From: Triglochin maritima
Lineage: Eukaryota > Streptophyta > Magnoliopsida > Alismatales > Juncaginaceae
Assembly (NCBI GenBank): GCA_963682175.1
Contig: OY821775.1
Span: 10,326,501 to 10,390,500 of the forward strand
DNA length: 64,000 bases
Reading direction: 5' to 3'
The position numbers were made by a program, and so were the translations under genes. Under the pieces are notes generated by a model. It had not been told where the DNA came from. It searched no databases and saw only the letters and a program-made list of their open reading frames with translations. Shown piece by piece: positions 1 through 64,000 of this stretch. Each line of letters opens with the position of its first letter. Position 1 is the first letter of the stretch.

Positions 1-669
1 AGTAATTCAACAGGGTAACAAGGTTAGCAGAATAACACAAGACCGTCAAATTTAAAATAAAAAAATTAAAACTTCATTTTTTTAATGGTGGGGCACGTGC
101 CCCACCAGGCACCTATGTGGATCCGCCACTGACTGTCTCCATCCGGCCTAATCATGTATGTTCAACTTTTTTACAGAAAATTTAGTTGATTTTCGAAAAA
201 GACCTAGTTGATTTTGAGGTTTGTAGATTTATTAGAAACATATGACCTGTGAGAAACCGGAAAGGATAAAATTAATCTTCAGGAAACTTGCTTTTCTTCT
301 CCTTCAAGTGGCAATAGTTTGTGGAAACAATATGCTCTTTCTTATACTTTCTGATCTTATTTCATTTTTTTTTGTCGTATTAACACCACGCCCGTTATTC
401 GTGGGCTTTTTCATAATCTTTTACCTGGTACATGTTTCCTATATAGGATAAAATCATTGTAGATCATCATATCTTCAAGAACTGAATTTCCTGTATTTGC
501 ATGTTTCACGGGAAAATCTTATCGTTGTTTACTAGTTTTGCTTCGTTTGAGGAATCTTGTCTCTGCTGCTTTGTGGAACATTTAGTCTTGTGGTTAAAAA
601 TGGTTGACTTACGTAACTTGGTCCAATCCTGATAGTTAAGATATATCGTTTCTGCTTTTGTGTTTTCAG
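1..669. other. Intron or upstream sequence of SGT1, with TE footprint
   Basis: No coding exon is recognised here; the first recognisable SGT1 exon starts at 670 after a TTTTCAG acceptor, so most of this is probably intron. Bases 87-106 are a perfect 20-base palindrome, GGTGGGGCACGTGCCCCACC, centred on a G-box core CACGTG. Bases 122-131 read TCCGCCACTG, the reverse complement of CAGTGGCGGA, a terminus I associate with plant hAT-type MITEs. The other end of such an element was not located, so the transposon assignment is tentative. Confidence 0.45.
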
Positions 670-1213
670 GTTCAACTGCTTCAAGGCCAGTTTATCCATC
701 TTCAAAGTCCAAGGTTGATTGGGATAAGCTCGAAGCACAGGTTAAAAAAGAGGTAACTTCACGTTTGCTTGTGAAGATGGAGTAAGAAGTCCTGTTAAGT
801 TCAGTGTTCACGTATGTTGCGTCTTTGCAGGAGAAAGACGAAAAGCTTGACGGTGATGCTGCTCTGAACAAGATGTTCCGTGATATATATCAAGATGCTG
901 ATGAGGACACAAGACGAGCAATGCAGAAATCCTTTGTAAGATCACATCCTTCACTGCTTCACTTAGATATCTTCTATTTATGCTGGGGGGAGCATCTTAA
1001 CCCTTACGAAGTTTCTCTCCCTTAAACATAACCACATTGCACTCTTTTGATGTTGCTGCTGCGAGACTCATGTCATTGTGGTGTTTCTTTTCTTCTTTGT
1101 TGCAGTTGGAATCCAATGGTACCGTTCTTTCCACCAATTGGAAAGAGGTGGGTCAGAAGAAGGTAGAAGGTAGCCCACCGGATGGCATGGAGTTGAAGAA
1201 ATGGGAGTATTAG
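670..1213 (+). CDS. SGT1: SGT1 co-chaperone, C-terminal exons (SGS domain)
   Basis: Three exons, 670-752, 831-935 and 1106-1213 (stop TAG 1211-1213), join in frame through GT-AG introns. They encode the C-terminal part of SGT1, about 98 residues. Visible hallmarks of the SGS domain are [19 protein letters not shown], then [19 protein letters not shown], then [17 protein letters not shown] and the terminus [17 protein letters not shown]1 is an HSP90/HSP70 co-chaperone that with RAR1 stabilises NLR immune receptors and also acts in SCF ubiquitin-ligase function; the SGS domain contacts NLRs and HSP70 (family knowledge). The TPR and CS domains lie upstream, outside the window or beyond the large intron, so the gene is truncated by the window edge. 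No frameshift or stop is seen in these exons. Confidence 0.93.
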
Positions 1214-2308
1214 GATGTCTGTTGCTTGTTACCGGTGTAAACGATCCAAACTCAGAACGAACTGGGAATAGTTTGATGTCAAATATTTGTATGTTTGAGA
1301 TTGAGTTTTACCCGAACCTATTTTTGTTGTTTGAGTTTGGCTTGTTAAGAAATATGTGGTTTGGGTTTTGTTTAAAAGTTTGAGTTTTAAAATTAAAAAA
1401 ACAACTAAAAAGCTCAGTTAAAACATGATAATCTAGTTGAAACATCACAAAAACTCAAGAATGATTACTATGTTAGCATCAGAAAAAACAGTAAGGTTCC
1501 GTTTAGCTAACTTTCCAAACCATGATTTTGAAATAAATAAGAAAGAAAACACTAATTTAGGTTTTTTAAATACCTATATATGTGAAGTTTCCGAAATTGA
1601 TTTTTGGACCTTTTGGTCCAAAACAAACTTTAAATCTCATTTAAATCTCTCTTTTTTCCATGGAGAAAAGACAATGCTACAATTTAAGAGCATAGGTGAA
1701 ATTTAACCGGATCGAATCAGTTCATTCGGTTTGAACCGGTCTGGTTTCAGGTTCTCCAAATCGAAGAACACAGACATACCTGTTCGGTTAAAACCGGATT
1801 TTTTATAATTATTTCTAATGTGTTTTAATTAAAAATTTGGATGTATTCTTATGTTTGTAGTGATATTTTAACTTCAAATTTATCCTTATAGCTTATGAGA
1901 TATATTACTAACCTTACAACAATATTTAATTCTTTAAACAATAAAACACTAATAAATTTTATTTTTTTATTAGGAAATTTTTTTTTAAAAATAAATAAAT
2001 CCCGGAATTCCTGAAATCTGGTTCCCGTCCGGTTTGAACCACCAAAATTTCAACAGTCGAAAGAGCACCATAATTCAGGAAACAAACTTTATTCGGTTAA
2101 ACCTACCACCTACATAATAACATTATTCGGTCAAACATACATGTAATCTACCCACCCAATAATGACACGATTCGGTTAAACTTTCTGATAACCCACCTAT
2201 TTAATCCCCCAACCCCAGACGTCAAAACCCGATCCAACCCGTCTCTCCCAATTCCTTCTTTCCGCCTTCTCGCTTCCTTCTCTAGGGTTTCGTTCCGTTC
2301 CGGCCACG
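1214..2308. other. Intergenic: SGT1 3' flank and ESS2 promoter
   Basis: AT-rich spacer without a supported gene. It has several scattered CGGTTT/AACCGG-type half sites (about 1709-1795 and 2025-2175), such as TTCGGTTTGAACCGG near 1725. These differ from the CGGT-NN-ACCG boxes of the LTRs because the half-site spacing is not 2 bp. The last 100 bases are C-rich and lead into the ESS2 start codon. Confidence 0.5.
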
Positions 2309-3733
2309 ATGCTCCTCTCCCCGGGCCACTCTCCCCGCGAAATCTCCCCCATCCAAACCCTAAACACCCCCGACAACCCTCCCCCGCCCGCCAAGCGCCG
2401 CCGCGCCGCCGTCCTCGACGAGGACACCTACGTCGCGGCAATCGAGAAGATCGTCGAGCGCGACTTCTTCCCCGACATCCCCAAGCTTCGCGACCGCCTC
2501 GACTGGCTCCAGGCCGTCCGCACCCACGACCCCCTCCTCATCCGCGACGCGCAGCTCAAGATCCTCGAGCGCCGCTCCACTCCTTCCGTCCACCGATCTT
2601 CCGATCCCACCCCCACCCCCTCCCTCCGAGATCCGGCCGTTGATCTGGCCAGATCGGATGAGCCCAATGTCTCCGCCGATGTTGATGTTTCGGTCTCGTT
2701 GGACGAGTTTTTTAGATGGTACACGAGCGAGGACAACGAGAGCTTCGGGAGGATAATGGAGAAGGTGAACCGGAAGCGGAAGGAGAAGTACGCTCATTTA
2801 TTGGGGAGTGACGACGGGGATGAGCCGGTTAGGAGGATTACGGATGGGTACGGGTCGTCGGATCAGCCGACCAGCACTTTGGAGGGGTGGAATTACGATC
2901 CGAAGAATCTGCTAATGTATAATGCTGGGGAGAGAGAGGAGGCAGTGCTTACGGTCGAGGAGAGGGCGGAGAGATTGAAGGGGATGACTAAAGAGATTAG
3001 TCGGGCGAATACGAGGTTTCATGGGAGATCAGGTGGCGAGTCGGGTGATGCGGAGAAGACGAACTCTGCTATTCTTTATAAGTCTGTTCCGAGTAGTACT
3101 CCAATTGGAGGTGCGGCTTGGCCGTTTGCCGATAGGGAGGCTGAGAAGGCGAGGAGATATGATCTGGAGGATCTGAGGAAAACTCCCTTGGGGAATGCGT
3201 TTTTCGTGGAGTCGAGTAAGAAGGCGGAGAACGGGTATAGTTTTGTGAAGACCCCGTCTCCTGTTCCTGGTGTTGATGCGTCTCCTTTGATGACTTGGGG
3301 TGAGATCGAGGGCACGCCTTTGCGATTGGATTTGGAAGACACGCCTGTTGGAATCGGAGGGAGCGGTGATGGCCCACGGTTTTCGATACCGTCTGCTCCT
3401 TCCAGAGACGTGAAGGCGCATTCTTTGTCCAGGGATGCAGCAAGGAATCTTAGGGAGAGGTCGAAATTGTTCGGCAAACCGCCTTTGCCGTCACCTTCAA
3501 GGAGTGGGAGTATGACCCCAAGTGCTAGGACTCTTTCGCCTGCTGCTCAGAAGTTTGTCAGGAGTGCTTTTGCCAAGTCTTCTCATAGTGTGGATGAGAC
3601 GCTCAGAGCAAGTTACCGCGGCAATAGTCCGGTTGTAGGCACGCCGAAGTCGCATTTGGGTTCAACGAGGCTCGGAAAGGAAGCAAGTTTGGCGTCTAGA
3701 TCTCCGTCAGCAAGAAATGATTCTCCCTGGTGA
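2309..3733 (+). CDS. ESS2: ESS2/DGCR14 homologue, spliceosome-associated nuclear protein
   Basis: An intact single-exon frame of 474 residues. It matches the Es2/DGCR14 family: an N-terminal block with a short basic stretch KRRRA followed by LDEDTYVAAIEKIVERDFFP and DIPKLRDRLDWLQAV (about residues 35-71), a central GWNYDPKNLLMYN motif (about 193-205), and the family hallmark SPVPGVDASPLMTWGEIEGTP near residue 325. The serine-rich tail contains several RSP and SP motifs. Family members are nuclear proteins found in the spliceosome C complex and needed for accurate splicing (established for worm and human homologues; inferred here). The start ATG at 2309 sits in a context GCCACGATGC and gives the usual N-terminus. 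Base use is odd: the first 350 bases are very GC-rich while the rest is balanced. The neighbouring SGT1 gene is co-directional and 1.1 kb upstream. Confidence 0.92.
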   Translation: MLLSPGHSPREISPIQTLNTPDNPPPPAKRRRAAVLDEDTYVAAIEKIVERDFFPDIPKLRDRLDWLQAVRTHDPLLIRDAQLKILERRSTPSVHRSSDPTPTPSLRDPAVDLARSDEPNVSADVDVSVSLDEFFRWYTSEDNESFGRIMEKVNRKRKEKYAHLLGSDDGDEPVRRITDGYGSSDQPTSTLEGWNYDPKNLLMYNAGEREEAVLTVEERAERLKGMTKEISRANTRFHGRSGGESGDAEKTNSAILYKSVPSSTPIGGAAWPFADREAEKARRYDLEDLRKTPLGNAFFVESSKKAENGYSFVKTPSPVPGVDASPLMTWGEIEGTPLRLDLEDTPVGIGGSGDGPRFSIPSAPSRDVKAHSLSRDAARNLRERSKLFGKPPLPSPSRSGSMTPSARTLSPAAQKFVRSAFAKSSHSVDETLRASYRGNSPVVGTPKSHLGSTRLGKEASLASRSPSARNDSPW

Positions 3734-6700
3734 TGTATTGAACAACCCAATCGTGGTTGATGATTAGCTGTGAGAAATTGATTGCAAGGTAAATGCTATT
3801 AGGTTGTGATGCTTATGTACTAGTGACATGATTCTGCTACTGCTGCACTGAAGTTGCATAAATTATGGTACCCTAAAACGTTTGCTTTCGTGGCGGTAAT
3901 GGTATTGTTACTAACAGAATAAATGTATGTTGTATCATAATTACTACAACCTTGCTATGCCAATGCTAAACTTAGAACTCTGTATGATGAGTTTTGGCTT
4001 CAGAGGATTGAATCAGACTATTTACTTGTATGGTTTCTTGCTTCCTGTTCTGATTGAATGTTTGATTCATAAAATGTAATGTGTAGCTTGTCCTATTTTC
4101 ATTTTTTAGTGGGTATGTTTACTTATGGTGTGGAAATTTTAATAACTTAATGTGATTAAAATTGATTCATACAGTCGGCATTTTGTAGTTGTCGTATGGT
4201 TCAAACCTACATGGACATTTCGTACGAAAGGGAACTATGGTTAGAAGCTAACTTTTCAGGTTATGTTTTGCTTTGTGAACTAACCACTTATGGTCACATC
4301 TTGCTGGGTAAATCAAGCTGCAGCAAGATATTAGTGATTGTTTGCACTTCTTATCTACAAAATAAAGTGGTAGATGATTTTTTTTACCCAGATAAGCTGG
4401 GTTATTCCGTGTATATTATTCACACTTGAATTGTAACAAAGTGAACAAAACGGCAAGAAGATTCCGCTACAACCCTTCAAAAGTAAACTATGCTTAAGCT
4501 AATATGCACAAAGTAACAAAACTTCAAACACTCCAAAATCACACGACACAATCACACTTAGGCCTGACTCTTTGCTAAACAACCAAGGGTCTCAAGGATG
4601 AGCCAAATCTACGTTACAATGCACTCCGTCACATTTCTCTTTAACCCCAAAGATGAGTTCATTCTGCTCACCAAATTATGCCGAGGGCAAATCTCTTTTT
4701 TGCAAGAGCCTTGGAGTAGATGCTCGAGGTCACCCCGTCGGGCTGCTGGGTTGGGAGCCATCAGCCATGCCAAAGGAAGAGAGAATGACAGTCCACGCCT
4801 CATGGGTAGGCTATCATTTTGCTCTAGCTTCAGCCTTTTGGTCACCATATCTGGGTTTTCTGGTTAACTCGTGCAGACCTTTTCTTTCTGAATAGAATTC
4901 TGCAAACGAAACAAAAAATTAAGATGATGCGGCAGAAAGGTGGAATGGATTTGTTTGTAGGTATATGCTTTTGCTCAACGAAAGAAACGGTTTCTAAAGA
5001 TTGTGAAACATACGCTGCTTTTATGTTGTTTGTAGGAACGAAAACACCAGCAGCTTAGCATCATGTAACCTTACATCTTTCTAAGCTCATGCAGATAAAA
5101 AGGGGGCTGAATCTAGCCTAATGATACAGATTATAGAGCAGAAATAGTAGTTACATGATAACGAAAGAAACGGTTGAAGGTATCTTTGCAGGCATAACTA
5201 AATTTCATAATAACTTTAGGGAGATTAGAGTGTCACGGTAAACATAAGAAATACAATTACAAGCTAGAGAGTTGGGATTTTATTTCAACTACGTGATGAT
5301 TGGCTTGTCCATGTGAAGATTCAGAACAAATGTTTCAGGAGGTCTCCAATGTCCCGTTTGATTATTGATGTAATGAACTGATAGAAAGCTACACATGGCT
5401 ACCAATGACTACAAATTTCTAATAATAGGGATGATTACCAGATATAAGTACAACAGATTTCTGATTATACGATGACAACAGTTACACATGAATCGATTTA
5501 AAGCCATAAACTTTCATACAACATAAATCATACGATATAAAAAACTTTCAGATGTTACTGAAAGCTGCCAACTCTTCGGGTAATTCCAGTTACCAATTCA
5601 CAGGGTGCTGCTCACTCCAACAGGTATAAAACACGAGTAACACCGCGAGCAATTATTATAACAGCCATTACTCCCAACAAAATACTCATTTTGCATCTGT
5701 AACGCCTTTATTAATTGAGAACATACTTACGAGGCCAAAAATCCTTTCCTAAAGAAGCAAACGAAAATGGCGGAGCAGACTCTCCCTGACAAGCTTGCTG
5801 AAGATGTGGAGAGACTGCAACGATGTGTAATTTGAACCTAACTTTGATACAGAGAGAAATCCAGAATACAATTCTTCCTCACATATTTGATTTTCAACAA
5901 CTGCAACACCAATAGCAAATCATTAGCATCTTAGCGAGGATCTCTCCTCATTATTCAATGGTTGAATTTTTGTTTATATTGCCCACCAATGTCTTCTGTA
6001 GCAGTCAGCAGAGTCTCTTTATAGTTCCTATAAATGAAATCATAGTGGAGGTTGTTCTAAGTTCTAACACTAGTCCTACTGAAGTTCTAGCAGCGTTTTA
6101 TACAATGCACTTATTTTCGAACAAGTCAACTGCCTCTGAAATTTTATAATCAATATTCTAACAAGAAACTACGGCCATTTTGACCAAAGAGAGTATATTA
6201 TTTATCATTATGACCAAAGAGAGTATTCCCAAAAAACAGCTTAAGTATTAATTGGATTTGGACGTAATCAGAAAGCCAAAATAAGAAGTATTTAGGACTT
6301 CATGACTTATTGTAGTCTGCTGAAATATATATGATTCTAATTGAAATGAAAGACCTGAAATTTTGCAGTACTCCAGAACTTCCTTCATCCCAAGCACCAA
6401 ATACCAAAGACCAAAAGACTATCTGCAGAAAAGCAAATGCATTCAAGCAGTCGTAGGAGAGGCAATGGACCCAGTACATGCTCAATATTCGTGGTTGTGC
6501 CTAACAAAAACACTTCCATCCCCCATGGAGAAGCCCTCTGGTACATTTGGAAGTTGAAATGGTCACAAGGAAACATGATTAGACAATAGGGCAGAGAAAT
6601 GAAATGAAAGAAGAAACCATTGGCTTCAAAAATGGATTTCAAGAATCCACAATCCTTTCTATCAAGAAGACCTCCAAGATATCAAATTTCAAGACAAATA

Positions 6701-6905
6701 ACATGGGGGAGTAGGATTCATAGTGTATTAGTGTCAAACAGTTCTTTGGCAGTTAGGACGTTTTCATTAATAGAACGGATGTTGTTTGATAACATAAATG
6801 ATATTTGACTAAAAGAAATATATGCTGGCTGATTAACAGAATTATCATTGGAATAACAGAGTTAAGTTTAAGAGCCATTGCCTTAGTGATCGTGATGCAG
6901 GACTT
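3734..6905. other. Intergenic region without recognised genes
   Basis: About 3.2 kb of AT-rich sequence downstream of ESS2. I see no conserved protein motifs, tRNA or clear terminal repeats. Bases 6181-6228 contain a short direct repeat (GACCAAAGAGAGTAT twice). The longest open frames (60-90 codons) show no recognisable domain and are probably chance. Confidence 0.5.
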
Positions 6906-7531
6906 GGGAAGCACGGATACTTCAAAATACCTTCCATACACGTACCGTACTCGTATCAAATACCAATACACGTCGGATACACATGGATACGTGTCTGATA
7001 CACTACATGGCGTATCCAGGACAGTATGGGAAATTCACATTATCGGATACGTCGTGGATACGCCCGGATACTTCACGGACACGTGTATCCTGTGTTGAAC
7101 ACCGGACACGTGTATCCTGTGTTGAACACCGGACACGTGTATCCTGTGTTGAACACAACTGATCGTGTAGTTTTTTAAATGTTTAGGGATTTTTTTTGCG
7201 TGATGAACCAGATATGGAAGTTGTTGGATGTCGAACAATGATTGAGAAACATGTATTTGTGACATTTATCTTGAATTAACAATTGTTTATTTTTATGGAA
7301 GTAAAAACGTTGTTTATTTTTATCATTGAATCATGAATGTTTTGTTTGGATTAACAATTGCTAATTTGGTAATATTTATGTATTTTAATTATTACACTAA
7401 GTTATAAAATTTAAATATATTATTTATATTTTAATTGATATTTCAATCACCGTATCAATATCTTACTTTTTACAAAAATACCGTATACCTGTGCCAGTGT
7501 CGTATCCGATACCCGTATCCATGCTTCCTAG
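6906..7531. mobile_element. MITE with GGATACG-type terminal repeats
   Basis: The left end reads GGGAAGCACGGATAC and the reverse complement of the right end reads TAGGAAGCATGGATACG, so the two termini are inverted repeats. They are flanked by near-identical 10-base direct repeats, TGCAGGACTT at 6896-6905 and TGCAGGACAT at 7532-7541. A target duplication of 9-10 bases suggests a Mutator-type non-autonomous element. The interior is full of GGATACG/CGTATCC words and holds three tandem copies of a 27-base unit at about 7076-7155. No coding capacity. Confidence 0.7.
7076..7155. repeat. 27-bp tandem repeat, three copies
   Basis: A 27-base unit beginning GGACACGTGTATCCTGTGTT is repeated three times head to tail inside the MITE, each copy carrying an ACACGTGT core. 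The copies are essentially identical, which points to recent amplification. Confidence 0.8.
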
Positions 7532-7541
7532 TGCAGGACAT

Positions 7542-8039
7542 TCATGAAACTGAATGGCCTAAAATCATAAGGACTGCTTGCACCTCTTCTCTTGGCAGAA
7601 ATATGATTTATGTATGGTTAATAGGGTGAGGCCATTCCAATGACATCACTAAGTAGTGTTGAAAAAAGAATGTCGAGTACCTGTCCGGCCCACTGATCAA
7701 GGAGCTTCACACGATGCATTGACTGAATAACTCAAGACTTCCTCGTAGCTGGCAGGACAACAGGAACATATGCCTCTGGTATCCTAACTACCTGTATTAG
7801 AATAAATAAATAAACAAAAGCAAGAAATATAAGAGAAAATTGGTGGCTGGAGGTGGTAAAAGGGTTCTGAAATAAGAGAAATATCAACATGAATACTATT
7901 GTTATGCACATTGTTACTTATACAGCAGTTCTTATTTTGGCAAGCCATTCTAAAAGGAAAAAAGAGGTACATATATCACCAATTTCCGGCTATTGCTGTC
8001 GTACTATTTCTGTCCAACAGCTCATCTATTTGTTAAGTA
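7542..8039. other. Short spacer without genes
   Basis: No coding or RNA gene is seen between the MITE and the start of the copia element. The last five bases before the element, AAGTA at 8035-8039, would be the target duplication, but no clean match lies beyond the 3' LTR (AAGAG near 15926). Confidence 0.4.
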
Positions 8040-8095
8040 CGTTGTTGTTTACCTTGAATATGTGTTTAAAGTATTCGTGAAGGAAAACAGACATT

Positions 8096-8481
8096 CGGTC
8101 GACCGGAAGGCGTTCGGTCGACCGGATGTGTGTTGTAATTGGTCCAGCAAAAGTGTCTGTCCATTTTCGGTCGACCGGAATCTAGGATTCGGTTGACCGG
8201 ACACACAATAAGAGCTGGGCAAAAGTTATTGTCGATTTTCGGTTGACCGGAATCTAGGATTCGGTCGACCGGGAACGTTCGAGGAGCTGTGGGAAAAGTG
8301 TCTGTTGATTTTCGGTCGACCGGAACTTAAGTGTACAGTCGACCGAGTATGCACTCGAGCAAGCCAGAAAAGTTACTGTCGTTTTTCAGTCGACCGATAC
8401 TCCAATTTCGGTCGACCGGTAAAAGTTGGTTCGCGATACAGTTATTGGATCGGTCGACTGAAGCACCCATTCGGTCGACCG
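8096..8481. repeat. Array of 12 palindromic CGGT-NN-ACCG boxes (element A, 5' LTR)
   Basis: Boxes start at 8096, 8115, 8168, 8190, 8240, 8262, 8313, 8336, 8387, 8409, 8451 and 8472, each 10 bases. Seven are exactly CGGTCGACCG and two are CGGTTGACCG. The boxes at 8336 and 8387 are CAGTCGACCG and that at 8451 is CGGTCGACTG. All five variants are single transitions at a CpG relative to CGGTCGACCG. Spacing is irregular, often alternating about 20 and 50 bases. The array ends 76 bases before the TATA box. Confidence 0.9.
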
Positions 8482-8557
8482 TTTGGACCCAATTCTGCCC
8501 ACGTATTGCAAATTACTCCACCCGATTTTGGTGCAACTTATACTTGTTTTGGCCTCA

Positions 8558-8565
8558 TATATAAA
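8558..8565 (+). promoter_or_regulatory. TATA box of element A 5' LTR
   Basis: TATATAAA lies downstream of the palindrome array and upstream of the presumed R region of the LTR, as expected for the retrotransposon promoter. Confidence 0.6.
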
Positions 8566-8917
8566 GAAAATTTCCGTCCCCTTTGTAATAGAGAACAATT
8601 AGATTGTTTTGATTGTCCACTTTTGCATTCTTGTGAGAAAAGAGAGAGAGCATCCTTGTGATTTGGTGGGAGAATTTTGAGCTGGGTGTTTCATGGGTTC
8701 GTTCGCGTCTCATGTAAGCATCTCTTGTAATACGTTTCTCTATAATGGATTTGGAGTTGTGTCGTCTGTGGTTTTTCCCGCATTGGGTTTCCACGTTAAT
8801 CTTGCGTGTTTTGTGTGATTTGGATTTTGGATTTGCGTTTTGTTCTCAAGTTTAGCCAATTGGATTTGTTATTTCTGTTCCGCTGCGTATTTGAGATTGG
8901 TTTTAATTCCTAACAAC

Positions 8918-8929
8918 TGGTATCAGAGC
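8918..8929 (+). other. Primer binding site, initiator Met tRNA type
   Basis: TGGTATCAGAGC follows the 5' LTR by two bases and is the classic plant copia primer binding site complementary to the 3' end of initiator-Met tRNA. The same motif follows the 5' LTR of element B. Confidence 0.9.
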
Positions 8930-10629
8930 ATTTGGTCCGAATTTTGGGGATTTTTCATCGATATTTTGTCAAGTACTCATGGCGAATCATTGGAAGATTG
9001 AGAAGTTGAGCCGAGATGTGAATTTCGCCTTGTGGCAAGTCAAGATGCACGCAATCCTGGTGCAGCAAGAGGTGGATGACGTTCTTGAGGGCATGGACAA
9101 GTTGCCAAAGGAAATGTCCGATCAAGATAGGCAAAAGCCTTATCGAAAGGCGATGTCAACAATTAAGTTATCGTTGTCTGACGAAGTTCTGAGAGAAGTG
9201 TTGAAGGAGAAGACGGCTGCAAGTATGTGGAAGAAATTAGAGGAAGTCTACATGAAGAAGTCACTTGCGAGCCGGATTATCTTGAAGAAGAAGTTATTCC
9301 TATTCAAGATGAAGTCGGGTATCTCCCTTCAGCAACACTTGAATGATTTCAATGCAATCATCATGGACTTGGAGAAGGTTGAAGCAAGGTTTTCTGATGA
9401 GGATCAGGCGATCCTTTTACTTTGCTCGTTGAGTTCTTCATATGATCACTTCGTGGAGACGATGATGTACAGCAGGACCGACATCTCTCCAAATCTGATA
9501 TGGAGAAGAGGTCTGATGGTTCTGAGTTGAGCAAAAGTGAATCACTTGTTGCTCGTGGTAAAGGGGAAAGAGAGGAGTTTCTCAAAGAACACCTCTAAGG
9601 CCAAGTCGAAGGACAAAGATATTATTTGTCATTAATGCAAGAAGAAGGGTCACAAGATATCAGAATGTTTTAAGCTACAGAACAGAGAGAAGCAGAGGGG
9701 TTCTAGTAGTGGTGATCAGTCAGGTTCGAATGTTGTGGAGTCCGATTCTGATTTTGTGTTGGCAGCTACAGGTTCTTCTGAAGCTTCCGACGGTTGGGTG
9801 ATTGACACGGGCAGTACATTCCACTTAACTCCGAATAAACATTGGTTTTCATCTTATGAAACAATGTCAGGTGGAATGGTTGTGATGGGCAATGGTGACA
9901 GGTGCGAGGTTGCAGGAATTTGTTCAGTCAGATTGAGGACCCATGATGGCCTAGTCAAGATTTTATCGGATGTGCGACATGTTCCGAAGGCGAGCAAGAA
10001 TCTGATTTCAGTAGGTAGCCTGACTGCAAAGGGTTACAAATTAAGTGGTGATGATGACTGCATATCCATCACCAAAGGATCACTTATTCTGATGAAAGGG
10101 AATAAGCTTGGGCCCGACAAGCTTTATATGCTTAAAGGAGAAACTGTTGTGGGTGACACAGTTGTTGTAGGATTTCATGTTTAATTATACATATATATTT
10201 TTCGAATTTTCATGTATAATAAGGATCTATTACAATTTTCTTCGATTTATTTATGCATGCATCGGTTTGTTTTAACAACTAGTTTCAAAAACTTATTAAA
10301 ACAAACACAAAGGGACTCCGAAATTCATACCTAGAAGTTCTAAAAAACTTCTTGACGTTTCAGAGACGTTGAGGAAGTCAATCTTCGCTTCTCGTTGCGC
10401 CGGATGCCTCCGAGTGTTCACCGAAACCCTAAACAAGGTTGGAGAGAAAGGAGCTAGCCAATCGATCTCCAAACAAGCTTAGAATCTAGCTACAAACCCC
10501 TTCCTTAGCCTCTGAGATTTCTCCTTCCAAAGACTTAGAAAACTAAGAAAATTTTCGTGGGTTTTTGTGGTGAATTAAGAGAGAAAATAATTATTGAATT
10601 GTGTAACCCAATTAGGGAGAATAAGGACC

Positions 10630-10637
10630 TATTTATA
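10630..10637 (-). promoter_or_regulatory. TATA box of nested solo LTR (minus strand)
   Basis: The minus strand reads CCTATAAATAGGTCC here, a strong TATA context. It lies about 180 bases downstream of the palindrome array when read on the minus strand. Confidence 0.55.
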
Positions 10638-10820
10638 GGTTCCAATCTTACTCTTAATCATGGCTATTCTTTAGCCACGTTTTTCTTTACATTTTCTCTC
10701 ATAAATTAATTCCTTAATGTATTACATGCACCCACAAAACGTTTGACCAAGTTTGGAGCTAATCCAACCATCGATCAAATTAATCTCTTAATAATCAAAG
10801 GCAGAAAATCAATCGTTGTT

Positions 10821-11134
10821 CGGTTGACCGAGACCCATTCGGTTAACCGAATATGTCACGATTGGTTGACCGAGTACTAGACGGATGACCGATTCTTAAA
10901 GGGAAAAATTCTCCTTAACCGATCGGACGAATTTTCGTCTAAGACCGAGTGCCATTCGGTTAACCGAAAATATCGGAACTTAAAATTATTCGGTCGACCG
11001 ATTTTGGTTCGGTACACCGTACCAAAGTTCCAGGCACTTTGGTCAAGTTCAGTCAATCAAATATGACTATCCGTTCCATGTTCGGTTGACCGATCCACAG
11101 ATCCTTCGGTCGACCGAACCTCAACGGATTACCG
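10821..11134. repeat. Array of 10 palindromic boxes in the nested solo LTR
   Basis: Boxes start at 10821, 10840, 10863, 10882, 10957, 10991, 11010, 11083, 11107 and 11125. Seven fit CGGT-NN-ACCG exactly, with centres TG, TA, TA, CG, AC, TG and CG; the others (TGGTTGACCG, CGGATGACCG, CGGATTACCG) differ at one base. Apart from the boxes this LTR shows no evident similarity to the LTR of the element it sits in. Confidence 0.85.
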
Positions 11135-14100
11135 AACTTTTACCCGATTTTGCCTTTTTCAAATTTTGGATTTATTTTCAACAAAATTTGAACTTGAGGG
11201 GGTTTTAGCAAATTCACAACTTATGCAATATATTATCCTATGCAACAATAAATTATTGTACCCCATAATATATGCATCTCATATGAATTTATCATGATTC
11301 TAATTATGTTATATATAACATAATTTATTTTACTTGTTCACCACATGTGTCATATTTTCTATAAGAAACCTGACACATCATATGAACCAAAAATCAAGCT
11401 TCTTGTTTCTCGGTTTCTTGCGGTGTGACCTATGGGAGGATCTATACTAAGTTAGCAGTGATATTAAGAGCTTAATATCACAAGCTATAAGCGGTATCTA
11501 GCTACACATTATAGCTCCCAATTAGTTAGATGTCTTAATTCCACTCGAACCAAAACCCGATCCATTTAGTGATGGAGTGCACCACTTGTGTCCGTCCCTT
11601 GCCTCATGATATTAAGAATACACACAAAGTAGTATTGTGTCATCTTTGTATTAGTATTCATTTCTTGATCTCTTTAAGCTAGTTATAAATATGTGACTTA
11701 ACTCAAATCACATTGTGCACATTATAACTTTGCTTTATCAAGGGGCCCACTAATATCATCACTCAATTAAGAGGGGCAATGATAATCTTTTGACTAACTA
11801 TCTTCTCCAACAAAAGTTGTACTTAACCAACTAATGCCTTTACACTACACTGATCGATAGTTCAAGACACTGATCTAATTAAGTATTCCTTAAGTGATTA
11901 GATATAAGTCTCATATCAAAGGACCAAAGACACAGTAAAATATTAATGACACAGAAACACATTTCTATAATATTTTACTTATTAGGTATATTCAGTATAC
12001 AAAAGTAATATTTTCCTCTTTTGCATACCCGTGTTGTCACTCACTTGTAGAGCTACAATGATCTATGACCAACACGACAATCTTAACTCGGTAATTAATG
12101 TTCCATGTTAATTACCATGATTGCGAATATCTTTTGTTTTATGTAAACCAATATCTTTTAGAGCTCTACGGTTAAGGACCAAGAGCATCTTCCTTAACAC
12201 TTCTAAAAGACGAATAACATAAACAAGGAACAAAATGATTTCTCATTCAATTCATAATAATTGACATTTAAAAGTAAAACTTTTAGAACACATTCCCTTC
12301 AGTTGTAGCGTCATCGTTGTCTGGTGAGGAGAATGCCCAACTTTGGCATATGAGGTTGGGGCACATGAGCGAGAAAGGCATGGCAGTGTTGAACAAACGT
12401 GGTTTGTTTGGAAGTCAGAAAATAGGCAGTCTGGACTTCTGTGAATTTTGTGTTTTGGGGAAGCAGAAGAGGGTTAGCTTCTCAGCAGCTAAGCACACCA
12501 CCAGTGTCACTTTAGATCATGTCCACTCTGATTTATGGGGACCTTCTCAGGTTCCATCAAAAGGTGGAGCTCGCTACATGCTCACATTTATTGATGATTT
12601 CTCCAGGAAGACTTGTGTTTATATTCTGAAACAAAAGAATGACGTGTTTCATAATTTTCAGCACTGGAAGGTTATGATTGAGAATCAAACAAGAAATAAG
12701 ATTAAGGTTCTTAGGACGGATAATGGTTTGGAGTTTTGTTCCTCAGAGTTTAACGATTTCTGCAAAGATGAAGGAATCGTGGGACACCGAACCGTACGTC
12801 ACACACCACAACAGAACAGAGTAGCGGAACGTCTGAATCGAATTCTCTTGGAGAGAGCTAGATGTATGCTTCTGAATGCTGACCAGACTAAGGATTTTTG
12901 GGCAGAAGCAGTGTATACCGCTTGTTATTTAGTGAACCGTTCGCCTCACACCATTTTGGATATGAGAACACCGGAAGAAGTTTGGACAGGTGGAGCTTCA
13001 GATTTGTCCAAGTTGAGAGTCTTCGGTTGTCCAGCGTACGCACATGTAGATCAAGGAAAATTGAATGCTCGGTCGTTGAAGTGTATATTCCTTGGCTACG
13101 ATTTGGGTGTGAAGGGTTATCGTCTGTGGTGCAAGGAATCTCAGAAGCTCATGGTTGAAAGAAATGTTGTCTTTAATGATCTTGCTATGTTACCTTCCAG
13201 GAAAGACACTGTTATTTCTACTCCCGTGTCAAGTGGGACTCCAACTCAGGTGGAGCCACCGGTAGTGACTGCTGATGAGGATACCAGTGTGACACAAGGA
13301 GAGAGTTCGAAATCTGAAGAAGATGAAGAGTATTTGTTGGCAAGGGACAGAGAGAGGCGGCTGACCAAGAAACCCCGTAGATATGCCGAATCAGTCCTTG
13401 CATATGCTCTTAGTGCAACTGAAGATATTGGAGCCTCTGGTGAGCCGAGCAAGTATTCAGAGGCAATTTCGGCACCCGATTCAGCTGCTTGGGTGGGTGC
13501 AATGAATGAAGAGATGTTGTCTCTTCATAAGAACCAAACTTGGAAGCTGGTAGAACTTCCAAAAGAAAAATGGCCGTTAGCTGCAAATGTGTCTTCAAGA
13601 AGAAAATCGAGGGTCTCTTAGATGTGAGGTACAAAGCTCGATTGGTTGCTCGTGGTTTTAGTCAGGTGGAGGTGTGGATTATAGCGATATTTTCTCACCC
13701 GTTGTGAAGCATACTTCTATTCGTGTCTTGTTGAGTTTGGTTGCAATTCATGATTTAGAGTTAGAGCAACTAGATGTGAAGACCGCTTCCTACATGAAGA
13801 ATTAGAGGAGCAAATTTACATGTCCCAGCCGTAGGGCTTTGTGGTCGAGGGTAAGGAGAATCAGTTCTGTTTGCTGAAGAAGTCGCTTTATTGGTTAAAG
13901 CAGTCGCTTCGACAATGGTATAAAAGATTTAATTCTTTTATGGTTGGACATGGGTACGACAGGTCCAGTATGACTGCTGCGTTTACCGAAATGTATTTTC
14001 AGATGATTCTCTTGTTTTGTTATTACTCTATGTAGATGATATGTTGATAACAGCTAAGGACAAGTCTAAAATTTCTGAGCTTAAGGAGTTGTTAAAGGCT

Positions 14101-15075
14101 GAGTTCGAGATGAAGGATCTCGGATCAGCAAAGAGGATTCTAGGTATGGAGATACGTCGCGATCGTACATGCAAGAGCTTGTTTCTCTCCCAGCAGCAAT
14201 ATTTTGAGAAAGTCTTTCATCGTTTTGGCATGGAAAATGCCAAGTCTGAAAGAATTCCTCTCGCTGCGCATTTTAAGCTCTCGGTAGACTTGTGTCCCAA
14301 GAAGGAGGAGGATAAGGCATACATGTCACATATGCCTTATACTAATGCAGTTGGCAGCTTAATGTATGCTATGATATGCACTCGTCCAGATATAGCTCAG
14401 GCGGTCAGTGTGGTGAGCCGTTATATGTCGAATCCAGGAAAGGAGCATTGGTCAGCTGTGAAGTGGATTCTCCAGTATCTAAAATGTACAACTAAGCTAT
14501 CTCTGAAATTTGGTCGATCTTTGTATTCGTTAATGGGGTTTGTTGATGCCGATTACGCGGGAGACCGTGATAGACGAAGATCTATGACTGGTTATGTGTT
14601 TACTGTTGGGAGCACGACTATTAGCTGGAAAGCGACGTTGCAACACACTGTTGCTTTGTCTACAACGGAGGCAGAGTATATGACAGCGACCAAGGTTATT
14701 AAGGAAGCTCTTTGGCTGAAATGTTTATTTGGAGAGCTTATTCCAGGTCAGAATACAGTGGTTGTTTATTGTGATAGTCAGAGTGTCATTCATCTACGAA
14801 GGATCAGATGTATCACGAGAGGACGAAGCATATCGACGTCCGTTATAACTTCATTTGGGAAATTGTTGCTGAAGGAGGTGTGGTGGTGAAGAATGTGGGC
14901 ACTGAAGATAATCTGGCTGATATGTTGACGAAGCAAGTTATTTCGACTAAGTTCATGGTATGCGTGAGCTTGGTTGGTTTGAGTTCCGAGTAGGTGGAGC
15001 TAAGACGACGACACAATGAGGAAGGAAGTGTTCCTTCAAAGATTTACAAGGGCTATTCAAGGTAAAGGTGGATAT

Positions 15076-15927
15076 TGTTGTTGTTTACCTTGAATATGTG
15101 TTTAAAGTATTCGTGAAGGAAAACAGACATTCGGTCGACCGGAAGGCGTTCGGTCGACCGGATGTGTGTTGTAATTGGTCCAGCAAAATTGTTTGTCCAT
15201 TTTCGGTCGACCGGAATATAGGATTCGGTCGACCGGGCACACAATAGAGCCGAGCAAAAGTTACTGTCGATTTTCGGTCGACCGGAATCTAGGATTCGGT
15301 CGACCGGGAACGTTCGAGGAGCTGGGGGAAAAGTGTCTGTTGATTTTTGGTCGCTGGAACTTAAGTGTACGGTCGACCGAGTATGCACTCGAGCAAGCCA
15401 GAAAAGTTACTGTCGTTTTTCGGTCGACCGGTAAAAGCTGGTTCGCGATACAGTTATTGGATTGGTGGACCGAAGCACCCGTTCGGTCGACCGTTTGGAC
15501 CCAGTTCTGCCCACGTTTTGCACATTACTCCACCCGATTTTGGTGCAACTTATACTTGTTTTGACCTCATATATAAAAGCAATTTTCACCCCCTTTGTAA
15601 TAGAGAACAATTAGATTGTTTTGAATGTCAACTTTTGCATTCTTGAGAGAAAAGAGAGAGAGAACATCCTTGTGATTCGGTGGGAGAATTTTGAACCGGG
15701 TGTTTCGTGGGTTCGTTCGCGTCTCCTGTAAGCATCTCTTGTAATACGTTTCTCTATAGTGAATTTGGAGTTGTGTCGTCCGTGGTTTTTCCCGCATTGG
15801 GTTTCCACGTTAATCTTGCGTGTTTTGTGTGATTTGGATTTTGGATTTGCGTTTTGTTCTCAAGTTTAGCCAATTGGATTTGTTATTTCTGTTCCGCTGC
15901 GTATTTGGGATTTGTTTTAATTCCTAA
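15076..15927 (+). repeat. 3' LTR of copia element A
   Basis: Starts TGTTGTTGTTTACC after the purine-containing stretch AAGGTGGATAT and ends near TTCCTAA. Relative to the 5' LTR it lacks a 24-base segment, which removes one palindrome box by apparent recombination between two neighbouring boxes, and it has a disrupted box at about 15347-15355. Nine boxes are exactly CGGTCGACCG, starting at 15132, 15151, 15204, 15226, 15275, 15297, 15370, 15421 and 15484. Confidence 0.9.
15132..15493. repeat. Palindromic box array, element A 3' LTR
   Basis: Nine perfect CGGTCGACCG boxes plus one degenerate (TGGTGGACCG at 15463) and one destroyed box. The five boxes altered by CpG transitions in the 5' LTR are intact, deleted or changed in a different way here, so the ancestral unit was CGGTCGACCG. 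Confidence 0.88.
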
Positions 15928-16464
15928 GAGCACAATCCAAAGTTCATATTCCTCGACAAGTAAAAAAAATCAATATGAAGAAATTGCAAAGAACTCAACT
16001 GAACTTGGACAAACATGATTTACACACTTTCTGCCCATTTTCACGAGAATTGCTTTCATTGAGAGTAAAATAAAAGACCATTGCTTGCATTGTCATGTTA
16101 TTTATGCAAATTATATGATGAAATAACTTTACAAATTTACCATCAATACTTATCAAATAAAAAATGTTTGAGTTAAAAGTTGCAAGGGTGCTAATAGCAT
16201 GTTGTGCCAATGCCCTGGATCAGACAGTAAAAACAGCTACTAACTTGCAAACCTAATATAGGCATTACAAAATTAGCATATGGGAAGTTCTAGTGCAGTA
16301 TATGGTACAATACACTAATAAGTACATTGTGAAAAAAAACACAACAAATATGTGCATAAGAAACAAAGTAATGCTGTGGAAATTTGAAAAACAGATCTCC
16401 TGAGTACCTACACAGATATCCTTCTGTCGAGACTAGAGACTCACTATCTGTGTCACTATCACTT
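15928..16464. other. Spacer between element A and the PPR gene 3' end
   Basis: AT-rich sequence with no supported gene. The part next to 16465 would include the PPR 3' untranslated region. Confidence 0.4.
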
Positions 16465-18489
16465 TCAGGAATTTCTTCTTTTACGGACAAACTCGGCCTC
16501 TTCTATCTTCCCTTCCTTCCGAAGTCCAATTTCCACATCTTCCAAAGAATGAGAAACAGTGTGACCTCTTCCTGTCTCATTGAGCTCGTAGAACAATTTG
16601 AAGGCCTCGTCTACTCTCTTGATCTGACAAAACCCATGAATAGCAGCAGCATAAATTTCTCCTGGCAGATTTGGGTGCTTCTCCAAGCTAAGAATAAGCA
16701 AATCTCGAGCCTCGAAAAAATTTCGATCGTCACAAAGAGATATGATTAACTTCTCCATCTCCAAACAGTAGCCACTCTCGTAGAGAAGATGGGTGATCTC
16801 AAGTCCTCTACTGTGCAGTCCATCCTTGTAAAGACCAATCACAGTAGCCGTCGATAGTTTAATGTCCTGCAGAACTTTCCTTTCCAGCATCAATGCAATC
16901 AAATCGCCCGCTTTTCTTGCTCCACAGCCAGAGTCCAACAACCAAGCAAGCACCGAATGGAAGGTTGTGGTCTTAGGACGGTATCCATTGTTAAGCATTT
17001 TCTCAAAAACCTTCCAAGCAAATTCCATCTCGCCAGTCGCTCGAAATCCATCAAACAATGCTTGAAACGTCTCTTCATCTGGAACAAGATTTCTTCTCAA
17101 CATAGAAATTAAAATATCATACCCATCCCGAAATGCACTTTCTCGGCAATGCCCCAGTATCAACGTCTTAAACGATGCCCAATCCACAATGCCCTTGCTC
17201 AAAAGCAATGCAAACACAACATCTGCCTTTCCCGTCTTCCCATTCTGGCAAAGGTACTCAAAGATTGGATTATATGCGGCCATGATAGGTTTAGAACCAC
17301 CTCTCCTTAGCAAAACCCGTCTTTCAACCAAGTCATCCAACAACTTCTCAGCGACCTCATAATCTCCTTCACCACATAACGCACGAACAAGCACACTATA
17401 AGACGCTGAATCAGGCTTCAACTTCAACTTCGGCATCTTGTCAAACACCTTCAAAGCATCATCAACCCTCCCTTCCCTGCAATGAGCATTAATCAAAGTA
17501 TTAAAAGTGCACACATCCGGTCTGAATCCCCTTTCCTCTCCTCCCGAGGAAACACCCTCGAACATCTCCATCGCCCTTCCGATCTCTCCCGCCTCACAAA
17601 GACCATGAATAATCGTATTATACGTAACATCGTTCGGCTTCACGCCCTCCTCCACCATCTCCCTGAACAACCCCAGCGCATCCTCAACACATCCCTTTGC
17701 GCAAAACACTCGTATCAAGGTCGTATAAGTCACCACATTGGGCCTCACCTCCTTCCGCTTCATCCCCTCAAAAAATTTCACCGCAACCGAAACCTTCCCG
17801 GCCCGGCAGACCCCATCGAGAAGAGTATTATACGTCTGCACATCCGGCCGAACACCGAACCCCTCCATCTTCCGAAAGTACCGGAACGCCTGCGGAAGCC
17901 CTCCAGTCAAGCAGAACCCCCTGATCATAGTATTAAAAGTGCACAAATCCGGTGATATTCTCGAACCTTCGGCGGTCATTTCGTCGAACAGGTTAGCGGC
18001 GGCGACGGTGCGTCCACGAGAGAAGAAGGCAGCCAAAAGAGAATTGTAGGAGAAAACGGACGGAGGCACGCCGAAGGCGGACTTCATCTCCCGGAAGAGA
18101 CGGACGGAGGATCTGATCTGGCCGTGGAGGGCGTGGGCGCGGAGGAGGAGGTTGAAGAAGCGGTCGTGGAGGAGGAGGAGGGAGTCGTGGGGAGGGGAGG
18201 AGTGGAGGGAGAGAAGGAAGCGGCGGGCGAGGGGGAGGTGGTGGGGGTTGCGGGTGAGGACGCGGAGCATGACGTAGTGAAGGGCGTCGTCGAGGGGGAG
18301 GTGGCGGCGGCACCAGAGGAAGAAGCGGAAGGCGGTGGTGGGGGAGGGGATGCGAGGGAGCGCGTGGAGGACGGCGGAGCGAGTGAGGTGAGGGATGAGC
18401 GGGGTGAGGTCGGTGGGTATGGTTGGGGTGGAGAGGAGGTGGAGGATTTTACGGGTCAGCTCGCGATTGGGGTTCATGCACACGGACAT
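16465..18489 (-). CDS. P-class pentatricopeptide repeat (PPR) protein
   Basis: An intact intronless frame of 674 residues, typical of plant PPR genes. At least eleven 35-residue PPR motifs can be read, for example VFSYNSLLAAFF (about residue 145), PDLCTFNTMIRGFC (about 181), RPDVQTYNTLLDGVCRAGKV (about 216), RPNVVTYTTLIRVFCAKG (about 251), KPNDVTYNTIIHGLCEAGEI, RPDVCTFNTLINAHCREGRV and KPDSASYSVLVRALCGEGDY. No E, E+ or DYW tail is present, so it is P-class; such proteins bind organellar RNA and act in its stability, splicing or translation (family knowledge). The N-terminus is rich in R, L, H, S and P and lacks acidic residues over its first 30 positions, compatible with an organelle transit peptide. 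It reminds me of the At1g02060 type, from memory only. The first Met at 18489 is used; a second Met four codons on is also possible. The 5' third is strongly GC-rich. Confidence 0.92.
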   Translation of the reverse strand: MSVCMNPNRELTRKILHLLSTPTIPTDLTPLIPHLTRSAVLHALPRIPSPTTAFRFFLWCRRHLPLDDALHYVMLRVLTRNPHHLPLARRFLLSLHSSPPHDSLLLLHDRFFNLLLRAHALHGQIRSSVRLFREMKSAFGVPPSVFSYNSLLAAFFSRGRTVAAANLFDEMTAEGSRISPDLCTFNTMIRGFCLTGGLPQAFRYFRKMEGFGVRPDVQTYNTLLDGVCRAGKVSVAVKFFEGMKRKEVRPNVVTYTTLIRVFCAKGCVEDALGLFREMVEEGVKPNDVTYNTIIHGLCEAGEIGRAMEMFEGVSSGGEERGFRPDVCTFNTLINAHCREGRVDDALKVFDKMPKLKLKPDSASYSVLVRALCGEGDYEVAEKLLDDLVERRVLLRRGGSKPIMAAYNPIFEYLCQNGKTGKADVVFALLLSKGIVDWASFKTLILGHCRESAFRDGYDILISMLRRNLVPDEETFQALFDGFRATGEMEFAWKVFEKMLNNGYRPKTTTFHSVLAWLLDSGCGARKAGDLIALMLERKVLQDIKLSTATVIGLYKDGLHSRGLEITHLLYESGYCLEMEKLIISLCDDRNFFEARDLLILSLEKHPNLPGEIYAAAIHGFCQIKRVDEAFKLFYELNETGRGHTVSHSLEDVEIGLRKEGKIEEAEFVRKRRNS

Positions 18490-18522
18490 GGTGGATACAA
18501 ACGACGAGGGGTTTGATGTTTA

Positions 18523-18850
18523 GGGCACCCTTAATGGGTCGGGCGCGCCCTCGCAGGGGCTGCCGCCCCCTGCCATCCCCGCACAAACTCAACAAATCCC
18601 CCACTGTATATTTTAAATTAGATTTAAAATATAAAATGTAATTTGTTAAATGTTGTGTGAGAATTAAATTTGTTTAATTAAGAAATGATGTGGATGAAAG
18701 AGAGTGTAGGGTGGGTGGGGGTAGCCTGGGCATGGATAAGGGGATTTTTTGGGTGGGTTGGGTGAGCTGACGTGGCAGAGAGAGAAGCTGACGTGGCAGA
18801 GAGAGAGTGCAGGGCGCCCGGGGGTAGCCCGGGCGCTGTTAAATATGCTC
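18523..18850. mobile_element. MITE, TTA target duplication (PIF/Harbinger-like)
   Basis: The left end is GGGCACCCTTAATGG and the right end reversed is GAGCATATTTAACAG, imperfect inverted repeats. TTA flanks both sides (18520-18522 and 18851-18853), the 3-base duplication typical of PIF/Harbinger elements. A related copy starts at 52924: both carry the CACGTCAGCTTCTCT/CACGTCAGCTC pair when read from the same end. It sits about 30 bases upstream of the PPR start codon, so it must overlap that gene's promoter or leader. Confidence 0.72.
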
Positions 18851-18853
18851 TTA

Positions 18854-19002
18854 GGAAAGGGAAGGGGGAGTGTGAATGTTAATAATACACACACGAATAC
18901 GAAATAATATAGGGTATGTATACACACAATTTATTATCGGGTCGGATTTGGGTGTGTTGGTTGGACATTATACTTATTAGGTCGGGTTTGACCGTTTGAG
19001 TA
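18854..19002. other. Short spacer, ending in TSD of next MITE
   Basis: No gene is seen; the last ten bases, CGTTTGAGTA at 18993-19002, are repeated exactly at 19381-19390. Confidence 0.5.
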
Positions 19003-19380
19003 GGGCGGTAAATAAGACGAGTTTCACCCACAAATCTGCTCTGTCCCGTCTAATATGGATAGCAAACAAAAAAATATTATTTGTCAATCCACCTTCTGCA
19101 TAACCTACAACTTGTCTATCAATTACCCACAAAATCGTTTACCCGACCCAAACAATCAAATATGCTACTTGAAATAGCCATTTCCAAGTAGATAGTTTGT
19201 TTTTGGTTGGGATGTTTTTGTGGGTTATTATTATTTCTCAAGTTTTGATATTTTTTTATTTTTCTTAGAAAAATCTAAAATATTAAAGAATAACTTGCAT
19301 AACTCTTCCTGTCTAGTCCAGCTTTAAGCGGTACGAGTAGCGGTGAGACGAAAACCCGCCTCATCCTACTTACACCCTTA
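19003..19380. mobile_element. MITE with 8-10 bp target duplication
   Basis: The segment is flanked by the exact repeat CGTTTGAGTA. Its left end GGGCGGTAAATAAGACGAG resembles the reversed right end AGGGTGTAAGTAGGATGAG, so it has inverted termini. A duplication of 8 (to 10) bases and GGG-type termini suggest a hAT-like non-autonomous element. No coding capacity. Confidence 0.7.
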
Positions 19381-19390
19381 CGTTTGAGTA

Positions 19391-20520
19391 TGGGGTCTAG
19401 GACAATATGATAATAAATAAAATAAGATAATGACTATTTAAGTACATGAAAACACCATACTAGATAAATACACTATAAAATACACAATATACTAATATAT
19501 ATTTTATAAGTGATTAAGTCCACCTATAGACTAATACATTATTACATTTATACTAAACACAAGTTAAATTTCATCTATTTATTCAAACAAAACAAGTTAA
19601 ACAACTAATAACAAACTACAAAAGTAATGATTCGTGTTTTGATTTAAAATCATGTTTTCATGTACCTTATCGTGTCATGTTTGTTTTCGGTAAAACGAAT
19701 TAATTAGAAATTGTGTATATAACGGATAATATAGTTTATACACGATATCATGCTGGTTATACATGATATCGTATCAGATATGGTATGGTATGGATATTAA
19801 GATATGATATCTTATCTATTCCGATACGGGTAACCGAAAATCCTATTAGCATAAGACATTTTGACGACAGGATAATACATAACCCTATTTGATATGCCCA
19901 CTGAGTATTAGTTTGTTTTAAGATTGCTTGCTTTATTTGAATTTATTTGTTTCGTTGTTAAAAAGTTTTTTTTACCTAATGCCAAAAATGAAAATATTTT
20001 GTTTACAAATTTATTTATGTGTATCTATCTATTTTGATTTTTAATTCTGTTTACATATTTAAGGTATCTACTGAAGTACTGATTAAAAATTGAATTGATG
20101 TATTTTAACAATGGTTCAAATATATTCTTTGCATATTTTGTTTTAAGAATGATTCGAATTTATTTACGTACTTAACGGATTATTATTTAAGAATGCTTCA
20201 AATCTAGTTACGTCTTTTACCTATTTTGTTTTAAGAATGGTTTAAATTTGCTTATTTTACACATTTTATTTTAAGAATGGTTCAAATCAATTTACATATA
20301 TACAAATTTAGTTTTAAGAATGGCTAAACCATTCTAAAAACATTTTAACAAAATTTTAAGAATAGTTTAATCCATTTTAATCGCATTTAAAAATTTAATT
20401 CTAACATAAATTATACTACGTGCCCGCGCGTGTGTGTATATATATATATTATATTTCCTACGGTTCCGGAACGAAAGGAGGAGAATAATTCATCCAATCC
20501 AATCCAACCGTATACGATCG
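19391..20520. other. AT-rich spacer with degenerate tandem repeat
   Basis: No gene. Between about 20090 and 20360 the phrase TTTTAAGAATGGTTCAAAT recurs five to six times at roughly 50-70-base intervals with drift, an old degenerate tandem repeat. A TA dinucleotide run lies near 20437-20450. Confidence 0.55.
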
Positions 20521-20524
20521 ACCA

Positions 20525-20533
20525 CTATATAAA
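20525..20533 (+). promoter_or_regulatory. TATA box of the small ubiquitin-like gene
   Basis: TATATAAAT lies about 100 bases upstream of the ATG at 20630, a good promoter position for a short leader. Confidence 0.6.
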
Positions 20534-20629
20534 TATCCCACTGCAAAATCAATAACAATTAACCATCGAACCTTCTCATAGCTCTTTTAATTTTCCGATA
20601 TATATAATACGTAGCCAACCTCCTTCAGC

Positions 20630-20944
20630 ATGGAGGATCCGATGCACATCGACCTGGAAGACGACCAGCACTTCCAAGAGCCACCTAGGAGCGTCTTCGT
20701 GCGGATCGTTGTGCTGCACCAGAAAACCGACGAAGAGGAGGAGCCATTTTTCATGGAGCTGAGCTTGTCGTCCACAGCGAGTAGCCTGAAGAGCACACTC
20801 AGAAGGATGGTGAAGAAAGAGCTTTGTCCGGTCCGGATTCCAGCCAAGTTCAAGTTGGCCCACGACTATTGCTACATGCGGAAGGAGGAGACGTTGGAGT
20901 GGCACAATGTGTCCAGTAGCTCGACTATAATTGTGTCTATCTGA
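20630..20944 (+). CDS. Small protein with probable ubiquitin-like fold
   Basis: An intact frame of 104 residues with a TATA box 100 bases upstream. The pattern resembles a ubiquitin beta-grasp: a first strand VFVRIVVLHQ, a second strand FFMELSLSSTASSLKSTLRR running into the helix position, and a C-terminal EETLEWHNVSSSSTIIVSI that aligns by eye with the ubiquitin TLADYNIQKESTLHLVL region. The acidic head (residues 1-17) precedes the fold. There is no C-terminal diglycine, so conjugation like ubiquitin or SUMO is not expected. I do not recognise a named family; similar small proteins in plants are mostly uncharacterised. The fold call is by eye and could be wrong. The LEA14-type gene follows 0.45 kb downstream on the same strand. 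Confidence 0.6.
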   Translation: MEDPMHIDLEDDQHFQEPPRSVFVRIVVLHQKTDEEEEPFFMELSLSSTASSLKSTLRRMVKKELCPVRIPAKFKLAHDYCYMRKEETLEWHNVSSSSTIIVSI

Positions 20945-21336
20945 GAATTAATTAAGAGATCAATTCTATTACTTGTGTTTAAAACATGATGTCGGGCATG
21001 TACTTTATTGTAAAAAAAGTTCACCAATTTGATGGTGACGATTAGTTTTAAAAGCCAGGAATATTATGTGATTGTTTAATTGTTTACTTAAGAGTTACGA
21101 CGTGGATGATGTTTAGAACAACTACTCGATCGAATTAGAATTGTCGAAATAATATACATATAATATGTAATATGCATGACACACATGGCTCTTTAAGATG
21201 AGCATATGACTTAATTGGATATCATCCACTTGGCTCTTTAGTCATTCCTGTGGTTCAATCCTTGCTGGAATCTAAAGATTCATTTCCATCTCGCGTTGAA
21301 ACAAAACCACCCAACAAATGGCTAATGCACCCACCC
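20945..21336. other. Short intergenic region
   Basis: Contains the 3' flank of the small gene and the promoter of the LEA14-type gene. No other feature is seen. Confidence 0.4.
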
Positions 21337-21343
21337 TATAAAT
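21337..21343 (+). promoter_or_regulatory. TATA box that helps decide the LEA14-type start
   Basis: TATAAAT at 21337-21343 would place transcription start near 21365-21375. The in-frame ATGs at 21342 and 21363 therefore lie at or before the likely start site, and the ATG at 21387 or 21396 is favoured. Confidence 0.5.
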
Positions 21344-21395
21344 GTTGAGAAGCTTAATTTTGATGGCCACAAAAGCAGGAGAAACAATGAACAAT

Positions 21396-22862
21396 ATGGC
21401 TGGGTTGATATTGGACAAGGCTAAGGATTATGTCGTCCAGAAGATCGCCGACATCGAGAAGCCGCAGGCCGAGCTCTCCGGCGTGTCGGTGAAGGGTTTG
21501 AACCGTGACTCCGCGACGTTCATGAGCCACGTCGATATCTCCAACCCCTACAACCGTGCTCTGCCCATTTGCGAGATCTCGTATATCTTGAAGAGCGCCG
21601 GCAGGTGCATGCTTTATTTGAAACTTTCAGAATTTACAAATTAAAAATTATTTAGTTGATTATAAACTAACCTTACAACATCAATTCATAAATCACAAAT
21701 GAGAAAAGTTCAATTTGATTTCTTTTACTACAATCTACGTCTATAACATGTTTTTCTTAATATAAAAAATACAAAAAAAAACTTTTGCAAGCCATTATAG
21801 TTGACTTGTTAATTTACATTCCACCAATCAAAATCATTAATTTTGAATTCATTTCTTACTCCACCAACAAAATTGTTAATTCTTAATTATGATATCAAAA
21901 TCTAATTTACCACTTTTAACATGGGGACATAATTAAGAACCAAACTAATTGACACAATTGTTTTACTATGGGAAGCAATTTAGAGTGCAAATGACTTGGA
22001 TATCATAAAATATTAGAGAATATTGATGATATTGTTTGTTATCTCAATGGTACTTATAAGAGAATGTATTTTGGGTTAAAAAAATGGGATGCCCAAAAGT
22101 ACTTCAAGTTTTTTTTAGTACTTCTAATTTAGTCTTGTAATTTTTGCAAAACTCAGCTATTTTTGAATTTCACATGCAAACATTGAACAGATCGAGGATT
22201 GTATTTTTGAATTCCTAGTCGGGGAATTTTTAAAATACCCTTGTGTTTAATTTTTTTTATTTTACTTAAAATATCATTGTTAAAGGTTAAATTAATGTTA
22301 AAAATCATTAATTTAAATTTTTAGTTTGTTTACAAATTAATTACTATTTATAAATACCGGGTTAACCTCATAATAATAATACCTTACTAAATTATTGAAA
22401 TCTGTAAAACAAATCAGGTTTGGCCCAAATCGATCATTGGTCTATACCGGAATGTCAACTCTACATTTATGTTAGAAGCCTGGTACTCAAACAAGTTAAC
22501 CAGAAATGTCATACACGATTCTGTAAGAAGAAAAAACTTAACCACTTACTACATATATACTAGTGTACCTATTTGATCAATTAGACGAAAAAAATATATG
22601 TAGGGTGATATCATCAGGGACCCTGAAGGACCCAGGTTGGATCAACGCAAGCACAAAGACGAAGGTGGACGTGCCGGCGAAGGTGCCATACGACTTCTTG
22701 TTGAGCATCCTGAAGGACATAGGCAGGGACTGGGACATAGATTACGTGCTGGAAGTGGGGTTAACCATTGATCTCCCAATCATAGGAGACTTCACCATTC
22801 CACTCAAGAGCACTGGCGAGATGAAGCTCCCAACACTCTCTCAGATGATCTTCAAGAAATGA
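21396..22862 (+). CDS. LEA14: LEA14-type (LEA_2) late embryogenesis abundant protein
   Basis: Two exons, 21396-21604 and 22604-22862, joined by a GT-AG intron of 999 bases; the arginine codon of KSAGR is split by the intron. The product of about 155 residues has the LEA14 pattern: LDKAKDYVVQKIADIEKPQA at the start, SHVDISNPYNRALPICEISY (WHy/LEA_2 beta-sandwich), VISSGTLKDPGWI, then KVPYDFLLSILKDIGRDWDI, DYVLEVGLTIDLPIIGDFTI and the end KLPTLSQMIFKK. LEA_2 proteins are folded, unlike most LEA proteins, and accumulate in desiccation, salt or light stress (family knowledge). The start at 21396 gives MAGLILDKAKDYV, the common family N-terminus, and fits the TATA box; 21387 and 21363 are in-frame alternatives. 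No damage is seen. Confidence 0.9.
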
Positions 22863-23794
22863 CGCGTTATCGCCTACTCAGGTGGTCTGCGAATTAATAA
22901 TTTAAGTTGATGTGTGAAATAATTCAGGATTCAGCAACGAAATATTACTATAGTGTGGGCATTAATGTAGTGTTGAATGGCTAAAACCTTGTGGTACTTT
23001 AGACTCTTTAGATACTACATTACCGAAATGTGTAACAGGTCGAGCTGTTAAATGTTGAAAGAGCCCAAAATTTGCGACCAGAAAGAAATGATTGAGCAAA
23101 AAGGGGAGTTCATTTTCGTTCATGATGAATCAGTTTCTACTCATTTTCGCCTTTCTCGACGCTTTCCGATTAGAAGAGTTTTACACAACGCGGGAGGATT
23201 AAAGAAGAAGAAAATCAAGAGAGATTTGTGTGTAATCAAATTTAACACACTTGGTGTTTAGTAGTATGTTTGTATGGACTGATGACAAACTAAATTCAAG
23301 GAGAACCAAACTTATAATGAAATAAGACAGCCATGGAGGAAACAAAATGTTCATGGAGAGGTGGGGTTTAAACAAGGGAAATTGTTATTATATGGTTCTA
23401 GAAACGACAATTTTTTATCATAAGAAAACTACAAATTTTCTTTAAAAAACGGTAACTGAGTTCGATAAATTAATACTTGGAAAATGGTATATGGTTGCCT
23501 ACTTGCTAACATATCACGTAATTTTTTCTCGAAATAACGCATCAGTAAGTTGTCGTTCGGTAAATGATCCTCATTAGATAACGCAATTGGTTCTTCGGAA
23601 TACTCATTGTTAAGAAACAAAACATTGTAACTATTGTAGTGGACAAAAAAAGACTTTTTTAAAGTAAGTTAAACATTGTAATTTTTTTTTACTTATTTGA
23701 AGCATTATGTTGTATATGCATTCTGAAGATTTTGTCTGATGTTGATAAGAAAGTACAATACACTTCGTGCAAGAGAAGTATTTCGGGTAATATT
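22863..23794. other. Intergenic region before element B
   Basis: No supported gene. Its last bases ATATT (23790-23794) are the left target duplication of copia element B. Confidence 0.5.
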
Positions 23795-23842
23795 TGTTGA
23801 ATATTGACTTATCTTTGTTAAGGAATCAAATCCAAGAAGAGT

Positions 23843-24298
23843 CGGTCGACCGGATTGGATTCGGTCTACCGACACACAACCCAGGAAATTTTCGGCGAAG
23901 ACGGGTCGGTCTACCGAATTGGATTCGGTACACCGAACCGAGGATTCCAGGCACTTCGTATGTAGCTGGGATCGGACGACCGAATTGGATTCGGTCTACC
24001 GTCAGAAGGTTTCAAGCACTTCGGAACAACGGTTTCGGTAAACCGTTGAGGAGATTTTTGGTGTTCCGAGAATCTGGAAAGTGCCTGTCCAAGTTGGCAC
24101 GGATCACCGAGGGGCACTCGGTCAACCGGAGGGTTGTTAGAAGATTCGTTAGTTCGTGGAAGAATCGTTCTCGCGGTCCACCGAGACGCGCAAGAATCGT
24201 TCCCTCGGTCAACCGGGAAGGATTCGGTTAACCGAATCGGACCAGGAATCGTTCCTGTTGAAGCAGTCACGGTTAACCGAACGAGCATCGGTTAACCG
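23843..24298. repeat. Array of 14 palindromic boxes (element B, 5' LTR)
   Basis: Boxes start at 23843, 23862, 23907, 23926, 23973, 23992, 24036, 24100, 24119, 24174, 24206, 24225, 24270 and 24289. Twelve fit CGGT-NN-ACCG exactly; the two at 23973 and 24100 have CGGA as left half. The central dinucleotides are CG, CT, CT, AC, CG, CT, AA, TC, CA, CC, CA, TA, TA and TA, so half-sites and spacing are kept while the centre varies. Many boxes come in pairs 19 bases apart. The array ends 56 bases before the TATA box. Confidence 0.9.
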
Positions 24299-24354
24299 TG
24301 TCCCCATGAATAGTTCTATTCGGTTTTGCTTAATTGTAGCTCGGTTTTTGAGTC

Positions 24355-24361
24355 TATAAAA
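24355..24361 (+). promoter_or_regulatory. TATA box of element B 5' LTR
   Basis: TATAAAA in the context AGTCTATAAAAGG. The 3' LTR carries the same box at about 29394-29400. Confidence 0.7.
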
Positions 24362-24772
24362 GGACTTGTTTGTTCTTCAATGTAACACACGAAAATTATC
24401 AATAGTTTCCTTCATTGTGAGTTGAGAGATTAAGGCTAGAGATAGATCTAGAGTGCTTTGGGAGACACATTGCTTCCAATCATTTGTAATCTCTGTTGCT
24501 TCTCTTGTTGGAGAAAGCGGAAGAAGGAAAGGAAACCCACAGGAGACCCCCCAAGGACGTAGGCATGTTGCCGAACCTTGTAAATCACGTGTGTCGTGGT
24601 TGTTTCAGGTGTGCATTTGTCTTTGCTTGTTTTATATCCATCTTATTAGTGTTCTTGTTGCAATTGAGTTTGGGAGAGGGTCCGAAGTTAATTCCGCATT
24701 CAATATTCGATTTATTCGTGGTGCGTGTAATCCGTGTCGTGTTAGTGCATATTAGATCCCCCTCCCAATAGC

Positions 24773-24784
24773 TGGTATCAGAGC
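24773..24784 (+). other. Primer binding site of element B
   Basis: TGGTATCAGAGC begins two bases after the 5' LTR and is of the initiator-Met tRNA type. Confidence 0.9.
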
Positions 24785-24799
24785 CAGGTTGCACTTACG

Positions 24800-27700
24800 A
24801 TGGCGGAGGAAGGGCGGAATTTTCGGGTGGAGAAATTCACCGGGAAAGGGAACTTCTCAGCGTGGCAACGGAGGGTTCGTGCGTTGATGTCTCAAACGGA
24901 CGGGCTATTGCTGACGTTGGATGGGGTTGAGAAGAAGTCGTCGAAGATGACCGACGAAAAGTGGGAGAGTCTGAATCTCCGGGCTATTGGAATCATCGAG
25001 TTGTGCCTCTCGGATGATTTGCTTTTCGAGGAATCGGCGAAGACCGCGGCAGAATATTGGAAACTTCTGGAGGAGAGGTTCATGAAGAAGAGCCTTAGCA
25101 ACAAGTTGAATCTGAAGCGTCAGCTGTACATGCTTCGGATGAAGGAGAACACGCCGTTCATTGAGCATCTCTCGGTGTTCAATAAGTTGATAGCTGATCT
25201 GACTCAGCTTGAGGACAAGATGGAGGATTTAGACAAGGCAATGTTGTTATTGACGTCGCTGCCGGACTCGTATGAGAATTTGGTGAATACGATCATATAT
25301 GACAAGGATTCGTTGGTGTTGGAGGAGGTCAAGGGCACGCTGATCTCCTACAATGCAAGAAAGAATTCGAGTAGTAACTCTTTCGAGAAGGGTGAAGGAT
25401 TGATCGCAGCACCGGAAAGGGACAGGACGGGTAACAAAGGAAGAAACAACGGTAAAGGGCGGTCCAAATCAAAGGGGATATCCTTTGAATGTTTTTCTGC
25501 AAGAAGGTTGGTCATATGAAGCGTGATTGTAGGGCCTTCAAGGAGTCGCTGCAGAAAGGGAAAGACGGGTACAACTCCGCTAGCGTGGTGGAGGAGAAGA
25601 ACGAAGTCGACGTTCTAACGGCTTGCGCTGCAGGTATTGATAAATCATCATCTGGATGGATTTTGGATACAGGAGCATCTTTTCACATGTGCCCGGATAA
25701 GGAGTGGTTCACATCCTATGAACCACTGAAAGGAGGGATCGTTGTTATGGGCAACGATGCACCGTGCACTACCGTCGGTATTGGTTCCGTACAGTTCAAG
25801 ATGTTCGATGGGTGCATTCGAACGCTGACGGGTGTGCGTCGCGTACCGGAGTTGAAGAAGAATCTGATATCTCTAGGAGAGCTTGATACTCTCGGGTGGA
25901 GATGGTCCGGCGGGGACGGAAAGATCAAGGTCACTCATGGGGCGATGACAGTGATAAAGGGAACCAAGGTGGGCAACTTGTATTGGATGCTCGGGAATGT
26001 AGTAGCAGGAAAAGGTGCAGCAAATGTTGCACGCGACGAAGACAGCACCGCACTTTGGCATATGAGGCTTGGTTATATGTCGGAAAAGGGTTTGTGTGAG
26101 CTACACAAACAGGGATTGTTGAAGGGTGTTAAGAGCTGCAAATTGGATTTTTGCAAGTATTGTGTCTTCGGTAAACAACACATGATTCGATTCAAGACGG
26201 CTATCCACAAGACGAAGGAAATTCTGGAATATGTGCACTCAGACGTCTGGGGACCGGCTCAGGTTCGGTCAAAGGGTGGAGCCGAATATTTCGTCACATT
26301 CATAGACGACTTCTCAAGGAAGGTATGAGTTTATTTTCTGAAAAATAAATTTGATGTCTTTGATAAGTTTAAAGCATGGAAGGCCCAAGTAGAGAAAAGT
26401 ACAGGAAAATTTGTTAAGTACTTACGGACAGATAATGGAGGTGAGTACACCTCAAGGGAGTTTGCAAGTTTCTGTGAGAAAGAAAGCGTCACGAGGCATT
26501 TCACTACACCGCGGAGTCCGGAACAAAACGGCGTAGCTGAAAGGATGAACAGAACACTATGCGAACGGGCAAGGAGCATGAGGCTTCATGCAAATCTGTC
26601 AAAGGATTTCTGGGCGGAAGCAGTAGATCTTGCTTGCTACTTGGTAAATATCTCACCGTCTTCAGCACTTGAATTAAAGACGCCTCAGGAAGTGTAGACA
26701 GGTGAGCAATTTGATTACTCGAGGCTTAGGATATTTGGATGCAAAGCCTATGCGTTGGTCGATGAGACACAACGGTCGAAGCTGGATTCGAAATCGAAGG
26801 AGTGCATATTCCTTGGTTACGATAGGACGGTGAAAGGATATAAGCTTTGGGATCCGGTGAGCAAGAAGGTACTCCTACGGAGTAATGTGGTCTTTGATGA
26901 GACGAGTTTGCTCAAGGGCCTTGAGGAGAAAGAGCAGCAAGAGGTTCCCATGCAGGAAGAGGAAATTGAAGATGGGGTCACGACTTCAAGGGAAGAATCG
27001 AATCAAGAAGTTCAGCAAGAAACAATGGACTCACGAGTAGAGGAGGAAGCTGAGCAAGAGAGTATTGCTCAAGGAAGACAGAGGAGGATCACAAAGGCAC
27101 CGGTGAGGTATGGTCACGATGATGCTAGTATTGCGTTTGCACTTGTTACCAAATGTGGGGACCCTTGCACATTCGAAGAAGCTATTGAGCAGGAGGACAG
27201 GAACAAGTGGATGGTGGCCATGACCGAAGAGATGGAGTCTCTTCATAAGAATCAAACTTGGGAGTTAACGGAGCTTCCCAAGGGAAAGCGCGTGATTGGG
27301 TGCAAGTGGATCTTCAGGAAGAAGGAAGGGTCTTCTCCTATGGAGGAGATAAAATATAAAGCAAGGTTGGTGGTAAAAGGATATGCTCAGAAGGAAGGGG
27401 TCGATTACAACGAGATCTTCTCACCCGTTGTAAAGCATACCTCTATTAGAGTGTTGTTAGCTATGGTAGCTATGAACAACATGGAGTTAGAGCAGATGGA
27501 CGTGAAGACAACTATTCTTCACGGGCACATAGAGGAAGAAATCTATATGAGGCAGCCGGATGGGTTCATCACACAAGGCAAGGAAGGACAAGTATGCAAA
27601 CTGAAGAAGTCCCTCTATGGACTTAAGCAATCGCCGAGGCAGTGGTACAAAAGGTTCGATTTATTTATGATTAATAATGATTTTGTACGTTGCGATTATG

Positions 27701-28728
27701 ATAGTTGTGTATACTTGCGGAGTCTTGGAGACGGCACACACGTCTTCTTGCTTTTGTATGTTGATGATATGTTGATCGCGGCTAAGGAGATGAAGCATAT
27801 AGATGATCTCAAACTGAAGCTTCACGGAGAGTTTGAGATGAAAGACCTCGGGAGTGCAAAGAAGATTGTCGGTATGGAAATCTCCAGGAATACCGAGAGA
27901 GGTGAAATTCTGCTCACTCAAAGGAGTTATATCCGGAAGATACTCGAGAGGTACAATCTCGAGAACGCCAAGCAGGTGGCCACACCTATTAGTGCTCACT
28001 TCAAGCTCTCGTTGAAGTGCAGCCCCTCTACTGAAAAGGAAAGGAGAGATATGGAGAGAGTTCCATATGCTAGTGCAGTCGGATCCGTTATGTATGCTAT
28101 GATCTGCACTAGGCCAGACATTTCACACGCAGTTAGCCTCGTGAGTCGTTACATGGCTAACCCAGGAAAAGAGCATTGGGAAGCGTTGAAGTGGCTGCTG
28201 AGGTACCTGAAGGGAACCATGGATGTTAGCTTGAAGTTCACCAAAGATGGAGCACAAAGGCAGGTGGAGGGGTACGTCGATTCAGATTACGCTGGAGATC
28301 TGGATAAATGGAGGTCCACAACAGGGTACGTGTTCACTTTGGGTGGAGGTCCAGTAAGTTGGAGATCGGTTCTCCAACATACTACCGCGTTGTCTACAAC
28401 GAAAGCAGAGTACATGGCTGTTGTCGATGTCGGAAAAGAAGCTATATGGTTGAAGGGTTTGGTTAGCTCTTTGGGGATGGAACAGGAAGTGACCAAATTG
28501 CATTGCGATAGTCAAAGTGCAATTTATCTAGCCAAGGATCAGACGTTTCATTCAAGGACCAAACATATTGAAGTAAGGTACCATAGGATCCGAGAGTGGA
28601 TCGAAGAAGGGCAGGTTGTTCTCCAGAAAATCGACACGAGTGAGAATCCTGCAGATATGATGAATAAGGTCGTCAATCGGGAGAAGTTCGAGTTGTGCTC
28701 GAAGCTTCTCAATGTCCTCAGAGAGTGA
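24800..28728 (+). pseudogene. gag-pol of copia element B, three inactivating lesions
   Basis: Gag starts at 24800 (MAEEGRNFRVEKFTGKGNFS). A one-base loss in the T run near 25491-25495 shifts the frame inside the CCHC zinc knuckle; protease to RNase H then lie in one frame. Protease active site DTGA is near 25666, the pre-integrase motif LWHMRLGYMSEKG near 26053, and integrase HSDVWGP near 26238. Stops TGA at 26326-26328 and TAG at 26695-26697 both stand where tryptophan is usual (RKVW, EVWTG) and are G-to-A changes. RT with LLLYVDDML is near 27750-27780. RNase H has lysine (AAA 28402-28404) in the usual STTEAEY motif, replacing a conserved acidic residue. Long integrase-C, RT and RNase H frame 26755-28728 is otherwise open. 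A programmed frameshift is an alternative for the first lesion but is not needed. Confidence 0.93.
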
Positions 28729-28832
28729 GAAGGAGGGCGCTCCAGGGGTAGCATCAAGCGGTGTCTCATGAAGACACGAATGATGCAGGTTAAAGGGAGA
28801 CTCAGGTAACAAATCTAAACCAATGTGGAGAT

Positions 28833-29808
28833 TGTTGAATATTGGCTTATATTTGTTAAGGAAGCAAATCCAAGAAGAGTCGGTCGACCGGATTGGATTC
28901 GGTCTACCGACACACAACCCAGGAAATTTTCGACGAAGACGGGTCGGTCTACCGAATTGGATTCGGTACACGGAACCGAGGATTCCAGGCACTTCGTATG
29001 CAGCTGGGATCGGACGACCGAATTGGATTCGGTCTACCGTAAGAAGGTTTCAAGCACTTCGGAACAACGGTTTCGGTAAACTGTTGAGGAGATTTTTGGT
29101 ATTCCGAGAATCTGGAAAGTGCCTGTCCAAGTTGGCACGGATCACCGAGGGGCACTCGGTCAACCGGAGGGTTGTTAGAAGATTCGTTAGTTCGTGGAAG
29201 AATCGTTCTCGCGGTCCACCGAGACGCGCAAGAATCGTTCCCTCGGTCAACCGGGAAGGATTCGGTTAACCGAATCGGACCAGGAATCGTTCCTGTTGAA
29301 GCAGTCACGGTTAACCGAACGAGCATCGGTTAACCGTGTCCCCATGAATAGTTCTATTCGGTTTTGCTTAATTGTAGCTCGGTTTTTTGAGTCTATAAAA
29401 GGGCGTGTTTGCTCTTCAATGTAACACACGAAAATTATCAATAGTTTCCTTCATTGTGAGTTGAGAGATTAAGGCTAGAGATAGATCTAGAGTGCTTTGG
29501 GAGACACATTGCTTCCAATCATTTGTAATCTCGGTTGCTTCTGTTGTTGGAGAAAGCGGAAGAAGGATAGGAAACCCGCAGGAGACCCCCCAAGGACGTA
29601 GGCATGTTGCCGAACCTTGTAAATCACGTGTGTCGTGGTTGTTTCAGGTGTGCATTTGTCTTTGCTTGTTTTATATCCATCTTATTAGTGTTCTTGTTGC
29701 AATTGAGTTTGGGAGAGGGTCCGAAGTTAATTCCGCATTCAATATTCGATTTATTCGTGGTGCGTGTAATCCGTGTCGTGTTAGTGCATATTAGATCCCC
29801 TCCCAACA
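28833..29808 (+). repeat. 3' LTR of copia element B
   Basis: Begins TGTTGAATATTG and ends CTCCCAACA, followed by target duplication ATATT. It carries the same box array as the 5' LTR at 28881-29336; the box near 28964 has decayed to CGGTACACGG and that near 29074 to CGGTAAACTG. Confidence 0.95.
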
Positions 29809-29813
29809 ATATT

Positions 29814-31643
29814 CGGCTAAACGATCAACTAGTCTATACTAAAAGTAGAGAAATAATCACTTGACTGATTGAATCGAAACATCACATGCAAAATTACGTT
29901 CCGTAATGGACCCCGAGAGGCTTACGCTCGCTTTCAACGCTAAATTCACGATATCCCATTGGACGTGCTCAGGAGATCGGAGGTTTTGGATCATTCTCTA
30001 CCCCCACATTCATTATTTTTTTATTGTTGTCAAAGTTTCTTTGCAAATGATATTGTTTGTTCTTAATATGTTACATTTCTTAAAAAAAAAACTCATTTTT
30101 TTAAAATCAAGTATTTAAAGATCCACAAAAGGTTTCTCAAAGATGTAAGTATAGATTTAGAATTTTCTCACAAAACAGATCAGTTTGGGTATTACTTTCG
30201 TTATATTTCGATCACTTTTTATTTTGATCATTTTTCTATATAAAGTGTGTGCAATAACTTCATAATGAACGATTAGGATTCTTGCATGCATGATGTGGAT
30301 AAAAGATAATGTTAAAATTGCACGTCCATTTATAACCAGGTAATCACATTTGAAACATAATGAGCCTTCTTTCTTTGGTAACTCATCTGAGCCATCGTCT
30401 CTACAAGTTTGCAAATGTTAATTTAATATTATAAAGGACAGTAACCCAATTTGAATTTGAATTAGTATTACTAACCTAATTCTTCAACATGCATGCGTGT
30501 TTTACATGTTTACTAACTTATTTCTCGGAAATATTTTACATGTTTTTCTTAATGGAAACACAATTTTACAAGCCATTATAAATGATTTGTTAATTTACTT
30601 CCCAATTCCTACCAACCAAAGCCTTCAATTTTGACATCTCTTCTTACATAAACTCTTGGATGCCAAAAGAAAAGTTATAACTTTTAATAATTTGGTGGGA
30701 AAGATTAACGATTTTCATCAAATTTGACCAACAAGAATTAACAAAGAAGCATAACGCAAAGACGAAAGATATGATCTATAGGTAAGATGAGGACTCTTTG
30801 AAAGGTGAGTACATAGAGAAATGATTTATACTAAAAAAATACTTACTATAAAAAATATTAAAAGAATATTTTGCAAAGACAACTTTCCATAAAATATATA
30901 TACAGGAAAACTCGTGTTCTGAACCCCCACGATATTACTAAAACGTCAAATCAGTAGTTTGTGAGTTTTGTCAACAAAAATGACAGGCAGATTAGTCGTG
31001 GACTATAAAGCAAAGTGGGGTCTTGATATATGGTAGTTAATTCACCTTATATGGTTTTCAATCCAAATAATTGAGTTATCTGAAGATACGAAATTTGTGA
31101 TCATTGTCTTTTATTAATCGCGTGATATCGATGGAGTACTTACAAATTGATAAATAACGTTGTGGCTGGTCCAGAATTATCAGGGAATAGCTCGAAATAC
31201 ACATTTAGGTCAGCTATTACCGGGTAATAGTTTCCATTATACAATTAGGTACGTAACTACTTTTCACCAGCCTGTAATCCGCCACTGTTGCAACAAATTA
31301 ATAACCAAAAGTCCATACATAAAAATTAAATAATGAGCAGTAAACTACCAAGTTAGGTGGAGCGACTGATGCTTGTGGGTGTTACAGTAATTAATATAAT
31401 AGAGACTATCATTTTATTTTAGATACTTTCGAATTATTAAAGTGAAGCAAGGGAAGCTCGTGGGTTTTAAGTAATACATGCAATACATATTTTCATTTTA
31501 TTCTAGACTAGATACTTTCGAATAATTAAAATTTTCAACTATATTTTCATGTTGAAGCTTATTTTAAGCATTTAGAACATTCTTGTAACCAAATGTTGAA
31601 TTGAAGATTTTAGAGAACTTCATATCGAGCCCCATACAACAGG
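29814..31643. other. Intergenic AT-rich region
   Basis: 1.8 kb without recognisable coding, RNA or repeat structure; short open frames look like chance. Confidence 0.5.
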
Positions 31644-31648
31644 TTGAC

Positions 31649-33830
31649 TGTAAGAACCCAAACCCTTGTTAGGGTTAAGCTTGGGTTAATGGAGGATTAG
31701 AAGGTGTTTAGCATGGGAAGTTGGAGTGCATAGTGCATGCATGGGGAAGAGGTGGAGGCGCGCTACAGTGGTCGTGGTTGAGGGGATGGGTTTGGAAGTG
31801 TAGGGCACTGTTCACGCGTGGGGAGAAGATTTGAGTTGGGTTTATAAACGTTTTCTTCTCTCTCTCTCTCTCATTATCTCTCCATTCACCCTCACTCTCT
31901 TCTTGTTCTTTTTCGCCGACCGAGCAGAGGAGGAGACCGGAGATCGCGCGGCGTGAGGCGTGCGGAGTTGAGCGCGCGGGGAGATCACCGGAGGCGACGT
32001 GCGCGAGCGGAGCTCCGGCATTTTCGTCGTTTCTTTTGAGGTATGCCGCTCTCTAGTGTGGTTTTGTTGTTGACACTCATGAGAGGGTCGTGTTGGTCGG
32101 TCGGAGGAGGTCGGAGGCCTCTCCGACGTCGCGTTTTGGCGAAGAAACCTCGGCTGGCGCGAGGTTGAAGACGACCGGACGGTCGACCGGCCCTTGGGCG
32201 GTCGACCGATTGCATGTATATCTTTACTGCCTGTTGCGTTTCGGTCGACCGAGGCCTTGTGTTCGGTCGACCGGAACTTAAGTTTATTGGTTTATATTGC
32301 ATGATGTTCGGACGTAGGCTTGAGTTCGGTCGACCGTTATATGACGTAGAAATATAGGTTGACCCTAACTGTTATCGGTCGACCGAGACCCCTGAGTCGG
32401 TCGACCGATGGATTAAAGATTGAAGATGAGGTACTGTTAGTTTTCGGTCGACCGGGACCCCTGAGTCGGTCGACCGATAGAATGTTTGTAATGTTGACCA
32501 GACTCCGGATTTTGACCTCGTTTGGTCGACCGGTTTTAGACCTCGGTAGACCGTTGGGGGGATTGTGTTCTGTGCGCAGCGGTAGACCGTGTTAGGGACG
32601 GTCGACCGATTCCTTTCTGGAAACGGTCGACCGAATCACCTCTTACGGCCGACCGTTTGGGCCCACAACAGAATTCCAGGTTCCCATTTTGAACGCCAAC
32701 TTTGTCCACGGAAACCCGTGTCCTCGCCTTGTGCGTGAGCCGGGAGGTGACGGTGGGCGCGTGATGCGTGCCTTCCCAGGGACCGCCGTTGGGAAGAGTG
32801 TGGGTGTTCGGGACGCGTCACCTCCATGTATGGACCGTGACTTTTGAGATGATGGTTGGCACTTTGTAGTATAGCAGGCCTGAGGGATCGCGGATCCCAG
32901 TGTTGATGTTGTGCGGGCACGCAACTGGCGTTGGGTGAGGTGACTACCGGCCCACGGGCTACGGAGGTCGCTGCCCTGCTTTTATAGCGGCGCGGTTGGT
33001 GTTCACGGCTCGAGGAGCCCGATGACCTGGCAGACTTCGGTCTGGACCCGTCCGATGTTGTGCCGGACGTTGTGATGGACCACCGATGCTGTGCCGGTGA
33101 TGCCGCCGAGGTTGTGCCGGCGATGATGATTGTTGGGCCGAGGCTGTGCCGGCTATGTTGTTTTCCTCGGCTGGGCACCTACCGAGATGATGTTGTTATA
33201 CCTTCCGGGCGACGGCCCCGTTGGTCCCTGTGGCCCCGACCACTGAGATTTACAGATCTGTTTCTATCGGCGCGTAGACGTGACAGAGGCTCCCTGCCGA
33301 ACCCTTGAGTAGTGTAGCCGCGTGTGGGGGGTGCGATGTCGTGGGCTGCTAGACTGCATGTGCCTGCAGTAGGTCTCTTCGGGAGACCCGATGATTGATT
33401 GTCGGACTGATGTCCTGTTTTACCCTTCGGGGGAAATGTTTTCCATTTCTGTTGATGCCATGACATGCTACTAGTATGATAGGTTCATTATGTGATGCAT
33501 GCATATAGGTGAGTTGGTATACGGGGTTTCCTTCTGGAAACTCAGGCATTGTTGTTGCATCTTTTTCAGGATCGCAGTAGGTCCGGGTGGGTGGTGACCG
33601 AGGACGGAGCGCTTTGGAGTCGGATCCTCTTCGGCAGTTGCTAGACCGTACGACTACTTGTATTATATTCCATTGTATCAGTATTGTAGTTGTATTTCTT
33701 TTGGAAAACTCCTTGTATTTTGGGTGCACCCGGATTTATATATTTATATATTAGTGACGTTCCTGCGTGAGTTGTCTGTTATGTTGGTTATTCTGAAATT
33801 TTAAATCTTCCGCTGTTTCGGGACGTTACA
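31649..33830 (+). mobile_element. Solo LTR, 2.2 kb, gypsy-like termini
   Basis: Runs from TGTAAGAACCC to GGGACGTTACA and is flanked by exact TTGAC duplications (31644-31648 and 33831-33835). TGTAA...TTACA ends are common in plant gypsy LTRs (family impression). There is no internal region. A TATAAA at 31843-31848 is followed by a CT microsatellite (about 31857-31873) and a C/T-rich leader-like stretch, which favours plus orientation; a minus-strand TATAAAA at 32980-32986 is an alternative. The interior carries 15 palindromic boxes. The second half is unusually GC-rich with many overlapping chance frames. Confidence 0.88.
32180..32655. repeat. Array of 15 palindromic boxes in the gypsy-like solo LTR
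   Basis: Boxes start at 32180, 32199, 32242, 32264, 32327, 32376, 32398, 32445, 32467, 32523, 32544, 32580, 32599, 32624 and 32646. Thirteen fit CGGT-NN-ACCG exactly (eleven with centre CG, two with AG); two differ by one base (TGGTCGACCG, CGGCCGACCG). Pairs are often 19-22 bases apart, as in the copia LTRs. Here the array lies downstream of the presumed TATA box in either orientation. Confidence 0.88.
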
Positions 33831-33835
33831 TTGAC

Positions 33836-34776
33836 ATTCACTATAGAAAAGTTATCATGGTGGTTAAGCTACACAGTGCAATTGTGCAAAAGAATACGGA
33901 TTATATTATCTGTATTTATTTTTTTAAAGATATTGATATTATATTTCCATATCTGAGGAATAAGGAGGCACATACGATCGAGTATGATCTTTTAAGTTTT
34001 TGTGAATATAGATATGAATATTGAATTATAAATTTTAGTAGATATATAGATTCGGAGATGTAGTTTTGGATGGATATAAATATCTGTAATATTTTTACAG
34101 ATATATATTAGGAATTAAAAGTTATTTCATTATAAGTTTTACTCACTTTTACTACTACACTTCAAATTTGTATAATTTTTAATTAATATTTGATATAAAG
34201 TTTATATGCATTCCAAAAAATTTAAGTATACAGTTGCAATATACAGATTTAGTATTGCAAATTGATAAGTGTCTGTCTATGTCCATTTTTAGTGCAAGCA
34301 TAAGTATTTGTATTCGTTATTATATCTATATCATTTCTTAAGAATATCAATATGAGTTTTTATATTTGTAAGGGATTGCGTATTCGTATAAGTATCCACA
34401 AATCAAATACATATACAAATATAAAAATACTCATATTGGCTCTATATTCGATCGGCTTGCACCCTTTGTAAGCATCATGAAGGTCATAATTCTATTTTTG
34501 GTTATTCAAAGGATATTTAGAAAAATAGAATTCCTTTAATGAATTGTATGAAAAATTAATGTTACGGTCAGATGTAGCTGACCCAAACGTGTCGTCTGAT
34601 CTGAGCTGGATTTGAACTTACATGTATTATTAATTAAATAGATCCTCAATCAATCAATCGACTCTCACAAGTTTCAATTTTTTTGTATTGGATACCCTCA
34701 AAAGGTCTTATATCTCCTGGTTGGCCTATTTAACATCAACAATATTAGAGCACGTAACACTTGTACCAACATCAAC
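33836..34776. other. Intergenic region upstream of COMT-like gene 1
   Basis: AT-rich, no gene seen. A TATTTAA near 34726 is a possible TATA element for the gene at 34777. Confidence 0.45.
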
Positions 34777-36823
34777 ATGGAATCCATAGACAACATTAAG
34801 TCTCCACCAACACTCAAAACGAAGGAAGAGGAGGAAACCTACTGTTATGCCGTCCAATTAGCCACCTTCTCCGTCCTTCCCATGACCCTCAAGGCAGCCA
34901 TTGAGCTCGATGTTATTGGCATCGTCGCGAGGGCAAGCGTTGAAGGCAAATACCTTTCCGCCAAAGAGATAGCCAAAGAGCTCTCCACAAATAACCCTCA
35001 TGCTTGCCTCTTGCTTGAACGCATGCTACGTCTCCTCACAACCTACAACATCTTTACCTGCATTGATGACAAGAAAGATGGAATTACCGTCGCAAAGCGG
35101 TACGGACCGGCCCCTGTGTGCAAGTACTTTAATAGGAATCATGGTGATGCTTCCTTGGCGCAACTTTGCCTTCTGATTCAAGACAAAGTTATGATGGAAA
35201 GCTGGTAAGTCGTATATACATCAAAGTAGTTTTGCACTTCTTTTGAAGTTTTTCAAAATTAAGTTCTCATGATTTTAATGAGGAAGTTAGGGAACCTTGA
35301 CATGTCTAAGTAACTAAATTCAAAAAGGTGATCGAGTTACATAACTTATAAGTACCAATCAAGTAAAAGTTAATTTTAGAAACAACTCTACATGTCCAAG
35401 ACTACATACTTAGAAATCAATCACAATCATCAGAGGAAACATTTTTATGAAACGAAACTAAAGATTCTTAAGAATAAATGACCCAAACAACCCTTCCATA
35501 CTAGCTAGTTAGGTCTTAGTATACATACAAAAGTTCATACTAATTATCGTTATCTTATGATGCAATGCAACTGTGTGATTACTAAGGTACTTTCTCAAGG
35601 ATATTGTGATGGATGGAGGCACCGATCCCTTCTGCAAGGCTCACGGTGCGATGTTCTTTGAGTACTTGGATGAGGATCTAAGGTTTAAGACGATTTTCAA
35701 TGCCGGTATGTCTAACCACTCAATCATAACTATGGACAAAATCCTCGAGTCCTATTCAGGATTCACAGAACTTGGTTCGGTCGTGGATGTTGGCGGAGGC
35801 ATTGGGACAATATTGAACATGATCGTCTCTAAGTACCCAAGTATCAAAGGAATAAACTTTGATCTACCTCATGTCATCTCCGAGGCTCCGTCTTTCCCAG
35901 GTTCGTCATTAAACTAATATTTGGTCAACATGAGTAATTATGATGTTTTTGTATCATGTGGAATGTTATTTTTGGATCAGGAGTCGAGCATCGTGCGGGC
36001 GACATGTTTGAGAGTGTTCCGAACGGAGATGCCATATTCATGAAGGTGACAAAGATGGATTACAGATTTATGGGATCTTTTTTTAAAAAACAAAAATGAT
36101 CCTCAAAATCTATTTTCTATAGACGTTTTCTCTTGCCATTCAATTCACAGTAAAGAACATTTAGTGTATGAATATTCATATCTTTTTACAGTTCTACTTT
36201 CATGTATAATTTCTCTGATATCATCCAATAACTATTTTGGATATCCTTCTACTCTCCTAATAGCCATTTTGACCTTAACTTTGATGTACTACAATAAATT
36301 CAACTTAGGATGCAATTCAATTCAGAAGCTTTGATTCACGATTTTAACTAGCAACATGGCAAATAATCTTCCATTGAAATTGAAGAGTTAACTACTAAGG
36401 TATACATTGTGAAATTATGAAATACGGGAGGGTATTAGTGATACTTGAAGTCTTAGAGGATATTTAATTAAGAAATTATCCTTCCGCTTTTTTTATAAAA
36501 CATTTCTAAGAAGACTCGGCTTCCAGTGGATTCTTCATGATTAATGGAGTGACGAGTGCTGCTTGAAGCTGTTGAACAACTGTTGGAAGGCTTTGCCGGA
36601 GACTGGAAAGGTTATTGTGGTTGAGAGCTTGCTTTCTCCATCACCTGAACCAAGCCTTGCAGCCAAGAACGTAGCTCACTTCGACATGATTATGTTGGCA
36701 AACACTTCCGGCAAGGAGAGGACTGAGTTGGAGTACAAGTGGATGGCAAAGAAAGCAGGATTCTCAGGTTTCAAAATCATTTGTGTTGCTGCAAACATGC
36801 ATGTCCTGGAGCTCTCCAAGTAG
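34777..36823 (+). pseudogene. COMT-like O-methyltransferase 1, broken by in-frame stop
   Basis: Four exons, 34777-35204, 35587-35900, 35981-36045 and 36527-36823, join through GT-AG introns into a frame of 368 codons. It matches the caffeic acid O-methyltransferase family: the dimerisation domain ([20 protein letters not shown]), the SAM-binding [10 protein letters not shown] and [10 protein letters not shown], and [16 protein letters not shown]. The family motif WILHDWSDE, which holds the catalytic histidine, is interrupted by an extra codon TAA at 36542-36544 directly after HD. Translation would stop after about 274 residues and lose both downstream catalytic glutamate regions (VIVVES and RTELEYKWM), which are otherwise intact. 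It may be a recent pseudogene or rest on a sequencing error. Substrate cannot be told from the sequence; members methylate phenolic hydroxyls using SAM. Confidence 0.85.
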
Positions 36824-37605
36824 ATGCATGTTGTTGGATGTTATGCAATGTCTTAAGAAGTCTCAATTGCTTGGTTCTTGTGGTCGTCTTAGGCTACCGT
36901 TCGTTATGAATTTATGATATATGATGACATTGTAAATTGAAAAAGTATTGTACTTTTACATGTAGGCTTGTGAAATTTAGTGAGTCCACCGCATCAACAA
37001 AACCTAAATTATTTGCTCGATCGAACTTTATTATATAGTGTTGCACACAACAGTATTATATAGATTCAACTTTATTATATAGTGTTGCAGACAACTTGAG
37101 TATATATAGCAACGTGAGACTATTTGCTCGATCGACACTCCCCCGCTCGCATGACCGGGTTATTTTCTTTGTGTCTACGTGTAGACAATATGGGTTACAG
37201 TGAGTTCTAACAGGTCGATCGATCTATTCTGATACCATGTAAAATTTGATTAGTCTAACACTTCAACAAAATTTAAACATGAACGGTAATGGATTCAATT
37301 CTATTATAGAGTTTTATACACAACTTATGTTTAACAATATTGAACTATTTGCTCAACAGCTCAAGGAGTTGTTATACACTAGAATTTAGAATAAGATTTT
37401 TTTATATACTTAAATACATACCCCCAAACAACAATATTGGACATTTCCTCGGCTCAGTTCTGGAAATTGCTTACAATGCACCTATTTGTGCAACAATAAT
37501 CCATTATTTCGTTATGACAATAGCTTTAGCATAAATTAATAAACATTTTCTTATAAATAACCAAAAAGGATACCAAATGGTCACTTTTTTCGTGGCTTTA
37601 AAAAA
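36824..37605. other. 3' flank of COMT-like gene 1
   Basis: No gene is seen. TTTATTATATAGTGTTGCA is repeated at about 37028 and 37070, a short direct repeat of unknown origin. Confidence 0.45.
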
Positions 37606-38229
37606 GGAAACTACTATTTGTCGCCGAAAAATTACTTAAATCGTCCCAACAATTACCATTTTGTCCTTCACAATTCATTTAATACTCATTTCGTCTCGTC
37701 TCTTAAAATAAGATTTCTGCCTAAGTTTTCCTCACTTTCCTAGTACCAACACAACGAAAATGTCCGGCGAAGCACCTGGATCCGGTCAGGTAAATCGGGG
37801 GAGAAATTTTTTTCGTACCGAGCGTCTGTCTAAGCCGCCTACCCCAAGATGGGGCGTCTCGCTAGGACGCCTGTCTAATCCGCCTACCACAAGGAGGTGT
37901 CCTAGCCAAACGCTCCAAATTTTTATTTTTATTTTAAATTTATTTAAGTTTTGTTATTTTAAATTATTTCAGGTTCTAATGCAAGATTTCGGTGGTGATG
38001 GATTAGATTACATATAGTTTTTTTAAGTACACAAGTATTTCCAACAATCGAGGAAGCGAGTAAATGGGCGAAATAAGTTGTCATCGGAGCTGGGTTTTTT
38101 TGGATAATATCATCCTACAGATCAAAAGCAGATAATCAGATGGATTGTTATCTGAGATGCGATCGCAGAAATGAAATGAGTTCTCGTGATATGGATATTG
38201 CACTACGAAAAAACACGAAAAAATGGTTG

Positions 38230-39363
38230 TTGTTATCGTTTTTTGATAAAGGTGGTCGGGTGACAGGACCGTGATGGACGGGTTGTAGTTTCTAATAGTA
38301 CTCATGGGCAACACAACCACAGACTTGCAGTTTATCCAGAGGGTCACCGATAGATTATCAATCTCAGTCCTGGGACAAGAAAATTATTCGTGATATAACC
38401 GAGACACAAGCGAAACCACGTAACATCTTGTTGGCAGTAAAGGTGAAATTTACGGAGGATAATTCCAATCAGAGACACATTTATAACTTCAAAGAGTACA
38501 TGAGGATAACGAAATCTGAAGATAGGAATCCCGCTCAACAGTTTCTATATCGGGCAGTGCAGTATCAGTACTTACATTGGATTATGGTGGATGAAGAAAC
38601 TAATGTCATAACTCACACATTTTTGGCACATCTGACGTCAGTTCAGTTGTTGCGCACATACCCTTTCGTAATCTGCATGGATTCGACATACAAAACGAAC
38701 AAGTACAAGATGCATTTGTTTGACTAACTACATAAGTGCTTTGTAGTGTCCAAACGGATTGACGTTAATAACTTCCAATATGTTGATAGACTGTCAGGAA
38801 TCATTTTACCATTTCTGAAGAGGTGGAATGACGTACGTGCTGATGACAACTGTGAATTTTGATGTGTTGCCAATGTTTTCCATGGTGGTCAAGACAATTA
38901 GTTGTACCCCCGTCGTACGATTTCTAATAAGATAGTGGCGCATCCCATTTATGAGCATATCTATTACGACGGTGTGGTACAAGCTCGTCAACGAATTGAT
39001 TGGAGCGGGGGACCTTGTGGCGAGGATCACTATATGGAGGTTTGGTGTGACTTATTCCTGATTGCCAATTTTTACAAGTGTGCAGTTATGTATTTCTCAG
39101 TGGGAACGAATGGTTTGTTGTATCCGTGTATTATAGTGCTACCATGGGAGAGTCCGTCTACCATGATGAAGTCATACAGAAAGTTGATCATTACTCATTT
39201 AGGGAGTTACAGATATTTCATTCGCTTAGAATTAGCTGAAGGATTCTCAGTACCTCCTATAGCGACCATGTGGTTTCAAATGCGAGATGAGAGTGTTGAT
39301 GGATGGGAGGAAGAGTACGAAAGTAGGAAAGCGTATTGGGAACAGTTACGTAGTACATTTTGA
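38230..39363 (+). pseudogene. MULE transposase fragment followed by OTU-like protease domain
   Basis: The part up to 38727 reads like a MULE transposase N-terminal half: KPRNILLAVK (broken frame), then LRTYPFVICMDSTYKTNKYK containing the first catalytic Asp region, ending in a stop. About 300 residues usual in MULE transposases after this point are missing. From about 38785 an OTU-type cysteine protease domain follows: RLSGIILPFLKRWNDV, then ADDNCEF with the Asp and Cys positions of the OTU catalytic motif. Stops interrupt the first third (TGA near 38868, TAG near 38899). The frame 38902-39363 is then open (RRTISNKIVAHPIYEHIYYD and RLELAEGFSVPPIATMWFQM). Fused MULE/OTU-type proteins are known in plants; this copy is dead. 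Confidence 0.72.
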
Positions 39364-39910
39364 TTGTAATTTGTAATGTATTTGTTAAGTTGCTATATTT
39401 GTAATGTATAATCTACCCACGATTATATCGTGTATTTGTACTTATATCTTTTTTTTATCGGATTTCAAATTTAAATTACATTACATATATCGCAATCACA
39501 GACCGCACTGCATGCTCTGACGTCGGGATGTCAACCGGGATCACCTAAACGTACCCTAACTGACGCAAGAGGCGATCAGGCAAATAAGGCTTCGTGATAT
39601 CCCGATAACGAATAACGCCCATAAATGAAGTCCTCAGCTGCAGCAGGTTCAGGACCATAGGGCAAACCACTCCACCTAAACATTTTCATGTTAATAATAA
39701 AAAAATTAAAATTTAAATAAACGTGAATGATATATAATTTTATACCTACGATGTAGTCATCTGATCTAGCCATCTACGAATGGAATGGAGTCACCTCTCG
39801 CTCCTATCCTCGGTCCGCATAACCCACATACGCGAACGAGGATGACCCGACTAAATGATCTTCCGCTCCCGATGCGGCAAGAAAGGAGGAAAATGCTCAT
39901 ATATTCAAGC

Positions 39911-40750
39911 CTACAGCAGTGTAAGACAACCCACAATACTAGAACAATCAGCACAACTCATTATCCCCAACTGACGATACAAATATGCCAACGTCGTCGA
40001 CCACCATAAGTACTGACCAATGGTATGTGGGTCCCTAGCCTCTAATAGCTCGCGTGGTCTGACTCTGCAATCGCTCTTGTCGACAAACAAGACGCAACCT
40101 AGCAGTAAGAAGAGGTAGGGAATCATCTGTGTATCATAAGTCTGTGGTGGTCGTCCCCGTCTGCAACAGTCGTCAACAACGTCGATGCCAACACCACCGC
40201 CACTCCAAAATGAGTTATTCCTCCCAAGACCATCAACGTTGACCCTGAGCAACTCTGATACATAAATTTTCAACTCAGGCGTCAATGCCTAAGCACTAAC
40301 CCTACAACCCTCAACAGGGATGTGCAGAATCTGGAAGACGTCATGCAACATGATCGTCATCTCTCTGAAAGGCAAGTGGAAAGAGTTGGTGTCAGGCTGC
40401 CACCGCTCCACAAACGTAGAAATGAACGGCATGTCAAGGCAGGAGAGCATGTTCTAAGGCAAGTGACCCAATCCGCTATTAGTAATGGTCGCCGTCATAT
40501 CATCACTCATAACTGAATGCCAAGCCTGCGATGTAATACAGGCTCTGTGCCGATTAGGGAACTTCAGAACCTTCCGATCCTCGTCCTCCCAAATGTGTCT
40601 GGTTATGTGGCCTCCGAAACTCGGAATGACGCTGCCATCTAAAGTACCATCGGGCATCACACCAGTCATGATCCAAGAATCGTCCTCAACCCTCTTCTTC
40701 TTCTTCTGAGTTCGGGCGTCTACAGTGCACGAACTCGAATCACCGGTCAC
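39911..40750 (-). pseudogene. Plant mobile domain (PMD/MAIN-like) remnant
   Basis: On the minus strand one frame from 40750 to 39911 reads through a plant mobile domain with two in-frame TAG codons (40454-40456 and 40289-40291). Hallmarks are SFGGHITRHIWEDEDRKVL, TITNSGLGHLP, ISTFVERWQPDTNSFHLPFR, EMTIMLHDVFQILHIPVEG, then LLLGCVLFVDKSDCRVRP and LYRQLGIMSCADCSSIVGCL. PMD proteins occur both as host genes (MAIN, MAIL1) and as passengers of Mutator and gypsy-type elements. Its position inside the inverted repeats makes it a passenger gene here. Confidence 0.78.
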
Positions 40751-41089
40751 AAACCGTCCACCTCTACCCTTCCGAATGACCCACTCAGCAGAAGAAGAAC
40801 TACCATGTCGCCCTGTCCTCCACCATACTGCGGCCTCACCTCCTCCTGCGGCTCCAACTCATACCGACCCCCATCGTCACTCTCGTCGTCACTCTCCACC
40901 TCATCTGAATCCTCCTCGTCGTCGAAAGAATCATCACGTGTCTGACGACGACGTAAAATATCTCTCTCCCTCCTAACCGAAGCAAATATACCCCGTTGAC
41001 ACGGATGACGAGGACCTGACTCATCATCTTAACTATATACAACGCGTAAGGGAACTGATTTTCCTTTTTCTCCACGATAACCCGATAAC

Positions 41090-41400
41090 TATTAATTCAA
41101 TTTTAGAAATAAAATTTCGTTAATGGATTTAAAATACTTAATTTACGAATTGATCAATCAATGAAACTAATTATAATAATTAATCAATTTAACTAATCAA
41201 TAATCAATTTAATTAACGATTATAACTAATTATAATCAATTTAACTAACAAATATAATTAATTATAATCAATTTAACTTATTATAACAATTAATCAATTG
41301 AACTAATCACTCAATCAATTTAACTAATTATTAACTTAATAATCAATGTAATTAACAATTATAACAAATTATAATCAATTTAACTAAATATTATTATTAT
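41090..41400. repeat. AT-rich degenerate tandem repeat inside the MULE
   Basis: The words AATTATAATCAATTTAACTAA and AATTAACAATTATAAC recur at short intervals, followed by an ATT microsatellite near 41390-41405. Low complexity, no coding. Confidence 0.65.
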
Positions 41401-42069
41401 TATTATTTATTAAAATAAGGGAAGGGCGTCTGCCGGAGACGCCCTTCCTAGGAGGGGCGTTTGCCAGAGACGCCCCTTCCCAGGTGGGGGCGTCTCCTGC
41501 AGACGCCCACCCGTTGGGATGGGGCGTCACGGGAGCCGCCTGCCCCAATGGGCGGGCTCTCGCGGACGCTCGACCCTATAAAAAATTAAACAAAATGAGA
41601 CATTTTACCAGATTCAAGTACGCTGAGGCGTCCGTTGGCTCATTTCCTGGTCTCCGAGACATTTTTCTTGATGATTATGAGAGGAAGATGAAGAGAGAGT
41701 GGTGGTGGGAGAGTGAAATGAAGAGTTATATAAGTAGAAAGGAGAGACTGACAAAATGATAATTCGCACCGGCAATTTAAGTAGTTTTCCGACGATGAAT
41801 AACAATTTAGTTATCTCCCATTTGATTCTCAAGTTTGTTAGTTTCGGATTCTCCATAAGTATAAACTCAGTTTCCATGCAGAGTTTAGGTAAATATGCAA
41901 AAATATCTCTCATGATCTTATAGTTTTGGATCATCCAACTTCGATGAATGATGTAGTCCCATCTCTTCATCTTTCCCTTCTTTTATAAAGTGAAAATATA
42001 AATTAATAATATTGAAAGTTTTAAGCAAAGACATTTTTCACAAGCGTTTGAACATATGTTTTAAGGAGT

Positions 42070-42099
42070 TATTTGTTTTGATATATATCAAAACAAATA
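42070..42099. repeat. 30-bp perfect palindrome
   Basis: A perfect inverted repeat without loop centred on ATATATAT: the left arm runs TATTTGTTTTG and the right arm is its exact reverse complement. It abuts the left end of the inverted-repeat element at 42100. Confidence 0.9.
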
Positions 42100-42867
42100 T
42101 AATTAGTTCTTTATACTCATATTTCAACTATTTCCTTCCGTGCACCTATATTTTTATCTTAACTCATTCCGTGCATCTACATTCTCATCTTATTTGCTTG
42201 TATGCACCTCCGTCATTATTGGGTCACACTCCGTCAAATTCCTTTTTTTTTTGCAATTTACACCCTTTAAAATTAAATATGTCTTTAATGTTAAATAAAA
42301 ATTGAAAAACTCAAACCCCTCACTTCTCCTCTCTCCCTTTCTCTCTTCTCTCTCTCTGTAGTTCTCTCGCATCTCTCTCTCGTCCCTCTTTTATCCTCTC
42401 TAGTACTCTCTCTTCAGTTCTCTCTCCTCTCTCTAGTCCTCTCTCTTTTCCTAACTTCTCTCCTCTTTGGCCGTCAGTGAAGGTGGGGGTGAGGGAGCAG
42501 GGAGCGTCGCTGGTGGGCTGGGAGTTCGTGGATGGCAACGAGCCGAGTGAGGGGGTTGCGTTTGGAGGACTGGAGGGGAAGAGAGAGAAGAGAGAATTGG
42601 GAAGAGGAGAAGAGAGAGGAGAGAGAAATGGAGAGAGAAAGGTAGAAAGAGGAGAAGTGAGGGCTTGGGTTTTTACAATTTTTATTTTTATTTAACATGA
42701 ATGATATTTTTAATTTTAAATGGTGTGAATTGTAATTTTCTAAAGGAATTGAATAGAATTTGTGATGGAGTAAGTCTCACTAACAGTGCAGGTGCATACA
42801 AAAATAAGATAAAAATATAGGTGCACGGAAGGAAATAGTTGAAATACGGGGGTAAAGAAACAATTAT
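42100..42867. mobile_element. Non-autonomous element with long inverted repeats
   Basis: The left arm (about 42100-42330) and the right arm (about 42650-42867) are inverted copies: TATTTCAACTATTTCCTTCC and CGTGCACCTATATTTTTATC on the left recur reversed on the right near 42809-42846. The arms are about 200 bases. The loop is C/T-rich on one side (CTCTCTCC words 42310-42470) and G/A-rich on the other (42550-42665), so it would also fold. No coding capacity. Confidence 0.75.
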
Positions 42868-43065
42868 GTCTCATTTGAGGTGCACCCAAACAAACAACAA
42901 TGCCTATTTTCTTATATACTGTTTTGAGAATAGTATTATCAGTAATTCTTTACATGTGTCTTAGCTGGTTAGTGTGTCTTCAAAACCTCATGTTCCAACA
43001 TACTCTTTAAAAATGTTTTCGAACGTCTTTTTAGACATTTATTAGTAATTGTCATGATAGCAGGT

Positions 43066-43899
43066 AGGGCTGTCAAGTTCTGCTCGGGTTCGATAGATCG
43101 CTCGATGTTCGCTCGATTTTTCTCCGATTTTGCTCGAAGTTGCTCGGATCGATAAGTAACGAGCCGAGCACGAGCATACCCCGCTCGCTCGATGCTCGCT
43201 CGGTGCTCGCTCATTTGTCGCTCGAAATCTGATTACTATATCTAATTATTTGATTAACATGAATATTCTATCCAATTACCCAATCGGTTAAGTATTAAAC
43301 TCATTTAATAAACTAATTTACCAAACACAACAATCCATTTAACAAACCAAACCAAAATACTCATAACAATCAAAACCTTATTAGTCTTAAATTTTTCGTT
43401 TTCCATTATTATTATTATTATTATTATTTCTTTTCTTTTTCTCATTCTTTTCTACACCAAAAGTTCAAATAAATTAAGGTTTGAGTCAGGTGGATGATCT
43501 TATTTATAAGATGTTGATGTTGTGAGTTGTCCTATAATTGAAGAGATTGTGTTTGATTTTAAGATTTTGTTGATTTTGTATGATCTAAGTGTATAATCTT
43601 ATTTATAAGATGTTGATGTTGTCGTATAATTTATAAGATTGTGTTTATTTTAGGTGTTAATTTTAAAATTATGTTAGTAACTATTATTATATTTGTCTTA
43701 AGTAATCTTATAATTTAATTGTTAGGACAACATTATTAGCAATTCAATACAACAAAAAAAATTCAGGTTAACAAGCCGCTCGTGAGCCGCTCGCGAGCAG
43801 GTCGAACCGAGCACGAGCAGAATTTTCCGCTCGAAACCCTTAACGAGTCAATCTTGAGCAGGCTCGGATCACTCGTTTAGAGATCGATTACACCCCTAA
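43066..43899. mobile_element. hAT-like MITE with GCTCG-rich ends
   Basis: Ends are AGGGCTGTCA on the left and, reversed, AGGGGTGTAA on the right, flanked by the 8-base duplication TAGCAGGT (43058-43065 and 43900-43907; one more base on each side also matches). Both sub-ends (43075-43225 and 43775-43880) are dense in GCTCG/CGAGC words arranged in both orientations, as seen in subterminal repeats bound by hAT transposases (inference). The middle is AT-rich with no frame. Confidence 0.78.
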
Positions 43900-43907
43900 T
43901 AGCAGGT

Positions 43908-44335
43908 CTTTCAATTTTCATTTCCAAAATAAATAAAAAATTAAACCATATTCATATGTATTTCAAAACACGTTCTTACAAGTGTCTTGGTGTGAAAAAA
44001 CATACCTTTTTAGACCATTTTTAAATAACGTCTTGAATAGCTTTTATAGACACTTTATTACAATTGTTTTTCTTTCAAATATCGTAATAAATGTCTGAAA
44101 GGATTATTTGCCAAAATACTTTTTTTTAAATGTCTACAAAATGTCTTAGGATGTTTCCCTTTGTATGTACACAAATGATATTGAATAGTCTACTAAACAC
44201 CCATTACAATCTACAATCTTGTTGGTAGGGACATCCATTACAAATTACAATGAGTCTTACATATGATGACACAACTAAAAAGGGAATGAAACCGACCCAC
44301 CGTATCCAAATACCAGCAACACATTAATTGCCAAG
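43908..44335. other. Upstream region of COMT-like gene 2
   Basis: AT-rich; no clear TATA box was picked. No other gene. Confidence 0.4.
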
Positions 44336-46076
44336 ATGGCATCCACACAGAACACCACTCCAGCAGAAGATAGCTTTAAGGGAGAGGAGGAAGCCTACTC
44401 CTATGCAATGCAATTGGCCACCTTCTCCGCCCTCCCCATGACCCTCAAGGCTGCCATCGACCTCGGCGTGCTCGACATCATTGCCAAGGCCGGAACCGAA
44501 GGCAAATACCTCTCAACCAAAGAAATAGCCAAAGACCTCTCCGCGAACAACCCCGATGCTCCTCTATTGCTTCAACGCATGCTGAATCTCCTTGCAAGCT
44601 ACAATATCTTCACTTGCATCGACGAGACGGAAAGTGATGGAGTCACCATCACAAGGCGATACGGACCGGCCCTTGTGTGCAAGTACCTCAGCAAGGATGA
44701 GGATGGTGTCTCTTTGGCCGGTTTGTGCGGTTTGTTTCAGGACAAAGTTCTAATGGAAAGCTGGTAAGGAAGTTATTCGTTTAGATTGTAAAGAAGCCTA
44801 GTTAATAAAAAGTTGTGATGTAATGCAACTATTTTAATGTGAAGGTATTTTCTGAAGGATGCTGTGATTGAAGGGGGGAGTAATTCCTTCAACAAAGCCC
44901 ATGCCATGACGTTTTTCGAGTACTTGAAGAAAGATTTAAGGTTTAGGGTGATATTCAATGCCAGCATGTCTGACCACTCGACTATGATAATGAAGAACAT
45001 CCTCAAGTCATACTCAGGATTGGAAGAGTTTGGATCAATTGTAGATGTTGGTGGGGGTGTTGGAGTTTCGTTAAGCATGATCGTCTCGAAGTACCCTAGT
45101 ATCAAAGGAATCAACTTCGATCTACCCCATGTCATCTCCCAGGCCCCCTCTTTCCCAGGTTCTTGAAATATTAGAACAACATAGAGATCACGTTGTAGTA
45201 TTATATTCACACTGTTTTTGTGTCAGTTTTTTATTTATGCCAACAGTATTTCTTTTGGCTTTTTAAAGGTGTAGATAATTTTGCGGGGGATATGTTTGAG
45301 AGCGTTCCAAGTGGAGATGCCATTTTCTTGAAGGTGACTATTTTGAGTATAATTTCCTAAATTTTGTCCAAATAATTTCGGATAAATTAATGCCTTCTAA
45401 GTTATAAAACTTCACTCACAATATCACATACCCTTAGCTTTAATAAAAACATTCAATTATACATAATCAAGCATTTGTGTATTAATTTTGAATAACGTAG
45501 ATTCAACTTCACATGAAATCGAGTTTAGAATGTCGATCTCATTATTGCAGGTTTTAATAAGTGCATAAAATATGTTTAACTAAGCTCTAAATGTTATTTT
45601 GCATGATGGACAATTGAAAGTTTAACTCAAACAAGAGGGTATTCGTGTGGAATATTAGTGGGTGTAGGAAATAATATTTTTCTTTATATCTTTAAAGGAT
45701 ATTTACAGAATTACCAAATATAAAAAATCTATTATTTTTTGTCACTCTTCAACAAATTTCTCTCTATGTTTGATGGTTTTAGTGGATTCTTCATGGCTGG
45801 AGTGATGAATGCTGTCTGAAGCTGTTGAAGAACTGCTGGAAGGCATTGCCGGAGACCGGAAAGGTTATAGTCGTGGAAGGGATGCTCTCTGCATCACCGG
45901 AGTTGAGCACTGCAGCCAAGGCCATGTTCCACTTCGACATGATCATGTTGGCAAACCCTGCAGGCATGGAGAGGACTGAGAATGAATTTCAGTTGATGGC
46001 AATGAAAGCTGGATTCTCTCAATTCAAGGTCGCTTGTCATGTTTCCAACATGTATGTCTTGGAGTTTATCAAGTAG
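44336..46076 (+). CDS. COMT-like O-methyltransferase 2, intact frame
   Basis: Four exons, 44336-44763, 44845-45158, 45269-45333 and 45783-46076, give 366 residues. Exon 1-3 lengths (428, 314 and 65 bases) are identical to those of gene 1; exon 4 differs only by the extra codon in gene 1. Features: dimerisation domain ([20 protein letters not shown]), GPALVCKYL, substrate-pocket [23 protein letters not shown]-binding [15 protein letters not shown] and [26 protein letters not shown], and the catalytic [13 protein letters not shown]. The histidine is kept but the Asp that normally follows it (HDW) is Gly here. The later glutamate motifs VIVVEG and RTENEFQLM are present. The enzyme should transfer methyl from SAM to a phenolic hydroxyl in the cytosol; the substrate is unknown, and the HGW change might alter activity. 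Confidence 0.9.
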
Positions 46077-47683
46077 ATGTTTAATTTGCTATTAGATGCT
46101 TTAATGTGCTAAAGACTCTTAATTATTATTTGCTTATTGTTCTTATCTACAATTATCATTCCTCACCATAAGTAGTTAATGATTTTTGGTTTTGTCTTAA
46201 TTTGCTTGGTCTTTAGTCTTGATCAATGTAGTGCAAGATAAATTGAAAGAAATGATTGTGAGAACCCACATCCTTTTTTTAAATTATATTAATTTGGATA
46301 ATTCTTTAATGATTATTTCATAAGAGTCCGCGGTGAAGCTAGCAGATAAGAGTTCCAAAGAAATTTGAGAAATTGAGGTCATTTTTTACCATAACGTTGA
46401 ATATTCTTTGGACAAACAATGTTGTCCTCACCAACTCACATAGGAATTGAAAGTTGTCGCTTCAGTTGGTAATGTAATGGCTTTTATTCACCTTTTAAAA
46501 TCGCTTCGTGAAGAATAATTGATCCTCTTCCCAGAATTTCTCCCTTTTAACGGTTTTTAAAGTAAAGAAGCTGATATCATACATGCATTTTGGTCCACTT
46601 ATTGTTCCCATTTATTCAACGTGTAGGCCATATCACTACTTTTCTTGTGACGATAGAGAAAGACTACAATAACCTGTGGGGTTTTAACTCTCAAGTCATA
46701 AAAATAAAAATCTCTTAAGTCATGCAAGACCACAAGTGAAAAGTATGCATCTATGTTTGGGTGATGGAGAAAGGCAACACTAACTTGTGGGCCCTTAAGG
46801 CTGTCGTTTGACGTTAACTTTTCCCTCCACCATCGTTCGTCCACCGCTGTGTTCCGTAGAATTAAGTTTTTAACTTCCTCTATATATAATCTCTAATAAA
46901 AATAGGTTGTACAGTAAGCACTTTAATCACAAGTAAAATTTAAGAACATGCATCAATCTACTTGAAAAGAAAAGCAAATCATACTAGAGTCTGATTCTAA
47001 TATGCCCTGGATAACGTTTGAAGTTCAAAATTCAATATTCCTATTTGCGTCCATTCGGTTATGAGAAAATGACTTGTACTGTCAACTTTCAAACCCTACT
47101 AGTTGACCGTCAAACACCAATAAAAAATCAGGATTAACTCACACCCACACGGCATGATTCGACTCAATCCAACATCCTCCAACCGTCTACAGGTGGGTTC
47201 GGCAGCAGGTCGGAGTTCAAATAAATTAAGGAATAGCAGGGACACAACTAGTGAACCATCATCTACTCAAAAAAGATTCTTGCAAATTTGCTTGTTCGAA
47301 AAAACAAATTTTGGAGAATTCCATGAAATTAATAAACATCAAAATAATATGAAGGCCATCCAAGGAACATAAGATAGGCATGTCATCCAAGAACATATTG
47401 AAAGCCTCGTTAGCTAAGACTGCAAAGTTACTCCAACTTTATTGTAGACCACCAGAAACATATATACAGGTAGTGTGTTCCACAAGTTGCAGTAGACAAT
47501 CGGGTGTCACCGGTCACGTGAAAGAGTTCTCACTTCTCAGGCAAACGACATAGTTCAAATCATATCTTAAAGCCAAGGGTTAGTAAAAATAGAAGCAGCC
47601 CGAGCATCAAAATGGCACAACCATTTCCATAGGGATTGAAGGATCAACAGGTCGGAAAACAAGTTAAACGCGTTCACCAAGCT
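46077..47683. other. Intergenic region between COMT-like gene 2 and PP1
   Basis: 1.6 kb without a supported gene. Both genes point towards it (convergent), so it holds two 3' flanks. Confidence 0.5.
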
Positions 47684-50600
47684 TTAATAACCTCTTCCCC
47701 CCTGTCAAAATTTCCAACCACACAATCAACACAATTAGAGGTATGAAGTTCTACATTCTATAGATATGTATTGATAAAAAATTATTATTATAGATATATA
47801 AAAAGGAATGAGGTAAATGCTGCAGCAATAACATTTGAAGTATAGGAACTGCGTATCCATAAAGGGCTGCGCAATTGGGGATTCTTATTTTGATATAAAT
47901 AACTTTCAATCACAATTACTGCAGATTGATTCATGATGGGTATCTACTCCCCAAACTAGAAACAATGCAGGGTAATTCCTAACAGAATGATTTCAAATGA
48001 CCATTTTTATTGAAGCAGAGACTGTAAGTATAAAAAAATATAAAGGGAAAAAGTGTCTTCAAAGTTCGAAGCACTCATGCCAACCTATTTTGACAAATTG
48101 AGGGTGCCTAGATTGATAAGTGGGTATGCCATCCATGTGAGGAGGCGTAACAGGTTGGGAAAACTGATTATGGCTTCTGTTTGGATACAAAACTCATTCC
48201 TACACGAGCACTTGGGAGTGACTCAAAATGTCATGATAGCGGTTCGGGACAATCATTTAGCAATGTCATGTCAGGGGCAACCGAACTGATAAAAAAAACG
48301 AATCGGGGGCAATAGAAAGGTAACTACCACTCGCACACATAAAAAAGGTAACTACCATCTAGCTTACCATATACCAATATCCTAGAGGTTCAGTCCTTGT
48401 CCGTGCGTTTCAATAATAGCTTTTTACATAACATTTGAAGGTTTTAACGACCACTAAATTTGTAAAAGCATCATGACCAGTTTTGATACGAGCAACCAGA
48501 AGCTCAAACCAATTGAAAATAGTACATTAGGAAGTGGTCGATAGATAAGTGAAGTAATGCAGAAACGATAACCAAATCAATAGGGTTACAAACATGCTTA
48601 AGATATCATGTCCACAAAAAACTGGTACTGTTTCACATGTCAGATCAATCAGAAAATGAAAATGCAACCAGCCTTGGTTTACATGTGATCTGTTCTGGCA
48701 TATCATGACATCAGACTTAACCCGATTTTATAATATATCTACCTTGAAAATAATTATGGTCTATCTAGTGGAACTGGATAGGCAAATGGCAAAACTAAAT
48801 TAGGGTACACTTGAATAGAAACATGATAATTTCAAACTTTCACTCATATCATGTCTTCGTAAACCAAGCCCCAAAACAAATGACTTAATCTTTTTGTGAT
48901 GCAAACGTTTTTTTATCAGTTGCAAATGTTATGGAATTATTTAATGATTGAGAATGGCATAAAAGAGGTGTACCTTTCTTGGAGGTGTCCCTGGTTTCAT
49001 TTTGTTACCAAAGCCAAACTTCACTTTCTTATCAGTTGGCTTAAGGATTTGAAAAGAACACGTCAAGGTATAATCAATACTCATCATAGCCCCAGCATTA
49101 TCAAACTCTCCACAATAATTTGGTGCAGAAAAAATAGTAACAAGATGTCGTTTTGCGAAGAACTCATAGCCGTCTTCTACAACCTAACAAACACCAGATT
49201 GCTAGAACATTAAAAAAGGCTGAAAAGAAGCTAAACAATCTATCTTTACTATACAATAATATAAGAGGCTTCATTCATTGCTACTTTATAAGGAAAAAAA
49301 AGGTGCGTGAAATGGTCGAAATATGAATAATGGTGTCCAGAATTAATATCAGATGGTCTTTCACAAGAGAAAACATTATTGAATACAAGCGCAGAAGCAT
49401 GGAGATTAACTATTGGCAAGATGTTTCCAATCAAGCCTATTTAGCAACCTATTGAAAGTTTCAATTCAATTTAATAATGCAAACTAATTTAAGAGAGCGT
49501 AAAATATTGACTATGAAGTTCAACCTTTTGCTTAAAACCCAATTAAACCCATTTCAGTGTATGATTAAAATTTTAAAATCAACCACCAAATCCAGCAACA
49601 TTATTACAAATTGATTTATTACTTGCAGATATCCCTTGGATGAAGGGATAAAAGCTCACTTTGCAAGTACCTGATGAGCCCGGCAGATGAGATCAAGGTC
49701 ATGCTTTTGAAGAAACTCATTAACCTTGTCGGGTCCAAAAGTGTATGAGACACCTCTGTCATTTTCTCCCCACCCTTGGATGTCATTATCCGGGTCAGAC
49801 CATAGTAAGTCACAAATCAACCCCTGATCTGGGACATCCACTGGTCGAGCAATATTTCGGATCTTGTCCAAGTCGTCCAACTCCGGGGACAGGCCACCAT
49901 GCATGCATAATATCTTTTCATCGATTAGCGCAGCCACAGGTAAACAGTTGAAGGAATCGGTAAATATTTTCCAAAGACGAACGTTAAACCTCCTTTTGCA
50001 CTCATCATAGAACCCATAAATACGGTTAATTGATGCACATTCATGGTTGCCCCTTAGAAGAAAGAAATTTTCTGGGTATTTTATCTTATAAGCAAGTAGA
50101 AGGCATATAGTCTCAATACTCTGCTTGCCACGGTCAACATAGTCTCCAAGGAAAAGATAATTGGCTTCTGGAGGGAAACCCCCATATTCAAACAGTCGGA
50201 GAAGGTCAGTGTATTGACCATGAATATCACCTACAAGAAGGACAAAATAGACTCAACATTAAACATAACAAATGTAGGTTACTTTAGAAATGTGAAGTGA
50301 CGTGCCATGATGCTTGTGGGAGAAGTGGAAATAAATCTTATCAATGAATTATAATGTTGATGTCCTCCAGACCTAATTACCAAATCATAAACATATTCAA
50401 CCATAAGAGCAATCAGACTTCACTTGCTGAGGTAGAAATAGTACATGTTCATTCAACACTTCATGCAACATAATCGCATCCTCTTGTAGTCTATCATAAA
50501 TCACAACCATTAAGGTAATAAACCTTTACACAACAATGTGTACAAGGTGAAACATAACAACATGCTATAGTGAAGATGGAAAAAAGCCTATAGCATAATT

Positions 50601-52654
50601 ATTCATAGAATACTGAATAAGGCTGCTGCCTGAGAAACTGCTAATATACGAGCCACAAAGTGATCATAATGCTAAGAAATGACCGATCAAAAAAATGCAA
50701 GGAAATATTTTTTAATTGTTGATGATTTAGCGACCCATGGGCAAATTTTATTTAACTATAACAAAGTAAATTCATAGGGCTATCAGAAACATCCATCCAC
50801 ACTCAAATAAAACCACTACATATAAACAGAAACCAAAAGCATAGGAGAAATTTCTTAAAGTAACAGATCCCCTTAACCTGTCTCATCCAACATCAGCCAA
50901 GCACCTCTTTCAATCCTCTAAGATTAACCAATATTCCAGTTCAAAGCCCCAACTTGTTCCCTTTTTGCCCCCAAAAATGAGACTTCATAACACCTCATCT
51001 CAAATGACTGTTTCCACAGATAAATTCCTCGCAGAACGACTCTGTTTTGGTGGATTCAGATGTTACACCACATTGGTACACCACTAACGGACAGATCCTC
51101 CGGAATTCCTCGTCCCCTCCTAACTAGCAAAATTGTCTCATGTGTTCCAAGAACTGATCACATGGCTTGAGATCCCAATCTACTGCCCCTTCAATATTCT
51201 AGCCAGATTTCTCAAACAGGCTGCCAAAATGCTATGCTCATATGACAAGTGCTTGACATCCTCTTTGACGTCCAAGCACAAAAGGTGCCTATTAGCTGAC
51301 TTCCATGCCCTCTTCTTCAATTGGACTTCACCAAGTGCCACTCTTGAGTCTTGATGAACCAACCAAGCAAAAGCTTGGGCACTCACTTGTTCCGGATCAA
51401 CTTAGGCTCCGTCTCAAGGACAATACACAACAATTTTAGTATTTGGAATGGGTTTTTTTTCTTCTTTAACTACATTATTCAGAAGAAGAAAAATGTTTCG
51501 TATTTTTGAGCTCATAATTTGAATAAGTATACATGCACCCTTGTACATGTTTCTTGATGCTGAAGGCTGAAGCACCCTCACAGAGCAGGAGATTCAGTCT
51601 AATTAGCTGTAGAAGTATGATAACTAAAAGTCTACAAATTCATCTACGTTACAAAAATAACAAGATAACACAGAACTAGAACAAGGATGCCAAAAGTCTA
51701 TTGATAAAGAAAAGAATGCAAGAAGTCTCTTTCTTCAGGATTATAGTTATTGCATCAATTAGTTCATCTGTATGGTAACATCTCCTTGAATCATGAATCC
51801 TGAGAAAACAATCAAAATTTGACCGATTCACAGGCACGGTAACTCTCCTGATTTTGCTAAATACAACTCTACAATTGCTTATGACAGTAGCATCTCAAGG
51901 TACAAGAGAAGTATCACAGTATAATAACAGTTATAATATGTTCGGATATGAAATTAAGAGTAATCTAATAAACATAATATAACTTTCTATATGATGATTC
52001 TAATAGTAACCCATAAGAAAAAAATTCATAAGAAAACATGTCCCGTGCCTTTTAAAACATAAAGGTGCTTTGATTGGCTGGGGTGATTGACTCCCCTTTT
52101 ATCTAGTTTCTTGGCATTTTTAGGCCCACACACTCGACAACACTTTTCACCTAGATCAAGTATATTATGATTCAGAGACAAACATAAAGTCATAGCAATC
52201 GTAGTGTTGCAGCGATCAATTTTATGCAAGGTTTCACACAAAGCACTACTCCAAGTTACAACCTCCCACAAATTCATTAAACCATGCTTAAACGTGTAAC
52301 CAACCAGATAAATCATCCTAATGCAATCCATCCAAAATAACTTTTGCAATCACAATCATCATACGGACCCCAACGAATCTAGAACGCAAGTTAAAGGGGA
52401 TTTCGATGTCCATGTATCAACATATCGAGATTCTAGAACACGAAGGAGAAGCAACGAAACGAAAAATTACCACAAATCTTGATAGGAGCTTCCAATTCGA
52501 GGAGATTGGGCTGGGAGAGGAAAATTTCCTTAGAGACGGTGCAAATCTGACGGATTTCGGCCTCGGTGAGCTGCACCTTCTTCCCCATCTTCCCACTCTT
52601 GACCTCCAGAAGCCTCCGGATCATGTCGTCCAACACGCCCTCCTCGATCGACAT
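47684..52654 (-). CDS. TOPP: Serine/threonine protein phosphatase PP1 catalytic subunit (TOPP type)
   Basis: Minus-strand exons: 52471-52654, 49671-50230, 48974-49183 and probably 47684-47701, all with GT-AG borders, give about 323 residues. Exon 1 encodes the N-terminal [18 protein letters not shown] and ends in LEAPIKICG. Exon 2 holds the metal-binding motifs GDIHGQ, GDYVDRG and RGNHE, plus CMHGGL and ICRAHQ. Exon 3 has [32 protein letters not shown] and the tail KPGTPPRK. The last exon is only 18 bases (GGRGY then TAA); it follows a good TTTTGACAG acceptor, and plant PP1 tails of the TPP-K-GG type are familiar from memory. Without it, reading through the exon 3 donor would add about eight codons before a stop. 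PP1 dephosphorylates Ser/Thr on many nuclear and cytosolic proteins, directed by regulatory subunits. Intron 1 is 2.24 kb. Confidence 0.92.
50231..52470 (-). other. Intron 1 of the PP1 gene
   Basis: A 2.24-kb intron between codons for the split glycine of ICGDIHG. No nested gene or element is recognised; the open frames near 51133-51386 show no domain. Confidence 0.75.
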
Positions 52655-52923
52655 CTCTTCTCAACTCCAGGGTTCGGTGGTGGTCGGAACGAGATCGGAA
52701 TGAAACCCTAGAAAAATAAAAATAATTGGGGCGGTGCGGTGGGGTTGGGGTGTGAAATGTGTGATGTTTGTTTTTGTACGGTCTGGTGGTGTTGGATTGT
52801 CTTTTGTAACTTGTTTTGCCCTTTTGTCTTCGTCCGGTTGGTGGGCCCAAACCGACCCGATTGGTGGTCCCACTGGGTGGGGGGTGGGGACTCCCACTTT
52901 GGTCCGTCTGTGTGTGGTTCTTA

Positions 52924-53252
52924 GAGTACCATTAACGGCGCCTATGTAATTCTCGGGCGTCCTGGTTTCTTTATCAGCCATGTCAGCTTCTCTATCCGTC
53001 ACGTCAGCTCGAACTAATCTCTTAAATTTTTCTTAACCACACCCAGAAACAACTTAAACGCCCTACATTCTCTCCCCTACACGTCATTTCGGGATTAATT
53101 CTAGACAAAACACGAAAAAATATCAAAAAATTCTAGAAAATATAAACAAATAAAAAACTTATTTTCATAAAAATATATTTGAAAAAACAATTTTAAATAT
53201 TTTTTAAAATATTTTCTAAACACAAAAACACAAAAAATGACCAATAGGGCAC
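52924..53252. mobile_element. Second copy of the TTA-type MITE family
   Basis: Starts GAGTACCATTAACGGCGCC after TTA (52921-52923). It shares with the reverse complement of the 18523-18850 element the order GAGYAYY..TTAACRGCGCC, two CACGTCAGC-like words (ATGTCAGCTTCTCT, CACGTCAGCTCG) and CTACATTCTCTC-like sequence. The right end is uncertain; ACCAATAGGGCAC near 53240-53252 resembles the reversed partner terminus, but no TTA follows. It lies about 270 bases upstream of the PP1 start codon. Confidence 0.6.
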
Positions 53253-53301
53253 GACACCAACAAACCAAGGGCAAGGAAAATTGAAGCCTAGGTTATCCAG
53301 T

Positions 53302-54035
53302 AGAGTTCAATGCACTGCTCGGATAAGGGTCTCCGGAAACCCAGCAAGGGGTTACCACATTAACTTTGTGGATCTTAAACATAACCACGTCATGCTTGAA
53401 CAGGAGCAAATGCGTTTTCTCAGACAAAAATGAACCGTCCCTGAGGCCGCCAAAGCACGAATATCGTGCAATGATACTGTTGGGATATCGGCTGCTAAGA
53501 CCATGCAATTTTTTGTGGTCGAGGCTGGAGGTCATGACAAATTGACTTTCAACGAAAGGGATTTAAGGTTTGTGTTCTTTCTGCCTAACATAATTGAAGT
53601 TGAACAATTTGCGACTGGTCTTAGTGGTTCCTGTGTGCAGGAATGTTGTGAACGAAGTCAGAAATTTAAAGATGGGACCTGGTGATGCACAAGCTCTTCA
53701 GAACTATTTCATTAGGATGCAGAAGATTGATTCCATGTTTTTCTATGTAATGGATATGGATGACGAATGAAGACTACGGAACGTGTTTTGGGCTGACTGT
53801 CGTTCTAGAGCTGCATATTCATACTTTGGAGACGCATTATGTTTCGACACCACCTACATTACAAACAAATACGACATGCCTTTTGCCTCATTTGTAGGAG
53901 TTAATCACCATTTCGAGTCAGTTTTGCTCGGTTGCGCTTTGCTGTCTTCTGAGACCACTGAAAATTACATATGGTTGTTCCAAACATGGTTGTCGTGCAT
54001 GAACGGTAAGGTGTGGCTATGTCCAGTTAAAGGTT
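53302..54035 (+). pseudogene. FAR1-related / MULE transposase remnant
   Basis: Reads as a FAR1-type protein in pieces. First comes the end of the FAR1 zinc-binding domain (CTARIRVSGNPARGYHINFV then DLKHNHVMLEQEQMRFLR), then a stop, then a linker (PEAAKARISCNDTVG). After a frame change, GDAQALQNYFIRMQKIDSMF follows, a stop TGA at 53768-53770, then the MULE core RNVFWADCRSRAAYSYFGDA, CFDTTYITNKYDMPFASFVG and NHHFESVLLGCALLSSETTE. The frame ends at 54038 where the minisatellite begins, so the C-terminal half including the SWIM zinc finger is missing. FAR1/FHY3 are domesticated MULE transposases; this copy looks like transposon debris, not a host regulator. Confidence 0.8.
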
Positions 54036-54885
54036 TGTGACTGTTCAGTTTAAGTTGTGTATGTGTTCGGTTTAAGTGGTGGAATTGTTTGGTTTAAGTG
54101 GTGGAACTGTTCGGTTTAAGTGGTGTGACTGTTCGGTTTAAGGTGTGAATCCGTTCGGTTTAAGTGGTGTGACTGTTCGGTTTAAGGTGTGTATGTATTC
54201 TGTTTAAGTGGTGGAACTGTTCGGTTTAAGTGATGGAACTATTCGGTTTAAGTGGTGTGACTGTTCGGTTTAAGTGGCGTGACTATTCGGTTTAAGGTGT
54301 GATTGTTCGGTTTAAGTGGTGTGACTGTTCGGTTTAAGGTGTGACTGTTCGGTTTAAGTGGTGGAACGGTTCGGTTTAAGGTGTGTATGTGTTTCGGTTT
54401 AAGTGGTTGAACTGTTCGGTTTAAGTGGTGTGATTGTTCGGTTTAAGGTGTGAATCCGTTCGGTTTAAGGTGTGAATCCGTTCGGTTTAAGTTGTATGTC
54501 TGTTTGGATTAAGTTGTTTGTCTGTTCGGAATAAGCTGTCTGTCTGTTCGGAATATGTTGTGTGTTTGTTCGGTTTAAGTTGTATGTCTGTTCGGATTAA
54601 GTTGTCGGTCTGTTTGGAATAAGATGTCTGTCTGTTCGGAATATGTTGTGTGTCTTTTCGGATTAAGTTGTGTGTCTGTTCCGATTAAGTTGTGGGTCTG
54701 TTCGGATTTAGTTGTGTGACTATTCAGTTTAAGGTGTGAATCCGTTCGGTTTAAGTTGTATGTCTGTTCGGTTTAAGTTATATGTCTGTTCGGATTAAGT
54801 TGTCTGTCTGTTCGGAATAAGCTGTCTGTCTGTTCGGAATATGTTGTGTGTATGTTCAGTTTAAGTTGTATGTATGTTCGTGAAC
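54020..54885. repeat. Minisatellite of TGTTCGGTTTAAG units
   Basis: More than 35 head-to-tail units of about 17-22 bases built on TGTTCGGTTTAAGTGGTG. The first half (to about 54480) is mostly TTCGGTTTAAGTGGTGTGAC and TTCGGTTTAAGGTGTG; the second half shifts to GTCTGTTCGGAATAAGCTGT and GTTGTATGTCTGTTCGGTTT variants. The array begins just where the FAR1-like frame breaks off. Confidence 0.9.
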
Positions 54886-55330
54886 TGCACTTGCCCATGC
54901 GTATCTGTTTATGCGTCTGATGCTCCTCAAATGGTGCATGAACCATTGCTTCGGTCGAAGTGTTTCATCATAGAACAAAAAATGGTTGAAGATGAAAGAA
55001 ATCAGGAGACGAACGTACTCCTACGTGTCGCCTATGGCACTGCTTGCTAGCAGATGACCTAAAAGTTGTGTGTTGTCAAGGTTCACCCCTTCTCGTCTCT
55101 GTACACCCAATGGTTCCATCACCACAGTCTTCTCATGCATACGTAACCCCAAAATTAGGGCAACGTCTTCCGGTGTAAGGGGAACTACCCCTGATCATAT
55201 TCTCAGCCCCACCCCTCCGCATCGTAGTGTTCGACGAACCAACCGACTATTTCGTTGTCCGTAGTAATGTTAGGAAGGTCTAAGAAGTGACCGAAAGGGG
55301 TGCTCCGGAAAACCTCCTTCTCAACCTTCT
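54886..55330 (-). pseudogene. Minus-strand mobile-domain-like fragment
   Basis: On the minus strand a frame reads VVPLTPEDVALILGLRMHEK near 55199-55130, the TLEDV-ILGL pattern seen in plant-mobile-domain and similar transposon-associated proteins. It continues as NTQLLGHLLASSAIGDT up to a TAG near 55029. Frames on both sides are broken. It converges on the FAR1-like remnant, the same arrangement as in the MULE at 37.6-41.8 kb. Confidence 0.5.
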
Positions 55331-55860
55331 TCATCCTGTCAAACTGCTTTCGGATGACCGTCTAGGAGCACTGGGATTCCTGGAAGTAGTAGGTGGTTCC
55401 CTAAAACAAAAAATTGAAGAAACGAAAGTTCATCAAAAAAATAACGACCCAGGGGAAAAAAAATTAGAGACCCACCGGTTCTGGGGCAGGTTCACTATCG
55501 ACGACAGGAGTCGAAGAATCCATTATCGTTTAATCGGGAAGAAAGAATGCCGGAAAAGGTTCACAGGTACGCTTCCTCCGTTCACATGTAATACAACGGG
55601 AAAGAGAGAGAGACTCTCCTTTTCGGTCTGGATATTTTTTATCTTCCTCGGTATCCGAAACGTCGATCGTAGGGTGTCTACCGCTGTCTTATCTGGAAAG
55701 CAACCGTCGTTCTTTGAAAACCGTCAAAAAAAAAATTAAAAACAATTTAAGACGCGTTTGGAAAAAGTGACATGACAATCCCAGTAGACGCTGACTCCCC
55801 AACTTTTGGGTGCCATGTAGGACGCGTCACGGAGCGTCCGTGTATAACGACACTTTCTAA
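55331..55860. other. Region after the MULE remnant
   Basis: No recognisable domain. GACGCGT and GACGCTGAC words near 55750-55850 might belong to a decayed terminal repeat of the second MULE, but no partner end was found. Confidence 0.35.
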
Positions 55861-58800
55861 AACTAACACTTGCTTTTTTTTATTAGCTAGTGTGCATTAT
55901 TCATGTGGAGAATTGAAAGAGAAGGTGTTGATTCTTCGATGAGTTGGCTTTTAAAAAAATCATAGATTAATAATGGCATTATCTTCGTAGCTTTTCAAAA
56001 AGTTGAGGGCAAGATTGGTAGCATCATTTTTGAAATTTTTAATGATTTGTACTTTCCCTATTCACTTCTAGAAGTCATTTCTCCCTATCTCCATTTTTTT
56101 AGCGAGGGCCAAGACTGGAGAGTTGAGCCCACTTTCGTACCTGGGCCTGAATGATGAAGAACAAGAACCACAAGAGTTAATTTTTTTAAAAATTCTAAAA
56201 TGATAAATCTGTTAGGGTTGCAAACAGTGCTTGTTTTGGAAATTTAGGTTAGCAGGTAACATTTTGTAAATTAATCATAAATTTTGGGTAGATATATTCT
56301 TGTGAATAATATTTAGGCTAGAACTATCGGACAAAATCTCATCTTTCCATCCGGAATAATCAATAAGGATGGACATCCTAAGGGATTAAATCCAGGAATC
56401 AAAACCTGAAAACGATTAAGATCCCAAAAGGTCTTACAAACTACTGGAAATCCAATGTCCTCTGTCGATTCTGAAGTCGATTTTTTCCACCAAAATTATG
56501 GCCGAAAACACCATTATGGTGATAAGTATTAAAAATGTAGTCGAGCAACGTGCAATATTTGCTCTTTATTTTTTCATATGTTGTGCGTGTATTTTCTTTG
56601 TTTACAATAATAATAATAATAACATCAACAACAACAACAACCACAACAAGTGAAAGAGGATGATTTCCTACTTTCCAATGGAGGATATGGATTAGTTTTA
56701 GGAAATAAAAAGTTGTCGCAAGACGCAAGTTGATCCCTCAAAGATTTCAAGAGCCTAACGTTTTTGTTTACTATGGAGCCATAAGGGGAAAAATGGCAAG
56801 ATTAAGCTTCAGTCAATTTACAATCAAAATGCTGATATGTGGACAACATTGTACCAACAATGTGCATCGCTACAATAGTCAGTTACGTGATCTTTTATGT
56901 TAGTCTATATTTGGTTACGTGACTGAGCAAAAAAATGATTTGCCTAAGCAAATTTTTTAGATGTAATCAGGCAACATAGAAGTCAAAAGGAAAAAGAGAA
57001 CGAGAAATCTTCACATTTATCTATTTTCTGACCGGACTTTTAAACTCATGGTATGAAGAGAAAACAAGAACTTAAATAGAGCTGGTTCTCAACAAAGAAA
57101 AAACAGTAATTGAGTAACCAAAGCGATGACTAATTTAATTATTACAATTACAACACAGAAGATCATGTATTATCGAGAACTGTGCATGCATGCGCAAATC
57201 CTCTTTTCCATTTACCTATATGTATGTATGTATGATGTATGTATATAACGATAGGATTATTTTCTTGGGTAGACTTACAAAATATGATATTGGACTTACA
57301 TTAACTGATATGGTACACTTACATAACCTGATATGTTTAAATTTTTATCAGTCTTATTATAAATTAATGGAAAATTTTCTTACAAACCCAATTAATAACA
57401 TGATATTACACTTGGATCCTTGAACTTGAATTTTTAACTATAATTACTTAAATTTTAATTTCATATATTTACAACATTCTAAATTTCAATCTTATCCTTA
57501 AATTATTTTAAAAAAATTGAAATTTAGGATATTAAGTTAAGCAAATTTTAATCTTGTTAATATTAAGGAGAAGATTAAAATTTGACTAATTTTATCAAAA
57601 TGTATAGGTTAAGCAAATTTAAGGATCCTAAAGTTCATGCTCTTAATTGGCTTTACAAGCAAATTTAAGGATCCTAGAGTTCATGCTCTTAATTATAAAA
57701 GTGATAGAAATTTATATAGATTTGGGACCCACATTGGCAGGTGTACCAAAACAATTACATATTCACAAGAGTGTCAAAACAAATATTTAAAACTCAAATG
57801 GAAATGTCCAATATCAATGTTTTGCAAGCGTGCCCATACAAAAATATACATGTCGAAAGTAAGTTCATCCAACAAAACTATTGATCTCGAAGATTAGTAT
57901 GTCCATATCTTACTTTGCACCTAATGCCTCTTACCACGTTGAAATTAAAAAGGATCAAATCTACCAAACACTAGAAAACAACGTCTTGAGTTGGTGGTCA
58001 CCTTTGGAAACGTTACAAGAATTTCCTTGAACAGCCTTTTAGTTTCGACCAACAAAAGAGAGAACAACCATACTTCTTCCTCACGCTTCTATATTGGTTG
58101 TCGATCAAGATCTTGAATTTCATGTTACTATAGCTTCTTTATTTAAACTCAATTATTGTATAATATCTTGATTTTCTGGGGTTTTTAATTCATAATAAAG
58201 TATTTTGGATTAGTCATTAGTGGGGTATGCATGTAAGATTTACCTTATGAAGTCATGCATGTAACGTCACATGTAGAAAAAAAAACAAGAAAGTAGTGTT
58301 CTTGAAATCTACAATCATGAAATGATCTCATACTTCGTTATTTAATACCTTATGTTATCGATCAACACGTTAAGCAAGTGCCTAAAATTTGTTGAAAGAA
58401 CTTTGTTGTTCACAACTTAAAGGTTATTTTCATAGAAGGGCTTTCCAAATTCTAGTGTCATTACGGTAGAATACGTGAGGGAATTTTTTTGTGGACAATT
58501 TGATTGGCAGTAATTATTAATTCAGACCACAGGAGAAGGAAGGGTATCCATCATTTCTTATAAGTTGTCGGGTCGGGAGGATTTTAATGTATTTGACTTT
58601 TTTTGGGTTCTTAGGTAATTAAAGATTTGGTTTGAAATTTCGATTTCATTTTTTTGTTAAATTGGCATCTAATTCAAATAATGTATTTTGAATTATTATA
58701 TGCATTAAATTGTTTGGATTAAAAGGAAATTCAGTAAAATATAGGAGAAAGGAAGAAGAGCGAGACCATTGTGTCTATTACTCTATTGCATAGGGATTTC

Positions 58801-61470
58801 GTGCATCTTTTACCTTCACTTCTTCTGTATTGATACACAACTAACACAAGACAAGAATCACTGAAGTTTTTTTTTATTATCATCTAGTCATTACTTTCTT
58901 AGTGCCCACAAATTCCATTACTTTTCTCACTTTGATATGTTAATTTGCGATTATGCTTTCAAAAAAATTGGTATTATTACCACCTTTTGATCCCCCCACC
59001 CCACCTATTCGGCGATCTTCTCACTCCCTTTCAGAACCTTATATATACAAAAATATATAAATATAAAAAACTCTCTCGTCTACAAAACGCTACCGTACCT
59101 CTTAGAAAATACGATACGTATTACTACAAGAGTTAAGAACACTAATTGGTTTTTGAATGTACCTGCCCACAAGTGGAAACTTTCGTGTGGGAACTTGAAA
59201 ACTGATAAATCGGATCGAAAGTGTAATTTGTTTAGTGGAGGTTGATTGTTACTTCGAACCATTGGATGCCTGGATCAGTCAATTAAGGGCTGGTAATGAT
59301 CCTCGGTCTTGAACCCTGACTAATAGGAAAATGGGTGACCTCCATTTACTAATTATACTCAGCGACATAGAAGGCTTTCATATTTTATATAAATGAGAAG
59401 TGCAAACACAATATTAACTAATCTGGAAAACAAAATCTGATGAGAAACAACACTCAGGAGATCACTCTTATGTTTTCGAACTTTTTAAAGATTTCCCCGT
59501 GGGAATTAAATAATTAATCTTCAATCGTGAACCTAACCGTGGATCCCTTTAACGAGATTTTCGATTGGCTCAGATGAAAAGAGACAAGTGGAATGATTAG
59601 TGATCACTAACTGTCTATAAGTCGTCCACCAAATCTAGAAGCTATGTAGGTAGAAATCTTCCAAACCAAAATAGATTCTATCATCACTTGAAAACTTAGA
59701 AAGACACACACCAAAATAAGACAAGAAGACTTGCGAGTCGTCGATCGACTTTAGTAATGCAACATTGTTTCATTTTAATTTTTTTCATCACTACTAGAAG
59801 ACGTGTGAGTTTGTGAAAGTTGAGCTTACCAGCACCATATATATGATTGTTGGGTTATTTTCATTTAGACCTTTAAAAAAAAGGGTCCAATGCCGGATTT
59901 TTATATTATTTAATTGTTTCATAATGTGGTTGTCATACCACTTTGTGTTAGTTAAAACTTCGCTTTGGTAAGAGGGGACCAACTTAAGTTATAGTTAATC
60001 ACGACTTGGTAATATTCTAGAACATTAACATGATTGAAAGGATATACACCAATGGAGTATTCCTAAAATATTCGGAAGTGTATATGAATGCTTCAATACC
60101 GTTCACGTACAAGTTGATGCGAAGACTAAAGTTGAGGTGGTAATTAAAGAGATGTGAACATAGTGATTTGAGGATTAAAAAGTTAGATGGTGATTCCAAG
60201 GTGGAAACTTTGAGGTCATTTGGGATGTGATATCAACAAACCTACCAACTTTGGATAATGACATGCATGGCGATTGGTTCTGCTGCGAAGACTTGGCAAA
60301 GATTGAAATACAAAAAGAATAAACACACGCGAAGTCTTCTTCCACTTCAATAATCTTTTAGAAATAAATAAATATTATAAATATATTTTATTTCATGAAG
60401 ATATGAAAGTCATACAAAATTTAAAGATGAATAGAAGACAATTTAATTGTTAACTAAATGTAATCAGAATGATGTCTAACTGATACATTTGTAAGACGAC
60501 GACAAACACAATGTCTTTTGTCCTTACTTTCTTGAGTAGGTTTTGTTTCTCTCTGTTTTTTTTAGGAAAGAACACAAGGCTCGATATATTAAATACAAAT
60601 GCTTACTAGGTTTCAGTACACCATGGAAAACATTGAGTAGATTATAGTATTATACTCATGAGAATTCTAACTGTTAGAGAATATGCTTGCATCAGATAAT
60701 TTAGGAGCATCCTTCAAATGTGGCACTGGTATAAACGTTTTTGGCTAAGTTTTCATATTCATATCCTTGATGCTAAAAAAATGATGCATCCAAAAAAAAA
60801 GACCAGCCTTAACAAAGTACCATATAACAAAAGGCATATTGTGAAGTTTCCTGTTATATCTATTATGAAGCAAAAAAGAACTAATATCTGTTCAAAACCT
60901 ACATAATTACGGGGCATAATATGCTACAAAGCACATCCATATACTTGAAATTCAATATTATTTTATGATAAGGGTTTAGCGATAATCATTTTCACACTAA
61001 AACAAATATGAGTATGTCAATATATGTAAGATGCACGAGGAAGAATTTAATATTATTTTCCATCTTTCACATATGATCTATATGACGCCGTGCATGCCAA
61101 TGTTCTCAACAAACTTGATGGTTACATTTTTGTCTAACCTACGAGAGCCAGTAAGATATTGACCAAGGATTGGGCAGTTGCAAAACATGAGTTAGCGACC
61201 CAGATGGAAATGCTTAGAACATATCTTCTAGAACGACATTTAACTACTACCTAAAGTTCCATCAATTAAGTTTTCTTCGTATTAAAGTCAACAATTGAGA
61301 GAGCTTCTCCGTAAGTTTATCTTACTCTCTTTTGGATGTATTCAGAAATTTTTGGAATGTTTCTTGCAATTATATCTAGCTTCAGCCCACGCATGCATGT
61401 CAAAATAAAATTTCTTGAGTGCAAAATTTGAATAACATGCAAATGACCTGTATCACAATAGGTTCTTGAT
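55861..61470. other. Gene-poor AT-rich region
   Basis: 5.6 kb without recognisable genes. Small features: a TAA/AAC microsatellite at about 56606-56650, a TATG run near 57221-57243, and a tandem duplication of a 46-base unit containing AAATTTAAGGATCCTA at 57613-57694. No tRNA or conserved motif was recognised. Confidence 0.5.
57613..57694. repeat. 46-bp tandem duplication
   Basis: GCAAATTTAAGGATCCTA and the following AGTTCATGCTCTTAATT occur twice, 46 bases apart, with one difference. Confidence 0.8.
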
Positions 61471-61561
61471 CAACTAGATCATGATATCCCGTATTCAAAT
61501 TTGTGTAATACGATTTTGTTTAAAAATTTCAGAAAGTCACCTTGAAGAACAACATCACGAA

Positions 61562-61836
61562 CGGTTGACCGAATTATCCATCAGAGTCAGACTGAGAATT
61601 TACGTATTGGGCTTCCAGAAACGGATGATCGAACCTCATTCGGTCCACCGATACTCAACCAACATAGTCTTCCTGGGAGTTACTAAAATTTAGAGAATGG
61701 ACATCCTAATCCTATCTAGACGTCCAAAACCGGTCCACCGTCTAGCCAACAGTTTACCGAAACCAAGTGGCCAGTAGCAGGCAAGAAGTACATTGGAACA
61801 TGAAGAACGATTGACCATTCCCCAACCAGTCGACCG
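61562..61836. repeat. Decayed palindromic box array in the LTR remnant
   Basis: Exact CGGT-NN-ACCG boxes at 61562 (centre TG), 61641 (CC) and 61731 (CC). Boxes with one mismatch occur at 61750 (CAGTTTACCG) and 61827 (CAGTCGACCG), and more degenerate ones at 61622 and 61808. Confidence 0.7.
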
Positions 61837-61907
61837 AAATCTGGATGTGAGCAAATTTCATTAATGATACTTGGGGAACTCTTAAGTCATTTAGGCTTGT
61901 TCTAAAC

Positions 61908-61941
61908 TTCTCATATACCAAATGTTTTTGGTATATGAGAA
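61908..61941. repeat. Short hairpin-forming inverted repeat
   Basis: TTCTCATATACCAAA at 61908-61922 is followed after four bases by its exact reverse complement. Confidence 0.8.
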
Positions 61942-62310
61942 CCCTAATGTTGCTTAGAACCCTAATGTTTTTGAAATCTTGAGAGAAAAAGAGAGCCACA
62001 AAGTTGTGAGGTAGGTTTAGTCACCAATACTTCTTAGGATTTTGGATTTTTGGAAAATGTTGTTGTTGAAGAATCATCTAATCCTAATTCGGTATAGCAA
62101 GTCATCTTCGATTTAATTCTCCTTGTACTCCAACCATTTTTGTAGTAAAACACTTCTGTCTCCGCGTCGTGATTTTACCCAATTGGGTTCCCACGTGAAT
62201 CCGATGTTGTGCTTAATTAATACTTGAGAGATTGTTAGATGCATGTCAAAGTGTTTGATTGATTGCTTAGCTAGAGTTCTATTGATTTCATTCATCATTC
62301 CACATACGTA

Positions 62311-62990
62311 CCATCACACTAAAGATCTTAACAAAAAATATGAAATCAAATGAAGGAAAAATATGTGTATCGTGTCTCTGGAATCAGCTCAAAAGCAATT
62401 TAAATTCTAGGTTAGTGGCAAGATTCCAAGTATACATTTGCACCGATTATGGAAAAGAAAAATACTTTCCTCTTTGTTTCCCACCGTATTAATCCGAGAC
62501 GTATGGAGATCGTGGGATTCAATTCGGAAGTGCTAAATAGTACACATCAAGTCATTGCATATCGAGATTCATTACAAACTGTCCCACAATCAAAATCCAA
62601 AATGTACCTCATTTGTTGCAAATCATATACTACTACTTTGATTGCAAACCATAAGCCCCACTAATTACAAATCAAATTATTCCAGTTTGTGAATCAAATT
62701 CCAAATCAATTTGATTGTAAACCACACATCCTATCAACCACAATTAAACCTTGCCCACTATATTCGTTGCCAACCATATGCTCATTGCAAATATTATACC
62801 CCACTCACGAAACCAATGCAAATTCAAAGACTCCGCCATCTTAGCTAGCTTTTCTAATGACCTTTATAACCTCACTTTTGACCATCATTAGACTTAACCT
62901 AGCTAATATCAAATAAAAACTTGATAATAAATACATCGTTAACTTGCATTCTTATGGTAAAACGATTGACCTACAAAACTAGCGCAGAAA
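62311..62990. other. Spacer without recognised features
   Basis: AT-rich; no gene or repeat structure is supported. Confidence 0.4.
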
Positions 62991-64000
62991 AACTCATATA
63001 CGTCGGATATACATGAGTATATACTACGGATTTTGGCGGTCCAACGACCGTCATATTTGTCCTCAACGTCTATGTCCTGATGTATAAGCATCAGCTATAT
63101 ACGACCGACGTCTATACAATGTATAGACGTTGGTTATATACGACCGACATCTATTATCCCTTTAAATAACCTAAAAATACATTACAGTCTATCGCAGGCA
63201 TTCACCTGTACAGTAGTCAAGCCCAAGTGCCCCAAGTAGGGCTAAGCATGGACCAGTCTGGTCCGATTTTTTAGACCATTAACTAAGTACACTAAGCCCA
63301 AGATGTTCAAGTGTCCCAACTCGATCTCATTCGGCAGTAAAGTAGTGGTGGAGTACATCAACCACACCAACAACAAAAATCTGATGTAGGACTAAACTTA
63401 TCACTTACAATAGATGCCAGCTATATACGGCGACCAACGTCTATACCTTCAAATAATAATAATAAAATACATTACGACCTATAAACGTTGGTTACCCTAT
63501 AAAATGATGTCTAGACTTTAAAATAATAATAATACATTGAATATTTCTAAGTACACCCCAACCATCTTAAGCCCAAGTACTCCAAGGGTCAATTTAGATT
63601 AAATATATATAATCCACTTTCCTATTAAAGTATGATACCCAACACTCATTTAAAAGTAAAGCAGGTGTGGAGTACATCAACCACACCAACTAAAGATCTT
63701 TCTCCAATGTGGTTTTAAACTTCAACACATATAGGATAGTTACATTGATGTAATTATTTTTAAATCAATCCAAAATTTTATTTAAAGATGTCACGAAAAC
63801 TTGACCCATTCTTATAACACACGATGTATCATGTTAGTGACCTAAATGCATACTTTTTATTTTGCTCTACTAAATTAATTAACGGAAAGTTATTTTGAAA
63901 GCATATGATATTTTAATTATATTTCAAAAACTTTACGTATAGACGTCGACTATACAACAACCGACATCTATATACATATAGAGGGTTGGTTACAATAATA
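62991..64000. repeat. Inverted GACCGACGTCTATA-type repeats, possible CACTA subterminal region
   Basis: ACCGACGTCTATAC at 63104-63117 is followed after three bases by a near-perfect reverse complement. Related words in both orientations recur near 63141, 63440, 63490, 63936 and 63964 to the window edge. Two direct copies of GTGGAGTACATCAACCACACC lie at 63348 and 63667. Dense short inverted subterminal repeats with ACGT cores are typical of plant CACTA elements, but no CACTA terminus is visible and the element would continue outside the window. Confidence 0.45.

Follow-up and report, generated by a model that had tools for sequence, protein, structure and literature searches.

The 64-kb window (the whole stretch of DNA analyzed) raises the question of how one palindromic box, CGGT-NN-ACCG, came to be arrayed in the long terminal repeats (LTRs) of several retrotransposons, and what it does there. 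The initial annotation had counted about 65 exact copies in the LTRs of the window. We found 63 in the window; the strong excess over chance stands, as dinucleotide shuffles (n = 100) gave a mean of 0.24 and at most 2. When one mismatch was allowed, seven array regions held 80 of the 89 boxes (12, 10, 10, 14, 14, 15, and 5), and the 9 boxes outside arrays compare with 7.85 expected per whole window from 20 Markov sequences. A count across the genome, also proposed in the initial annotation, gave 477,770 copies in 1.06 Gb and 50,711 copies of the reversed control pattern. The whole-genome counts cover the box, its reversed control, and twins of either at 19-22 bp.

Copia element A carries the box in both LTRs, which are 92.3% identical. 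The 5′ LTR (8041..8914, plus strand) is followed by a primer binding site at 8918 (TGGTATCAGAGC), and its array (8096..8481, plus strand) has 9 exact boxes, or 12 with at most one mismatch, upstream of a TATATA at 8558. A gag fragment (8979..9527, plus strand; PF14223, 1.1e-34) and an integrase, RT, and RNase H region in broken frames (12326..14886, plus strand) were found, the latter with rve, SH3, and gag_pre-integrs domains at 12326-13618 and RVT_2 at 14017-14886. The 3′ LTR (15074..15928, plus strand) has 9 exact boxes among 10 at 15132-15493 and a TATATA at 15570. No clear target site duplication (TSD) was found for A, which measures 5.75 kb after subtraction of its insert. This insert is the 2.1-kb solo LTR N (10166..12301, minus strand, TG..CA, TSD GTTGT, ends set by eye). 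It carries a box array as first annotated, and we correct its assignment to a Ty1/copia family on the minus strand from its relative L025, where a gag-pol frame is followed by the same LTR. The N array (10821..11134, minus strand) has 7 exact boxes (10821-11116), or 10 with at most one mismatch, upstream of a minus-strand TATAAA at 10637.

Copia element B (6.01 kb, TSD ATATT with ends set by eye) has LTRs that are 98.2% identical. In the 5′ LTR (23797..24770, plus strand) 12 of 14 boxes at 23843-24298 are exact, with a TATAAA at 24355, and in the 3′ LTR (28835..29806, plus strand) 10 of 14 at 28881-29336, with a TATAAA at 29394. Between them lie gag, a protease region, integrase SH3, and RT in broken frames (24800..28725, plus strand; PF14223, PF22936, PF13976, PF25597, and PF07727). 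The solo LTR S32 (31649..33830, plus strand, TSD TTGAC, ends set by eye) has its array at 32180..32655 on the plus strand, with 15 boxes, 13 of them exact (32180-32633), downstream of a TATAAA at 31843. This 2.2-kb LTR had been called gypsy-like, and likeness to L026 argues for Ty3/gypsy: by eye, its LTR ends like the L026 gypsy element, which has gag (PF03732), RVP_2, and RVT_1 behind an LTR and primer binding site, and an S32-like copy lies within L026 (82% over 977 bp).

The decayed set annotated at 61.56-61.84 kb is present, with 5 boxes in an old LTR-like stretch (61562..61836, plus strand), 3 of them exact (61562-61740). Downstream of the array it resembles A weakly (Smith-Waterman score 57, best of 30 shuffles 51). 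We take it for a probable old LTR with a weak relation to A, and therefore not clearly for an independent family.

The arrays thus belong to copia elements A and B of one clade, copia N of another clade, and Ty3/gypsy LTRs (S32 and L026), and a further array was found in a decayed Sirevirus-type LTR. The LTRs of A, B, N, and S32 carry 10-15 boxes each with at most one mismatch, as had been noted. A self-BLAST at 1e-5 gave a single 51-bp stretch (N and B, 84%) common to LTRs from different families. They are therefore not one family over their full length, and the initial description of one box amplified in several unrelated LTR families is borne out. Viral contigs scanned for three-box arrays gave three stretches, whose ORFs were phage-like by eye and without the look of a retrotransposon.

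The conserved unit of the box was found to be eight palindromic bases around a 2-bp centre. In the window LTRs, a centre of two nucleotides occurs 63 times, centres of 0, 1, and 3-6 never, of seven twice, and of eight once. Across 18 genome stretches the box ranks first among all 256 4+2+4 dyads (90 copies), the next CpG-bearing dyad having 12, and other centre lengths from 0 to 8 gave 1-8 copies each. The core CGG-N4-CCG occurs 72 times in the window LTRs compared to 1.2 expected, while other gaps of 2-8 nucleotides give 0-4. B and N leave the centre free, and conservation is largely limited to the 8 bp; within arrays the sequence between boxes is mostly unrepeated (flank identity mostly 0.2-0.5). 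Some flank positions are kept within families, such as the two bases that precede the box in A (0.83), the base that follows it in N (0.80), and a base four positions ahead of it in B (0.64), so that the site may exceed 8 bp in places. Only 23 of 65 one-mismatch boxes (L014 left out) are CpG transitions, and CpG decay was rejected as the chief origin of imperfect boxes.

Boxes frequently come as twins spaced 19 or 22 bp, a regularity that the initial annotation had missed. In the window, 26 gaps measure 18-24 bp compared to 8.8 expected (0 of 5000 randomizations), and in the genome sample 55 of 140 gaps measure 18-25 bp compared to 21.9 (0 of 4000), with peaks at 19 and 22. Twins at 19-22 bp number 119,956 in the whole genome, and those of the reversed control 2,683.

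Within family N, two LTR types are alike over the first ~0.9 kb, yet their ~0.7-kb array-plus-promoter cassettes are unrelated. The identity between N and L025 is 0.91-1.00 to ~890 bp, 0.83 to ~1090, and 0.49-0.57 to ~1840, a part that comprises array and promoter, and then returns to 0.80-0.94; both cassettes hold 7 exact boxes. The cassette of N (10502..11212, minus strand) is unrelated to the co-located stretch in the N-type LTRs L025, L029, and L004, and matches at 98-100% at 40 scored places in the genome, itself included. Four cassette pairs 7.44-7.48 kb apart, together with one 2.14-kb LTR, give a family size of ~9.6 kb. We infer that the cassette difference arose by exchange between LTRs, and the initial framing as convergence or exchange is apt.

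From these patterns we consider it rather likely that a dimeric host factor uses the box as an enhancer site, and that the box has been selected for and passed between LTRs. A host-factor site had been suggested at the outset, and it is the reading that best suits an 8-bp unit with mostly free flanks and, in N and B, a free centre. The dyad of two inverted ACCG half-sites around a free 2-bp centre would be bound by a dimeric DNA-binding protein, expected to prefer CGGTNNACCG over CGGTNNNACCG, and the array would serve the LTR as an enhancer. The twin spacing is about two helical turns, which suggests cooperative binding of two dimers to the same face of the DNA. Boxes would be gained both by swapping of whole array-promoter cassettes between LTRs and by local turnover that retains the 8 bp and loses everything else. 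We propose that the same site recurs in unrelated lineages because lineages that recruit the factor get expressed and copied. To our knowledge, none of the W-box, MYB, DREB, TCP, and LBD sites matches a free centre with fixed CGGT and ACCG. A TATA box lies ~57-184 bp past the arrays of A, B, and N, and by eye the array of L016 is also shortly upstream of one. In S32 and L026 the array is downstream of a recognizable TATA or CT-rich stretch, and an upstream enhancer therefore misfits the gypsy LTRs unless their promoter went unrecognized. No sign of box constraint after insertion was found between the sister LTRs of A (changed positions 3/79 in boxes, 38/770 in other sequence) or B (2/96 and 14/875), as expected for dead copies; a differing decay of boxes and remainder was rejected.

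The arrays might instead act as RNA, paired boxes forming hairpins that feed small-RNA silencing, so that boxes persist structurally. Array RNAs of A, B, N, and S32 fold far better than shuffles (z of -7.5, -5.4, -6.1, and -9.4), and the available portions of two papers describe maize Sirevirus palindromes as small-RNA hotspots (PMC5311732; PMC10760457), but any array of one palindrome is expected to fold strongly. A selected twin hairpin needs complementary centres, which N and B with their variable centres show in 1 of 12 twins; over all five arrays 10 of 26 twins have them, nearly all CG/CG. Nor does it explain why elements of several lineages would amplify a target of silencing, and we regard this reading as unlikely. 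It is likewise improbable that the box is a host repressor, silencing-mark, or chromatin-boundary site by which the genome recognizes LTRs. A single site common to many families would profit the host, and four arrays are CpG-rich (observed/expected 1.44-1.78, the decayed array 0.91) compared to the remainder of the same LTRs (0.63-1.00). However, box-less elements should then escape and take over, whereas N-type cassettes differ yet keep their boxes.

Descent of all arrays from a single ancestral array, with likeness surviving in the boxes alone, would predict related flanks. On one strand, box-flank matches among A, N, B, and S32 do surpass those of shuffles (a sum of 68 compared to 54.5, 0 of 300; 222 of 300 on the opposite strand), and GAACTTAAGT is common to A and S32 and TTCCAGGCACTT to N and B. 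Real unrelated window segments, however, reach the sum of 68 in 29 of 600 quartets, which makes the signal weak. Pairwise counts of shuffles were 2, 5, 6, 20, 25, and 73 of 300, the 61-kb set stood out in none of its four pairs, and the signal would have to be inverted in N because of its minus-strand promoter. We do not claim homology of the flanks across families, as the excess is clear over shuffles and weak over real segments, and with the LTRs of different families otherwise unrelated we find common descent doubtful. Least of all do we expect the boxes to lack function, as tandem duplications of short LTR units spread by family success. Array A does contain a 72-bp tandem unit in 2.5 copies, but most inter-box sequence is unrepeated and unrelated families hold the identical 8 bp with identical twin spacing, so that this reading is very improbable.

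More widely, a single host factor of this plant lineage could serve a large share of its LTR retrotransposons in common: gypsy elements, elements of Sirevirus type, and copia elements from two clades would each have taken up the same dimeric site and would exchange it in promoter cassettes. This wider view we hold tentatively, as somewhat short of an even chance. The ~478,000 predicted sites in 1.06 Gb would then be more numerous than the target genes that a host could plausibly have, and a transcription factor confronted with half a million sites would be an unusual case of regulation for the host. The box has a measurable grammar (8 fixed bases, a 2-bp centre, and twins at 19 or 22 bp). How unrelated selfish elements acquire one common control switch, by convergence or by exchange, becomes testable, and the arrays can serve as bait in a search for the host protein.

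Among known systems, Tto1 reportedly has a 13-bp element, a short cis-element in a copia LTR promoter. We know of no sequence match of this element or of the Tnt1 BII boxes to the present box. The BII boxes, also short cis-elements of a copia promoter within the LTR, bind defence-induced factors (PMC3316501). In the part of the literature at hand the Tnt1 and Tto1 elements belong to one family each, with no sharing across superfamilies seen, unlike the present box. Maize Sirevirus palindromes (CACCGGACNNNGTCCGGTG) likewise form arrays in LTRs, in the cis-region and with highly variable sequence, and the motif also occurs in structured regions of maize Helitrons (PMC10760457; PMC5311732). They differ from the present box in sequence, are longer, and in the accessible text are described from one host with no report of a gypsy LTR.

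The closest system is the palindromic repeated motif (RM) of Sireviruses, arrayed upstream of TATA in CpG islands of their LTRs (Bousios et al., 2010; PMC2829016). In the sections available, it is given for 13 of 21 Sireviruses, 12 of these with a CGG-CCG core, and stated to be Sirevirus-specific and missing from a classic copia set of 30 elements. The initial annotation knew of no named description of such a shared LTR box, but Table 3 of that paper lists the identical 10-mer, CGGTCGACCG, in 12 copies for a Vitis (grapevine) Sirevirus; among the matches listed, no other source places it in LTRs. Our box resembles the RM in palindrome, copy number (at least 8 copies per element in A, N, B, and S32, and 5 in the decayed 61-kb set), CGG-CCG core, and CpG-richness of the array. 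The position relative to TATA is mixed, with the array shortly before it in A, B, N, and, by eye, L016, and not in S32 and L026. The hosts differ. The Sirevirus polypurine tract (PPT) octamer AGGGGGAG, of which Sireviruses have multiple copies before the 3′ LTR, is absent from A and B, its window copies lying only at 18230, 18293, and 18863, and from L025 for family N; the junctions before the 3′ LTR read AAGGTGGATAT/TG in A, AATGTGGAGAT/TG in B, and AAGTGGGAGAT/TG in L025. Only L016 shows the PPT signature, and a Sirevirus RT was sought in L030 and L031 and not found. A, B, and N without the octamer, and the gypsy element of L026, thus fall outside the Sirevirus hosts of the RM. A and B are also smaller than Sireviruses (8.45-14.4 kb with a long linker or env), while N is within their size range. 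A, B, and L025 have RVT_2 and copia gag, as Ty1/copia elements do, and AT before TG, which is weak evidence for a Sirevirus because classic elements vary at that place. Unlike the RM, the box occurs in copia elements of two further clades and in gypsy elements, all within one genome, and twin spacing and cassette exchange were not found in the available sections of the RM description. What is new here is that a motif described in print as peculiar to a single retrotransposon genus extends to other copia lineages and to gypsy, that its boxes are twinned at a set spacing, and that cassettes differ between related LTRs.

The box CGGTNNACCG, a CGGT-NN-ACCG palindrome, was found in 63 exact copies in the window, compared to a mean of 0.24 and a maximum of 2 in 100 shuffles. 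All 63 fell into seven clusters, located within LTRs or, at 61.6 kb, in a stretch that weakly resembles the copia element A and is probably an old LTR. With up to one mismatch allowed, 80 of 89 sites lay inside the seven array regions, and the nine outside were close to the Markov expectation for the whole window (7.85). The genome (1,063,122,952 bp, with the window on contig C7) contained 477,770 boxes against 50,711 matches to the reversed control pattern; simple arithmetic at balanced composition predicts about 16,000. The 18 hand-placed 10-kb stretches sampled from contigs C1 and C3-C12 (177.5 kb without N) held 90 exact boxes; 10 arrays of at least three, spread over eight stretches, account for 83. 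Among all 256 h-NN-rc(h) dyads the box ranked first in this sample, the next CpG-bearing dyad reaching 12. Other centre lengths gave 1-8 sites each in the sample, compared to 90 for the 2-bp centre, and were not enriched in the window.

The arrays are carried by several lineages. Two Ty1/copia elements, A (8041-15928) and B (23797-29806), each have a pair of LTRs; their RT and RNase H regions are 55.7% identical over 262 residues. N, a 2.14-kb solo LTR nested in A on the minus strand, was assigned to copia via another stretch, L025, where a gag-pol frame with copia domains is followed by a PPT and an N-type LTR. The N-type pol of L025 was 38-40% identical to those of A and B. A tree of 77 sequences placed N in a group of 32 (support 1.0) that excludes A and B, and placed A and B, which are not close neighbours there (0.17), in a group of 34 (0.987) that excludes N. 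The gypsy-like solo LTR S32 (31649-33830) has an end that resembles by eye the LTR end of a gypsy element in stretch L026, which also contains an S32-like LTR (82% over 977 bp). This gypsy element has a PBS, gag (PF03732), RVP_2 and RVT_1 behind its LTR, all on one strand, and its own LTR carries an array with seven exact boxes. Stretch L016 contains four AGGGGGAG octamers and a AGGGGGAGAT/TG junction, which PMC2829016 describes as Sirevirus marks; behind the junction, a decayed array (one exact box, three with at most one mismatch) precedes a TATA box. Apart from a 51-bp stretch shared by N and B, BLAST at 1e-5 found the window LTRs of different families unrelated. A second N-like copia (L030 1426-4677, with 66-75% protein identity to L025) is situated upstream of the Sirevirus-type L016 LTR, in reverse orientation. 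In L013 (2757-6022), frames with a FAR1 domain and a SWIM finger, perhaps a Mutator-like insertion, separate the start of a copia gag-pol from a box array.

Within A, N, B and S32, pairwise identity was 0.64-1.00 at the eight fixed positions and mostly 0.2-0.5 outside them. Exceptions were the two preceding bases in A (0.83), the base directly after the box in N (0.80) and, in B, the first and fourth bases ahead of the box (0.62-0.64). Since the boxes were selected by their match, the near-random flanks are the telling part. In B and N the two central bases vary freely; in A and S32 they are mostly CG.

Neighbouring boxes were found to be spaced in a characteristic way. In five window arrays, 26 gaps measured 18-24 bp against 8.8 expected (0/5000), and 13 were exactly 19 bp (1.4 expected). 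In the 16 sample arrays, with sites less than 10 bp apart merged, 55 of 140 gaps were 18-25 bp against 21.9 expected (0/4000); four of the 16 sets belong to the satellite L014 and lack any such gap. The gaps peaked at 19 bp (11) and 22 bp (24), with none between 10 and 17; unmerged, an overlapping near-box in L029 yields gaps of 12 and 7. Twins at 19-22 bp numbered 119,956 genome-wide, compared to 2,683 for the reversed control. Among the first 100 of these twins, all on C1, 27 were spaced at 19, 7 at 20, 15 at 21 and 51 at 22 bp. The L014 satellite (3600-7600) contains regularly spaced one-mismatch boxes (95, 85, 135 and 146 bp) and no exact box. At 53919-54946 of the window, a 22-bp unit with a CGGT half-site is repeated in about 38 copies; the repeat period is thus the twin distance seen most often, and its CTGT motif is like the stretch preceding boxes in A.

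Two fixed 4-bp halves around a free centre of strict length, together with a twin distance of about two turns, are the footprint expected of a cooperative dimer, and a putative DNA-binding protein of this kind would occupy the box. In copia LTRs, the position of the arrays before the TATA box suggests a role in transcription. Activation is favoured over repression as the putative function, because an element would gain from an activator only and several lineages repeatedly hold the site. The S32 and L026 arrays, which follow the visible TATA or CT-rich stretch on its downstream side, remain a difficulty. The arrays might instead act as RNA hairpins, and the four arrays folded did fold strongly. 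However, twin centres were complementary in 1 of 12 cases in N and B, where the centres vary (10 of 26 overall), which weakens the hairpin explanation.

Two types of N-family LTR differ in the part that contains the array and core promoter. In windows of 100 columns, the N and L025 LTRs were 0.91-1.00 identical to about 890 bp, 0.83 to about 1090 bp, 0.49-0.57 to about 1840 bp and 0.80-0.94 from there to the end, whereas the L025 and L029 LTRs were similar throughout (0.71-0.98). Exact boxes numbered seven in the N version, seven in L025, five in L029 and eight in L004. We read the unrelated middle as a probable cassette exchange. Rapid divergence confined to the array-promoter stretch is a less likely account, since the LTR ends on both sides remain alike. 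The N cassette was found at 98-100% at 40 scored genome places, its own included, of 4,032 first-look candidates, and thus represents an established subfamily and not a local accident. Within this cassette lies the 51-bp stretch, which matches the B array at 84% and has the opposite orientation to the N promoter. Flank likeness between families, summed over six pairs, exceeded shuffles (0/300), but when quartets were drawn from real segments 29 of 600 reached the same sum, and a broader likeness is not claimed. On C7, three N-type cassettes lie on one strand about 29.8 kb apart (39211647, 39241415 and 39271204), suggesting tandem duplication of a 30-kb block.

Elsewhere in the window, a 27-bp unit containing ACACGTGT is present in three perfect copies at 7076-7156, about 0.9 kb from A. 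Diverged direct copies of a repeat at 34822-36826 and 44378-46079 (70-77% in three pieces) contain no exact box. The Es2 protein (2309-3730) had best database matches of about 62% identity and, in a tree with its 120 matches, joined a group of eight (support 0.95) that includes proteins of Colocasia, Anthurium and Wolffia. This makes the host probably a monocot close to the alismatids, with no near relative among the 120 matches. Among the public records compared, plant copia polyproteins (several of P0252-P0276, and P0289) bear the name 'secreted RxLR effector protein' in Trifolium repens, a misnaming, and one is assigned to Salmonella enterica, a probable contamination.

This kind of motif is already known. 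Of 21 Sireviruses, PMC2829016 reports 13 to carry palindromic repeated motifs, 12 of which have CGG-CCG as their core; one of these, present 12 times in a grapevine element, is CGGTCGACCG. The paper states the repeated motif to be absent from classic elements in a set of 30. Maize palindromes of this type are linked to small RNAs and cis-regulation in PMC5311732 and PMC10760457. Set against Sireviruses by size, PPT and junction, A and B differ in size and PPT and share the AT/TG junction; N has a different PPT, the same junction and a Sirevirus-like size (about 9.6 kb). To this the present analysis adds that, within one genome, the box is present in LTRs of gypsy elements and of copia elements other than Sireviruses, together with its total count in the genome, the rule of its spacing and the cassette difference. 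No earlier statement of these points was found among the literature matches listed, from a collection with few subscription journals.
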